From NCBI GenBank assembly GCA_026182355.1, contig JAPFBL010000234.1:62001-126000 (forward strand): a DNA stretch of 64,000 bases, read 5' to 3'. The position numbers and the translations under genes were made by a program. Of the stretch, positions 1-64,000 are shown piece by piece (the first letter of the stretch is position 1; every line of letters starts with the position of its first letter). The notes beneath the pieces were generated by a model. It was given only the letters and a program-made list of their open reading frames with translations, had not been told where the DNA came from and searched no databases. This DNA is from Hermatobates lingyangjiaoensis. Its lineage: Eukaryota; Arthropoda; Insecta; Hemiptera; Hermatobatidae.

Positions 1-270
1 GTAAGGGTGCCCAAGCAGTCCCAAACAATTATGGGTAATTGTGTTCTAGCGTGTCCCCTAACAGTGAAGGTGCATTACTCGCCACTACCATCAGGGTAGC
101 CACTGTCACTACCTGCTCCTAACTGATCCCTTCCTTCCTTCCTAAATTGATTTAGCCCTGACGATTTCACAACAAACAAACCATACATTAAGTACAATTT
201 CTGGTATCCTAAAATTAGATTATAAATTAATTTTTTTTAAAAATTTTAACTAAATATATTTTGTTAAATG
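1..270. other. Left edge, no gene seen
   Basis: I see no coding region or recognised element here. The first 150 bases are of mixed composition and the rest is AT-rich. Confidence 0.4.
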
Positions 271-428
271 CCTTGCTTATTTCTAACCTTGTATGTCTCC
301 TACATACTTTCTCTAATTATCTTATATGAGTTTTGCATTTCATTGGTAACATATAAACCAGTTTACCAAATGTTAACTGGTATGAGAGAAGGTATGTAGG
401 AGACATACAAGGTTAGAAATAAGCAATG
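271..428. repeat. Inverted repeat, arms of about 40 bp
   Basis: The left arm (about 271-313) and the right arm (about 385-428) are near-perfect reverse complements around a 70-base AT-rich loop. Both contain the core CTTGTATGTCTCCTACATAC or its complement. The block directly precedes a Penelope-type fold-back element. It may be a small fold-back transposon or a local inversion duplication. No target duplication was recognised. Confidence 0.6.
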
Positions 429-493
429 CATATAACGAAATGTGTTTAAAAGAAGGTCTGCTCCCAAAGTGTAGTGTATATATATGTATATAA

Positions 494-708
494 GGATTTC
501 ACATAAACATGTAAAATAATAATCAATGATCAAACTACAATATGAAATGGGAAAACAAGACAAAGATCTTTCAACCGTAACAAGTGGTCTTCGTCTGAAC
601 CTGGAGGGTTCAGTTGGGTTTTTGACACTGACGAAGACCGCTTGTTACGGTTGAAAGATCTTAGTCTTGTTTTCTCATTTCTTATTGTAGTTTGATCATT
701 GATATATA
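494..708. mobile_element. PLE fold-back remnant with two hammerhead-like motifs
   Basis: The element starts with the outer terminus seen in many copies here (GATTTCACATAAACA), runs into a hammerhead-like motif on the minus strand (about 559-598, core damaged: CAGACGA for CTGACGA), turns around near 600, and ends with the complementary arm, whose plus-strand motif (624-666) keeps CTGACGA, GAA and the AGATCT palindrome. Assignment to Penelope-like elements rests on the published association of minimal hammerheads with PLE terminal repeats. No PLE protein is encoded here. Confidence 0.6.
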
Positions 709-754
709 AGAACACATGAATGATCAAACCAAAATGTGAAATGGGAAAAAAAGA

Positions 755-796
755 ACTAAGATCTTTCAACCGAAACAAGAGGTCTTCGTCAGAGTC
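755..796 (-). ncRNA. Hammerhead-like motif, family 1
   Basis: Minus-strand motif with stem I GACT/AGTT, intact CTGACGA, an extra A, stem II GACC/GGTT, GAA and the AGATCT palindrome. It lies in a solitary arm (about 717-860). The upstream part continues into CAACTGAAACACTAGATGCAG, the same sequence as in the copies at 13.1 and 27.2 kb. Confidence 0.55.
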
Positions 797-1065
797 AAAA
801 ACCCAACTGAAACACTAGATGCAGAAACACCTAGTGAGGGGTTGAGAGTAGTGGGATTAAGATCTTTTAACCAAAGCAAGTAGTATTCATCTTTTGTTGT
901 GTTCAGCGTGTAATACCTCATAGTAGTTCTTGATATTCAACTTACCACCATGTTGAGATTATTTATTGGTCGAAACGTCCAATCTGAGATTATATTACTG
1001 TGGTTTATTTGTTGATATATTAATATCTAAATTCATTTTAAATGCTGATAGACATAACAATCCAG

Positions 1066-1185
1066 TTGGGTTTTTGACTCTGAAAAGACCGCTTGTGACG
1101 GTTGAACGATCTTAGTCTTTTTTTCCCATTCCACATTGTGGTCTGATCATTGATTATTATTTCACGTGTTTATGTTAAATCTTGT
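1066..1185 (+). mobile_element. Solitary PLE arm with decayed hammerhead-like motif
   Basis: Right-arm copy only. The motif at 1076-1117 has lost the conserved G of the CTGANGA box (CTGAAAA) and stem III reads CGATCT. The flank GTGGTCTGATCATTGAT and TTTCACGTGTTTATG matches the family terminus. Probably inactive. Confidence 0.5.
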
Positions 1186-1685
1186 ATATACGAACATATA
1201 TAGATTAGGAGCCGAACCATTTGTTAGTTTGTGAATTCTCACTGGATGCTATCTTATGTAAACCCTATGGCGTACAACACCCAATTATCTAAATATGACT
1301 ATAAACAGCATTCCGTACCAATATTTTAACAATCTATATAAGGTATATTATAATCAATTCATATTTTAATAAACCAAAGTAATATTTTAATATATAATAT
1401 AATTGTGATAATGCAGTCTGAATATTTTGTCACATGTTTGATACTAATGCTTCAATATTCTAATGTTCATCTCCCTGCGTTGATGATGTATTTTTTGCTA
1501 TGGTATATTAATATATATACATTTTGCATGGTCCCCTAAATTACTATTTTTATAAGAGTATAAATAACTATTTTAGTTTTTGCAGATTCCTAGAAAATGA
1601 AACGTGATAAACTACATGACATAGGTTTATAATTTAAAACTTTGACCGAGACAAATTATTTCTTTTGCCGAAAGTGCTCTAACCG
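1186..1685. other. AT-rich stretch, no gene
   Basis: Only short AT-rich sequence with many stops; no repeat family of this window was recognised in it. Confidence 0.4.
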
Positions 1686-1694
1686 ACGGTAACG

Positions 1695-2510
1695 TAAGTT
1701 AACCCCCTGGATGTGCCTTCACCTTGTCGTGGGGGGGGGGGGGGGGCTTAACATGCCTGGGTGGTTGTTCCCCAATAGCATGAACTAAGAAAGGCATACA
1801 GGCGCATGGTAAACCTGAGTCGGCGTCTAGGGATAGAAAGTCCGCTTGTTGGCGCACTGGCTTTGGCTGCTCTTATAATATTAGCCTTATGTGGCTAACG
1901 CCCGTCCTCTTGCAAGGCTTGGAGGGTGGTTGTGTCCATGAGCTGTGGTCGACGGCTGAAGGTCCGCTCGGTGCGCTCTGCCTTGTAGGATAGCCCGTCC
2001 TTTCGGTCTCGTCCAGTTAACGCCTATGTTTTTCAAGACTTTTTCTCACTGTGTTGGCACAGAAGCTGCTTTGGCTGCCTCTTTGGGATCCTCGTTGTTC
2101 GACTTCTCCCCCATTCCTGGTGTCTGCAGGTGGAAATTCCGCTCAGTCGCTCACTTGTTCGTACGCCGGGTCCCAAACCTCTCTTTTTCTTCTTTCGGCT
2201 TACGGCTGTCTTTCTTAAGACTTTTTCACGGCCCACAGTCAGGTCTGGCAACTTACGTTGCCTATCAGATTTATTCTGATGTCGCTAGTTGTGGCTGTTT
2301 ATGCCGGACCTTTGTCTGTCTCAACGTTCTCGTTGTGGTTAGCGTCTGGATACTTTTCACTGTACCTTTTCATATAACCTCTGACCCTTTCTCTTACTTA
2401 CCTATTCTTTTCTATATATCTTAACTACCTATTAACTGTCAATCTTGTTTTTCCCTTTTCATTCCCAACTGTAATTCTTGGTACACGACCGAAAGGACCA
2501 GGTTCATGAT
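1695..2510 (+). mobile_element. GC-rich repeat module, possible LINE 5' region
   Basis: The first 200 bases match a second copy on the minus strand at 50355-50590. Shared landmarks in order are GATGTGCCTTCACCTTGTCG, a G-run, CTTAACA(T/C)GCCTG, AAAGTC(C/T)GCTTGTT and TGTGGCTAACGCC. Here the G-run is 17 long (about 1730-1746). Short complementary words GTCCTTTCGGTC (about 1989) and GACCGAAAGGAC (about 2490) bracket the rest. A 132-codon open frame (2026-2424) has no recognisable domain and I do not call it a gene. A LINE 5' region is an inference from its GC-rich dispersed character. Confidence 0.45.
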
Positions 2511-4540
2511 TAAATCAAAACAGAGAATATAAGTCACAATTACTTATTGGCTGACACACCAAAATTAGATCTATTTAATACGTAGACGAATGTTATCCTT
2601 AAACTATTTTAAATTAATTGTGTATAACGTACTTAAAATGGTTAACTATTTCTAAAGTAAGACATGAAAATAGTCAATCACAAGGAATGTTGGCCTTCAT
2701 GCAATACTTACAATCAGGCTATCTATAAAGCCTGAAGCTTGTTACCTTGTCCAAGAAAGAAAATATTTTTATAAAATTGTAATCTTTCCAATTTATATTT
2801 TTTATTGATTTAATGTTTAATTAATTTTACTGTATGATTAATTGATTATTCATCAAATTATATTTCTTATTTGTGCTAATAAGGAAACCGTAATTAAGTT
2901 ATAGCCTGCTGTTAACGATGTAATTAAAGCAATTCAAACTTAACTTAGAAATATAATAAGCTCGTTTAATAATTTACCACAATATCATGTTAAATTAATT
3001 ACACTTGGTCATCAATTAAAACTTATATAGATGTACTATCAATAGGACATGACGCAGTAGAACAGATTATAATCGCCTCTCATGTTTCTGTCAGCCTACA
3101 TGCTATGTGTTCCCACATATGCTTTAAATTAATAAGTACGGAGTTTTGTTTTATTATATTTACGCCTGATGGTGTGCCTTGGTATGTTGCAATGATAGCA
3201 TTGTACCTAAGCTTTGCCTTTGTACAATATTGTTGTCCTTTGCAACCATTGCGTTATTGTATCGCTCTAAGACCACTTGAGTAAGAAAACACATTCTTTG
3301 CAAGCATTTCTCTACTGAGAAGCATATCTTGAAATCGTCACACAGGCAATAATGACTATTGACTACACACAAAAAAAATATGTAGTAAATATCAAGTCAT
3401 TGAATGAAGCCTTTTATACATTGTTGATACAAATTTTGATATATTTGTATCAAAATTAAATTTTATCTGGGAGTTAAACCTGAAGAACTGACCGAGTTCT
3501 AATAAAATTTTTTTATGTTTCTACTTCATGGTAGATAGTTTTAACAATATATTTGTATCGTTAATTATTGGACTTTGCTTGTCATTCGAAAAATGCATAT
3601 TATAGTAAAGAATGGATTATATATAATAATTCGTAACAAATAATATTATATTGGCCTTTGTGAAACTAAAAGGGAATGCATTTCCTTTTCCCATGAAATA
3701 GAAACCAGGTCAAAAGGAAGAGTAAGGGAAGGTGGTGGTCAATGGAAGTCAAGGAGGGACCTTGAAGAGAAAGGGCCTAAGTAACTAGGTCAAGCACATG
3801 CAAACAATAGCAGCAGTGTCTACGATGAGGGATAAGAGAGTCCCTTTTACTTTGTTTGGGTAGCCCCCTTGAAAACAAGTGTCTACTGCGTCCCATCGTG
3901 TCACTGGGCAACGGAAACCTTCCTATATTTCAGCCCAATTGGATTAATACACAAGTTTTTGCTATTGGTCAACTGAACTACTAACTTCATAGGTGGATTC
4001 AGATATGTATTGGAATCCGAAGTAATGTTCGAATCACATTAACATGATTGTACCTGTTGTGACGTTCATTCTCCTAATCGTTACGAGATGCCCCCACAAA
4101 TTCCTGCACGTTTTCATTTGGTCCAGGATTTTACATATTTTTTTTAAATGTATTATTTTCCAGTATTCTTTATTCTCTAGTACTTATTTCTTTTTTCCTC
4201 TTTCGTATATTTTGTGTATATCTATTTTGTCTTCTTCACTTACTACTAGTTTGTTTTATCCTATTTTATTTTTCTAAATTCTTATTCTTAACTAGTTTCC
4301 CATACTTACCCTTTTATTCAGTCTCTATCTTTTATTTACTAAAACAACCAATGCAAGTATTTTGTATTGTATTTATTTTTATTTATTTATTTCTTCTTTT
4401 CTCTATCATTATTTTTGTGTTTTATAGTTTGTTTTTATCTTATATTGCTTATAATTTTTCACCTATTTATTGTTTTACCCAACCAGTACTGCTTATCTGA
4501 ATTTCTGTTTATATCTTCTCCTAATTCTATACTTTAAGAC
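2511..4540. other. Intergenic, no gene recognised
   Basis: AT-rich sequence. A more GC-balanced patch at about 3660-3950 stands out but has no open frame with a recognisable domain. The open frame at 4044-4277 is low-complexity hydrophobic sequence from T-rich DNA. Confidence 0.4.
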
Positions 4541-4700
4541 CGGGTACGTTTGACAGCACTGGCGGTTGCCGGGTTGGTTACTTGCCGTTGCGTCTACAAC
4601 GTGCTTGGTCTCCCATTCTCTTTTCTCCTGAAGACGGATTACCCGAAAATTTGAGTCTGTAAGTGTGTTTCCCTACTTTGTGTGTTGCTCTTTGTTAATC
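4541..4700 (+). mobile_element. PLE terminal-repeat fragment with hammerhead-like motif, family 2
   Basis: The motif at 4625-4655 reads stem I CTC/GAG, CTGAAGA, an extra C, stem II GG/CC with a five-base loop, GAA, palindromic stem III AATT, then T before the predicted cleavage point. The GC-rich sequence upstream resembles the piece at 34400-34560. Related copies form the fold-back at 4770-5033. Confidence 0.5.
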
Positions 4701-4769
4701 TCGAACTCGTATTGTGTCCAGTTTGGATCGTATTTCGTTTTATCATCGAATATATATATATATATATAT

Positions 4770-5033
4770 ACAGTTCAATGTACATAAAGAAACATAGAGA
4801 AATTAAAAACACAAACTTAAAGTCTCTAATTTTTGGTTGAACCGTCTTCAGGAGATATAAAGAAGGGAAACCAAGCGCACTGGTACAGAGACGGTTGGAG
4901 ACCGTACCATGAGACTGTACCAGTGCGCTTGGTTTCCCTTCTTTATCTCTCCTGAAGACGTTTCAACCGAAAATTAGAGACTGTAAGTTTGTGTTTTTAA
5001 TTTTTCTATGTTTCTTTATGTACATTGAACTGT
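4770..5033. mobile_element. Fold-back element, family 2, with two hammerhead-like motifs
   Basis: Arms of about 115-120 bp run from ACAGTTCAATGTACATAAAG inward and are mirrored at the right end. The minus-strand motif (4823-4855) has CTGAAGA but AAA where GAA is required. The plus-strand motif (4948-4980) has stem I TCTC/GAGA, CTGAAGA, GAA, palindromic AATT and A before the cleavage point. A (TA)n tract borders the left end (4751-4769). Confidence 0.6.
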
Positions 5034-5072
5034 ATTTGTCCATTTCGGATCGTATTTTCATCGAAAAAGTGA

Positions 5073-5103
<31 letters not shown>

Positions 5104-5173
5104 TAAAAAGATTTCACATAAACACGTGAAACAACAATCAATGATCAAACCACAATAAGAAATGGGAAAACAA

Positions 5174-5216
5174 GACTAAGATCTTTCAACCGTAACAAGC
5201 GGTCTTCGTCAGAGTC
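5174..5216 (-). ncRNA. Hammerhead-like motif, family 1, intact core
   Basis: Read on the minus strand: GACT (stem I), CTGACGA, an extra A, GACCG-loop CTTGTTA-CGGTT (stem II with one G.U pair), GAA, AGATCT (self-complementary stem III), T, AGTC (stem I). All positions invariant in hammerheads are present, apart from the extra base. Confidence 0.65.
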
Positions 5217-5245
5217 AAAAACCCAACTGACTCAGTTGGGTTTTT

Positions 5246-5288
5246 GACTCTGACGAAGACCGCTTGTTACGGTTGAAAGATCTTAGTC
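5246..5288 (+). ncRNA. Hammerhead-like motif, family 1, intact core
   Basis: Plus-strand mirror of the motif at 5174-5216, with identical stems, core boxes and AGATCT palindrome. Predicted cleavage would fall after the T that follows AGATCT. Confidence 0.65.
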
Positions 5289-5325
5289 TTGTTTTCCCAT
5301 TTCTTATTGTGGTTTGATCATTGAT

Positions 5326-6224
5326 ATACATATATGTAGGTATATATGTATATATATATACCTACGCCTCCACCTTCTGACCTTTTTTCCGTATCAAACT
5401 TTCATGGTTATTGTAGGTTATTCATTTACTTTTTAATTTCTTGCTATGCCCTATTTTTTTAGAATGATACCATTAACAGGTATTTTATTTTTAAATGTAT
5501 ATAATATGCATATTCTTTATTCAACATTTCATTAAAAATTGTAGGAATTTGACTGTATAGTGTGAAGAAATAAATGAACTATACTGGCTTATCAGATAAA
5601 TAACAACACTGAAATTAAGTTAGATTCATAATATTATTGTTTTCTTTTTTAATAAATGTTAAAGTGAAACAGAAAGAAAGAAGCTTTTAAAGGTTAAAGC
5701 TTATTGTTGGAAGGCAAGGTTGCGAGGAAGGGTGCAACACTGTTTACGACCACAAGTCTCCTTTTAGTGGTGTACAAAACTTTATTAGATTCTTAGTTAA
5801 GTTGTCTCAAACTGTTCTACTAAGACCCAAGACAAACACTGTAGGAAACCCTTTTGCCGCTAAAGCTGCTGCTCTAACATTTATTCCCCTCCTTTATTGG
5901 GCCCTGCTTGTAGCAGTGTTGCCACCCACCTTCATGGCCTTAATCCCCCCAGAACTAGTAAACAGTTTTCACAACAAATCCCTTCTTCCCTTTTTCATTT
6001 TATTAACTATTACTTCTATATAATGTCCAAGTCTTAATTGGTTTTAATACAATCTTATACAGGAATGGAGAAAACATTTTGACCTGCTGCAGTAGATATA
6101 TAATAAATAGGCTTAAATTTTAGGGTTTTTTCTGGGTATAGTATCTTATAATTTACCTGATAATTGAAGATTGTAGAAAAAAGTAAATTAATTTTAATTA
6201 CAAAGCTACATTACATGAAGTACG
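5326..6224. other. Intergenic, no gene recognised
   Basis: AT-rich. A 73-codon open frame at 5802-6023 has a hydrophobic, proline-rich translation without a recognisable family, and I do not call it a gene. Confidence 0.4.
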
Positions 6225-6745
6225 AGGGGGAGTGAAAATAGACCAAGGTTAGAAAGTGCTGTTGAAAACACGGGAAAGTCACTCTTTTTGTGTTGACAAA
6301 AGGTTTGTAGAAAACATTTTTTACTTCTAAACTCCTAACTCTAGAGTTTTGAAATTTTGGCATTATTTTTGAGGTTACAAATTGAATAAACGAAAAATAT
6401 ATTCAGAATTTTAAAAGAACGGGAAATATTTTTTTTTCAATAAAATGTAAAAAATTTGACTTTTAATTCAATCTCAAAGCTTGCGAGAGCAATACAAGCC
6501 TTACCGTTTGACATATCAAAATCAAACTATACCTAAAAATAGATAATTATATGGAAAATGAGATGAGATATTTTGTTTCAAAATTACATTCACCAAATAG
6601 GCTTTAATTTGGAAACCTAATAGTACGATTTTGGTTTTCAGAAAAAGTTTTTTTGACGGTAAACGCCTCATTAAAAAATTATGAAAATTTAACCAAAAAT
6701 GGAATAAAAAATTAGCAATTTTTTAACTAGTTACCAATCTGTAAG
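6225..6745 (+). repeat. Dispersed repeat family R1, copy 1
   Basis: Diverged copy of a repeat also seen at 21355-21620 (plus) and 31850-32585 (minus). Shared words include GAGTTTTGAAATTTTGG with TTTTTGAGG, AATAAAATGTAAA, TTTGAC then AATTCAATCT, and ACCTAAAAAT. No open frame or terminal repeat is evident, so the class is unknown. Confidence 0.55.
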
Positions 6746-7262
6746 ATTTTGGACCATCTTTTATCTTTAACTCTCATGATAGGTCTTGACCAACTCTCTT
6801 TTTCTATAACACTTATACACTCTACATCTTGCATATCTGTTTTGCTAATTACCTTACTGTTTCATATTTTATCTCTCAGCTGAACAAATAGCCAACTACT
6901 TTATATTTTCCTTTCATGAATTCGTATTTTATTAACAATGTTGATTTTTCGTTTAAAACTTTTTCCCGTTAAAATCGTTTTTCCCCGTCTAAAACATTTA
7001 TACCGTTTAAATGGTTTTTCTCGTTTAAATTGTTTATCCTGTTTTATCTCCAGCTCGGTTTTCTAGCTTTTCTTACCCTCTCGTTTTTTTTTGTTTAATA
7101 GTTTTATCTTTAGTGTTTCCTTGTTTCTATTTAGCTTATTACTGGGAGGACTGGACTATTCCACAACTTAACTTTCTTCTCTATATCGACTCTGTTGTAA
7201 ATACATCAAAACCTGTTCAAAGCCCTTCATATCATTCATAATTTTCTTTGGACTTCTTCAAT
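6746..7262. other. T-rich spacer, no gene
   Basis: T-rich sequence including several loose GTTT(A/T)AA-type repeats (about 6950-7050); no gene recognised. Confidence 0.35.
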
Positions 7263-7735
7263 GGTATCTTCACATTCTTCACCATTCTTCCTAAATATTC
7301 ATGTCTACTTCACCATTCTTAACTACTCTTCCTAAATATTCATGTCTACTTCACCATTCTTCCTAAATATTCATGTCTACTTCACCATTCTTCACCACTC
7401 TTCCTAAATATTCATGTCTACTTCACCATTCTTCCTAAATATTCATGTCTATTTCACCATTCTTCATCATTCTTCACCACTCTTCCTAAATATTCATGTC
7501 TACTTCACCATTCTTCCTAAATATTTATGTCTACTTCACCATTCTTCCTAAATATTCATGTCTACTTCACCATTCTTCCTAAATATTCATGTCTACTTCA
7601 CCATTCTTCCTAAATATTCATGTCTACTTCACCATTCTTCCTAAATATTCATGTCTACTTCACATTCTTCCTAAATATTCATGTCTACTTCACCATTCTT
7701 CCTAAATATTCATCTGTACTTCACCCATCATTCTT
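7263..7735. repeat. Minisatellite, about 31-bp unit
   Basis: About 14 units of a period near 31 bases built from CTACTTCACCATTCTTCC and TAAATATTCATGT. Some units carry an extra TCACCATTCTT insertion or a truncation, mostly at the left end. The central units (about 7540-7690) are almost identical, which suggests recent expansion there. Confidence 0.8.
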
Positions 7736-7739
7736 CCTA

Positions 7740-10382
7740 CTATGATTAGGGGTATTGTGTTCTTCTGAAATTATTTGCATTGATTTTGTGTTCATCTATG
7801 TCCATTTTGAGACGTATTTTTTTCTCTTGTTACATGTAAGTCATTCACTATGTATTACGTCTGTTCCAAATTATCTGAAATCAAAACTATATCTTGAGCA
7901 AATTTCATTTAAGCTCAGTTCTCTTCCATTAAGCAATTTATTCGTGTATTTGTGAAAGAAAAACACCCAACTAATGAAAGACACTATTTTACACTGCTTT
8001 AACTATTTTATCTCATGGAATACCTCTTTTTTCATCCTTCTTCTGATTGTCATCGTTCTTCCTTTTTTTATTAATTGTGATTCTGACGGTTGCATTTTTA
8101 TATATTCCTTTCCAGACTTTTAAAAGTATCTCTGATTAATATTTTTGTATTTCAAAGTTTATAGGATTGTAAATGGAAAAAACCTATGAAAGGATATTTC
8201 GTGCATGTATAACATTATTAACAATTATAAAAAAAATGCAGTCGATATCGACCTTAGTGAGAACTGTAACCTGATTACACAGATTATCTTGAAATTAAAG
8301 AACATATAAAAGAAAACAACACAATACCAGTCATTATCTGGCATGGAAAAGAGAGAGTTAATGGAAGACAGAGTTGGAAGACATGACAACCCACCCAGGG
8401 AATGGTCCAATTTGGTTCAGAGGGGGCCGGGGGTTGATAATGGAGAGATAAAGACGACTTTCCCTAACTCATCCCTCTACCCCTCTTTTGTAATTCACTT
8501 ATAATAGAATCATATATATATATACATACATATACATCTCTGATGCCCTTCTCTCCCCTCCAAATTAACTTCCAATTGCTGATCAAGAAACTGATTTCCT
8601 ACAGCGAACCTAATAAGATTTTTATTGTCTCGATAACACAGTCGTAAATCACTAGATTTTTTCTGCTGATCTGGACGTTACTTACTCCGCCTCATGTTCA
8701 CATTGTATATCTCTCATCTTTCTTGAATTTAATAATCGTCTAACGACTCATAAACATGCTTAGAAAGTTATTCTGCAATATGTGGGACATCTTTGAAAAA
8801 AGAAACATTATTGAAAATTTATTAAAATATACTTTTCCAGATTTATATAACAACTTATTTGCGGTATACTTTTGATATAATTTTTATCAAATTTAAAAAA
8901 AAATTATACATGAATAAGAAGTTTAATGATTCTTTAATCAAAAGCCTCGTACCTGTACATTGATAGGTAACTGACATATTTTTGTTACTGCTGCATAGGT
9001 TTTAAGTTATATTATTACGTAAGTAAAATATCTTAACTTGTAAATTTTCCTTATATTTCACCCGGTTTTTGAAACTCCTCCATTAAAAAGAGAAAATTGA
9101 ATATTTATTATGAGTTATAGAAAGAGAATATTCGACTTTCCTTGTTCAATTATTCATATCTTATTCTATTTAGTAGTAAGGATCTTACTTTATATCTAGA
9201 TTAAGTCCATGTTATTTCATTTATCTTATGTTTCTGACATTAGTGTCATAAATGGCATATAATTTTATACAGATTTTTACAGACATGAGCTAAAAAGTCA
9301 CATATATAAAGCTCACCGAAACGTAATTAACAATATCTATTTCCTTTATTACAATCTCAAACACAAGAAGGCCGACCCATTAAAGAAGTAACTCTCAAGA
9401 TTTCCTGATTTCACACCAGGAGCGCTATTAGACAGATATAAAGGATATTTTGGTAACTTATTATTCACCAAACAAATGTTCTTTCTCTTATTTCACTTTG
9501 CTCCTCCCTCTGTTTAATCGATTTCAATAAATATTATTTGAATACAGTTTAATGTTTATTAATAGTATTTTTCAGTATTTCTTCTAATACCTGCTTGAAA
9601 TTCGTCTAATTTCGTCTAAAATCTCGTTCATATACTTAAGGACAATGTTTACACTTTTGACCCTGAAACACTGTTGCTACATAAATTGCATCCTATATAT
9701 ATGAAATAATATATATGCGGTATAATCACGGCGATATTAACGACAATCATCTGGATAAATTTTAACCAAATGATAAAAAACTACATTTTTTATTAAATAT
9801 AAATCCCCCCCCCCCCTCCAAGTATAATATGGGCGTCAAGCTTACTATTCCGTTTCAGAGCTATCAAGAAATTCAATGTGAAGTTTGTGATTATAGCTGC
9901 GTTGGTTTTTAAAAACCAACACACAATAATGCATACCTACTCAAACACACACCAACTTGTCAAACTGATTTTTTTAGATTCAGATCACCGCAAAACGTAA
10001 TGCCATAATGAATTATTTATTTACATTTTTCCAATTAATTTCATTTGTAGTTAATTAATTATTTTTTAGTAATAATTTTATTCGTTAATTTCTTTTATTG
10101 AGGGTAAATTAGGGTCATAAAAAAAAATATCTGGTGCCAGACACCATTCTTCATCCATTTATCTAACTGTAAATGGTAGTTGATTTGTTGGTTAGAGGTT
10201 TTGAACTTAAACTTACCGTCGAGGTTAAGAGTAGCAATCTGTACTACTCTCTATCATCATCCTTAATGATAAATCAATCTTAAATTCTTAAGTAAAGAAA
10301 GTTAAGAGGTTCAGAAAATCTCAAACTAAATCTGTCTTACTAGAAGATAAGAGCTACAAAATACCAACTAGCAGACCCCTGT
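7740..10382. other. Intergenic, no gene recognised
   Basis: AT-rich sequence. Small landmarks only: a GC-richer patch at 8390-8480, a short (TA)n near 8513, a C-run at about 9787-9797 and a 20-base perfect palindrome at about 9901-9920 (GTTGGTTTTT and its complement). Confidence 0.4.
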
Positions 10383-10837
10383 CTTCATTGATGGAATCAG
10401 CATTCCATTTACAAGGCAAGTTCGCTTTCTGGGAGTTATTCTGGACAGCGGACTAACTTTCAAATCTCATCTAACAGCCAAACACAAGCTGGGCACAGCG
10501 TTGTTGTGTCATCTGTATCCCATCCTTAAATCAAGGGATACTCCTCATGCGGTAAAGGAGGTCGTCTATAAGGCGGTTATAAGAACTACCATGACCTATG
10601 GGTGTTCTGTCTGGTACGACTCTGCGATAACGAATAAAAAACGACTTGTGCTCGTCTTGTAGCCAATTCTCCTTTCTATGCTAGAAATATCGATATCCAG
10701 CGTGATCTAAGGATGGAATCAATAGAAACTTACATTAGGCGTCTGACTATCAATGAAGACAGAAAACTTCCCGTACACTCTAACCTTCTAGTAAGAGCAC
10801 TTTTCCTCAAATTCCCTGAACCCATCCTCCTCTGAAT
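10383..10837 (+). pseudogene. LINE (Jockey-like) reverse transcriptase fragment, broken
   Basis: Translation from 10381 gives RFLGVILDSGLTFKSHL, then YPILKS, AVIRTTMTYGCSVWYD and a stop at about 10663. The next frame continues with SPFYARNIDIQRDL and ends near 10834. This order (FLGV.LD..L.., YK..IR....YG..VW, then APFY.RN..I..DL) is characteristic of the region just after the catalytic palm in Jockey-clade ORF2 proteins. The frame change and stops show it is dead. The catalytic FADD part, the endonuclease and ORF1 are absent. Confidence 0.75.
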
Positions 10838-12840
10838 AATTGGATCACCAAACTCACAACAGACTCTAGGACTGTAAAGACCATCCGACCACGAAACATA
10901 CTCACCCTAGACAGGACAGAAACTAACATACCGACTTACCTGACAGACCTGCAGAGTTAAAGCAGTACTAATAGATAAGCAGGTGAAAGCCTCTGGCTTG
11001 GAACTGCCTGACTCCAACGTGCAGCATTGCACGGAAACTCTCGTTGGTCGTTGGTCGTTGGTCAACTAGCAGACTTCAATTATATGTTGAAAACTACAAT
11101 ATTCAAGCATTTTACTTAACTCTCGTCATAAAAACGTCAAAAAATGAATCATCTATCTGATCAAAGCCGAGTACAATAGCTCGATGAAACATACCATTAA
11201 TCTCATATTTTTTATGGAATATAAGAGTAATATATACAATGTTTCATGTGGAAGATAACGCCATCCTTGGAGAGAGCCTTAAGCATTCGGCTTTATGCCT
11301 GCTTTGTCAGGTATTATTAAAAACTGAGGTGTCAACTGACAAAAGTCAAAATTTATGATATCCGATGAAGAATCAATTTGGCTTGCCTATTCCTAAAATA
11401 GGTATCAAAAATTAAATAACTTTTCAATCAGAATTGAACACCTAAGTAGTGGATCCCGATCCTGCACGATAAACATCCGTGCCTGTTAAAAATTTCTATT
11501 TCAATTAACTTAAATAAGGCAAAATGTGTGATATCGATGTAGAATCAACCTTAAACATTACTAAAATGGATGGCATATAAAAATTAGCTATTCTTTCCAC
11601 TTCGGGAAAAGAATTACGGGTGAAAACCTATATGTGAGTGTGTTGGAAATAAACAAACAAACAAACCTTTTTGTTAAATTTTGTGATCTACCAATTGTCT
11701 ATTAAGATAAATATAATTAGATTTAATTATCTCTAATAAGAGTCTAATAAAATGAAATGGAACAATAAAATGATATTGAATGATTAAATCCAGACAAGGA
11801 CAATAATAGTTTGATTGTTGCAACTGGATTGGGGGTGTTTGGGTGGGGGTTGTGAGAGGGTCGGTTTTGGCTAAATGATTAAACAGAGCAATAAGGGAGG
11901 ATTGATGGTCCGTGTTTATCTGACCACCCCTGCACCACCGTCAAAGGGGATAATAGACAAAGCCTTTATCTCATTCCAGCCTGGCCGACTGTCTTGTTAA
12001 GAGCAAACTGCCCGGCTTAATGCTATCAAGATAGAGGAAATAGATTTTGTAGCATTTACAGCTGGACAACCATTATTATAGTTTCCCTTACAGAAGGTAT
12101 ATGTTGAGGAGGAAGTTGATAAACTTGTATTAATATTAATTTTAAATCATGGATAAACAACATTATTTTATGTCACCCAGGCAACAAATTACTATATAAA
12201 ATCTAAACAACTCAAACAAGTAAAGTTAAAATATTCGAATACATGCCTCTGTGGCCGACTCAAAGCACCAGTTCGCTCGCCTATTTGGTAATTACTTAAT
12301 ATACATTTTTCAAATTTATTTTTCTAAATTTGGGAAGAAATTTAACAAACACATAATTAATGAACAAACATTTCATATTTACACATAAATATTTGATATA
12401 TTACATAAATGCAATGATGATTAAGAATCGATTTCAGCCAGTTTTTTTTGTAATATGCTGCAAAATTTTACATAATCAGACACTTTTAAGTTAATATAAA
12501 TAAAATCTGCGAATAAAGAGAAAATTTTATTTTGATTAAACATTTTAGTCCTCTGAATACATTTTTGTACATTTTGACAGATTTACAAATTTTGAGACCC
12601 TCTGAATCAATTTTTGAAGATTTTAATTGAACTATAAATTTCAAAATCCTCTGAAACCATTTTTGAATAGTTTGACAAATTTAATTATTTGAATATCCTA
12701 CGAATGAATTTTGGGAAATTTTGACAAATTTACACATTTAAAGAGCCTCTAAATCGATTTTTGAAGATTTTTATGGATTTAATCATTTCAAGTTAATGAA
12801 TGTAAGTTATGTTTTTCTATTTATTTGTATTTTTAACTAT
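10838..12840. other. Intergenic, possibly LINE 3' material at the start
   Basis: No gene recognised. The sequence to about 11665, ending in repeated AAAC units (GGAAATAAACAAACAAACAAAC spread over 11644-11665), could be LINE 3' region, since short AAAC tails are common there; this is inference. A GC-balanced patch at 11820-12010 has no domain. The remainder is AT-rich. Confidence 0.35.
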
Positions 12841-12849
12841 ATTTTTTTC

Positions 12850-13050
12850 GAGGTAGGGTTGTGAGTCTGCTAGAGAGACCTCTGATACTGGTCCCCAAGT
12901 GACTATTGTATTTTCCTAATGATTCTACATTGGGGGTTTTAAATTAAGCCCGGCTCAAATATATCTACAAATGCTTTAAAGATGGAACTTTAATGAGTAA
13001 CTAACATCGTACATACTCGGCACCGATACGTACTCTCGAGGGACAGATTT
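12850..13050 (-). repeat. SINE fragment, diverged
   Basis: On the minus strand, 12995-13050 reads GTCCCTCGAGAGTACG then CGGTGCCGAG and TGTACGATGTTAG, matching the body of the tRNA-type SINE seen at 46800-47140 and 63835-64000. The remainder to 12850 is only loosely similar, so the left limit is approximate. Confidence 0.5.
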
Positions 13051-13096
13051 TTTTAATATCTTTGAACTATTTCTGTTCACTGCGTATATAACATAC

Positions 13097-13560
13097 AAAG
13101 ATCAAACTACAAAATGAAAATGGGAAAACAAGACTAAGATCTTTCAACCGTAACAAGCGATATTTGTCAGAGTCAAAAACCCAACTGAAACACTAGATGC
13201 AGAAAACATCTAGTGATGAGTTGAGATGAGTGGGAGGGAAGAGTGGTATTTTAAAAGGGTGAAAGCGCAGGAAAGGACTAATGTCCAGAAAGGGATGTTT
13301 GGGGAAACAAAAGAGTACAGTAAGAAAGAGTAAAAAACATTAACATGTTAAGCTCAATATTGCTCAGACATGTTAAATGGTATAGGTATGTTGACGATAT
13401 ACTTTGAATCTGTCCTAATTCTATAAATAAAGATGATTTTCTAATAAAAATCATTGACTCTGACGAAGACCGCTTGTTACGGTTGAAAGATCTTAGTCTT
13501 GTTTTCCTATTTTCATTTTGTAGTTTGATCATTGATTGTTATTTCACGTGTTTATATATA
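13097..13560. mobile_element. PLE fold-back with long spacer and two hammerhead-like motifs
   Basis: Left arm motif on the minus strand (13132-13174) has a damaged core (CTGACAA) and a disrupted stem II. Right arm motif (13456-13498, plus) is complete, with CTGACGA, GACCG/CGGTT, GAA, AGATCT and AGTC. The spacer of about 280 bases includes CACTAGATGCAGAAAACATC and GAGTGGGAGGGAAGAGTGG, which recur at 37160-37230. Thus less of the parent element is lost than in the tight palindromes at 5.2 and 40.3 kb. Confidence 0.6.
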
Positions 13561-14702
13561 ACATACATACCCTTTAATAAATAAAAAACAATTCAAAACA
13601 GACTCAAAAATGGCTCAAAAATCGTACGATGATTGTTCTTTTGGTGATTGTTTTACTCCTTTTCTTCCATCTGAGGCCGGTTAAGCCATCAATTTGAAAT
13701 TTTAAGAGGGTCTTACTTTTTGTATGTGCCTCATTTTTCCAACTTTTATGGATGGATACATTAATACATTGAACAAAAAAGTAAAAGTAAAGTAAAATAT
13801 CATGAAGTATGAAACTTTAAAATAGATTTGTTCAATTATAAAGGTACAACTTACTTAGTAAACATGAGATTTTTTTCAAATTTTTCAACTCATAACAAAA
13901 ATTGGCTTTTACTTAAAACTCAAACCACCCTTTGACTTTTACCTTTTTTACTGTTTGATAAATCACTGACTGCTTAATATGATAGGAATCAAAGGACGAA
14001 GTCATCGGTCTTGGGTGAGGCAAGCTGCCAATAAACGCCAAACAAACTAACCCTCTTAATTTATTGCTTTATCCACCACCTCCCCTTTCATCCTGATTTA
14101 TTTCCCTTTAGCCTTCACTCAAACCATCGCCAATCTTTATTTATTGACTTATAAACTCTGCCCTTATTTCTGGCCACCAACAATTTAGTCATGTTACTTG
14201 ATAGGAGTAAATCTTGATTTAAAAGAAAAGAGAGTTGGTTATTTACTAGGCCAAAGTAAAAGAGACTTTTAGAATATCCTTCGATCTGACTGATTTAGTC
14301 GACATATATTGCTATTATTAAAATGTGGTAAACATTTAATGTAGTAAAAAATGTGTTTACTGTAAACGCTTTGCATGAATGATTTATTCTTTACTAGACT
14401 GTACACATGGATTCACCCACCATGACTGAAATACCGTCTGTACCATGTTAATCTAACGTAATTACATACATAGATCAAAGTTATGATGTCTGTGATAACC
14501 AAAAACATTATGTATAACCTTCTAACTGAACCGTGTCTATAATTATCAAAACTGTGAATCTATAAATCCTTTTTCTTTCAATTTTAGACCTTTTTCTTTG
14601 TTATTGTACTCTGTATGTCGGATAACAATAAACTAAACAAGTATATTACCATACTTTCAATATACACGATAATTATAAACTATACTGGAGCATGCCAGTA
14701 CA
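13561..14702. other. Intergenic, no gene recognised
   Basis: AT-rich, with no open frame carrying a recognisable domain. Confidence 0.4.
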
Positions 14703-15519
14703 CTCTTTAGCAGTGGCGACTCCTGACCTTTTTCTTTAGGCATGCAATTTTCAAAGAATAAAAGAAAACAGAGAAATACCCTTCTAATTCTCATGTTCAG
14801 TCTTTTCATGTTGCACAAAAGGATAATGATGTATTAAAAACATTTTATGGGGATTTGAATCAGGTTTTATTTGGAAATACTTTTAACATTAACTTTTATT
14901 AACCAATACAATAAAAATAGGCAAAAAATGTTTTTATTAAAGAAAGAGATACACAATACATCATTTGAATAAAAACTTCTTGCAAAATTCTTCGATAACA
15001 AAACCATAAAACTTCTCTCTATCTGCCATGAGATCTTTAAGTAAATGTCTTTCAATTGAAATTAGGGATAAATTAGACAATCGCTCTTCACTTTGGGAGC
15101 TTCGTAAATAACTTTTAATTCTTTTGAGGGCAGAAAACGATTTCTCAACACTTGCTGTTGTTATGGGAATAGTCATAACCAAATTCATGAGTTTATAAAT
15201 TTCCGGAAGACCTGTGTCAAATCACTTTCCAGTATGTATTTGAGGAGCTCAGCAAGCCTGAGTTGCAGTGTATGCAAACTTCGTTCTTGTTTCTCTTGGC
15301 AATTAAGACCATTTTCATTAACCAGAAATGATAAGAGTAAACCCCTGCATTGGGAAGCCTAGCACAATCATAGAAAATGGTTCCTTAGCGTGTCATGGAA
15401 TAAAAAAAAGGGGTTCCTTTAAATATTTCGAGTCTCGAACATTTTGGTTTCTTTAAAGATGAATTCTATGCATGCAATGCATGTGTTGCATTCCCTGAGA
15501 AATCGCCACTGCTCTTTAG
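14703..15519. mobile_element. Non-autonomous hAT element, copy 1, with 8-bp target duplication
   Basis: The element spans 14711-15511 (801 bp). It begins CAGTGGCGA and ends TCGCCACTG, so the termini are inverted repeats, and it is flanked by a perfect 8-bp duplication CTCTTTAG (14703-14710 and 15512-15519). An 8-bp duplication and CAG..CTG ends are hAT hallmarks. It keeps only the C-terminal dimerisation region of a hAT transposase on the minus strand and shares nearly all its sequence with the copy at 36233-37036. Confidence 0.9.
14961..15240 (-). pseudogene. hAT transposase C-terminal fragment, broken
   Basis: The 75-codon frame has MNLVMTIPITTASVEKSFSA then LKRIKSYLRS and LSNLSLISIE. This is the hATC dimerisation region of hAT transposases, where the (T/S)ASVER.FS motif is typical. 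Relative to the copy at 36484-36801 one base is missing near 15216, which cuts off the upstream residues. The DDE catalytic core and zinc finger are absent, so it cannot be an active transposase. Confidence 0.85.
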
Positions 15520-15721
15520 ATATGTACGATAATAACAAACTACAATGTATACTCATACTCTCTATAATATAAAGTCTACATATATTAACAATAATAATGA
15601 AGTGGAGAGTAATAATAAAAAATTTGAAGTGATAATAATAACGCTGATGGTAATAGTAATAAGAATAATCAATGTGACAGGCTTCTTTGTTTAAGATATA
15701 GTTATACCTGTTGTAATTCTT
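15520..15721. other. AT-rich spacer
   Basis: Rich in AATAAT-type repeats, between the hAT element and the Copia insertion. Confidence 0.4.
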
Positions 15722-15726
15722 GTATT

Positions 15727-15929
15727 TGTTGAGGGTCCGTTATCAAATAATTTAACGAAAGGAGATTCTTGATGTCAGCTTTTATTTTACACAGTTCAAA
15801 ACAACACATTCAAAGCTACACATTTAGTCAACGTATACAGAAACACATGGTTCATTTACAGGTTGTGCAACACTGGTTCATTACAGGTTGTGCAGTCCCC
15901 TCAGGCATGTTTTTAAATGTCCCACAACA
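15727..15929 (-). repeat. Copia 3' LTR
   Basis: 203 bp, TG..CA ended. I read no difference from the 5' LTR at 18673-18875. A short purine tract (GAGGGAGAG on the minus strand, 15930-15938) adjoins it, as expected for plus-strand priming. Confidence 0.92.
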
Positions 15930-15938
15930 CTCTCCCTC
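15930..15938 (-). other. Copia polypurine tract
   Basis: GAGGGAGAG on the minus strand directly abuts the 3' LTR, where second-strand DNA synthesis is primed. Confidence 0.75.
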
Positions 15939-15979
15939 ATTTAACAACATCAAAAAAAAACTGAAAAACAAACAATGAT

Positions 15980-16100
15980 TTACATATCTACAAGTCCCAA
16001 TCGGGAACACAAATCAGAATGTCGGGGCCTAGGCAGAGCTTTAGTTAAAATATCGGCAAGTTGGGCGGTTGATGGTACCTTTGTACCTCCACTTCTCCAT
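15980..16100 (-). pseudogene. Copia RNase H C-terminal remnant
   Basis: In a frame different from the integrase frame, the minus strand encodes STAQLADILTKALPRPRH followed by LCSRLGLVDM and a stop. This resembles the conserved C-terminus of Copia RNase H (ADI.TK.L......LR..LGL). It is all that remains of the RT/RNase H half. The deletion junction lies at about 16075-16100, where the upstream frame reads NNTW, a residue string that normally precedes the RT domain. Confidence 0.85.
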
Positions 16101-17729
16101 CCAGGTGTTGTTGTCTTGCAAGGAGCGAATCTCAGAGTCCATTGCCTGTCTCCAAAGCTTTGACTGACGACTCTCAATAGCTTCCTCGTATGAAGTAGGT
16201 TCTTCAACATCTGAAATGTTTTCATTAATCATGACAAAATCCGAATATCTTGCCGGCTTTTTCAGTATGTTGCGATCCCGAAGAGCAGTCCTATTTTCGA
16301 CAGATTCGTCTTCTGAAACGTGCTTCTCAAAAGCACGTTTTGGAGATGTTTCAGAAGGCTCTTTAGGTGTCTTGTCACATTCCTCTTTAGGTATATTATC
16401 ACGTTGAACTCGAAGGGGAGTCTCTTCAAATGTAACGTCACGAGATCGTATAAGCTTGTTAGTGCTTTTACACCAAATCCGATACCCATCCGCTTCATAT
16501 CCAATCAAAACACCTTTGACAGCCTTAGGATCCAACTTGTTACGTTTTTCTTTAGGAACATGAGCGTAACATTTTGATCCGATTATTCTTAGGTGTTTCA
16601 GGCTAAGTATTCGTCCTTCCCAAAGCTCAAATGGGGAGATACGCGGTTGACTGGAGGTACCGGTCAGGTTCAATACGTACACAGCAGAATTTATCAGCTC
16701 TGCCCAGAGTGCTTGAGGCAATTCTTCATGAGCGTGCATCATCGCTCTTGCAGTCTCCACTACTGTCCGGTTGTCCCTCTCTACGCAGCCATGTTGTTCA
16801 GGGGTGTAGGGCATAGTGAGCCTCTGTTTTACTCCATGTTTTTGTAAAATCTTCTTTACAGCGAGGTTATTGAATTCCCCTCCGTTATCGGAAAGAAGCT
16901 CTCTCACAGTGTACCCAGCAGTTTTTATTTCAGCTAAAACAGTTTTCAAAGTATTGATCACTTCAGATTTATGTTTTATGAAATAGACAAAGCGAAAACG
17001 TGTATAGTCGTCCTTGAAAAGAACGAAGTATTTGTATCCTGAATAAGAAGGTACAAATGGTTCACAGACATCCGCATGTAACAGGTCACCCTGTTTACAG
17101 GATCTAACCCTTGTTCCAAAGGATTTTCTATGTGCCTTACCGTAGATACAGCCTTCACACAGTTCACTGTCAAGTGGAAGGTCTATACCAAGCTCTCTCT
17201 TAACCGTTTCCCTTACATGGCGTTTATTCTGATGTCCCATACGTTCATGATGAAGTTGAAGCAGGTTTTCATGACAAGTAGAATAGAGCGCGGGTGGTTG
17301 AGTTGTGACAATGTGAAGCTTATAAAGGCCTCCAAATCTATTTCTGGAACCAACCAGTTTGGTCTCACCATCAATGGTCAAGCAGCATTTCTCTCCCGTT
17401 GACTCGAACTTGCTACGCAGAATTTTATCTTGAATAGACAAAACAGAGAATAAGTTTTTCTTTACATCAGGTACATACCACACATCACTCAATGTGATAT
17501 TTTCTTGTCGCCCATCCACTAGAGCAACGATGTCCACTGAGCCCTTCCCAAAGGCTCTCATCAACTCTCCATTCGCTATTGTCACCATGTGATCCGTCGA
17601 GAATGGTTTGAAATCACGTATCATATCTTTCCAGCGGCAGACGTGGTTCGTGGCTCCGTTATCAACAAACCAGTCTTGTTGATTGCACTCAGCTGACAGT
17701 TTGCAGGAGGTGGTGGCCAACAACATCAT
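16041..17729 (-). CDS. pol: Copia pol, protease and integrase only (562 aa)
   Basis: This Copia polyprotein part would act in particle maturation and DNA integration. A protease-like motif WFVDNGATNHVC lies near residue 20, with N in place of the usual S of D(S/T)G. A gag-pre-integrase zinc-binding pattern follows (HHERMGH, then CEGC), then the integrase core with HADVCEPF, LLSDNGGEFN and CVERDNRTVVE supplying the D, D and E residues. The protein then reads NNTW and runs into a short out-of-frame tail caused by the internal deletion, so no reverse transcriptase follows. It starts one base before the gag stop in the -1 frame: the start ATG (17729-17727) and gag stop TGA (17728-17726) overlap as ATGA. 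The integrase looks intact; the element as a whole is not autonomous. Confidence 0.88.
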   Translation of the reverse strand: MMLLATTSCKLSAECNQQDWFVDNGATNHVCRWKDMIRDFKPFSTDHMVTIANGELMRAFGKGSVDIVALVDGRQENITLSDVWYVPDVKKNLFSVLSIQDKILRSKFESTGEKCCLTIDGETKLVGSRNRFGGLYKLHIVTTQPPALYSTCHENLLQLHHERMGHQNKRHVRETVKRELGIDLPLDSELCEGCIYGKAHRKSFGTRVRSCKQGDLLHADVCEPFVPSYSGYKYFVLFKDDYTRFRFVYFIKHKSEVINTLKTVLAEIKTAGYTVRELLSDNGGEFNNLAVKKILQKHGVKQRLTMPYTPEQHGCVERDNRTVVETARAMMHAHEELPQALWAELINSAVYVLNLTGTSSQPRISPFELWEGRILSLKHLRIIGSKCYAHVPKEKRNKLDPKAVKGVLIGYEADGYRIWCKSTNKLIRSRDVTFEETPLRVQRDNIPKEECDKTPKEPSETSPKRAFEKHVSEDESVENRTALRDRNILKKPARYSDFVMINENISDVEEPTSYEEAIESRQSKLWRQAMDSEIRSLQDNNTWMEKWRYKGTINRPTCRYFN

Positions 17730-18574
17730 GTTAACCCCTTTCCATGAGATTTTTGGGTAGATTTCTCTGTTTTTGGTGGTCTTCCATCAGAAATCCACTT
17801 TTTACAAAATATTATTTTATGTCCAGGAAGCTTGCAGTAGTTGCACACTATCTTCTTGGATGGATGCTTTAGACAACTGTTAATACTTTTCGATGACTTT
17901 GAATACTCAGTTACCAATAATTCATTGGCATTACTGCTCTCTGCTTTTCCAGACAGGGCCCTTTCATATGTGCATAGCTGAGTGGTCAAGTTTGCCAAGG
18001 ACCTCTCAGACTTGGCTATCAGAGTCCAGCTAGACTTGAATGAAAAATAAGACTCAGGCAGAGTCTCTAAAATTTTGCACATAAGGAGCAAATCAGGGAG
18101 TTCTGCATTATTCTCCTTCGACAACTCAATATTCAAAGCATTCCAAATATTCTTCAATTTGGACTTGTGTCCCATTATGTTATCAGAAGGATCCATTTTA
18201 TAGCAAAAAAATTGAATACACAAGTCAAATGCTTTGTCCTCCCTGCAGCCATCAAATAACCTGTGTAATTCCAGCCAAACATCCCTAGAATTAGAAAAGC
18301 GCATCACCAACTTCAAAGTGTCCTCCGTCATGTTAGTAGTAATAATCAATAGAGCAATACTATCTAACTTGGTAAAAGTTTCATAATTTTTTTCAAATGC
18401 CTTTACCACTGATGGACTTGCATCCTTTGAAGGATCTTCAGGTGCAACCACTCTCCCTTCCACAATATCCAGTGCACCAGGAGTACTTTTCAATAAAATT
18501 GTTACTTTATATTTCCAGGTAGACCAGTTTTTCTTTCCTTCAAGAAGGCCAATGTTTACTTTTGTCGCTTCCAT
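17726..18574 (-). CDS. gag: Copia gag (282 aa)
   Basis: This is the nucleocapsid/capsid precursor that packages element RNA. It has the Copia-type gag domain beginning MEATKVNIGLLEGKKNWSTW, where the tryptophans sit as in the family (L.G..N...W), and a C-terminal CCHC zinc knuckle at about residues 244-257 (C-x2-C-x4-H-x4-C, CNYCKLPGHKIIFC). A lysine-rich tail ends in GKGLT. The frame is open from a start about 100 bases inside the 5' LTR to the TGA overlapping the pol ATG. No stop or frameshift is seen, so it may still make protein, which could matter for packaging this or related RNAs. Confidence 0.88.
   Translation of the reverse strand: MEATKVNIGLLEGKKNWSTWKYKVTILLKSTPGALDIVEGRVVAPEDPSKDASPSVVKAFEKNYETFTKLDSIALLIITTNMTEDTLKLVMRFSNSRDVWLELHRLFDGCREDKAFDLCIQFFCYKMDPSDNIMGHKSKLKNIWNALNIELSKENNAELPDLLLMCKILETLPESYFSFKSSWTLIAKSERSLANLTTQLCTYERALSGKAESSNANELLVTEYSKSSKSINSCLKHPSKKIVCNYCKLPGHKIIFCKKWISDGRPPKTEKSTQKSHGKGLT
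17735..17741 (-). promoter_or_regulatory. Candidate -1 frameshift site between gag and pol
   Basis: Read on the minus strand in the gag frame the heptamer is A AAG GGG, which fits the X XXY YYZ rule for -1 slippage. Slipping here joins gag to the pol frame six bases before the pol ATG. The alternative is stop-restart at the ATGA overlap. No downstream pseudoknot was worked out. Confidence 0.45.
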
Positions 18575-18657
18575 TGTTCAAAAATACAAACAAAACAAAT
18601 TGCAACACGAGTCCAAGTTCAAACACACAACTTTGCTCAATTAACAATATTTAACGG

Positions 18658-18672
18658 CCTGGGCCCATAACC
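18658..18672 (-). other. Copia primer binding site, initiator tRNA-Met half-molecule type
   Basis: Directly inside the 5' LTR the minus strand reads GGTTATGGGCCCAGG. This matches the known Copia arrangement, in which priming uses an internal cut of initiator tRNA-Met at the anticodon stem and loop rather than the tRNA 3' end. Confidence 0.85.
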
Positions 18673-18875
18673 TGTTGAGGGTCCGTTATCAAATAATTTA
18701 ACGAAAGGAGATTCTTGATGTCAGCTTTTATTTTACACAGTTCAAAACAACACATTCAAAGCTACACATTTAGTCAACGTATACAGAAACACATGGTTCA
18801 TTTACAGGTTGTGCAACACTGGTTCATTACAGGTTGTGCAGTCCCCTCAGGCATGTTTTTAAATGTCCCACAACA
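18673..18875 (-). repeat. Copia 5' LTR
   Basis: 203 bp, identical on reading to the 3' LTR; followed outward by the GTATT target duplication. Confidence 0.92.
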
Positions 18876-18932
18876 GTATTATGGAGTATTTGTGCTAAAT
18901 TTCAAGAATATCATAAAAAGTGAATCAGATTA

Positions 18933-19082
18933 TGTTAGATTAACCAAACAAATAATAATGAATGTAACTTATACTAAAATATAGGACGTTGTCTACGAAT
19001 TTATTGTTATTTATATGAATTTAAAAAAAGAATAATTTGTAATAAAGCTATTAACTAACTTCATTTCTTTATTTCATTAATG
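18933..19082. repeat. Direct repeat, left copy
   Basis: About 150 bases starting TTAGATTAA(C/A)CAAAC and ending near TTTATTTCAT(T/G)AATGG recur at 19532-19676 with only a few differences. The pair flanks a hAT-like MITE. This is a local tandem duplication or a large duplicated target. Confidence 0.8.
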
Positions 19083-19531
19083 GTGTTTCCCAGAGTGGGT
19101 GGTACCACCCCCCTGGGGGCGGTGCTTTGATATCAGGGGGGCGCTAATGCAAAAAGGAGTTGGGATTCTATTTCCATAAATTGAAAATGTTCATGCAATA
19201 TAATTTCTAAATTTAAGTGAAAACACCACATGTAAACTTGTAGGAAAAGGTTTCTTAAAATTATTTGTTTTGATAATTTATTTTTATGTTAAAAGTATAT
19301 TCTCATCTAAGTTTCTTTTATTGTGTATTAATTCTTTTGCATAAATATGCTATGAAACAATACATATATTGGATTATAAATAAATATTCGATTAGTCATT
19401 ATATTAATTTCATTATTAAAATGTTACTCATTTCGTTATTTAGTCTAAGATTCTGATTATTAAGGAGTGTTGAGTATAGGTTTACGGACCCAAGGGGGCG
19501 GTCGCTCGAAAAAGTTTGGGAAACACTGTGT
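19083..19531. mobile_element. hAT-like MITE between direct repeats
   Basis: The right end, read inward, is CAGTGTTTCCCAAACTTTTT. The left end reads GTGTTTCCCAGAGTGGGTGG, so the termini share GTGTTTCCCA, and GC-rich subterminal CCCCCCTGGGGG and CAAGGGGGCGG blocks follow. This end structure is typical of short hAT elements. The left-most CA is altered and no clean 8-bp duplication is visible. Confidence 0.6.
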
Positions 19532-19676
19532 TAGATTAAACAAACAAATAATAATGAATGTAACTTATACTAAAATATAGGACGTTGTCTACGAATTTAT
19601 TGTTATTTATATGAATTAAAAAAAAAGATAATTTGTAATAAACCTGTTTATTAACTTCAGTTCTTTATTTCATGAA
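19532..19676. repeat. Direct repeat, right copy
   Basis: Second copy of the block at 18933-19082; differences are mostly in the A-run and in GTAATAAA(G/C)CT. Confidence 0.8.
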
Positions 19677-20089
19677 TGGAAAGAAGTTTATATGTCAAAG
19701 AAAGAATAAAACATCATTAGATCTTAAAAATAATAAATAGAATAAATACAAAATATAATATATTATATAAATAATATATATAATTTATATATATATTAAG
19801 AATCCCGAATCCAACACTAAAGTTACCCTAAGAGCTTCAGAGGAAGCATACTTGATTACAGAGGAAGCATGCTTACTTGATGCTCGCTCTTCCCCTGGAC
19901 TCAACCTCAACCGATAAATATTTTTTTTTGCATTGCTTTTTTACTTTTACTTTATTAATTTTAATTTGATTTATATACTTCTCACATTTTTTATAATTAT
20001 TCATTAGACTTATTTTTATTTGAATAATTATGATTTTTACTCGTTCCTTTTACGTCTTAATTTGGCTCTTCATTTCCTTCCTTCCCTTC
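19677..20089. other. AT-rich spacer
   Basis: AT-rich. A small mixed patch at 19800-19915 carries a near-duplicate of GAGGAAGCAT(A/G)CTT. No gene recognised. Confidence 0.35.
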
Positions 20090-20300
20090 CCGCTTGGTGG
20101 TAAGTGGTGGGGTACTGGCTGCGGTTACCGAGTTCAGTCACCGCCCTGCCTTCCTGCAGGACTCTTCGCTCTTCACACCTCCTGATGACGACGATGGTCG
20201 AAATATCGATGTGAGTTATGTCTGTGTCTTTCTGTGTGTTTCCTTCGTTTTGAATTTATTTTATTTAAAAAGTCCGCTGGACCGTTTCTTTTAAATGTTA
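20090..20300 (+). mobile_element. PLE terminal-repeat fragment, family 3, with hammerhead-like motif
   Basis: The motif at about 20176-20213 reads CTGATGA, an extra C, stem II GAC/GTC with loop GATG, GAA, palindromic ATAT, then C before the cleavage point. Stem I pairs CACCTC with GATGTG apart from one mismatch. A GC-rich block lies upstream, and downstream GTGTCTTTCTGTGT is shared with 29990-30015. Confidence 0.6.
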
Positions 20301-20379
20301 TAATATATAATTATATATATTATATAATACTCGTATAAATAAATGAAATAATAAATGATTGGTATGAATACCTACATTA

Positions 20380-20823
20380 ACTACAGGTGAATGTCAAAAT
20401 ATAAAAAAATTTAAAAACTTTTACTGTTTTTACTTGACTGAAAGTAAAGTACATATGGTGATCAAGAAAAAATTTGATCTGGAGATTTTGAAGGATTTAA
20501 ATGTTTTTGATATCCCATTTGACACTAAATTGCTAATTATAGAGAAATGAAATTTTGTCAAAAATTAAATATAAAGTTAGCAATATATAAAAAAAATGTG
20601 TACTTTATAGATATAGTAGAAAATAAAGTTTCCTACTATAGTAGAAAATATAGAAAATTTCTACTATAGTAGAAAATATAGTAGATATAAATAAAATTTG
20701 TACTTTATAGTATAGAGTAGTATTGAAATATTTTGTTCTTTATTACACAACTGATACTAATGTTAAGCTCTTTCATTGGTGATTCGAAGAATCTGACATT
20801 TTTACTTTACTATAAGTAATGTA
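20380..20823 (+). repeat. Repeat family R1, disrupted copy
   Basis: The part at 20440-20520 (GGTGATCAAGAAAAAATTTG and GAGATTTTGAAGGATT) is a diverged form of the start of family R1. Sequence up to 20823 precedes a mariner insertion and continues in family R1 after it. A local duplication of CTACTATAGTAGAAAATATA lies at 20615-20685. Confidence 0.4.
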
Positions 20824-21351
20824 CAGGGTGTCCATAAAGTCCGTGTGCGTTTTAAAAAAAATATACCCTTATTTGTAGCTGGGATAGAAATGATCTGTAA
20901 AAAGGATTAGAAAGAAGTAAATCTATATTTTTTAAAGTTTTATTGAAATTTTATCCACTTAATCTCCATCATGTGGTAACCTCTTCCATACAGATAAATC
21001 ACGAACTTCCTAACAGATAAATCGGAAGAGGTGAACCATTTCATTCATCTTCACATTCGCCAGACTTGACTCCATTAGATTTTTCTTATGGGGGGTATGT
21101 GAAAACAACTAATAAGATTTTACGGATTATTGTAAATCAGTTGGCGCATGTTTTCCGTAAACTGCAAAAGCATATTACCCTCTATATTGCTAATAATGGA
21201 GGACTGTGGAAACTAAAAATTATTTTTAGAGTAAAACCTTAAAAAGTGTAGGTTTACTTCCTTCTAATCTTTTTTACAGATTATTTCTATCGTAAATACG
21301 AATAAAGTTATAATTTTTTTAAACTGCACATGGACTTACGAACACCCTGTA
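20822..21351 (+). mobile_element. Tc1/mariner-type element with transposase relic
   Basis: Element 20824-21349 is flanked by TA on both sides. Its ends are inverted repeats of about 28 bases with a few mismatches, starting CAGGGTGTCCATAAAGTCC and, from the right, CAGGGTGTTCGTAAGTCC. It sits inside a family R1 repeat, so it is a nested insertion. At 526 bp it is too short for an intact transposase. Confidence 0.85.
21043..21243 (+). pseudogene. Mariner-superfamily transposase C-terminal relic
   Basis: The plus-strand frame reads HSPDLTPLDFSYGGYVK and continues with AHVFRKLQKHI to a stop at about 21242. SPDL(T/N)P(L/C)DF.LWG is the conserved block around the last catalytic acidic residue of IS630/Tc1/mariner transposases. 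The upstream catalytic residues are deleted, so it is non-functional. Confidence 0.8.
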
Positions 21352-21625
21352 TAGTGTTCGTGAAAAAATTCGATCTCCGGATTTTGACGGATTATATGTT
21401 TTGAGGTCCCACAAGTCGTTTATGAAGTTTTTTAGATGATGTCTCTAAGGGTGGGTGGGTGAGTATGTATCCAAAGTTTGTGGACAGTCTACGGTCCAGA
21501 ATCTTTGATGGATCAAATTGATATTTTACACAATAATGGGCCTTCTAGTGTAGGTGAGCCCTATTGTTTTGGAACAGTTATGGGAAAGTCACTGTTTTTT
21601 TCCAAAAACCTGTTTTTAGACTAAT
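21352..21625 (+). repeat. Dispersed repeat family R1, copy 2
   Basis: Starts GTTCGTGAAAAAATTCGATC and includes TACGGTCCAGAATCTTTGAT and CAAAAACCTGTTTTTAGAC, all shared with the minus-strand copy at 31850-32585. It is the continuation of the unit interrupted by the mariner element. Confidence 0.65.
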
Positions 21626-21738
21626 AACCTAGAATTAAAGACTCATAAACAACTCCCATTTAGACATTTATATTATACTCGTACCTAAACAAAACATTAT
21701 ATATTATATACCCAAGAAGGATATTATGTCTACTTACA

Positions 21739-22118
21739 GTAAAGTTCAGTGTAGGCCACTCCAGATTTCTTCTTACGTTTTTCTGATGACATAGGAACAT
21801 TTTGAAGTCTTAAAGTAACCACTTTATCCTAATTCTTGGATGTGAAAGAAGCTTATAAAAGACGCCTCCAATTCCATGAATGGTACTATTGTATAGATGG
21901 ATTAATTCACAAACTATACAATATATTACCTCATTATTATAAAAGAATAATTAGTTGAAGTATTAGACCAACCACAATTCAGTTGTGAACGCTAAAAGAT
22001 GTTCTCAGGCAGGTCTACTATCGCTCCACTCTAGTGATTATATGTGGATGACCTACTAAATATTCTGAATAACGAAGTCTGTGATGTAAAATCTGGAGTG
22101 GCCTGAACTCAACTTTAC
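21739..22118. mobile_element. MITE-like element with about 30-bp inverted termini
   Basis: The left end (GTAAAGTTCAGTGTAGGCCA, then CTCCAGATTT) is mirrored at the right (AAATCTGGAGTGGCCTGAAC, then TCAACTTTAC) with a few mismatches; total about 380 bp with no coding capacity. A related end plus outer flank (about 150 bases) recurs on the minus strand at 30930-31085. The superfamily was not identified. Confidence 0.6.
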
Positions 22119-22248
22119 TATAAATAAACATAACATCAAACTAGTTGATAACCAACTGATTTGTTGTTTAATTTTAATGTGCTATCATATATTTTAATCA
22201 ATAATATATTATTTGTTTACATGTGTCTTTATTTTAATTATTATAAAA

Positions 22249-22420
22249 AAACTAGCAAACCTACCCGTCTTTGACGGAATCAAAAATTTGATTCTACTTG
22301 GTATTCCAAAATATCATTAGAAATTATAGAATAGTAAAAAATATCATTATAAGTGTAGTGTTAAACAAATGCTTCTGGATACACCACATTAGATATCTGT
22401 CCTTGAGGTTCATGGAAGAA
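22249..22420 (+). repeat. Dispersed repeat R2, half A fragment
   Basis: Begins ACTAGCAAACCTACCCGTCT and contains GGTATTCCAAAATATCATTA and a CACCACATTAGATATCTGTC-like block. It matches 34996-35170 (plus) and 33290-33457 (minus). The ACTAGC..CCCG start resembles a dispersed insect repeat often classed with Helitrons; that is only a suggestion. Confidence 0.55.
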
Positions 22421-22477
22421 CATACAATTGTATATGTGTGATGTTGATATGTGATTTCTTATTATCCTTTGTTTGTA

Positions 22478-22522
22478 GGCCTATGAAAAAGGTTTTAAAT
22501 AAAACCGAAACGTTGGCAACGA
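22478..22522 (+). ncRNA. Degenerate hammerhead-like motif, family 5
   Basis: CCTATGA (one base short of CTGATGA), A-rich linker, stem II GGTTTT/AAAACC (six pairs), GAA, palindromic ACGT, then T. The flank AACGAGAGTTTGATT is of the type found after PLE hammerheads. The missing core base suggests it is dead. Confidence 0.4.
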
Positions 22523-22576
22523 GAGTTTGATTTTTTATCCTGGAAAATTGACCGAACTCCGATTAGAGAACACACC

Positions 22577-22578
<2 letters not shown>

Positions 22579-22631
<53 letters not shown>
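22579..22631. repeat. (TA)n microsatellite
   Basis: About 53 bases of pure TA immediately outside a PLE fold-back element. Confidence 0.95.
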
Positions 22632-22635
<4 letters not shown>

Positions 22636-22644
22636 CAAAACAAG

Positions 22645-22850
22645 ATTTCACATAAACAAGTAAAATAACAACCAATGACCAAACCACAATATGAAATGGG
22701 AAAAAAGGACTAAGATCTTTCAACCACAACAAGCGGTCTTCGTCAGAGTCAGTTGGGTTTTTGACTCTGATGAAGACCGCTAGTTATGGTTGAAAGATAT
22801 TAGTCATTGTTTTCCATTTCTTATTGTAGTTTAAACATTTTTCTATATAT
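22645..22850. mobile_element. PLE fold-back, family 1, tight turn
   Basis: The arms carry a minus-strand hammerhead-like motif at 22708-22750 (CTGACGA, stem II GACC/GGTT, GAA, AGATCT) and a plus-strand one at 22763-22805 (CTGATGA, AGATAT in place of the palindrome). The turn lies within CAGAGTCAGTTGGGTTTTTG (22744-22763): the left arm lost the AAAACCCAACT piece, so the junction is asymmetric. Confidence 0.65.
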
Positions 22851-22859
22851 AAAGAAATC

Positions 22860-23490
22860 AGTGTCACTTTATTCTGCTCTTTTATTGCAATATTATGCAC
22901 TCTAAAGTTGTGATATTGTGAACAGTGATGTATAGACGCGAGTGTAGACGCAAGGGAAGTTTATTAAAAACACTTGCTGTTGTGAATTAATAAGCATGCA
23001 TGATAATAATAAAGATCTAGAGGGGAGGTGTCCCAAAGGGGGGGTGAGTTGCTAACAAGCTGAGCAGATGGAGCGATAAGCCGAGTTAATTGGCTGGTAA
23101 TATCTGCTTTTGAAGCAGAGAGAGCAAGGCGCGAAGGCAAGTAGGGGGAGTCGCATATGCCTGCGACTCCTGCCACAAGGGGATACATGGGCCGGAACAA
23201 CCCCCTCCCCGCGCAAACCCTTTGCAACCCTTAACACATTTACACTCGAACCAAAACACACCCCACCTCCCCTATCGTCACCCGCCCTCATCATTTACTC
23301 AACAAAGACAAACCTTTGGCAACTTTGATTGCTTTCGACACTGTCACGCCTCGACGAACTTCCATCGCGTTATTAAAAACAACATAGACTGCTGCCTCAA
23401 CCGCATCGCACTCGCACTTCATTCAACATATCTCTGCTGCACATACAGATTTCAACTTGGTAAGCTCAAATTTCTCAGAATTTAATGCTG
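22860..23490. other. GC-rich island of unknown identity
   Basis: After AT-rich flanks, 23030-23420 is markedly GC-rich, with GGGGAGTCGCATATGCCTGC-type sequence and C-rich CACCTCCCC runs. Overlapping short open frames on both strands (up to 87 codons) have no recognisable domain. It could be a retroelement 5' region or an unrecognised exon or promoter. Confidence 0.3.
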
Positions 23491-23540
23491 TTCTGTCATA
23501 TGGTCAATATCTTTATCAAATTTTATGTATTATTATTTAT

Positions 23541-23586
23541 AAAATGATTTCACATAAACACGTGAAATAACAATCAATGATCAAAT
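23541..23586 (-). repeat. Solitary PLE family 1 terminus
   Basis: ATGATTTCACATAAACACGT then GAAATAACAATCAATGATCAA: only the outer end of the family, cut before the hammerhead. Confidence 0.6.
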
Positions 23587-23589
23587 ATT

Positions 23590-24010
23590 ATTTATTTACA
23601 TACGAGTCAAAATCCTCATGTTTTTTATTTTTTAATATTAATTAATTAATTAATTTAATATTAATTACTATATACTAAACTACTAAACAATTACACATAA
23701 TTATAACTGACTCAAACAAGATTGAATCAACAGTAGTTAAGTAAACTGTAGCATAATCATGCATAACTGTATTAGGCGTTTTACTTTTTTTTATTTTTTT
23801 TATATTGCAATTAAAAAGTCTACACTCCATTATTCCATACTCCATTATACCTTAATAATCATACAAAACAGTGAGGAATGAAGCAAATAATTTCTGTTAA
23901 TGATATCAAAATGGAATAACCTAGGTGTTTTTAAAATGTATAACGGGATGTATAAATGCAGTTTAGAAATGAGATGAGGACAATCCATTAAATTTAATAA
24001 TTCATATATA
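23590..24010. other. AT-rich spacer
   Basis: Includes a TAATTAATTAAT-type palindromic stretch at about 23635-23660; no gene recognised. Confidence 0.35.
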
Positions 24011-24024
24011 AATAGAATAATAAT

Positions 24025-24245
24025 AAGATTTTACAATAAACATGTGAAATAAAAATCAACATCCAAACCAGAGTAAGAAAACAGAAAGAAGACCAAAATC
24101 TTTCAATCAAAACAAGTGGTTTTCCATCAGAGTCAAATCGTAACAGAGAGTATTAGTTGAGATTTGACTCTGATGAAGACCACTTGTTATGGTTGAAAGA
24201 TCTTGATCTTTTTTCTGATTTTCACTGTGGTTTAGACAATGATAA
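24025..24245. mobile_element. PLE fold-back, family 1, diverged
   Basis: The minus-strand motif at 24091-24134 is degraded (CTGATGG, AGATTT). The plus-strand motif at 24166-24208 keeps CTGATGA, stem II GACCA/TGGTT, GAA and AGATCT, with GATC replacing AGTC in stem I. The loop CGTAACAGAGAGTATTAGTTG is unique among the copies. Confidence 0.55.
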
Positions 24246-24359
24246 ATAGGATGCCAAAATAGGTTATAAGAGATCAGGAATATTAAATCAGGCCAGAAAG
24301 GAGAGGATAGTATGATAAACCTGTAGGATAACCCTTTTGAGAATGTTGCATTTAGAATT

Positions 24360-25390
24360 GTCGAGGACCATCAGAGTATCAGGAGTGAGGTTGACATACC
24401 TTCGTTGAATATAATAGCATGGTCACTCAAACTATACTGTATCGAAACTATGGTGTTGATATACAGATAACACTCACAAAGAGCCATAAAGCGGATCCTG
24501 TAATAAACAGGTATCCTGGTATAACGGTGGCTTGGTTAAGAAGGGACACTGTGGAGCCGGATGTTTCCGAAAGTATCCTAGGTGTACTATATCAATTCCG
24601 CTTGGTACATCAACTACGATATTCCAGGCAGAGATACTTGCGTCTTCGCCTGTGTATGGATATGGAAGGAAGAAGGCTTAAAGGATCGATTTATATAATC
24701 TGGTCAGAGCCAGGTCGCACTGAAAGCGCTCAGACTGATTCGAAGCTGGTGCTTCAATTTCGGGAAGAGCTGACTGACCTGTCTCGTTACAACAATGTAT
24801 TAATCGGTTAGAACCCTGGCCATAAAGCCATTGAAGGAAGCGAGGAGGTTGATAAGCTTGCCAAAACAGCAGATATCACCCTTTTATATGACCGTAGCCT
24901 GCGCTGTCTATATCTATTGTACGGTCAAAGGTGAAGTGACAGTCTGGGTCAGAAATGAACAGTGGAACTATGGATCTTATAGCAGTGGTTCCCATTGTAA
25001 ATGGCTGTTTACCAGAGAGGAGCTCACGACTCACACGTACCCTAATGAGGCTCCCAAGGAGTCAGATAAGGTTGATTATAGGCTTACTGACAGGACACAG
25101 GTGCTTCAAAAGTCACTTGAAAAAAGTCGACCTCTTAAGAAGATCGACAGAGAGTAGACTATGTGGAGACGTAGAAGAAACTGTAATCTACATAGTTAGA
25201 GACTACTGAGGCAACGAGGCCTCAGACAGTTACTTCTGAACCCGAAGAGTCGGGGATTGACCCCGCTGCATACCTTAACAATTTAGTGAAGAGAACGGAA
25301 ATCGGACAACAGTTCTAGACACTGATCTGAGTGGTTGTACCCAAACTTCCTGTCAAAGAAAAAGACTGCAAGGGTTGACGTTTTTGACCC
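24360..25390 (+). pseudogene. LINE ORF2 C-terminal relic: RNase H and zinc-knuckle tail
   Basis: Three frames carry consecutive parts of one ancestral protein. At 24419-24810 the end reads REELTDLSRYNNVLIG, a stop, then NPGHKAIEGSEEVDKLAK, which is the RNase H block (V.GH.G..GNE.AD.LAK) of Jockey/I/R1-type LINEs. At 24955-25209 another frame gives RLIIGLLTGHRCFKSHL and SRLCGDVEETVIYIV, the LTGH...HL...C..C....ET..H(I/V) tail found at the end of these ORF2 proteins. Stops and frameshifts show it is dead. The reverse transcriptase domain is not recognisable upstream. Confidence 0.75.
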
Positions 25391-27160
25391 GTAAGGAGAT
25401 CGGTTTCTATTCTATGTATCTATCTATTAATGGTAGTGCCAAATGAATAGAGTATTATATATATGATAAAAATAAATAAATTAAAATATCAAACTCAAAA
25501 ACACAAACTGTAACATTTATTCCTGTTTTACTATGGAAAAATAAGATATTTAGAGTACTTTTCTAGATAAATCGTTATATTTGTTATTTTTTTTAAATGA
25601 ATGTTTGTAAAATTCTTTAGAAGTAACAGGGTGGAAATAATTCCTTAAGTTGGCATGAAAAAAGGTTTTCAAGTCAGGTAGTAAATGGGTTTTAGAGAAA
25701 TAGACAATAGAAAAGGATGTTTCATTGGTTGAGAGAGAAAGATCGGTTTGTGGTAGTGGATGGCGTGAAAATTAAGATTTTACGAATTAGAAGGAATGGG
25801 ACTCGAAGAGGTGGAAACGAATCAATAGGATACGCCATTGGGAGGCCACATAATGGGTGACCATGCCGTAGCTTCATGTCTTTATATGTTTACTGTTGTT
25901 TTTACTATCATCGGTCTTCAGGTGAATTCAGCTCCTTTTACCTGATACTGGACCCGACTTCAACCACTATTGCCCTCCCTGCAGAACCGTGGCCATAATA
26001 ATGTAATGAAGTCTTGTAAGCGCTGACTTTCAAGTTGTAGGAACTTTAACAGTCTTTTCAAGGAACAAGCACATAGTCAGAATAGACCAATATCAGTAAT
26101 CTAGCAATATTTCATCACCACAAGATAATTGAAGTTTCCTGATTGTTGCTTTGTAGCATTACTTAATAGTTCTTATCTTCAAACCGGACAACTATAATTT
26201 CTGAATTTTTTTTTGCCTCTTATTCCCACACTATTAAGTACTACTCTTATTATTTGTTCTTCAAAATTTCATTTGAAATGCATTTTTAATCTTACTAAAG
26301 TCATTTTTCCAGGAACTTTTTTTTTTCTTGATACTTTATTTTTCATTCATAATAAAGTATGAAACTTACTTCGTAAAAACATTTGCTGCAATGACAGGCG
26401 TATGTCATAATGTTAACAACCAACAGAACCTAATTTTCCATTCTTACAGTTTTTTTGAGATTTTGAAATCTTTGATAATGTCAATTGAAAAAAGATATGC
26501 CCAATAAAAGTTCCAGAGAATAAAATTTGTAATCAACAAAATATCATAATTTTATATGTTCCCAACAGTCGTTTGTTTTAAAATTATTTTAATCTGAATA
26601 TCTGAATATTTTGCTATCAATTTTTGTAACAATTTTTATTAGCTATAACTTTTAAGATTGACTTAGATGTAGACACAACCTGAAAAGTAATATGAACTCT
26701 TGAAGGTGTAATTAACATTATCAATTTAATTTATTTGTAGGGTACTTAAGATATTAAAGTCCGTTAAAACAAATCATGATTTTTAACTCTCAAATTACTA
26801 TTTCTATAGAAAAAACGGGTACACGCCGGACAATTTTTTTTGTTTTACAAATAAACATTTTTGGAATTAATACATTATTTAACCACTATATACTGCATGG
26901 ATGACAAGTGAAGAATAAGTTGGTATTATATAAATCATGTTTAATTATTTGTTTTATAACAAAAATAAAATTATTCAATACGTTTATTGTTGATGGCTAA
27001 GAGAGATGACAGGAGAAGGATTAATAGTGTTGAAAGTTACCATGACAAAAGGCAGAGTAATCCATGACAGTATGCTACCAGCGTCCATCTGTCCTGTAAT
27101 AGCTCAGGACTCAGGTGGTCGTCAACAAGCGATTCTTTGGCATTAGTTTAACGAAACTTG
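25391..27160. other. Intergenic, no gene recognised
   Basis: AT-rich; mixed-composition sequence at 25850-26060 and 27000-27130 has no recognisable domain. Confidence 0.4.
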
Positions 27161-27162
27161 CA

Positions 27163-27460
27163 TATATATATATATATATATGAATGATTAAACCACAATA
27201 AGAATGGGAAAACAAGACTAAGATCTTTCAACCGTAACATGCGGTCTTCGTCAGAGTCCAAAACCCAACTGAACACTAGATGCAGAAAACATCTGGTGAG
27301 GAGTTGAGTTCTCCTCACCAGATGTTTTCTGCATCTAGTGTTCAGTTGGGTTTTGGACTCTGACGAAGACCGCATGTTACGGTTGAAAGATCTTAGTCTT
27401 GTTTTCCCATTCTTATTGTGGTTTAATCATTGATTGTTGTTTCACGTGTTTATGTGAAAT
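27163..27460. mobile_element. PLE fold-back with long arms, family 1
   Basis: Arms run from GATTAAACCACAATAAGAAT (27186) to a turn near 27307 and back to 27425. They are nearly perfect and include an extra 45 bases per arm (CACTAGATGCAGAAAACATC and GGTGAGGAG) compared with the tight copies. Complete hammerhead-like motifs lie at 27216-27258 (minus) and 27356-27398 (plus). In both, CTTGTTA of loop II is ATGTTA-like (CATGTTA), so the two arms share a private change and derive from one another. (TA)n tracts lie on both sides. Confidence 0.72.
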
Positions 27461-27461
27461 C

Positions 27462-27463
27462 TT

Positions 27464-27489
<26 letters not shown>
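27462..27489. repeat. (TA)n microsatellite
   Basis: TA tract following the family 1 terminus TTTCACGTGTTTATGTGAAA. Confidence 0.9.
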
Positions 27490-27494
<5 letters not shown>

Positions 27495-27499
27495 TTAAA

Positions 27500-27720
27500 T
27501 TACACAAAGCACGACACAGAAAAGAGAATACAAGGAAAACTTACAGAATTCAATATTTCGAACTGTTGTTCGTCATCAGGAGAGTAGACTAGTAGAGAGG
27601 ACGAAGTGAGAGAGATCTCCCCACGTCGAAGAACGGAGCGCGAATGAAGAAATAAAGAGTCAACCGAAGAGAGCAGCACTAGCGTAAAAAAGGAGCTAGG
27701 CACTAAACGTCGGAGAACGG
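27500..27720 (-). mobile_element. PLE terminal-repeat fragment, family 3, minus strand
   Basis: Minus-strand motif at 27546-27586: CTGATGA, an extra C, stem II GAAC/GTTC with loop AACA, GAA, palindromic ATAT, T before the cleavage point. Stem I keeps two pairs (TC/GA) and then weakens. Upstream (27590-27720) is a purine-rich block with GAGAGCAGCACTAG. Confidence 0.55.
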
Positions 27721-27724
27721 AGAA

Positions 27725-27917
27725 AGCAAAAACAATAGATAAAATTATAAAATTAAAAATTATAAATTAAAAATTATAAAAAAGGAAATAATAAAAAAAA
27801 AAAATAAATAAATAAATAAATAAAATAAAAAATATATATAATAAAAAAAAAAAAATATATATATATAATAATAAAATAATAAAAAAAATATATATATATA
27901 TGAATATGATGTTTTTA

Positions 27918-27976
<59 letters not shown>

Positions 27977-28050
27977 AGTAAAAAATGTGTGAAACTCACA
28001 ATTGGCATTAGTTTAACGAAACTTGCATATATATATATATATATATATAG
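27725..28050. repeat. Low-complexity A/T block with (TA)n tracts
   Basis: Runs of AAATAAAT and (TA)n, including a pure TA tract at 27920-27976 and another at about 28027-28049. Between them, 27995-28026 (ATTGGCATTAGTTTAACGAA then ACTTGCA) repeats 27135-27162. The long open frames here are artefacts of TA repeats. Confidence 0.85.
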
Positions 28051-28090
28051 TATATATTTGCATGGAGACGTTCTTCTTGATTTCTTCGGA
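28045..28090 (-). ncRNA. Possible degenerate hammerhead after the PLE endonuclease
   Basis: On the minus strand about 85 bases past the endonuclease stop, CCGAAGA is followed by AAGAACGTCTCCATGC. The spacing and ACGT palindrome recall the family, but the T of CTGANGA is C and GAA-ACGT is one base short. Weak. Confidence 0.25.
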
Positions 28091-28174
28091 GATATTGATA
28101 GAAGAAGCACTAAACACCGCATGCGATTGGTTGACTATACTAGACAGCCCAACCAGTCACCCGGCCTCTCATGG

Positions 28175-28885
28175 CTACTCAGCCGATTGGTCATCACCAT
28201 TCACAGGGGCATCGAATTCGCTTACATCGATTACTAATTTGTAGGAGATATCAAAGTTTCTACAGATAGGTATAACATTCATATCACTTATTTGTGCATT
28301 TATAACAGGATTCAAATCTTTAATATAGAGTGATTCAATTATTTTTAATCTATTACTATCACTGTTCATCTGCAAAATAGTTGTCCCTTCATCTAACATC
28401 TTCCGTGTTAAAGCCATAGTATGGGCTTCTCTTGCATGGTTCTTGGGGGCCCAATTCACTAAATGCATGCTCAATCGTCTTGAAAGCTTAGTAGTTGTCA
28501 TCCCAATATAATAATTTGAGGGCAGGGTTGCGCAGTCCCCTGTATTGCATGTATATTTATATATTAAGTGACACTTATGCAAGTCTGGTACAGCTTTTCC
28601 ATGACGGTTTCTTAATATGAGGTCTTGAGTTTTTCTATTTTTGTAATATATTCTTAATTTTATTTTGCCATTAGGATCTGTGGTTTTGACATTGTTCTTA
28701 ATGATCTTCTTAAGTGCTGTTTCATCTTGTCGGTATTGATTATTCATATATCCTCGGTAATACAGTAGGATTTCTTGCCCTGTGTTGTCCATTTCATTTT
28801 CTTTTTCTTCGGTATACCACCTATCCATTTGCCTCTTGATAACACTCGATATTTCTTTATTGCTATAGCCGTTGTTCAGGAGCAC
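28175..28885 (-). pseudogene. Penelope-like element GIY-YIG endonuclease fragment (236 aa)
   Basis: This would be the C-terminal endonuclease that nicks target DNA for a Penelope-like retrotransposon. The frame includes ILLYYRGYMNNQYRQDE and VPDLHKCHLIYKYTCNTGDC, then NYYIGMTTTKLSRRLSMHL, the GIY-YIG core in its PLE form with the family's cysteine pair in the insertion before YIG (CNTGDC). A metal-binding glutamate candidate lies in IIESLYIKDLNPVINAQ. The frame is open for 236 codons and stops before a (TA)n tract, but the reverse transcriptase is absent upstream, so this is a truncated copy. It is the clearest protein evidence that PLEs populated this region, in keeping with the ribozyme-like repeats around it. 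Confidence 0.85.
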
Positions 28886-28941
28886 CTGCGTGGATTTATC
28901 TCATTCGTCAAGTATTAATTTCCAATTACTGCAGTGCGTAA

Positions 28942-28942
<1 letters not shown>

Positions 28943-29022
<80 letters not shown>
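28943..29022. repeat. (TA)n(TG)n compound microsatellite
   Basis: About 40 bases of TA followed by 40 bases of TG. Confidence 0.95.
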
Positions 29023-29027
<5 letters not shown>

Positions 29028-29085
29028 ATAGCTTCTTGTGTATATTTTAATGAATTTTTCTATATCTCTTCTTGAGTTGCATGTG

Positions 29086-29290
29086 TTTGTGGTTCATTCT
29101 ATATATATTATTTCTTTTACTAGTCTTTTCCGCAAATGTTTTTCTTTGTCTATTATAACGGGATTTTGAAAATCGAAATTGTGTTTTTGAGTGATTGCGT
29201 GTTTTGCTAAAGCGCATGTTATTTTTTGTTCTGTGATGTCTGTTTTATGTTGTAATATCCTGCTTGATAAATACTGGCTGGTTTAGTCTA
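29086..29290 (-). pseudogene. Second PLE endonuclease C-terminal fragment
   Basis: Minus-strand translation gives KTDITEQKITCALAKHAITQ then KHNFDFQNPVIIDKEKHLRK and RLVKEIIYIE before a stop. The pattern SA.A.H....H.(F/I).....I(I/L)..E....KR..(K/E)EA..I is the end of the GIY-YIG domain in many PLEs. It is a different element from the one at 28175-28885, because the domain end is duplicated. Confidence 0.7.
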
Positions 29291-29339
29291 TATAATTTGA
29301 GTCACAGTCAAATTTGACTATATATATATCTATATATAT

Positions 29340-29660
29340 CAGATATATGTATATATATATATATAAACTAGAATTTAAAAAAGAACACATAGAAAGGAAA
29401 CCACTGAACTCACTAATATATTTCGATGTCCTCGTCTTCAGGAAAAGAAGTGAATCGCTCCAAAGGCTGATAACGACTGACTTGGCGTTCGAACTGAAGC
29501 ACTCAAACAGTGTAGCCAACTTTCGGAGGAAAGGTAGACAGGGAAGATAAAGAAATAAAAGCCAAATAAAAATTAAAAAAGAAAACATTTAACTAAAATA
29601 AAATTAAAAACTGATAACAACTTTAAAAAAAAAACTTTAAGAAAAAAAAATCAACGATTG
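29340..29660 (-). mobile_element. PLE terminal-repeat fragment, family 3 variant
   Basis: Minus-strand motif at about 29408-29452: CTGAAGA, an extra C, weak stem II (GA/TC), GAA, palindromic ATATAT, T. Stem I pairs only in part (CACT/AGTG after an internal loop). It is probably linked to the endonuclease fragment just left of it. Confidence 0.45.
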
Positions 29661-29671
29661 AGGTTAAGCCC

Positions 29672-29870
29672 ATATATATATATATATATGTACTGATATA
29701 TATATATATATATATATATCAGTTGGGTTTTTGACTCTGACGAAGACCGCTTGTTACGTTACGTTCTTAGTCTTGTTTTCCCATTTCTTATTGTGGTTTG
29801 ATCATTGATTGTTGCTTCACGTGTTTATGTGAATTCTTTATATATATATATATATATATATATGGGCTGC
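29672..29870 (+). mobile_element. PLE arm between (TA)n tracts, broken motif
   Basis: The sequence starts directly from (TA)n into CAGTTGGGTTTTTGACTCTG. The motif at 29733-29772 keeps CTGACGA and GACCGCTTGTTACG, but stem II 3' and GAA are replaced by a duplicated TTACG. The family terminus (GCTTCACGTGTTTATGTGAA) and (TA)n at 29838-29863 follow. Confidence 0.6.
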
Positions 29871-30045
29871 TGGGGAGCAGCATTGCGGTGGTTCCACGAG
29901 TTACTCTGGAGGCCAGTAGCAGTTTGCTTCTCAACGCGAGTACTTCGCACTTCTTCCCGATGACGACGGATGTCGAAATATCGAAGTGAGTTCTGTAGTG
30001 TCTTTCTGTGTTCTTTTCTATGTGTTAAAGTGTATATATATTATG
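29870..30045 (+). mobile_element. PLE terminal-repeat fragment, family 3, decayed core
   Basis: The motif at 29948-29990 reads CCGATGA (C for the required T), extra C, stem II GAC/GTC with loop GGAT, GAA, ATAT, C. Stem I pairs CTTC with GAAG. Downstream GTGTCTTTCTGTG matches the copy at 20.2 kb. Confidence 0.55.
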
Positions 30046-30929
30046 TATATATATTTATGTTCAGTGAATATATTATTATGTTAATTCACAAGGTACTTAA
30101 TTCAATGTTTCTTTTCAACACAGTTATCTTTATTTTGATAATTTTGATTTAAATGTAACAATTGTCAAAGCCGTATAAAAAAATCAAGTCAATCACCATG
30201 ACTAATAATTAAGACCAGAATGATTTTAAAAATATTTTAAATTAACTTTCAAGATGTTGCAAATTTATATAGTTCTTTTTATATAGTTAATTATCATAAT
30301 GATTTTGTAAGAAATAAGAAAAATATAATACATTTATTAAGTTGGAACCATTTATTTAAAATTTTACAAGAACACTATATTTTTGATTATATTTACATAA
30401 TTAATTATTTGATCATCTACATTTTATTCTAAGTCATGTAATTAGTTGTGAAATTTTTTTTTTCAATTATCTTAATATATAAATTAATTTAATTCATTTG
30501 CATTATTAATTATAGCAGTAATTTTGGAAAAAAAATAATTCTATTAACTCATTTGCTATGCAAGCGGTTATTGTGTGGTATTTTACTCATGATTAGAAAG
30601 GTGAAGAAAATTACTTTTCTACTGTAAACTTTAAGCATGACTTTTAATAAATACATGTTTAATTCATTGGTGTTGGCATAGGTTTTTTTAAAAGCTGTGC
30701 GGTCGTCGATATACCAAAAAAACGAGCTGTTTAGGCAAGGTCTCTTCAGCATCACACTGTTCTCCACATGAAATTAATAGTATTTAGTGAATATCACTCT
30801 AAACAGAATAACATCCTTGTTTTTTAACTATTTCAAGGGATCACACTTCTGTTGGTCTTAAAAATAGAAATATATCCAAAAACCGGCATGATACAATCAT
30901 ACCATGAACTGAGAAAAGTATGAATTACC
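30046..30929. other. AT-rich spacer, no gene
   Basis: No recognisable gene or repeat family member. Confidence 0.4.
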
Positions 30930-31085
30930 AGGTTACTAATAAATGAAATCTGGAGTGGCCTACATTCAACAGTACTATAAGTAAACATGTTATCAAAATT
31001 CTTGGGTACATAATATATAACGTCCCCAATTATCCTCATTAGGCATAATATAAATGTCTAAATGGGAGATGTTTATTAGTCTTTC
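30930..31085 (-). repeat. Fragment of the 21.7-kb MITE family
   Basis: On the minus strand CATCTCCCATTTAGACATTT, GTACCCAAGAA and GTAGGCCACTCCAGATTTC match 21645-21775 in the same order. Confidence 0.6.
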
Positions 31086-31849
31086 ATTACTGGAGGTAGT
31101 ACAGACAGTAATTGATCCACATATCAATATAAGTGCTTATTTTTGTGTATCACACAACTGATGCGTATAATATCATTAGTATTACTTCAGAAGTAATAAA
31201 ATTTTTGAAAAGCCAGAGTGAAGATTTCATGTTACGAAATAATCTCTTACAGGAGACATGACTTTTATTCCAATAGCCAATGGATCTCTTACATAGTTTA
31301 TCTTACCTCCTTCTAAATTAAAGATTTAAGACAAAGTTTCCACTTAAAACTTAGAAATATTCCTATTGTGTCTGAAAAAGGTCAGAAACATCTAACAAAA
31401 AATGACGTTTTAAGATAATTTTTAATTGAAGATGTAGGATAATTACATTTATTATTCTTCAAAGAATGTTTTAAGTTTTGAATTATGTTTTACATTTTTG
31501 GTCTTATGGGAATTTTATGGCTTCCTAATATTTAATAAAAATTATTTTTCTTTCCATTTGTCAAAAATCATATATACTAATTCACTCTGAGCGAGTGTTA
31601 TCTTTTTCCTGCGTGCTGTACTCTGTTATAAGGTTACTGTAAATGTATACTGAGAAAAAATATATTAGTAATTAGTCAGTTTGCCATCCCTAATTCAAAG
31701 CCGGATTTTCAGTATAAAATTTAAAATTTTTCATTAAACTTCTAAACATCAATTTATTTTAGTGGATTCACTCAAAAATGTTCTCAGCCAATGTAAATAA
31801 ACATCAATAAATTCGACAAGTATAGCAGGTGACCCGTTAGTCAATGATA
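31086..31849. other. AT-rich spacer, no gene
   Basis: Nothing recognised. Confidence 0.35.
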
Positions 31850-32585
31850 AACAATCAGTTTTTATAGCGTTATTGCTCTTTGCCGTAATTGATATTACCT
31901 AATTTTTGTTAAAAATTGTTAAGTTTTTGTTCAATTTTTGGCAAATTTTCATTTTTTTAATGAACTTTTTAGCGTCATAAAACGTTTTCTGGAAACAGAA
32001 GATTTACTTTTACTGTTTGATGAACGTAATTTTGAAAAAAATTATCTCTACTCATCCTCCTCAGAATGTTCGATTTTTAGGTATAATTTCATTTTGATTC
32101 GTTAAACGGTATGGCTTGAATCGTTCTCACAGGCTTTCAGATTGAATTATAAGTCAAAATGTTTACATTTTATTAAAAAAAAATTTCCGTTGTTCTAAAA
32201 ATCTGAGGTTATTTTCATTTATTGCTTTTGTAGCCTCAAAAATTATACTAAAATTTCAAAACACAAGAATTAGTAGTTTAAGAGAAAAAAAAGTAGTCTA
32301 AAAACAGGTTTTTTGCAAAAAAAAAAACTGACATTTCAATCAGGTATAATTGCTCCCAAGCAATAGGCCCAATTTTGTGTAAAATATCACCCTGATCCAT
32401 CAAAGATTCTGGACCGTAGCGTGGTAACAAGCAATGCTAACACACTCACACACCCACACACACACACACAGACGTCATCGAAAAAACTTCATCAAACGAC
32501 TTTTGATACCACAAAACATGTAACTTCGTTAAAATTTCGAGATCGAATTTTTTCACGATCACTATATTTAACCCGTAGCAAATAA
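31850..32585 (-). repeat. Dispersed repeat family R1, copy 3 (longest)
   Basis: Minus strand, longest copy. It spans both the part seen at 21352-21625 and the part seen at 6225-6745, so it links these two fragments into one family of at least 730 bp. A (CA)n-rich patch lies at 32447-32470. No coding region recognised. Confidence 0.65.
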
Positions 32586-32589
32586 AAAT

Positions 32590-33457
32590 TGATATCTATA
32601 TAAATAAAAGAAAGGTTTTGTCTGTGCATTGCTTAAAACTGACTCATTTTAAGTTATCTTTACGAATCATAGATTAGAGAAACCGAATTCAACCCTAGAA
32701 AAATGTCTACCTGTCTGTCGGTTACATGTAATCTCAGCCACCATAGGACATAACAAGTTGAAACTTTGATACTAGATTTGTGTATGTCTAACGTAAGATC
32801 TAATCTTTCAATGGTTTGAAAATTCAACGTAAAAACGAAGTTATGAACTTTTAAATCGTGTTCATACAGCTCAGAGACATGATTTTTTTGAAAATATTCA
32901 GGTGTAGCAAGTAGGTAATGTTAGCCGATTTTAATTTTATTTGATTTAAGCACCCAAGATGAGCTTATTGACAAGGTGTCCCAGAGTTCAAGATCTACTT
33001 GAATTGGCTTTGTGAACGAGCAATTCTCATCCCCTACTAATTAACAGGCAGGAAGTACTAGGGAGTCTGTATGTATACCACGCATATCATTGATTCCAAG
33101 CCACTATTCGTTTCCATTCAAACGAATGCAATGTCCCGCCAGCGTCTGTTTTGCAATGACGGTTACTAAGTCGCAAGGGGAAACTCTATCTACCGTAGGA
33201 ATTGAAGTGAATAAGGCAAAGTTTTTCTCACATTGTGAACTGTAGTTTACTTGCTCAAGAGTCAGAGGTTCCAACTCTTTGTTCTTCCATGAACCTGAAG
33301 GACAGACAGCTAATGTGGTATATACAGAGCCATTTGCTTAACACTGTACTAATAATGATATTTTCTAGTATTCTATAATTTTTAATGATATTTTGGAATA
33401 CCATGTATCATCTTCGAATTTTTGAAATAGTACCAGTGAAAGTCGGGCAGGTTGGCT
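32590..33457. repeat. Dispersed repeat R2: half B (+) followed by half A (-)
   Basis: 32594-32945 (CTATATAAATAAAAG start, half B) matches 35697-36065 in the plus direction. 33290-33457 (half A) is the reverse complement of 34996-35170, ending GGGCAGGTTGGCTAGT. So the halves face each other here, while at 34996-36070 both are in the plus direction. Confidence 0.6.
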
Positions 33458-34395
33458 AGTAATCTTTAAAAATGTAATAAGTAATACTTTTTTTAATCGT
33501 CAGTATTGATGCTATTGCTATAGAAATGAAGTGACAGAATCTGTTAAAAAAAAAAGATATTTTCATTTCTTTGTGAAAGACAGACAGTAACCCAGTGTAG
33601 TTTGAATTCAGGAGAGACTGATGTTTGTATATGAAGAAACAGTGTAGATTCTTCAAAGCAATTAGCGAGGCATGATGCAACATAACCAAGAGATGATTAG
33701 AGTTGTTTAGTATGGGTTGTTTAAATGATGCTGTATTGGTTTTTGCTAATGGTGGTGACAGGCTGATGATGGCAGGCCAGTGGCAGTTAGGATGTCTTTA
33801 AACCTGCCGGTAGAGAAGGGTACAGGGTCGGTAATGGACTGGTAAGGTAAATATGTCAGTCCTTTGGGCTTCAGGGGAAAGTTGTAAATCTTAGACTGGG
33901 TTCAGACGCACCGCCCGCTGTAATTCATGTAAATATGCCCTTTTGTCGACAACCCCTCCCAACCTCCTGCTTACGACCTATGACCTCTTACTGACCCATG
34001 CCAATCTGAAACCCTAACAGAAAAACCAATTTTTAATTTCCTTATACTCTATCAACACTTTGGCAAAATAACTAACAATGTTGTTGTTATGAGGGAAAAT
34101 ACAAAACAATACAATCTAATTTTATTTTTACGCTACTAGCTTTTTCCTACCTAGAATACCATGAAGGTAAAATCATATAACATTGGTTAACGGAAAAAAC
34201 AATATCATAGATTTGAAGGGAAGATAACTAAATTTTAAATTCATATCCTGTTTTAAACTTTTATATATATATATATATAATTAAAATATATAAATATTAA
34301 ATATTTAAAAACTAAATATTAAAATATATATATTATTATTTTTTCATATTCCACTAATTTAATTTACTTATTAATTGATTCCTGTCTACCTTTTC
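33458..34395. other. Intergenic, no gene recognised
   Basis: A GC-balanced patch at 33740-34010 has no open frame with a recognisable domain. The rest is AT-rich, with a (TA)n at about 34262-34279. Confidence 0.35.
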
Positions 34396-34570
34396 TCTGT
34401 GGCCGGGCGGACATGCGGCAGCATTGTTGGTCTTCAGCGGTCTCTCAACCAGTGCGCTTGGTTTCCCTCTCTTATCTTTTCTGAAGACGGTTCAAACCAA
34501 AAATTAGAGACTGTAAGTGTGTGCTTTTAATTTCCCTATGTTTCTTTTTGTACATTGATATATATATATG
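34396..34570 (+). mobile_element. PLE terminal-repeat fragment, family 2
   Basis: The motif at about 34477-34510 has CTGAAGA, extra C, stem II GGTT/AACC and palindromic AATT, but AAA in place of GAA. Upstream CAGTGCGCTTGGTTTCCCT matches the arms of the fold-back at 4770-5033. Confidence 0.55.
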
Positions 34571-34642
34571 AATAATAATCAAAACAACACTTGATATAAT
34601 AGATGGATTAATTTACCACAATGAAAACAATTTTTGAAACAA

Positions 34643-34680
34643 TGCTCTAAGGCCTTTCGTTAACACATCGTCAGAGAGCA
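34643..34680 (-). ncRNA. Hammerhead-like motif, family 4
   Basis: Minus strand: stem I TGCTCT/AGAGCA (six perfect pairs), CTGACGA, an extra T, short stem II GT/AC with loop GTTA, GAA, palindromic stem III AGGCCT, then T. This has the longest and cleanest stem I in the window. Confidence 0.65.
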
Positions 34681-34906
34681 AGTGAACTAAAAAAGCAATA
34701 AATACTTGTTAACTTGGCTGATTGAAATTTCCAGAATTGATGGCAACCCTGAATGTGTTTAATGATGAAGTCTTCATCATCAAAATTGATTAGCGGGATA
34801 ATTAAACAGATGAAGACTTCATCATTAAACACATTCAGGGTTGCCATCAATTCTGGAAATTTCAATCAGCCAAGTTAACAAGTATTTATTGTTTTTTTAG
34901 TTCACT

Positions 34907-34944
34907 TGCTCTCTGACGATGTGTTAACGAAAGGCCTTAGAGCA
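34907..34944 (+). ncRNA. Hammerhead-like motif, family 4
   Basis: Plus-strand mirror of 34643-34680, identical in all stems and core boxes. Confidence 0.65.
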
Positions 34945-34995
34945 TTGTTTCAAAAATTGTTTTCATTGTGGTAAATTAATCCATATATATATATA

Positions 34996-36070
34996 CTAGC
35001 AAACGTACCCGTCTTTGATGAAGTCACAAATTAGATTATACATGGTATTCCAAAATACCATTAGAAATTATAGAATAAAAGAAAATATCATTATTAGTAC
35101 AGTGTTAAGCAAATGCCTGTATACACCACATTAACTGTCTGTCCTTCAGGTTCATGAAAGAACAAAGAATTGGAACCTCTGACTCTTAGGCAAGTAAACT
35201 ATGGGTAAAGTTGCCATGTGAGGAAAACTTGATCTCGCTCATTTCAATTCCTGCCGTAGATAGAGTTTCCTTTGCGCCTTAGTTACCGCCATTGAGAAAC
35301 AGACGCTGACAGGATATTGCAATTGTTTGAATGGAAACGGATGGTGGCTCGGGAACAATGGTATGCATAGTACACACAGCTTCCCAGTACCATACCCAGT
35401 CATGTTATGGCGCATCTGTACAGAGCACGAACTCTGTACAGATCATGTCCCGTCCCGTCATGTCCCGTTACACTTTTTTGGGCATAATATTTCGTAACAT
35501 GAAATTTGTTACTGGTAATCACTCTCTTTATTGACTTTCTTCGGCTTGCTACAGCGTAAGAACTTGTCTGTTGATGTTTCCAGCTTGCTCATTCGTAAGA
35601 TTTGAGAATCGCTCATTTACAAATCTATTAATTCTGAATAGATAGCACATCTTGAACTCTGGGAAACACATTTTCAATGATGTCAAATACGCAATCTATA
35701 TAAATAAAACAATAATTTTCTCTGTATATTGCTTGGAACTGACTCATTTCAAGTTTTCTTTAAGTTTCATACATTGGAGAAGCCGAATCCACCCTTAGAA
35801 ACATTTCTGTCAGTTTGTCGGTTTGTCCGCAAAATTTTGTCACAAGTAAACTCAGCCACCATTAGCCATATCAACTTCAACTATCAACTTTGACACTAGA
35901 TTTTTGTATGCCTAACTTAAAATATAGGATCAAAATAGATGATAATTCAGTGCAGAAGCAAAATTATGGACCTTTAAGCTGTATTTCGCTAACTTCATAG
36001 ACATGTTTATTTTAAAAATACACAGGTGTGGCAAATAGGTATTGTTAGTTGATTTTAATTTCAATTAATA
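34996..36070 (+). repeat. Dispersed repeat R2: half A then half B, both (+)
   Basis: Half A starts ACTAGCAAACGTACCCGTCT. Half B starts CTATATAAATAAAACAATAA at 35697 and runs to about 36065. A small perfect stem, ATCTGTACAGAG and its complement with a six-base loop, lies at 35414-35443. Open frames here are short and unrecognised. Confidence 0.6.
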
Positions 36071-36181
36071 TACCAATGTATGGATATTGATTTTATTTTA
36101 CTTGATACTCTCATTTGTCTTCTAGGAAAAGTAGCCTTTATCTTCATGTCAATGAGTGTAGAGGTTGCACAGTCCCTCTTG

Positions 36182-36185
<4 letters not shown>

Positions 36186-36231
<46 letters not shown>
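36186..36231. repeat. (TA)n microsatellite
   Basis: Pure TA tract that received the hAT insertion; it resumes at 37037. Confidence 0.95.
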
Positions 36232-36232
<1 letters not shown>

Positions 36233-36234
<2 letters not shown>

Positions 36235-37033
36235 GTGGCGACTCCTGACCTTTTTCTTTAGGCAAGCAATCTTCAAAGAATAAAAGAAATACAGAGAAAT
36301 ACCCTTTTAATTCTCATGTTCAGTCTTTTCATGTTGCACAAAAGGATAATGATGTATTAAAAACATTTTATGGGGATTTGAATCAGGTTTTATTTGGTAA
36401 TACTTTTAACATTAACTTTTATTAACCAATACAATAAAAATAGGCAAAAAATGTTTTTATTAAAGAAAGAGATACACAATACATCATTTGAATAAAAACT
36501 TCTTGCAAAATTCTTCGATAACAAAACCATAAAACTTCTCTCTATCTGCCATGAGATCTTTAATTAAATCTCTTTCAATTGAAATTAGGGATAAATTAGA
36601 CAATCGCTCTTCACTTTGGGAGCTTCGTAAATAACATTTAATTTTTTTGAGGGCAGAAAACGATCTCTCAACACTTGCTGTTGTTATGGGAATAGTCATA
36701 ACCAAATTCATGAGTTTATAAATTTCCGGAAGACCTGTGTGCAAATCACTTTCCAGTATGTATTTGAGGAGCTCAGCAAGCCTGAGTTGCAGTGTATGCA
36801 AACTTCGTTCTTGTTTCTCTTGGCAATTAAGACCATTTTCATTAACAAGAAATGATAAGAGTAAACCCCTGCATTGGGAAGCTTAGCGCAATCATAGAAA
36901 ATGGTTCCTTAGCGTGTAGTGGAATAAAAAAAAAGGGGTTCCTTTAAATATTTCTAGTCTTGAACATTTTGGTTTCTTTAAAGATGAATTCTATGCATGC
37001 AATGCATGTGTTGCATTCCCTGAGAAATCGCCA

Positions 37034-37036
<3 letters not shown>
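36233..37036. mobile_element. Non-autonomous hAT element, copy 2, inserted in (TA)n
   Basis: 804 bp with CAGTGGCGA and TCGCCACTG ends. It is inserted into a TA tract (36186-36231 left, 37037-37071 right), so its 8-bp target duplication merges with the repeat. It is collinear with 14711-15511 with scattered substitutions and keeps a longer transposase remnant. Confidence 0.9.
36484..36801 (-). pseudogene. hAT transposase C-terminal fragment (105 aa)
   Basis: This is the C-terminal dimerisation (hATC) part of a hAT transposase. The frame MHTLQLRLAELLKYILESDL continues with IPITTASVERSFSALKKIK, LSNLSLISIE and EEFCKKFLFK. The TTASVERSFS motif is the hallmark of this domain. The catalytic DDE core is missing. 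The frame is open over its length, unlike the copy at 15 kb. A two-copy element keeping this dimerisation region could in principle act as a dominant interfering peptide, but simple internal deletion explains it equally well. Confidence 0.85.
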
Positions 37037-37054
<18 letters not shown>

Positions 37055-37073
<19 letters not shown>

Positions 37074-37325
37074 CAAACCACAATATGAAATGGGAAAAAA
37101 AAGACTAAGATCATTCAACCGTAACAAGCTTTCTTCGTCAGAGTCAAAAACCAAACTGAAACATTTAGGTGTGGGATTGAAAAGAGTGGGAGGGAAGAGT
37201 GGTATTTTAAAAGGATGTTTCTGCATCTAGTGTTTCAGTTGGGTTTTGACTCTGACGAAGACCGTTTATTACGGTTGAAAGACCTTAGTTTTTTTCTCAT
37301 TTCATATTGTGGTTTCGTCATTTAT
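37055..37325. mobile_element. PLE fold-back, family 1
   Basis: Minus-strand motif 37103-37145 (CTGACGA kept, stem II 5' changed to GAAAG, AATGATCT for AAGATCT) and plus-strand motif 37248-37290 (CTGACGA, GACCG/CGGTT, GAA, AGACCT). The spacer includes GAGTGGGAGGGAAGAGTGG, as in the 13-kb copy. (TA)n precedes. Confidence 0.6.
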
Positions 37326-38707
37326 ACTTACATATTTACCAGGTTAACTGTTAGCACAATGAAAATAATATGAGAAAAATATCAAATTTTTCCCATGGTT
37401 ACATTGATACATGTAATTTATTTTAATTGTTTCTCAATTAAAAGCGGTAATGTAGACTCAATATTTGGTTACTAGTATAGTGTATACCATCTAGGAAGAA
37501 ATAACTTACTAAAAACGAATATAGTTTCTTTATTAATTAGTTTCATTAATTAATGAATTAATTAACCATTGATAGAATGTACTGAACAAAATGGCTCTTG
37601 ATTTTGTGGGTCCTCTGTGAATTTCACAATGAGACCATTGGCTCTGTTATCAGCTGTGCTTGGACCATATGTCATAATGTCAGTTTAAAAAAACTAACTA
37701 TAAAATAATATCTGAAGATTCCAGTAAATTAATAATTGAAATGTATATCAAAAATACAGTGTTTTTATAACTATTTAAAGTGTTTATCATTTTCTAGGGT
37801 TATCTGTAGATATAACAAAATAATGTAATGTTGATGTATTTAAAACATAGTAGTAAAAAGTTTTTTAGAATTTGTGTTAACTTGGTTGTTACTGTCCAGG
37901 TTGTTACTCTCGACCTCAGGCCCACAGAGAGCAGCACAAAGCAGCACCGTACTCAAAGACGGCCCACTATTAACTGAAATAATTGTAATATATCTAAGTT
38001 TTCAAATATGCAGAATTAGACAAGTCATTACATACTTAAGAAAATTAAATCTCTATATATAAAGTTCGTGAATTTGTTTGTTTGTTTCATCACCCATTTT
38101 CCGTGGAGATAGAGATCTGAAATTAAATATATATTATTTATTGCCTGAATAATGTTAAATAAAAGAAAATTATCACTGTATTCCCAAAATTAAAACCAGA
38201 GTAGCAAGGGTCCTGCGTGCTCGTTCATGACAGTAGGGCAAATGTATTATAAATAAATTTAACAAATATATAATAAACTACTACATTAGAGGTTAAAAAT
38301 AAATAATTTTAGAAACAAACTTAAACGCAACTGTCAAATAAAATACGAATGTTCTAAGGTAATATTATAAAGACACATTCCTTTCATTAATGTTATTTTA
38401 TGTTAGGTAAATAAATTGAATATTTCAATTTACAAGTTTTGTTTGTTTTAAATAAATTTGATTGTGTATATAACTATATATAAACTATGTATAACCATAA
38501 CTATAAATATGTATTGATGTTTTATTTATTTATGTCATAAAACAATTTTTTTTTACATTTAAATGATTTTTATTTTGTTAAATATACTTACTATATATAT
38601 ATATCTTGATTCATGTTAAGAATAATATATTAAAAACTTTGGGGTCATATAAGGATCTGTATCCTTAATCTCACATTTATAAATGAAGGACTGTTCCCCA
38701 AATATAC

Positions 38708-38708
<1 letters not shown>
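37326..38708. other. Intergenic, no gene recognised
   Basis: AT-rich. CTCTATATATAAAGTTCGTG (38051-38070) followed by TTTGTTTGTTTG resembles the start of R2 half B. No gene seen. Confidence 0.35.
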
Positions 38709-38761
<53 letters not shown>

Positions 38762-38870
38762 TGAGTTGACTGCCGTCCCTCTGTCAATTCATTTCTTCTC
38801 CTGAGGACGACCGCCATTACGGTCGAAATATTGAAAAGTGAGTCTTTTGTTATTTTAAAAAAATAAAATA
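38709..38870 (+). mobile_element. (TA)n plus PLE terminal-repeat fragment with hammerhead-like motif, family 3
   Basis: A TA tract (38709-38758) leads into a fragment whose motif (38793-38840) is one of the best here: CTGAGGA, extra C, stem II GACCG/CGGTC (five Watson-Crick pairs, loop CCATTA), GAA, palindromic ATAT, T. Stem I TCTTCTC pairs with GAAAAG apart from one mismatch. Confidence 0.65.
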
Positions 38871-40250
38871 CTGTAATGTAGGTTATTGCATAATTCCAAT
38901 CGTGTAGTATGCAATAACTTATTTTATAAATAAGTTTATTTTATAGTTGACTGTTCATACTTTTCTTATCGCTTAATTTATAGCACTACAGGGTGTAGTT
39001 CAACAGGAAGAGTATTTCAACAGTCTTCATATGTAGTAAACTTCATTTTAATATCTTTAAGAAGTTTTTACAAATCATTTTATTTAAAAAAATAATAATA
39101 ATAATAAAGTAAAGTAAATGAGTGAAGAAATAAATATTATAAATAAATTATTATTTATAAAAAATTGAGGAAGAACTCAATGAGTTGCTTTATGAACAAA
39201 AAATATTTAGTATACAATCAGAACAATTTTAAAGAAGAAATAATAGAAAGATAAAATAAGGTGATTTAAACAAAGAATGAGGTAAAGGGTTTGCGATGAA
39301 TATTCAAAACAAAAATAAACATAGAAAACCCATTAAATAGAGAAATTGTTCTTATTGTACGCAAAGCAACTTTTGAATCATGCTGGATATCTCAAATCAA
39401 CCATTGACTTGAGCCTGTCATTCAATTTCACACAATTTCATCTTTCTTGCAGTTCAACTTATGTTGCTACAATTGTCAAATACTGTTTACATTCTAAAAC
39501 CACCCTTCTTAGGAAAACATACAAACAGAGATAGTGCATTCTGAAGCGACCATTAGTTCTATAAACTATCTTCATAGTTTACTGTTACCTTTTAAAACAC
39601 GTGACTTAGTCATTTTCCTTCAGTACCATTACATAACTATGGAATTCAACATTAGTGGTTCAAAATAAGACTTAGTTTCACTCCAAGCTAACAAAACATT
39701 GTTATTTTTCAACCATCTTTGTTCTACTAACCTTAACAATTTACTAAAAATTCGTTTTTATACATCACTTTTTTCAATTATAACCATCCATCATAGGTTT
39801 TAAATTTTAAATATTTATTAAACGCCAATGCGGTTTATATATTACTAAGTTCATTATGTCAACAACCAACCATTCTAAGGATATAAATTTAATGATTTAA
39901 TAAAACTAATATAAAACAATTGTGGTGTGACGATCCCACCCCCTTTCTTATTTTTATTGATGAAGTTTTACTTCATAATCAGAATTCATGCATACCCATA
40001 TACCAGAATACTTAACCTGTGCAACTACTGCAAGATGTTAGTTACAAGTATAATGAGCAAATTAGAAGTGAGTTAGACCAAAATGAATTCGTAATTTAAG
40101 GTATTCACCAAAATAGAGCAACAAAATATACAGATAATATTAAAGAAATAAACAAAACTGACATTTGATTACGACATAATTCTAGTTTAGAAGGGTTTTT
40201 ACACTTCTCTTGGAGACTTAAAAGTTTATGTAATTTATATAGTTCAATAC
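38871..40250. other. Intergenic, no gene recognised
   Basis: AT-rich; an AATAATAAT tract near 39090. No recognisable gene. Confidence 0.4.
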
Positions 40251-40467
40251 ATGATCAAACCACAATAAGAAATGGGAAAACAAGACTAAGATCTTTCAAC
40301 CTTAACAAGCGGTCTTCGTCAGAGTCAAAAACCCAACTGAAAACCCAACAGTTGGGTTTTTGACTCTGACGAAGACCGCTTGTTAAGGTTGAAAGATCTT
40401 AGTCTTGTTTTCCCATTTCTTATTGTGGTTTGATCATTGATTGTTATTTCACGTGTTTATGTGAAAG
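40251..40467. mobile_element. Near-perfect PLE fold-back, family 1, tight turn
   Basis: Arms meet at about 40345 (CCCAACTGAAAACCCAACAG), so the turn differs by a few bases from the 5.2-kb copy. Motifs at 40284-40326 (minus) and 40362-40404 (plus) are complete. Both share TTAAGG in place of TTACGG on the stem II 3' side, so the two arms were copied from each other. It ends with TTTCACGTGTTTATGTGAAA and no TA tract. Confidence 0.7.
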
Positions 40468-41945
40468 CTTTTTATTTATTTAATTCATTACATATACACT
40501 TCATCTTTTGTCTAAACATTTATTACAATTTACAAAACGCAAATGTAATTAGTACTTCACCAATTGTTTTAGTTTTTTGAAACTAAAGTTTTATTACATT
40601 ACTCTTACATTCATTTCATCAGTTTTGAAGCAAAAGGAATCACTTTATCTGATTCCCTATATTCGTAAAGCAGTGGTACCATATATTTAATTCCATAACT
40701 CAGATAAACGTCTGACAATATTAAAACTTAGCTTAATACCTTTGCAATAATTAATCTACTAAATCCATTCAATTTCATCAATTCTGTAAAATTGAAATTA
40801 TCTATAACAATAAAGTTGATGGTTTATTTATTATTAGCTATAAAATTTTATAATTACGTTTTTATAAATTCTTCAAATGATAAACAAAAAAATTGTCAAT
40901 TTTTAATGATTTTCTGAAAAATACATTTCTCTGGCTGTTGTTATCAATCTTACTAGGTTCTCTTATTTGTTCCAAATGTTGTTGGTATGATTGCATTTTC
41001 GTCATAATTATCAAAATTAGTTAATAGCCCGTTAAAATGAATCAATTATAAATTGATTGTCAATTAAGTTAGTAATGCGTTTATTCATTTAAATAAAGCT
41101 GAGTCTAGAGCAGATTTTCAGATCTGATAACAGAGGGTCTCTGTTATCAGATTCTTATCTTAAGAACTATACATATACAGCGGTGTCCAGAACTGAGATA
41201 TTTCATGATAATTGAAGGTTTCTGAAAATTAATGGAATTTGGCTGAACCGACGGATCAAATATACATGGTAAACTATAAGTTACTACTTAATAAACATAT
41301 CTTTCAATAAAAGTATTAACAATGAATTAAGTTGAATAACATGATAAAAATACGTTCATAATAAAGCTTAGTACATGTAAAACAAATAACCATATTTTAC
41401 TGAAAGCACTCCTTCGGTATTAAATTAGAACTGTTGAACACAACAGAAACCAAATTAGACTAGAAAAATATTCCACTGATTTATGATTTTCATTTATAAT
41501 AACAAATAATATCCAGGAAAAGGATACCTGGAAGTATTTCAAAAACAAATTTTAGGTGATTAGAAGTACCAGAGAAACATACACTCAGTTGTCATGGGAA
41601 CTAGTAAACATCTAATTACATGCTCAATTTCTATTGGCTTATGAAAGAAGGCGTTGCCGTCTGATAATTTTGACATTGAATTCTTATCAAACTAGTTTAC
41701 ATGGATGTCGACTAGACATAGTTAATTACTTCTATACATTTGTTCATGTGGCTATTGCCTATAAATATTTCAAATTTAGAATTGTGCTCTTGCGCTCTGC
41801 AACTCTGACTTAGTTTTGCTATTTGTAACCTCAAGGAGTTGAAAATGTCAAAGGTCTATTTCAAAATCGATTTTAGTTTTCCTGTTTGCTTTGGAGTTGT
41901 TTAGTTGGAGTAATTCCTTTTCTCAATCGTCAATTTATATAAGAA
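40468..41945. other. Upstream region of the ISPD-like gene
   Basis: AT-rich. A small hairpin CTGATAACAGAG...CTCTGTTATCAG lies at about 41124-41151. The promoter of the gene at 41946 should be here, but I cannot point to a TATA box or initiator with confidence. Confidence 0.4.
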
Positions 41946-44900
41946 ATGGTCGACTTTGACACAGGTGTTATTATTCATGCACCTAATGAAGATAGAAATT
42001 CAAATCTTGGACCTTTAACTTTTATTTTGGTAAGTGTTTCAATTTCAGATGTTAGTTGTTATCATTTATATTCAGTCAAAGTTCTACAAAAATATGATCT
42101 TTAAAATAATGATTAAGAAAAAGTTATTGTGATCGTATTTTCCAGTTCAACTTGATTAATAATATTCCTTTACGAATTATTTCCTGTATATATATATATC
42201 TTTTTTTATTTTTAGGGGAAACCGTTTATTTTACACACTTTGGAAGGGTACTTGGCTTATTCGTATGTCAAAAAAGTTTGCGTTATTTGTCCCAATGTAG
42301 AAAGAATTAAAACAGTAATTGAAGAAGTTGCCTCCCCCCTTTTAACACAAAAAGTGATTATTGTTAAAGAAGAATTATCACGAAATAAAAGTTTAATCGT
42401 TGGTTTAGAACAGCTCAAAGCGTTTAATGGAGGTATGTTATTTTAATTGTTTCTATTTAAATTTAGTAATATGTAATTCTTTAATATCCTACCTTATTAT
42501 TTGCATGTTAATGGTTTGGGAAATTTCAAGTGTTGAAGTTATATTACTGCATAGAGTAGATCTATCCAATTTGAAATGTTTTTTTGAAAATAATATGATG
42601 AACAGTAGTGCTGATCAAATAAAAAAATATGTCTGTTTTAGTATTTTTTATTCGTTTTTTTTTATTTGTGTTAGTGCCATAGAAAAGTTATTTTAGTTAT
42701 TGTTATAACAAAGGATTTTTTTTGTTTTGATACATGTTTATTTCAATTTTTCACCACCGTAATTTTGTTTCTCTTTAGGAGGAATTGCCTGCAATTTGAA
42801 AGTGGTTGTGGTTGATTGGGACTGTTTCTTCCAAGTGCCCTCTCGACTGCTAAAAGAATTAGTGCTTGCTGCAGATGCATCAGGATGTTCTGGAACTGTG
42901 ACTCCTTCGCCCCTTCTTGTCAAATCAGTTCCATCTTTATTTCTTCTAAATCACTGTCCTCCTCCTGGAAATTATCTCCAGTCTGTCAGCCTCCAGGCGT
43001 TCTCACCTGATATCTTGCAAACAGCGCTAACTAAGGTAAATCAAAATTCACGTATAGTATATATTATTTTTATAAGAATATCTTTATATATATTGTTATC
43101 TTATATATTATAAGAATTATATAGTATTGCCTCATTTAATATTTTAAATTTTAACCATATTATACTCCTTTCGAATCTAAGAGCAGTTGTTTCTGTAAAA
43201 GAAATATTCCTGAATTTGAAACATTGTATTTCCAAAAATGTTAACTATTTGTTTACTCACTAAGTATAGTTTGTTTTGTTTACTTTATATAATTAATATT
43301 TATTTTTCCTTGTAATACTTTCGAAATGTGTTCAATAAGAAACCGAATTTTTGCCGAAGCATATTTATTGGGTCACTGTGAAACAATTTAAGACCTGCCT
43401 CAAGATAGATCCTCTTCAGGTAGTACTGTTCTTACCGTCTCTTCTATTTTCGGAAACTCTCTTGGATCCTACTTTCTTGGATGACCTGCAGGTCTCTTGT
43501 AATATTGTCTTGGATCGCCTCTATAGTTTGGCAACGATTCCCTTTCGAAATTGTGTATAAGTTAAGAACCAAAAGAATGTCTGTCGGGGATATGATGTGT
43601 TGGTTGAGTTACAATAAGGCTATGATGTTTTACTGTGAGCTAGGAGTGTTGCATGACTTAACAAATTGTCATGATGCCATATCTAAGTTTGCTTTTCCCA
43701 CAATTCAGACCTCTTTATGTGCACAGCATCCCTCAAAATGCTAGCATTTTCTTATAAACTTCATTGTTTACCTTCTGACCAGTTGATACTATTTACTGCT
43801 GAGCAATGCCTTTGCTATAAATAACTTTAATTTTTACCGACTTATGCGTACTTTTGTTCATAATATGATACCCTTTGGCTATACACTGCTATGATGGCAC
43901 CTTCAATATCACAGCCATAAACACATGTTTCATCGTCCGTTATATGATCTTATTAAGTAAAAGTTTGATATAGTGGCAGGGAACTCCTTATTTCGACACG
44001 TGAACTTTATACTCATCAGTTAACAAACTTGGAACGAATTTTGCGCTGACATGCATACCTCAAAATTTTGATACATGATTCTATGCTGATGCCCACTATG
44101 TCAACAACTTCTCGATAATTTAAAAACGATTCAATATTTTTAACGAATCACGTACGATAACTTTGTCTTAAATTGATAATCTCATCGATTTGCTCTTGTA
44201 ATCGCAGACACGTTCTTTTCATTGCTAGATGAAGAAGGATTATAGTACTGAACTAATCAAGAAAATATTAGTTACTGGAAGAACCTGTCCCGCACAAATA
44301 AGGCTTTAATCATCAATGATTTTATTATTTTGTTTTTTTAAATTTGTCAATAACACAGCACTTTAATTTCTGTATATTTTCACTTATTTCAAAAGCAATT
44401 AGACGAAGTACCAATAGCTCTGCATCCTCTTTGACAGAAATCTTAACAAAGTTTTCTATATCTCACTTGATAAATCCAGTTCCTGGCCAATTATCAATGA
44501 ACTGTTAAATTAGCAGTCTGCCCAGATACAGTGATCTAGGTTTCGCCTTAAGGGAAGGTTAAGTATTATTTTTGTATTATATGTACTTTTTAGTTTGTTG
44601 AAATATCTTTAAAGCTTCTATTAGTGTTTATCGTTTTAATACTCTAAGGCAGCTATTCTCAAAGGGGTCCATGTGGACCCTCTGGGGGTCTATGGGACTT
44701 CATGAGGGGGTCTATGATCACCAAGGGGTCTATTGGGGGTCTATAGATATCTCTTTAGTAAAAAATAAATTTATAAATAAAAAATAAAAATAATGAAAAT
44801 AAATGAATAAATAAATGAATAAAATGAACATAATATTAATAATAATAAATAAAATGATATTTATAAATGAATATTGCATATAATAAAAAAAATAAAAATG

Positions 44901-47900
44901 ATTGATAGTTTTGTTATTCATTAATATGCAGATATTTTTACGGTAATATTATTTGTTTTATTTATTATTATTATTATGGTTTTCATGGACTTTAAAATAT
45001 AGATATAATTATTGATATTTCAGTTTCTTTCTTCTTTGCAATTTCCCCTCATGTTCCTATTACTATGTGTTTTAAAATGAATCGTCTGTGGTAGCCATTG
45101 CACACACACACACACAATTAGATGTATATATTTATATATATTCCTTAGGTAGGGGGTCTATGAAAAAAATAAAATTCCTACAGGGGGTCTATGGAAGAAA
45201 AAGTTTGAGAACCCCTGCTCTAAGGTTACCTTTAACTTTTTAATAATTACCTTAGCTTTTATATAGCCAATTACTAAAATATAATTATAATCATTATAAA
45301 ACATAATTACATAATATAAATTGTAATTCTTGGTTTTTGTTCTATCATATTGTAAAAATGTGATACATTCTGCAGGGCATATGAAATGAACTTCCTTTGG
45401 TACTAGTTAGAGGCCAATAACAAAAATTTGAAGATATTGGCTAATTCAAAGTTATTTTATATTTAAATAGAAAAAGAGGAAGGTAAAATCCTGCCTAAAC
45501 TTTCTTGCACACCCTGTTTATTTCGTATGAATCTTTCTATTTAATGTTGAAAACAAATGTAAGTTTTTCAACATTTAAGTACACTATTTTATAAATTCAT
45601 TTGAATTGATTTCTTAAATGCTAACAAAAAAAAGTTATTTAATATAGAAAAGCAATGAAAATGGAGAGCTGGATGTCAATTGTCTGCAACTGGTCTTGGA
45701 AAATACCTCAGTCAAGGCGAAGCTAGTGCGATGTCCTGAAGGCTTTTTGAATCTCAGTTTGAAAAACTGCCCTCCAAATGCTGCCTACTCAATAAGAGGT
45801 TAGCCAATTTTCAAAAAATATCTTTTCAATTATCTTTTTCAAAAACAAAAAAATTACTTGATATACCTTCTCGACCACTGAATGTCCAAAGTACTTAATT
45901 AGTTACAAAATAAATTAATTTCCAGCCGATATTTCGCAATTGTTGGGCATTATTAAGGCTAAAAACAATTTATTGAAAATTAGAAATACTAAAAATAACA
46001 CTGGAAAATTATCTCCAGAGGATATCAACAATCGGAAAACAAAAATACAATATGCAAAAGTAAAATAACAAGACAAACCCTCAATATAATTTAAGGATTG
46101 TCAATAGAGTATAACTTTGTATTATACTTAGAGAATTTTATTTTCCTCTAAAAAATCTCTATTTTAGCTAAAAGAACTTAGATGACAACTTACTGATTGT
46201 TTATGCAACATCCTTGTTAATATATTCTACCATAATACGTAAAGTAGTTGTGTTTTGTATAAATAAAATTGAAGCAGTTTAAAATGCAGTGTCGTTTAAA
46301 ATTAAGACAATAATAGGAAGAGTAAAAGTTTAGGAACACTGATATGACAATGTACAGAAGAAAATATACCTCTGTCTGTTTGACTGGTGGTGTGTAGGTG
46401 TGTGAAAGAGAGGGATTCAGTAAAACATAATGACCCCCACGTTACAGGCTTCACCTTTATAACTGTTCTATGGGCGAAAAGTGTGGCACATTTGTATTTG
46501 GTACACGTTTTAGTTATGCGCGAGCAATATTACAGGTTTGATTCTGCATCGACAATTTTAAATTTTGTTTTACTCAAGTCTATTGAAGTAGGTATCTATA
46601 ATCGTACGTAGATGAACGGGCCAACCGCCAACAACGTCTCTGAAGGACGTTATTCACAAGATTACGCCATGGGAACTCTAGGGTAATAATAAAGATTCAA
46701 GCCTACACTCTACAATACTGAAGGCAAGCTTGACGCCTCTAGGTCATACCTAAGCTGAAATACAAAAGGGGAGAGGTTTTAGTGAAATGACTTCAGAACA
46801 GTTTTTGGGACAACTCTAGGTTAAGTTATATGGAAGTCTCACAAGAGAACACACATAGGCCGAACATTGGCCCTTTGTAATAGCACACAATGAATATTCT
46901 ACATTGGAAGTCCTTAATTGTGCCTGACTCAAGTGTATTTAGAGTAGGAATCTTCACCAAGTATCTGACATCGTACAGGCTTGAAACCGATGGCTTAACG
47001 TACTCTCCGAGAGACGTCATGGTCAGATTGATTCGCCTCCCGTGTGAATAAATCGAGAGGGAGAGTGGGTATGAACCACGGATCTACCAGTCCAGAGGCC
47101 AGCACGTTGCCACTGGACTGCCCTGACCCAGAGAAAACATTTTCACAATTCTCTGGTGAAGATGTGTGGCTATCTATCCACGCAGTGGAGTCGTGTTAGA
47201 CGTATTATAAATAGTTTGATTTGGAATGCAGAAATTACTGCATAGATTTTTTAAACATAGGCTCTATAGTCTCAGATATTTGTTATATAGCTTGATAAAC
47301 ATAAGTTAAAATTAAAGGATCCAATGAGGTAATGTGGTAGACTCGCAACTAACCTGAGTTCCAAAATATTGAATGAATAACACTTCATTTTCTCTATTAG
47401 TATATTTTATGGCAAGTCCGGTAAGAGTGACTGTCGTAAAAAGTACTTTTATACCTGTATCTCTTACTATTTATTGATTAATTTGGTTAGCTATCTCTGC
47501 TGATTCAGTTTTCATGTGTTTTTTTTAGAGAAGAGCATGGATGTGTGCATCATGAGTGAAAACAGCAGTGAAGCAGTTTCAGTTGTGTTCTCCTCCCTGC
47601 TGGGCAGAGTGGCCAGTGTTGCTCAAGTCGTTGGCTCCAACAGTCCTCCTCAATCTGAGTCCTCCTGCAAACTCTACAACACTGTCATTCTTTTCCATCA
47701 CAGAGACATTGGTCATGACCAGCATCTTCTTGACTTCGCTTCACTCCTCGACTTAGACAAACAGGTACACCAATTCCTTTTCTATTCAAAACACGATTTA
47801 TATTGAGAAAACGATCATTTTCATGAAGTATGTTGTATTATCTAACAGTCATAGTCATTTCAAGAGCCGTGCAATCATTTATTGTGTGGTATTTACTAAA

Positions 47901-50900
47901 GATTAGAATTAAAGAAGAAATACTAAGTCTCACACCGAAGATTTTTTCCAACATCAACACGTTCAAGGTATCCTAACAGGAGAATGACCCTTCCTTTTCA
48001 AATAACCTAAACCAGCACTAACGAAGTCAAGCATTCACTGTTACGATAAGACCTTGTAGCGGCAACACTGACGCAAGTCAGTAAGAACCAGCTGTTCTTA
48101 AGAACCAGCTGTTTTCGCAATCTCGACCAGTTGTTGTCGCCATCTTTACCTGTTTGAAATCGTTCTCTCCCTGTTACTCGATCAACTCGCCATGCCTTGT
48201 GATTCTCCATCTACTTAGCTTCGCCGCCCGAAAATATCCTCCAAATTGGTGTTTCCGCCCACATAAAAATCCTTTAAATTGGTGTTTCCGCCCGATAATC
48301 GAACTGGTTTAACTAATTGCAATGATTGATTCAACTTGTACAGCAACTTCGGTTCCTCCAGCAGTCGGTAGGTTGGGTGTCAAACTGCCGCAGTTCTGGA
48401 AAAGTCGCCCCCAGTTTTGGTTCCTGCAGGCTGAGGCCCATCGAACACCTGGTAACACACCTCCAGACCAACTCAACGCCTGGTAACTCGCCTCCAGGTC
48501 AACTCAACGCCTGGTAACTCGCCTCCAGGTCAACTCAACGCCTGGTAACTCGCCTCCAGGTCAACTCAACGCCTGGTAACTCGCCTCCAGGCAAACTCAA
48601 CACCTGGTAACTCGCCTCCAGGCCCATCGAACACCTGGTAACTCGCCTCCAGGCCAATCGAACACCTGGTAACTCACCTCCAGGCCGACTCAACATCTGA
48701 CAATTCAACCAACGCCTCGATGAAGCCAACGGACGATCCACCACCTCGAGTTACTCGCTCCGGACGGCTCGTTCGTTTTGACGCTTCGAAGGTTAACTTC
48801 TCCGCTGGGGGAGGTGTGATGTAGCGGCAACACTGACGCAAGTCAGTAAGAACCAGCTGTTCTTAAGAACCAGCTGTTTTCGCAATCTCGACCAGTTGTT
48901 GTCGCCATCTTTACCTGTTTGAAATCGTTCTCTCCCTGTTACTCGATCAACTCGCCATGCCTTGTGATTCTCCATCTACTTAGCTTCGCCGCCCGAAAAT
49001 ATCCTCCAAATTGGTGTTTCCGCCCACATAAAAATCCTTTAAAACCTAAAGAATTAAATAATTATCTATATATCTTTATAATCTATCAATCAATAGTATG
49101 TTAAACAGTAACAATAAAAGCATTTAAGATTTTATTTGTCTTAATGTGAAACAGTCCCCCTCTTAAGGAACAGCCACGAGCCGCCACAGTTAATAAACTG
49201 TATTAAAGCAGACAGTTCTGAGGCAATAAAACCTTAATTCTTTCAAAAGAATAAAATAATTTTATAAAGATGTCGAAAAATGTATAAATATATTGCCAAT
49301 ATTTCCGTACGCATTGTTTTTCTGCTTACTTTGTAAATAATTACAAAAAAAAGGAATGAAAAGTGCAGGTACACATTTAGCAAAGTTTATTACGTTTTTA
49401 AAGTTATCTAAAACTTTTTTATTTTTTTAATGGAAACTTTAAGTTAGCACAATGTCCTGTAATTGTTTAGAATGTTTTTTCCGTTTGCTAATGCAATAAT
49501 AAATCCCCTTTTCCAATTGTTAAACTAATTCTTTTTTTCTACCTTCTCATTTTGACTTCTTTTGTAAAATATCCTTGATTCCTTAATGGTCTAAACCAAT
49601 GCTTATAAATTATTCTTTGTTGCGCTCCGCTTAGGAAATGGAAAATCATTTGTGGTCTGCCCCAATTCTCCTTCTCAATTGTAAATACTATAATTACATT
49701 TGATCCATTAAAGTTGGCAAATTTATATCCTTTTCTTGTCTGTTGAGATTTTCTTGTCTGTCTTAAGAAAGACAGGCACAAAGCGGAAGAAGAAAAGAGT
49801 AGTTTGGGATCCAACTACGGAACCAGTGCGACAGTGAGCGGGCTTTTCATCCATGGACACATCCTACAATGAGGATCCCAAGGGAGCAGCTAAAGAAGCT
49901 ACTGTGCTCCCAAAGTGAGAAAGAAGTTTTGAAAAAGACAGAGCTGAAAGGATGAGAGATCTCACAAGCCAGGGCGCTCCGAACTGACCTACCACCCGTG
50001 GACCCCAACCCAGCGATACAACCACCCCACCAGGCCGCGTAAGAGAAGTCTTGAAAAAGACAGGCGTTAGCCTGTTTTGATATTAGAACGTGTACCCAGC
50101 TTTTCAGCCATATCACGTATAATAGCACCACAGATTGATGCCTTTTAGCGTGAAAGCTCTTTCGCCGCATCTCGGGAGCACCAAGCTCTATCCGAGGATA
50201 GGGCAACCAGCCTCCGAGATACGCCCTAGGTGGACCACGCGGAGGCGAGCTTCCACGACCCTACATCACAAAATCAAAAAGATGAAAGAAAGAAAACATA
50301 AAACTTACTCCTGGTTAAAAAAAAATTATCTTTTAAAACAAACGTAAATAAATCTTCTTCTTCGTCTGTCTGCGGAGGTCCAGTGGCTTACAGGCGTTAG
50401 CCACATCAGACTAATAACACGGATTACCACCCAAAGCACGCGAACAAGCAGACTTTCCACCCTCGGACCCCGAATCGGGCTAACCATCCATCTAGTTGTG
50501 CCTTGCTTTAGTTCATACCATGAGGTAACTACTTACTCAGGCGTGTTAAGCCCCCCCAACCACGACAAGGTGAAGGCACATCGGGGGGGAAAGGTCATTA
50601 ATCCGTCAGTCCCGAGCCTGTACGATGTCAGGTAATAGGTATATGTCGCTACTCTATATAGGTAAATATGTACTCTACATAGTCGCTACACTTGAGTTCG
50701 GTAAAATTTGGAACCCCTAGTGTAAAATATTCATTGAATTGTATCCCAAGAGCCAATCTTCGGCCACTTGTGTCCTCTCGTGGGACTACTACTCCAACCT
50801 AACCTAACTTATATAAAAGATTTAATTTTCAGGGAGTTATTATACATGTGATTGAGCAAGCCAGTGTGGAATGTCTTCAAGGTATGTCAGTCTACAGTCT

Positions 50901-51066
50901 TCATCGAAACAGCTGTAAGATGGCACACAATTATGAAAAGCTTCACAAAGGAGTTGTTTTGATTCAATGTATTTCATCAACGGATCTTCAAAAACTTGTT
51001 GACATTATACTTACGGTCATCCAGTCAGATCCTTTTACATTTTCTGGACAAACTTTTTTCCTCTAA
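41946..51066 (+). CDS. CRPPA: ISPD/CRPPA-like protein, six exons, degenerate catalytic motifs
   Basis: This is a homologue of D-ribitol-5-phosphate cytidylyltransferase, a cytosolic enzyme that makes CDP-ribitol for O-mannosyl glycan assembly on alpha-dystroglycan. Exons are 41946-42029, 42216-42432, 42779-43035, 45648-45798, 47529-47764 and 50833-51066 (392 aa). All junctions are GT-AG and the phases agree. Recognisable stretches are GKPFILHTLEGYL (strand after the nucleotide loop), LQAFSPDILQTAL, NCLQLVLENTSVKAKLV and a C-terminal domain ending DPFTFSGQTFFL, collinear with vertebrate ISPD. The glycine-rich nucleotide loop expected at residues 8-20 reads HAPNEDRNSNLG, and the HDAVRP-like motif is replaced by VVDWDCF. 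The ATG follows an in-frame TAA by one codon, so an upstream coding exon would need an acceptor within six bases. It is likely catalytically altered or inactive. Confidence is high in homology, moderate in the first exon. Confidence 0.85.
43340..43745. other. Mixed-composition stretch in ISPD intron 3, identity unknown
   Basis: Less AT-rich than its surroundings, with overlapping open frames of 69 and 87 codons. Translations show no domain I recognise. It adjoins the mariner relic and may be part of another decayed element. Confidence 0.3.
43840..44260 (-). pseudogene. Mariner transposase relic in ISPD intron 3
   Basis: Minus-strand fragments read REVVDIVGISIESCIKIL and, downstream, ITDDETCVYGCDIE. 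These match the helix-turn-helix part (REVA..VGIS.GS...IL) and the first catalytic block (I(T/S)GDE(T/S)W(V/C)Y.YD.E) of mariner transposases. Several stops and frameshifts separate them. No inverted ends were located. Confidence 0.7.
44642..45225. mobile_element. hAT MITE in ISPD intron 3 with perfect 8-bp duplication
   Basis: Element 44650-45217 (568 bp) starts CAGCTATTCTCAAAGGGGTC and ends AAGTTTGAGAACCCCTG. It is flanked by CTCTAAGG at 44642-44649 and 45218-45225. The ends share inverted TTCTCAAA, with GGGGGTCTATG subterminal repeats on both sides. The interior is AT-rich, with no transposase. Confidence 0.9.
45799..46799. other. ISPD intron 4, left part
   Basis: No gene recognised. An open frame at 46387-46611 lacks a known domain. 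Confidence 0.35.
46800..47140 (-). repeat. tRNA-derived SINE in ISPD intron 4
   Basis: On the minus strand the head reads GTCCAGTGGCAACGTGCTGG then GGTAGATCCGTGGTTCATAC, a diverged pol III B-box region, followed by CCCTCTCGATTTATTCAC, ACGTCTCTCGGAGAGTACG, GCCTGTACGATGTCAGATAC, and a tail ending in TTAACCTAGAGTTG. It shares body and tail with the copies at 50600-50815, 60210-60340 and 63835-64000. Confidence 0.75.
48055..48278 (+). repeat. TRIM left LTR
   Basis: 224 bp. AAATTGGTGTTTCCGCCC occurs both near its end (48243-48260) and again straddling the LTR/primer-site junction (48276-48293), so the exact end is slightly ambiguous. Confidence 0.75.
48450..48690. repeat. 31-bp tandem repeat inside the TRIM
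   Basis: About eight units of CAACTCAACGCCTGGTAACT plus CGCCTCCAGGT. Left units are almost identical; right units vary (CCATCGAACACC, CCAATCGAACACC). Confidence 0.85.
48820..49043 (+). repeat. TRIM right LTR
   Basis: 224 bp, matching the left LTR throughout on reading; followed by ACCT. Confidence 0.75.
49540..50345. other. GC-richer stretch in ISPD intron 5, probable retroelement debris
   Basis: A duplicated phrase GTTTTGAAAAAGACAG / TCTTGAAAAAGACAGGCG and a GC-rich block with CCGCATCTCGGGAGCACCAA suggest repeat origin. Open frames (91 and 119 codons on the minus strand) have no recognised domain. Confidence 0.35.
50355..50595 (-). repeat. Second copy of the 1.7-kb GC-rich module
   Basis: On the minus strand it has GATGTGCCTTCACCTTGTCG, TGGTTGGGGGGGCTTAACAC, AAAGTCTGCTTGTT and GTGGCTAACGCCTG, in the same order as 1710-1900. 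Confidence 0.7.
50600..50815 (+). repeat. SINE body and tail in ISPD intron 5
   Basis: Lacks the tRNA head. Contains CCCGAGCCTGTACGATGTCA, ACACTTGAGTTCGG and GTGTCCTCTCGTGGGACTAC, and ends CCAACCTAACCTAAC just before exon 6. Confidence 0.7.
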
Positions 51067-51265
51067 TAGAAATCTCATCTATTTTTCAGAGTGCTGGTTC
51101 ATTCTGGCTTTTAGATTGAGAGCTTTTGCTTCTGTCAATGCTTTCTATTTATAAATGTATTTTATATGTTGTGACATGTACAGATTAGAGGGTGATACTT
51201 AGTCCAAAAGATGGTCATCACTTTCACTTTGTAATTCTGTTTAGAATTATAAATTTTAATTAGCG

Positions 51266-51271
51266 AATAAA
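51266..51271 (+). terminator. Candidate polyadenylation signal of the ISPD-like gene
   Basis: AATAAA 200 bases after the stop codon. Confidence 0.5.
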
Positions 51272-54200
51272 AATCCACTAGGATATGTTTGTCTTCCCTT
51301 TTTTTCATTTTATTTCTTTATTATAATTCTTTTCGTGTTGTATTTACACCTACTAAGTGTTTACACTGTGGTGTTCAAGCGCCGTAATACAGACCTAACT
51401 TTTGCTAAGTCTCATTTCATTTCCTGCTAAATTTGAATGATACTTTGTTGATATTAGTTTATTGAGTTTAAAAATATCATCTATAAACATTAGAGTCTTT
51501 GAATTTGTCTTGTTTAATTCTAAAGTACGGATTTGAGAAGACCTTCATTACCCTCAGAACGTTTCTTGAGAAGCAGAAAAAAGTTTCCATGTCGTCCCAT
51601 AATTTCCATGTTGTCCTACTTCTGATTTCCTTTCAAATGGCTTCCTTTCTTGAGTTCTGTACCGATCCTGGAACACCCTGCATACAAACCAAGTTAAAGA
51701 TAACCCCTAAAGGTAATGAAGGGACTAAGGTTTGGGTGGGGACTGCCTAGTCAGAACAGTTTCACCTGGTTCACCTCTTTCCTAGGACAAATTCCAGGAG
51801 TGAGTTCGCTCTATCTTATTAAAACTGCTGTTTTTAAGCAAATAAAATATGCAGTTCTTACGAAATATTCATTCAATTCTAGTAAAAAATTAGAAATTAG
51901 GCTTATCAAAGTTGTGGCGTGTTTTTTATCATCTGATATATTTTAAAGAAGTAAAGATAAAATATTTGACACTTATAGGTCATTTATTAAAAAAAAAAAT
52001 AATTATTATACTAAAAATTGCCAACAAGTTAGTGAGAGGCCAACAATTTCGTTATATTAATCATTCTGATTACAATCCTTTGAGGTCTTTTAAAACTATC
52101 AAATTTAAATTGCTATTCTTAGTTGGTTTAAAATTACAGTTTTAATTCGTCTCAATTCTATAGACAAAAATATTTTTTTTATTAAAAAAGTTATTTTTAA
52201 CGGTTTCTTCTGTTTTAGTTCTGTTTGTTTTTAGAATTAACTAATGATTGAAACTGAGTTTTACTGTGTAAAAAATTACAAAACATTGATAGAGAAATGA
52301 AATTTAAACCAGTTATCCATATTAACTAATATTTAGGTAACTAAAAAAATAAAGAAAATATATCAATTTGGATGGTACCAAAAGTTACTCAATTCTCAAT
52401 TTTACTTCTATTAAATAGAACTATAAAGTGAATATTGACATTTTTTGGATTTAAAAATGCCCTCAGTCTTTAGTATATATAGAATTAGAAAACAAATAAT
52501 AGAGGAAAACATTAGAGGTTATAAATTGGTTAAGATTTTGGGTCCATACCCTTTATAGAAGCACAGAGGGAATTCATTAAAAAACAGCTAGTCGTTTCTT
52601 TGTGGCATATAAGATATACAAAAATTATCATTTTCATTTTGGTGATATGATTTCATTTTTGAAAATTTTAGGTCGAATTAATATCTATTATTTTATATTA
52701 AAAATTTTAAAGGAAAATAACTTAATTTTCTTTGAATATCTGTTTTCATTTTTTCTAAGGAAAGGAGGGGGTGATACATGGAGCGGTGACATCGGTTTCT
52801 TCAATTTATTTGATTTTAAGAGAAACTTAAAACTGAATCAGTTTCCATTGCTTGTGCAATATGTTATGATGTGGTATTTACTCATATTGGGGATTTCAAG
52901 AATTACGTCTCCAAACAAAAAATAAAATAAAATATTTAAAAAGTTCAACTAATTAAGTGTGAGAAGTAAGTATTATAGAGTTATAAAAGAAGAATTAATT
53001 TTTTTATTGAAAATGTTCCTATGATATTATTCGCAGAATTATAGCCAAGTTATGCACCAATTGAATAATTTAAGTAATTAACTAATTAATAAATTAAGTA
53101 TTTAGCTTGATGTCATCCTTTATGCTACCTTGATTAGTACTTATATTTTATTTACCATAATAACTTTATTTTTCCAAAAATAATCCTTAAAGTTCCTTCT
53201 CATAGAGATCGACTACACCTTACATGTCAGTCTACCGACTGTTTCTCATGAATATCAATTATTTTGAGTTTAGTAAAACCAGCTACTTTATTTGTGGTGC
53301 TAGACATTGAAACTATGAATTAAATGTGTTCTATTTTAAATTTTCATTGTTTTATTGTAATAATTTATAAATTTTTTTTAGAAACTGTTAGTTGCAATGT
53401 AAATGTAATTTGGAGTGTATTAATCTCAGTAACTGAATAATTAATTATAATTTAAAATTCAGATGAATGGTGTTGGATAATTGGCCTTTTATAGATGTCA
53501 TGAAGTAATAAGGCAATATATAACTTTGAGTATCGAAGTTCTTAGAGTCGAATTTGTATATTAAGCATAACGTACTAATTAGATATGAATTATTGACAAA
53601 TGTTAAAATTAATATTTTTTTAATTGAAAAAACTTTTAATTTTATTTTTAGATTTATATAGATTGCTTTTATATAGATGTGTTAAACTGTTAATAATTAA
53701 TTTTGGTTCAGTTTCTAGTTTTTAATTTAATAACCTAAAATTTGGAGAGATTTCAATAGTCAGTTATTATTTCAAGGTTTTAAATCTGTTATATTTATAT
53801 ATTAATTTTATTCCAATAATATTCTTATATTGACATAATTGTTTTAAAATATATTTTTGTTATCCGGTTTTGGTTAGTTAAATAAAAGTCCTCACCTATT
53901 GTTTCTTTTGTGAGACATTTTTAGGGCTACATAAATATAACAAACTGGTTTATTAAACAATAATGAGTATTACATATTATTAATACTTTATACAATATGA
54001 ATTACTTTAATTTATTTACAACAAAAGAATTTACTTCTTTGTTTATTTCCAAACCTTATGTACTAGAATGCTAGCCATAGCTACATTTATAGGTTACCGT
54101 ATTATCAATATGATATTCAGTTGTTAATAAAACCATAAAAACCCTGCTGGTTAATTTATAGTGAAAACTGTATTGAGAATATTTTTTAAGTATTTATAAT

Positions 54201-57129
54201 AATACTATCTATTTCACTTAACATATTTGTGTACATCTTCTGTTGCGTATATTTGTCCCATTTCTGATGTGTATTCTACATTGATTAATAATATTTAATA
54301 TTCATTATTGTTCACTAAACCATTTTTTACGTTTATGTAGCCCTGAAGGTGTTTAAGAAGAAACAACCGTAGATGGTTATTTTATGTGCCTGACCAAAAC
54401 ACGATGAAGGAGAACATTTTTCATATTACTTTTATGTATATGTTTTTCCTATCTACTTGTTATTTTTTTCAAAGTTTTAAAGAAGAAAGATTGAAATGAT
54501 ATTTTTTTTTATTGAGATATATTTTAGCATACAATCCTTGAGTACTCATGATTCTGCTGTTTTATATTCTACTTTCTTCATTTTGCTGAGTATTTTTCAA
54601 AAGATATGTCTACCTTTTTTCCTCTTTTAAATTGGATGACGAAATCATTTGCAACACTCTGTCTTTCGCATTTTTTCTGTCGTTTTTGTAGTTCCAATGG
54701 ATGAAGATCTATCACTTCTTAAATTAAAGTTCTTTAATCAGACTTTGATTTTTAGAACTGTTCAGAATTTTTTTATACCTGTTATCAGTAAATAGTTCTG
54801 GTTGAGGTCACATAGACATCCCTCCTAGAGTTAAGATATCATCAAGGAAAGCTGTTTTTTTTTTCAGACTGAAGCAAGAACAGCTTTTCGTGATTGAAAA
54901 CAGAGTGATTATATTTTAAGATGGTTGAGAAATGGTTAATATCAACAACATATTTCAGTATAATTGAGATTTACGAATGAAGCCTCAGTGGAACCTGGAT
55001 CATATCGAATTATAGATTGGAATATAAAAGTACAGATAGAGAATGAAACCTAAGTAGAATGAATAGAAAATTGAATGTTTTAAAAAAAAATTGAATTGAA
55101 TGTTTTAAAAAAACAGGTAGAGAGAGAGACAATAATAAACAGTAACGAAAATAACAGATGTAACTTTAGCTCTCTTAAAGTTTTTAATTTTCAAATTTCA
55201 TGAACATGAACTTCTATTTGGCCAAGTAAATTCCTAAAACGTGGACTGAGTAAAAAACTGGTCAGCATTTAAGACTTATTGAGTTCTCCTTCCACTACTT
55301 TTCTCTCTCTCTCTCTCTCTCTAAAACACATTAGTACAATGTCTAAAGTTATGAATGTATAATCATGCCCCCTACTAACTTCGTTGTAATTCGATAGTGA
55401 AACTCCTAAAACCATGTGTTATCCTCTTGCCTCCATTGTTGAAAGTAAAGTATATTTTGCTTTTAGCTTTGCCATGACAATGTTAATCCTCCTGTCTGAA
55501 CTATAGACCGCAACGCTATATCCAAAATCTTTTACCATCTATTTTAGATATCATAAAATTCTTTTCACATACAACCATAAACATTCTGTTTTGTTTTTCT
55601 GCATTCAACTCACGACACTCAAAGAATAGTCTATATCAGTCTTGTGTAAGATTTGAAGAAAATTGATCTTTACACAATCACACTTTTTTTATGCTTTTCC
55701 TCACGGGTTGTAACCCTACCATGAGGGAGTTTATTTTCGTTAACCTGTTCCCATTTGATTACAGGTCTTCTCATACATTGTTATTGATATTTGAACATCA
55801 TATATATCATATAATTCATCGATTGGTAAATTGTTTATAAAACTGAAGAAGTCTTTGTTGTACTTGGTGAACAGTCACACTGTAAGAAATCTTTGTATCT
55901 AGAGGAGTCTACTTTCCTTCTTATGTACTATAGTCTAAAATATGTTTTGCCTGGGGTTGTATTAAACATTCCAAACATGTCCAATGATTTTTTCAACGTA
56001 AGAGGCCAAGTAAACTAAACAGAACCATCTTCTGGTTGTTTTATAACACACGAAACAGTCGAATACATCTAACTTCCTTTGCAGTTCCTTTTTGAACTCT
56101 TGATAAAAGACTCAGTTTCCTATTATCTTCCTGCTATAGACAACACTATCAATGCAGATGACCATGAACTTAACAGTTTTCTTAACAGTTGCGAATAAAG
56201 ACATGAACCTCTGTTCATGAATGAATAGAAAGTTTCATCGAAAGTCCATTTCGATGAAATACATCGGGCTTGCTAACTGTAAAACGTTGTTTTTTCTTGA
56301 AGGTCAATATTCTATCACTTCAGCATCTTTGATTTAAACTGTTTAGAATTTGCTTTAGCTGCCCTCAGTAAATAGTTCTGGTTGGGTCAAACAGGCATCC
56401 CTCCTAGATTAAGATATAATATAGGACCGACTGTTTTACGTCAGACTGAAGCAAGAACAGCTTTTCGAGATTGAATACTCAAACTGGTAGAGAGATGGTT
56501 AATATCAACAAGAGAAATGAGCAGATGTTAAAACTTTCTTTTTAACAGAAAACACAACTTTTTGTATAATACAGCAGAATCATGGTGGAACGAAATGATA
56601 TCTTTGTCATACGTTAATAAAATAAACTGAAGTAAAACATTAATTAATATAGAGTGTTCTCCCAAAACAAAATATTCCAGTACCTAAGTCATACCTTATT
56701 AAGCATACTTGCAATCAGTAAAAGTACCTGTTGTCCACACATAGGCTTTAATGACTAAATGTTACTATCTAGATAGATGTATTTTTGATGTTGAATGTCA
56801 ATACAGCTTTAATTCGTGCCAGTAAATCTTAACAGATATATTGGTTATGTTATTCCACGACCAATTCAATATTAATTGTTCTGGTCTTAAAAGTTATAGT
56901 TACCTTTTAACGAAGTACTGTCTATTTTTCTAGGTCTATTTATTTTTTGCTCTTGTTTTTTTAAATGAATTTTTGGAAAGATGGAAATATATAATTTTGT
57001 TTTATCTGTGATAATTTCCTGAATGTTACCAAAAAAAAAAACTTGTTGGGTGCAAATTTAATAAAAAATAAAGATTTATTTAGTGAAATGAGTTTTGTAG
57101 TTTTAATTCATATATATTAAAGCTCATAT
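51272..57129. other. Region between the genes, no gene recognised
   Basis: Mostly AT-rich. Open frames of 76-107 codons (for example 52602-52925) are K/I/N/F-rich translations without domains. A related phrase pair, CAGTAAATAGTTCTGGTTG with CATCCCTCCTAGA (54786-54832 and 56364-56405), followed by CAGACTGAAGCAAGAACAGC, marks a diverged duplicate. A (TC)n tract lies at 55305-55321. Confidence 0.4.
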
Positions 57130-57420
57130 AGGATGAATAGACCACAGGGAGAAATCTATTCTCGATTCAAAACACACCGACTTCTTCCAAACTGGTCTTA
57201 CCTATTACTGCTAGAGTTAGAATAGGACACATAGTGTGCAGTAGATCCAACCGAGCAACTGCGATGATTGCACGAGGAAGAAGAGACATTGGAACATATA
57301 CTGCTGAACTGAACCTCCGAAAACCCAGCAAGAAATACCCTACCAGAGACCCTAGCACGTAATGAAACCCCGATGAAGGATATTCTACAGAAAAAGAAAT
57401 ATTAGGTATTAGCTGCTTTG
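57130..57420 (+). pseudogene. LINE ORF2 C-terminal tail relic
   Basis: The frame at 57271-57312 reads HEEEETLEHILLN and stop, resembling the C..C....ET.EH(I/L)L..C zinc-knuckle tail of Jockey/R1-type ORF2. The upstream RVRIGH piece in another frame fits the preceding R.GH block. Heavily decayed. Confidence 0.5.
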
Positions 57421-58539
57421 CATTCATCTTTGAATAAGTAAAATTGATCTTTTTTTTAAATAATGTAATATGCACGCGAGTTTATTTAACTTAAATTAAG
57501 TTTATTTAAAAATTAAATTTTAAGTTTAAGGTTATGTGAATGTTACAGCTTGGTTATTAGGTAATAGAATTTTTGAGTTAATATCGAATAACTCTTAGCC
57601 ATTCATAGCATCAGTAGTCAATTAAGTGATAGTATATAGAGAATATGGCTAACCGAATGACCTCAACCCTAACATAGAATGGGTTCCTATAGATTTATAC
57701 TACTACATTACCCATAAGAATGGAAAAAATTGATACTAAGGAAATTGCCAGTCAACCATGTTCAAATGCCCTGACATTTATCAAAAAAAAAAAAAAAATC
57801 ACACATGCTCTTATTTTATTTTAAAGAGAGTGATATTTTCCGAAAAACAAAAAAATTTTTTTCATGTTAATGTACTTCATAATGTATTAGAAATATCAAA
57901 TCCTTCTGATTCGTAATATTGAAAATAGTGTAAACCGAAAGTAGTGTAAAAATGCGTTATTCCTTTGGATACTAGATATATTTTTCCCAGTAAATAACAC
58001 TATATGAGTTAGTGTTATGGTTGAAGTCATCTGCTTCAAATGGATCTTGTTCATATACGAATCTTTTCGACGGTGAATATATTTTCTAGCTAATTGTGGA
58101 ATAGTGGGGGGTGGGGGTGGGTGATTTCAAGAGGGGTGAAATTCAATTTGGGTTTTCAGGGGGTGAATTGTGATACGAGTAGTAAGTTTATAGAGTGGGG
58201 AAAGCAATTACAGGTTCTGATCTCTTAATCATAAATTAAAAAATACTATTTTAATTGAATTAGCATTTCTTATATTCATAACAATTTTTAATTAACATTC
58301 AATCTTCAAAATTTTGTTGTAAACATAGTCTGTGTAAAGATGTAAATATATATAATAATAAAAAAAATAAAAGATTTTTTTTAATATTTGCACATTTTTT
58401 TGAAATTCACTTTTTGTATAAGACTATCTTAGAAAGAAGGGTGGGGTGGATGACATTATAACAAATGGCGAGAGGAATGAAGAGGCCAAACAAAGCAGAG
58501 AACACCTTGTGTGAAGTATTGAATGTTTGAGTTGGAGTC
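57421..58539. other. Intergenic, no gene recognised
   Basis: Contains a G-rich tract at about 58105-58122 (runs of G broken by single T) that could form a quadruplex, and otherwise AT-rich sequence. Confidence 0.35.
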
Positions 58540-58865
58540 AAATAGTAGCCTTAGATGTTTTTATATTAGAGATGGAAGTTTTTGAGTATTCTGGCCATAG
58601 AAGTACTCACTGAGTTCAATCAAACAATAGTCCTAGATGTTTTTATATTAGATATGGAAGTTTTTGAGTATTCTGGCCATAGAAGTACTCACTGAGTTCA
58701 ATCAAACAATAGCCTAGATGTTTTTATATTAGATATGGAAGTTTTTGAGTATTCTGGCCATAGAAGTACTCACTGAGTTCAATCAAACAATAGCCCTAGA
58801 TGTTTTTATATTAGATATGGAAGTTTTTGAGTATTCTGGCCATAGAAGTACTCACTGAGTTCGAT
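58540..58865. repeat. Tandem repeat, 82-bp unit, four copies
   Basis: Units start TGTTTTTATATTAGA(T/G)ATGG at 58556, 58638, 58719 and 58801 and include TTCTGGCCATAGAAGTACTC. Near-identical copies point to recent amplification. It lies about 500 bases beyond the 3' end of the V-ATPase F coding region. Confidence 0.9.
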
Positions 58866-59017
58866 CTCATCAGTTACTAGTCAAAAGATCCTTTCTTTAA
58901 TAAACTTATGACAAAAATTATCTCTAATTAAAAAATAAGGTAATATTTGCAGTAGATAAAAAAAAGAGGTTCTCCTAAAAGGAAATTAAAATAAGTTGCC
59001 ATAAATAATATTCAACA

Positions 59018-59023
59018 TTTATT
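59018..59023 (-). terminator. Candidate polyadenylation signal for the V-ATPase F gene
   Basis: AATAAA on the minus strand about 330 bases past the stop codon. Other AT-rich candidates exist. Confidence 0.3.
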
Positions 59024-59351
59024 TACATGAATAAATCATAAATGGAATGAATAAACTAGAAAGTAAACTATTCATGTTTTTAGAAATGTACATCCAACAA
59101 TTTCATTTTTTTTTATACATCCAATAGTCAATATTTACATAAGAACATATAATCTCTAATGTTAGAATTTCAGCGCATAGTATATATAATTAACAGACAT
59201 TTAAAATATAAACAGAACTAGACGAACAGGTTTCTACAGAAATGATTGACGACAAGTGGGAATTAATACCTTCACAACGCTGGTTTTAAAGGTAATTCTT
59301 ATGATTTTTTTTTCTGTATTATGCACTTTTTTGGTCCAGATATCCAGCTGT

Positions 59352-62083
59352 TTAACGTGCTATGTCTTCTGGATTAAACATTCCCTGAAAGAATAATTTT
59401 ATTAATATTGATATCTATTAAGCCACTGTGCTTATTAGCAGGCAAGAATTCACAAGGATATAAACAAAAGATCATTAAATAAAAATTGGCTTAAGTCAAG
59501 TTTTGGCAATTGCAGAAACACAACCATGTTGAATTCCATTTGATGACCTGTATTCTACGTATTTATTACAGTATTTTATTTTTCACATACATTAAGAATA
59601 TCTGATTCTGCATTTTAATATCTGATATTAGTTTTAGATGTGTTAATATATGTAGGGTAACTGAGATTTATACGTGTTTGAAATGGACACAGTGCAAATC
59701 AAACAGAGCTTTAGAACAATTACGATGAAAGTTTTAAGTAATTAATAATTAAGTTTTTGGTGTTGAAATTCCATTTTCTCGCGTTAACCTCAGTCATAAT
59801 TCATTGTTGTCCTATAAACTTCACTAAAGTCTTCTTCCTTTCGTAGTATTTTAATAATAGTGTTTCAGGTATCGGTGATTGAAGCCGATAACAATTTATT
59901 CACAGTTTTTTTTCTTATGCCTTCAGTTTATGTTTTTAGTAAATTCAGCCAACAAGCTTATTGCGTTTGTTAGACTTATCTTCTAATAGGTCAATAGTTT
60001 GAGTAGTGCAATCATGAATAGCCACTTATGTGTTTGAAAGAGACGCAGGTATTTAAATGGCCCGAGTCCCTGTCACCATCAGTGAACCCATGTGTCACAG
60101 GAAGCCTTTAGCGATTCAATTGCTTTCCACATACTTCAGTCGCTTGATGAGTTAGCCAGTGTACTGTAATTGACAATCTGATCTAGATTTTTTTTGTTAC
60201 ATGGCAGGACGCCAGGTTAGCCCAGTGGCTTACATATTGGTAGATCCGTCGTTCCATATCTACTCTGGCCCTCGATTTATTCACGCTGGAAATGAAAAAA
60301 AAATTGAGCACGTCGCCTCCTGGAGATATTATGCCTGTTTTGATTCATTACCATGTACCTCATCCTTTTGACAACACCATAGAATAAAGCAAATCAGGCC
60401 GATGCTTCTTTACGTGGAGTCCTTTCATCATTTTAGGTAGCACAATTTGACATTAATAAATTGAAGATCGCAGAGGCACTAACCTTGTGCGGCAGGTTAA
60501 TGAACAGTCAGACTTGTGTGATTTCACTTTTTTTACAGCTGGTACATAAAATCGTTCCCAGTTATTCACTGGGCCGAGGAATCAACTAGAGGAAAGTATT
60601 CCAATACTCACGGGTGGCTCTTTTATAAATCTAGTATAATCACTACTACAATTTTTGAAGGGTTATTTCCATCCTTCTCATTCCAGTACTCAATACTGTA
60701 TTAATACTAACCTTGCTTGGTGCCTTAGTTTTAAATTCCTTTTTATTATGTTTCAAATGAAAATACTTATCCAGTCATTGTATAACGCCAATAGATTACT
60801 ATTGAAGTCAGTCTTAGTGTACTTTTAACGTGACAACATTAATCAGAATTAGAAATTCGTCATCTCTTTACGAATAAGTGTAAGAACCTCACTTATAAGT
60901 AAAAACATAAGTTTTTGGAAACAATATTATAGAAAACTCAAAAAAATAAATACATATAAAGAATTGTATGTCTTATGAACACTGAATTGCGGTAAACATA
61001 ACAGATAAAGTAAAAAATATGTTAAGGCCTGGCAACTAATCGTAGGACAGTAGAGCACAAATTTGGATAAGCATAAAAACTTACATCAATTTCAGTCTTC
61101 GATATTGCTTTACCTCCCAGTTAAATATTTTAAAAGCATCTTTGCCTACTTTCAATTAATGTACCGAAGTTCTGTACCAAAATGGACTCTTGAGAGTGAA
61201 GTAGCTCGAACTATTTTACAGGTAATATTTATGGAAGTGCGAATATTTGTTCAAGAGTTTTCTATTCAGCAGTATTGTCAATGGTGTTTAGTCAACTCGT
61301 AGTCCACTTTTAGACACTAGGTTCATCTCCTTAGTACTGCTTTTTTATAGTGAAGAAAAACACCTATGACAGTTTCATTCTTCTAAATGTAATTAAACAG
61401 TTAAAAGTATTTGAACACCCAATTATAGATTAACACTACTACTAACCCCGATAAGTCATGCAAATAAAGTAATTCTTTTACCTTAGCACGCCTTAGAATT
61501 GAATCCTTGCTTGCATCATAAGGATGATCTTTGGAAGGAATTTCAAGAACAGCTGGAATCGGATCCGTATGGCTATCAATGCAATGTCTTATCAGCTCTG
61601 CAACCTAAAGTGAACACAACATTTCATATTAAGATATCATTAAGAGAACATATATTATATTTAAAAAAAAAATACAGACATTTTGGTTGATAAGAATAAT
61701 ATCAACATCATCCCGTTTTACAAATTTCTTAAAGGTGTCCTCAATTTCAGTAATACTCGTATCTGGAAACAGAATACTATTGAATACATCGTACTGAAAA
61801 TAAATAAAGTTTATTGTTATACTTACTTTTATCAACTACCATGAAGTTGGGATGACGGTTTTTGTTTATTTCACCAATACCTCCTAATAAAAAGCCAACA
61901 CAGGTATCCTAAAATTAAAAGGGAATAAGGAAACACCAGTTGGGTTACGCCCACTTCTTCAAAAACCATTACATATTGAGTAATTCACAACCAATTGTAC
62001 ATATTTATACAAAATTTTATTAATTTTACCTCATCTCCAATTACAGCTAGAAGTTTCCCTTTAATTCCAGAATGTAAAGTCAT
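59352..62083 (-). CDS. ATP6V1F: V-type proton ATPase subunit F, five exons (124 aa)
   Basis: Subunit F is part of the central rotor stalk of the cytosolic V1 sector and helps couple ATP hydrolysis to proton pumping. Exons on the minus strand are 62030-62083, 61827-61908, 61680-61762, 61482-61604 and 59352-59384. Conserved stretches in order are [103 protein letters not shown] and [10 protein letters not shown]. They cover the whole family, and 124 aa equals the length I know for the fly protein. Junctions are GT-AG with matching phases. The donor after exon 3 (GTCTGT) is weak, and the last exon encodes only ten residues plus the stop after a 2.1-kb intron. The gene is intact and converges with the ISPD-like gene. 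Confidence 0.95.
60120..60345 (+). repeat. SINE fragment in V-ATPase F intron 4
   Basis: 60210-60340 has TTAGCCCAGTGGCTTA, GGTAGATCCGTCGTTCCATA, CCCTCGATTTATTCACGC and ATTGAGCACGTCGCC, matching the tRNA-like head and the start of the SINE body seen at 63835. It sits antisense to the gene. Confidence 0.6.
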
Positions 62084-63830
62084 TTTAAATTACAATATAA
62101 GGAAAAAAACTAAATTGAACTACAATAACAGGGTGTATGATAAAAGGCAGGTTAACCAACCATAAGCCAAAAAATTAACAATAAGAATTTTTTAAATCAT
62201 ATAATATTAGCACTGAAACATTGAATTATGCCTCATGTCTCTAAATAAATCAGTATTATAAAATGTAATTTTTTCAAATGCCACATTAATAGATGAAATT
62301 GTAAAAATGTAATGTTAATTATGTTAAAATTTGATGAGTTGCTATTTAAGTAATGTTTGTTTTAAAATCCCTTCTTAAAAACATTGTCACATTATAAATG
62401 TGACTTAACTATGTCCATTAAAGGCATTGTAAACTTAACTTTAAAGTTTTATTTTGGAAAGATTAAAATTAATTTATGAAATTCTATTTTAGCTCACTCT
62501 ATCTTCGTTGAGGATTATGAGAATATTATATATATTATATTACAACAAATATACTTGTTTATGATTCATTACAAGTATATCCTTGTAATATATACTTGTT
62601 TTATGTAAGATAATTTCATACTGTGAGGTAAGTATTGTTCGGGTGTCTTTCTGCAAGAGTCAATAGTTTTAAATAGAAAGTGGCATGTTGGTTTTCTTTA
62701 GCAGGTCAACATAATCCACCATAATGTATCTTATCATGTAGCCCTACCTAACCACTTTTGCGTTAAGTTATATAATCTTCTTCTCACATGAACTAGTTCT
62801 TTATAAAACTGATGTCCTGCCGTAACACTTAGAACAATATATTTTGGAGACCACAAAGAATTCTAATTTGTTCAAACTTTCAAAACCAATGGCTTGTTTT
62901 CTTAGAGCCTCCTTCAGATAACTTTAAGTCTCAGGATGTATAAGAAATCATGGAACATGTTTTATTATCATGTATAGTCAATATTCTTGTTGGAAACTTG
63001 GGCAATTGAGACTAGAAATTCTCAGCACAAACACTATAACCCCACTGTTTATTTATTTCCTCCGACCGAATTCCTTTTGTAATAATAGATCGAAATAAAA
63101 ACAATATTTTATTAACACTATATTAAATACCTCCTCTCTATTGCCGAAAATTTATAAAACAAATTTTATATGGATCAAAACTTAAATTATATAATTAGAT
63201 TTATTAACGAAATACGAATACGTTATTACTTATTTATTGATTACAATACTCAGATAAATTGTAAGAATTAAATTTTAAATTAATTGATGAGTAACAAGAA
63301 CATTGTATACAATGTAATCTTATCTGTTTTTTCCTCTTTTCTGAAACCTAATTGAACTAGTAAGTCCGAATTCCCATTTTACCTAAGCTGATTATTTACT
63401 TCTTCTTCAGGCGAAGATACAGAGCTTGTCTTCTTAATGACTCTTCATTATCATCTTCTTCATCATCACTATCTCATTCTTTTCGCTTCAGCTTATTAGT
63501 CTTTACTATTCACATACTGTCTCCTTTTCAAATCATTTTGATTATATGATGAAATAAAAGACGTTTGGTTATTAGGTTGGAAGGTCTTTTGGAGCTTCTA
63601 CTTGGCTCGAAATACATTCACCGATATGAGCTGAATGATTGATCAACAAACTGCTTTTTGAGACTTAAACTCTAAAGTTATCTCGTTCCTGCAACCTCCA
63701 TTTGTACTTTCTATTTTTTTTATTTTTTTTTTTTTTTTTGATCAAACATATTAGCTTTTGAATAAATAGGTTTTTCCTAAATAGCCTTATTCAGTACCAA
63801 GATATCTCTAATGAAGGAGTAATTACGCTC
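62084..63830. other. Upstream region of the V-ATPase F gene
   Basis: AT-rich, with palindromic ATATTATATATATTATAT-like sequence at about 62525 and an interrupted T-run at 63711-63739. The promoter is expected next to 62084, but no element can be named. No other gene recognised. Confidence 0.4.
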
Positions 63831-64000
63831 AGTTGTTAACGTACTCGTCTCTGAATTAATAGGACCGGGGTTCGATCCCCACCTGGCCCTCGATTTATTC
63901 ATGCGGAGGTGAATAAATTGAGCACGTCGTCCCTAAGAAAAGGGCGTTAAACTGTCGGCCCCGAGCCTGTATGATGTCAGATACTCGTTAAAGATCTCTA
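63831..64000 (+). repeat. tRNA-derived SINE, head intact, runs off the window
   Basis: The head has GCTCAGTTGTTAACGTA (A-box-like) and GGTTCGATCCC at 63869-63879, a near-consensus pol III B box, then CACCTGGCCCTCGATTTATT, ATTGAGCACGTCG, GTTAAACTGTCGGCC and GAGCCTGTATGATGTCAGAT. This is the best-preserved head in the window and shows the family is tRNA-derived. The tail lies beyond position 64000. Confidence 0.8.

Follow-up and report, generated by a model that had tools for sequence, protein, structure and literature searches.

The closest described relatives of the motifs reported here are the minimal hammerheads of Penelope-like elements (PLEs), which a passage of PMC7761336 (citing Cervera and de la Peña 2014) describes as having a reduced or absent helix III, residing in pseudo-LTRs (pLTRs), reaching thousands of copies in animal genomes, and possibly cleaving as dimers; the same passage calls their role a mystery. 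For a PLE of Anolis, cleavage is assisted by the element's protein, extension proceeds on both strands, two reverse-transcription (RT) start sites bound the tail, and RNA-seq revealed no ends coinciding with the cut site (PMC11167929). For rotifer PLEs, a section of PMC3846280 describes head-to-head pairs with an optional tail and proposes self-priming. Self-priming and two-ended insertion are the competing accounts of how head-to-head PLE copies arise.

In the window (the whole 64-kb stretch of DNA that was analysed) and in the Hermatobates lingyangjiaoensis genome that contains it, we consider it probable that (i) hammerhead-type motifs of PLEs, with an extra nucleotide after A9 and a mostly palindromic stem III, would likely depend for cleavage on the pairing of two copies, by way of this palindrome, on the element's own protein, and that (ii) uncleaved RNA is copied by hairpin self-priming. 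The motifs belong to the minimal, short-stem-III hammerhead class already published for PLEs, and constitute a new, very large set of an already known ribozyme kind.

Reading the rows of a scan of both strands yielded 22 real-looking motifs in the window with CTGANGA and GAA boxes at plausible spacing, the remaining rows being chance-like. A strict descriptor (stems I and II of at least 2 bp, an A...T stem III, and H17) matched 17 sites, against a mean of 0.28 and a maximum of 1 in 40 dinucleotide-preserving shuffles; the multi-family set of hammerhead-like motifs proposed in a first-pass annotation is thus real (Table 1). A fuzzy family search found 29 places; 38801(+) and, near 22507(+), a damaged copy of the ACGT type raise the total to ~31 motifs; the original estimate of about 30 therefore holds once damaged copies are counted and is too high for undamaged ones (22 with both boxes; 17 strict). 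Two sites highlighted in that annotation (5246-5288 and 34907-34944) are matched by the strict descriptor, and a third (38793-38840) nearly exactly so, at 38799-38834. Among the stem III palindromes it listed, the window holds intact versions of AGATCT, AATT, ATAT, and AGGCCT, whereas ACGT occurs in the damaged copy only, and ATATAT (29441-) is readable equally well as ATAT. A search of the window against Rfam 15 retrieved no hammerhead, with E values as high as 10 admitted.

Table 1. Hammerhead-type motifs, palindromic insertions and PLE sequence in the window. "Strict" denotes a match to the strict descriptor.
Feature	Position	Strand	Strict	Details
Family 1 hammerhead	5246..5288	+	yes	GACT-CTGACGA-a-GACCG/CGGTT-GAA-AGATCT-T(predicted cut)AGTC
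Family 1 hammerhead, mirror arm	5174..5216	-	yes	
Palindromic insertion	5137..5325			two 94-nt arms, 100% complementary, 1 nt between; tail on left arm only
Tail of 5137..5325 left arm	5108..5136			AAGATTTCACATAAACACGTG..., then (TA)n outward; ends approximate
Palindromic insertion	27180..27434			124-nt arms, 99% complementary, 7-nt loop; tail on right arm only; variants CATG and TTTTGGACT in both arms
Family 1 hammerhead, left arm of 27180..27434	27215..27259	-	yes	
Family 1 hammerhead, right arm of 27180..27434	27355..27399	+	yes	
Palindromic insertion	40245..40443			95-nt arms around a 9-nt loop, 98% complementary; tail on right arm only; both arms with the TTAAGG variant
Family 1 hammerhead	40284..40326	-	yes	
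Family 1 hammerhead	40362..40404	+	yes	
Family 1 palindrome	22681..22834			arms differ by 14.5%, with different subfamily variants; tail on left arm only
Family 1 hammerhead	22708..22750	-	yes	
Family 1 hammerhead	22762..22806	+	yes	decayed stem III AGATAT
Family 1 hammerhead	13456..13498	+	yes	
Family 1 hammerhead	37248..37290	+	yes	AGACCT
Family 1 hammerhead	754..796	-	yes	
Old family 1 pair	24065..24234			motifs 24134- and 24166+; right copy stem II GACCA/TGGTT
Family 2 palindromic insertion	34599..34988			180-nt arms, 99% complementary, 30 nt between; tail on left arm only
Family 2 hammerhead	34643..34680	-	yes	stem III AGGCCT
Family 2 hammerhead	34907..34944	+	yes	stem III AGGCCT
AATT-family palindromic insertion	4768..5035			121-nt arms separated by 26 nt, 96% complementary; damage to left motif (GAA to CAA)
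Hammerhead, C insert	4625..4655	+	yes	stem III AATT; GTAAGT a few nt past cut site
Hammerhead-like, C insert	4947..4988	+	no	stem III AATT; end approximate
Hammerhead, C insert	20180..20209	+	yes	stem III ATAT; GTGAGT right behind cut site
Hammerhead, C insert	27550..27581	-	yes	stem III ATAT; same strand as, and downstream of, the GIY-YIG piece
PLE reading-frame fragment, endonuclease end	28178..28900	-		241 codons
Hammerhead-like, C insert	29400..29447	-	no	ATAT; weak stem I; ends approximate
Hammerhead, C insert	38799..38834	+	yes	stem III ATAT; stem II GACCG/CGGTC

Across the genome, three patterns gave ~131,000 matches versus 189 in reversed controls: a T-insert pattern (23,845 versus 39), a C-insert pattern (66,700 versus 22), and a 6-nt stem III pattern (40,403 versus 128). 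Together with many young mirrored pairs, these numbers make both the role of the ribozymes and the origin of head-to-head copies countable in one genome, which is suited to testing how PLEs likely copy themselves. One additional string gave 2,369 matches (control, 0), and of the exact strings tested, the most frequent one carries an unusual stem III, ATTAT. A no-insert pattern, with A9 directly followed by G10.1, gave 1,075 matches (control, 170), of which a number among those listed are by eye variants of the insert families. All 181 scanned motifs (24 clusters) have a single additional nucleotide separating A9 from stem II (G10.1), a feature overlooked in the first-pass annotation; none of these 181 has the consensus core. 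All share the hammerhead features (CUGANGA and GAA boxes, a three-way junction, stems I and II, A15.1-U16.1, and H17), pairs 10.1, 10.2, 1.1, 1.2, and 15.1 being imposed by the scan; of the pairs not so imposed, 10.3 is kept in 19/21 families and 1.3 in 16/21. Stem III is a perfect palindrome in 83/100 and 97/100 of the places listed, inner bases being free in the patterns, and is palindromic in 18/21 families under a scan score that favoured palindromes. Of the 100 T-insert places listed, 75 have a stem II of 5-6 bp, although the pattern required the closing G-C pair only. Stem II covaries, as claimed at the outset.

The motifs might instead no longer cleave, being hitchhiking parts of the terminal repeats or a folded element that binds protein or dimerises RNA, which we think unlikely. 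The core insertion in all 181 scanned motifs lends itself to this reading, as the extra nucleotide may reduce cutting; it is equally a simple handle on why such a ribozyme may need a protein. In chrysanthemum chlorotic mottle viroid, too, A9 and G10.1 are separated by an additional nucleotide. According to a passage of PMC11014351, activity of a viroid hammerhead is lowered by one more nucleotide in its core. Moreover, mutating the Anolis PLE hammerhead leaves insertion in vitro normal (PMC11167929), and 5' ends of family 1 copies show no peak at the predicted cut site. The family 1 core (113 copies) also decays as its flanks do (variation of 0.042 for CTGANGA, and 0.032 and 0.056 for the flanks), as is expected of dead copies. 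The family 1 and family 2 loci were picked by similarity and are not random samples. The anticipated constraint on the core is therefore lacking within family 1 and present between families with unrelated flanks. Against loss of cleavage, core bases, a covarying stem II, and pair A15.1-U16.1 are retained across unrelated families, as first proposed (in part imposed by the descriptor), and the Anolis PLE hammerhead cleaves in vitro with its protein (PMC11167929).

Affiliation with PLEs is clearest at two loci with intact frames (L096 and L097), each reading motif, 837-codon frame, motif, with the two motifs identical, in direct orientation, and 2,732 nt apart; that hammerhead-type motifs with a self-complementary stem III occur in PLEs, as initially suggested, is borne out by these flanked frames. 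The frame contains RVT_1 (1.7e-9) and a GIY-YIG endonuclease, the latter detected at 0.0008 when the last 158 residues, from a truncated copy, were scanned alone, with a score below the curated family cut-off (20.1 versus 22.6 bits) and no listing of the domain for the whole 837-codon frame. At E up to 0.001 the frame has 508 homologues; of the 120 listed, 1 carries a GIY-YIG domain in its precomputed annotation. The GIY-YIG piece in the window, 28178-28900(-), proved to be real PLE sequence: its 150 scored matches in the genome are 52-100% identical, and some of them lie within open frames as long as 837 codons. Elsewhere, the family 2 motif lies downstream of RT/EN-like sequence (27-28% identical; L041 and L044), and at L082, L083, and L094 an arm continues past the motif to take in the frame's first 40-60 codons; a terminal-repeat location is thus found at L096, L097, L041, L044, L082, L083, and L094, family 1 not being among these. 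Longer genomic copies of the 34599..34988 insertion have PLE RT/EN-like sequence upstream. Further PLE traits observed here are pLTRs in direct or inverted orientation, an optional tail, and an AT-rich target.

Many window motifs reside in head-to-head palindromes, which the first reading of the sequence had passed over. Among same-family neighbours less than 1 kb apart, 27 of the 30 listed are divergent, and the fetched loci comprise 56 divergent, 13 convergent, and 9 tandem pairs. Short non-coding units with one hammerhead each in a PLE-rich genome could recall animal retrozymes, i.e., small non-autonomous circular-RNA elements with type I hammerheads. Retrozymes, however, as a section of PMC7229834 describes them, consist of short units (150-450 bp) repeated in tandem, with canonical hammerheads, and given this divergent orientation and the absence of a no-insert core from all 181 scanned motifs, we consider such an identity highly improbable.

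Inverted pairs have a tail on exactly one arm in 66/69 decided cases: 51/54 in a first sample (five family-4 pairs being corrected by reading) and 15/15 C-insert pairs, selected on orientation and motif alone. Rare variants common to both arms number 21, versus ~1.7 after permutation; 28/34 family 1 pairs have no shared rare variant, many carrying none to share. Hairpin loops of at most 10 nt occur in 27/71 pairs versus an expected fraction of 0.17 (~12) under random pairing of half-lengths within families, and loops of at most 20 nt in 36/71 versus 0.38, a small excess, the observed loop having been minimised by shifting the centre by up to 40, unlike the null. Direct repeats of at least 11 nt flank 14/54 pairs, versus a null fraction of 0.11, and several of these 14 are (TA)n or element sequence.

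The one-tail arms and shared rare variants favour self-primed hairpin copying over two independent cDNAs. A two-RNA origin is nonetheless a real, if lesser, possibility: a dimeric PLE protein with two RNAs, perhaps joined by their stem III palindromes, would cut both strands and start a cDNA on each, with two 5'-truncated cDNAs being joined. The Anolis protein, a predicted dimer, indeed cuts and extends both strands (PMC11167929); pairs of divergent endonuclease sequences are seen repeatedly (by reading, 14 in the 150 places listed, with no convergent ones within 3 kb seen among the same 150); arms of different subfamilies make up the window pair at 22681-22834; and half of the pairs (35/71) have centres of more than 20 nt. 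Shared variants far above permutation and the excess of short loops speak against it, objections that would soften were the two RNAs to come from one locus with one 5' end. Two equal start reactions would also not predict the one-tail rule. A point against self-priming is that the Anolis PLE initiates at either start site on either strand with no difference (PMC11167929), from which one tail per pair does not by itself follow. The sampled inserts look copied from uncleaved RNA, and the two ends of an insertion seem to arise in different ways. Together with the missing 5'-end peak, the one-tail rule and shared arm variants already constrain models.

The published class suggests that (i) the upstream and downstream motifs of a pLTR-ORF-pLTR transcript would pair, in cis or between two RNAs, and that (ii) the PLE protein would aid their folding and cutting. 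Palindrome anatomy further suggests that (iii) reverse transcription of uncleaved RNA would begin at an AT-rich target, from the tail onward; (iv) the cDNA end would fold back and prime its own second strand; and (v) the returning strand would be joined to the opposite target side, at an AT-rich position before the tail is reached, leaving a single insertion with two mirrored arms. Cleavage would thus probably not set insert ends, and more likely trims long tandem transcripts. Dimer-dependent cleavage, the published reading for the class, is predicted for the motifs here; Lunse, Weinberg and Breaker reportedly described minimal PLE hammerheads acting as dimers in 2017. As intact PLEs (L096 and L097) carry two identical motifs in direct orientation, pairing within one transcript is possible, such that concentration dependence need not follow and the initial proposal of stem III forming between two RNA copies needs refinement. 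The transcript of a palindromic solo copy carries one sense and one antisense motif; positions 5137-5326 fold into one long hairpin (-168.0 kcal/mol, versus -16.3 for the right arm alone), which by this prediction should conceal the ribozyme. A bolder version, which we regard as improbable, would make the insert between A9 and G10.1 the mark of a hammerhead class of its own, inactive as a monomer and activated only once the palindromic stem III pairs two motifs on a dimeric PLE protein, with >100,000 copies recording a checkpoint for two terminal repeats and insertion again occurring by hairpin self-priming of uncleaved RNA.

Compared with the minimal PLE hammerheads as outlined in PMC7761336, the motifs share the type I layout, reduced helix III, and pLTR location, and may differ in the extra nucleotide after A9 in every scanned motif. 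The Anolis Poseidon element PAc likewise has a hammerhead in its terminal repeat, for which stems I and II alone are described, with its cut site 26 nt past the start codon (PMC11167929); A9 (of A9-T-G10.1) to H17 also spans 26 nt in 62 of the 100 T-insert motifs listed, suggestive of a common register, whereas the long frame here opens after the motif in the intact PLE. Newt and axolotl satellite hammerheads resemble ours in a very short helix III with a palindromic loop and are more active as dimers, as is predicted for ours, in the account given by a part of PMC7229834, but sit in tandem retrozymes and keep loop 1-loop 2 contacts. The viroid hammerhead, as described in part of PMC11014351, also has one extra core nucleotide, the insertion here occurring in 181/181 motifs of 24 clusters together with a palindromic stem III. 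Finally, inverted pLTRs of rotifer Penelope elements, in the portion of PMC3846280 concerned, share the head-to-head inverted repeats, palindromic junction, and optional tail on one inverted pLTR; those families are low-copy, whereas the 71 pairs here render the one-tail rule and arm sharing countable.

The hammerhead-like motifs of the window are, with good probability, hammerheads of Penelope-like elements (PLEs) that would pair through a palindromic stem III, and whose uncleaved RNA would be inserted by way of a self-primed hairpin. Places with CTGANGA and GAA at hammerhead spacing that look real number 22 in the 64-kb window (C234, 62001-126000); 17 motifs pass a strict descriptor and about 31 are recognisable if damaged copies are included, so the "about 30" of the first-pass annotation stands for the wider set and is too high for the intact one. 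Its division into several families is borne out, the flanks being unrelated between families. Across the 910-Mb genome (1,629 contigs), a pattern with T inserted between A9 and stem II gave 23,845 matches versus 39 in a reversed control, one with C gave 66,700 versus 22, and one with a 6-nt stem III and any non-G insert gave 40,403 versus 128, i.e., about 131,000 versus 189 in all, a sum that counts some places twice (by reading, at least six of the listed 6-nt matches recur in the T- or C-insert lists). Families 1 and 4 lie outside these three patterns, and the family 4 string alone matched 2,369 times (control, 0). A chance origin was ruled out by these far lower reversed controls and by the shuffle mean of the strict descriptor (0.28). 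Rfam searching of the window at E up to 10 returned no hammerhead; of its 36 weak matches, none reaching the gathering score, most were to microRNA families and fell in palindromic or low-complexity sequence, with snoRNA and bacterial sRNA models also represented. A sub-threshold match to the RAGATH-25 RNA model was noted as well.

Although the patterns left the two inner stem III bases free, a perfect palindrome was present in 83/100 and 97/100 of the matches listed, among which all four ANNT palindromes (ACGT, AGCT, ATAT, AATT) are in use; 6-nt stems include AGATCT, AGGCCT, ACATGT, and ACGCGT. In fetched loci, stem III is perfectly palindromic in 18/21 families under a scan score that favoured palindromes, the clearest exception being family 4 (ATTAT). 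The self-complementarity seen at first pass in several families is borne out. A further regular trait lies in the core. When 0, 1, or 2 nt were permitted between A9 and stem II, exactly one extra nucleotide was found in 181/181 motifs from the window and fetched loci, families 1 and 2 supplying over half of them; a previous scan had found one in 140, two in 1, and none in 0, with no motifs in the same scan of reversed sequence. Among 21 families, 11 have T as the insert, 8 have C, 2 have A, and none has G. A no-insert pattern matched 1,075 times versus 170 in its control, and by eye a number of the listed matches are variants of insert families.

The repeats bearing these motifs are PLE terminal repeats, as first proposed. 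In two loci (L096 and L097) an identical motif stands before and after the PLE frame, 2,732 nt apart; in two others (L041 and L044) RT/EN-like sequence is followed by a family 2 motif; and three arms extend past the motif to take in the opening 40-60 codons of the frame. The endonuclease piece noted near 28.2 kb was likewise upheld: out of 18,290 candidates, 150 matches were scored, L096 and L097 among them, with open frames of up to 837 codons. An RT domain is present in the L096/L097 frame (1.7e-9), and a separate scan of the frame's end, taken from a truncated copy, gave a GIY-YIG match below the family cut-off. The protein has 508 homologues, and its best named relative belongs to the crab Eriocheir sinensis (51%). 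Family 1 is the commonest in the window; we infer its PLE origin from its architecture. Truncated PLE copies precede both intact ones, and in a further locus (L063) the first ~100 codons of the frame are repeated.

Among the matches listed, motifs of one family that lie less than 1 kb apart are divergent in 27/30 cases (1 convergent, 2 tandem); for all families, the matches in two lists gave 30 divergent, 5 convergent, and 7 tandem neighbours. Six families in fetched loci, selected in part by similarity (families 1 and 2) or as pairs (L069-L073, L083-L095, L101-L115), gave 56, 13, and 9, respectively, all 13 convergent cases belonging to family 1, whose copies are crowded. The PLE "tail" is present on exactly one arm in 51/54 decided pairs and in 15/15 further pairs, some counted pairs perhaps not being single insertions. 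Raw scoring had given 46 one, 7 none, 1 both, and 2 cut; five family 4 pairs, mis-scored "none" because the query already included the tail, were corrected by reading. By eye, insertions have a seemingly exact tail end (AAATCTT in family 1) and a non-tail end that varies over ~10 nt and abuts AT-rich target; target-site duplications are clear in a few loci, not generally. Copy-to-copy variation in arm length, the one-arm tail, and PLE sequence in longer copies led us to drop a MITE or DNA transposon reading. Also by eye, tails of several families (families 1 and 4; L101-L115) hold a short hairpin, e.g., GTCC...GGAC or, in family 1, TTTCAC...GTGAAA; by analogy with the AC-rich stem-loop reported for the Anolis Poseidon PLE (PAc), this is perhaps a start structure for RT.

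Rare variants common to both arms number 21 versus ~1.7 after arm permutation (family 1: 9 versus 1.07, in 6/34 pairs), and the hairpin loop is ≤10 nt in 27/71 pairs against an expected fraction of 0.17, although it exceeds 20 nt in 35/71. Together with the one-tail rule, these shared variants and the excess of short loops favour second-strand synthesis that would be self-primed on the folded-back first strand, the second end then being joined via microhomology. Head-to-head pairs could instead arise from two RNAs in a two-ended reaction, a route lent plausibility by the action of the Anolis protein on both strands (PMC11167929) and for which one window palindrome, its arms carrying different subfamily variants, is the best candidate. 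Family 1 arms often differ at column 14, but the loci were selected with a query carrying that base; we attribute the differences to selection and later mutation and discarded them as evidence of hybrids. Ungapped comparison of arms gave ≥0.70 in 23/36 pairs, whereas gapped alignment across palindrome centres, by which 20/36 reach 0.94, was discounted, as gaps may skip the loop. Dropping the latter made us rate two RNAs somewhat higher, as a possible but unlikely source, and the joint reading with self-priming somewhat lower, as still probable.

Family 1 alignment starts bear on the RNA copied: they peak in one 10-nt bin, 15-24 nt before the core, which holds 44/151, with 3 and 1 in the two cut-site bins. 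Without a peak at the cut site, cleaved RNA was rejected as template; the copied RNA was mostly uncut there, within this sample, most of whose loci were selected for long matches. The Anolis hammerhead required protein for cleavage in vitro and was dispensable for insertion (PMC11167929). On both grounds, cleavage, if it happens, would be placed on tandem transcripts, in which two motifs of one RNA could pair. One palindromic copy folds into a long hairpin (-168.0 kcal/mol) and, as modelled, should be a poor ribozyme. A GTRAGT 5' splice-site consensus lies ≤25 nt past the predicted cut in 7/24 motif clusters, including 6/8 C-insert clusters, versus 0-1 of 24 in other 25-nt bins tested; in L096 the predicted cut is, by eye, immediately before GTAAGT. 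Judged from sequence, splicing could compete with cleavage. A spliced frame beginning in the hammerhead was rejected, as no in-frame join was seen by eye in L096.

Positions of features in the window and in fetched loci
Feature	Sequence	Position (strand)	Remark
GTRAGT near predicted cut	window	4625-4680	
GTRAGT near predicted cut	window	20180-20215	
GTRAGT near predicted cut	window	27535-27581	
GTRAGT near predicted cut	window	38799-38845	
GTRAGT near predicted cut	L096	997-1035	
PLE piece	window	28178-28900 (-)	
Truncated PLE copy	L096	371-844	tandem
Truncated PLE copy	L097	48-476	head to head
Tandem of PLE ends	L063	1705-3142	five matches, 334-nt spacing
Two-template candidate	window	22681-22834	
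Palindromic copy, long hairpin	window	5137-5326	
Pair, perhaps not one insertion	window	723-1142	
RAGATH-25 match	window	31986-32036 (-)	25.8 bits, gathering 49, E 0.044
Copia-type frames, integrase part and gag	window	16041-18574 (-)	562 and 282 codons, Pfam support
Dispersed repeat	window	14760-15526 and 36283-37051	pieces 94-98% identical, 21.5 kb apart
Short tandem array	window	12549-12791	49-nt unit
Short tandem array	window	7201-7732	spacings 10, 21, 31 nt

Several of these traits have precedents. Self-priming was proposed for rotifer PLEs, where it was argued for an antisense template (PMC3846280); to our knowledge, the counts for the one-tail rule and arm sharing are new. A figure legend of 2011 already remarks on palindromes in stem III (PMC3088659), and a viroid hammerhead with one extra core nucleotide has been described (PMC11014351). 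A general literature search, not directed at that point, and directed look-ups in three papers turned up no description of an extra nucleotide in PLE hammerheads, and the universal core insert is perhaps new. From the sequence pattern, it might mark a separate class, silent as a monomer and on when stem III pairs two motifs on a dimeric PLE protein, with insertion via hairpin self-priming; we consider this improbable, and graded it down because PMC10085705 mentions, for known alignments, at most one or two nucleotides inserted beside CUGANGA. The cut site of PAc, reported 26 nt after the start codon (PMC11167929), matches the T-insert register here (A9 to H17, 26 nt in 62/100 T-insert motifs listed), which fits, and does not prove, an insert in PAc. 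Minimal PLE hammerheads without a normal helix III, thought to act as dimers, are described in PMC7761336 and PMC6155905, and the hammerheads of this genome add a very large new set to that published kind.
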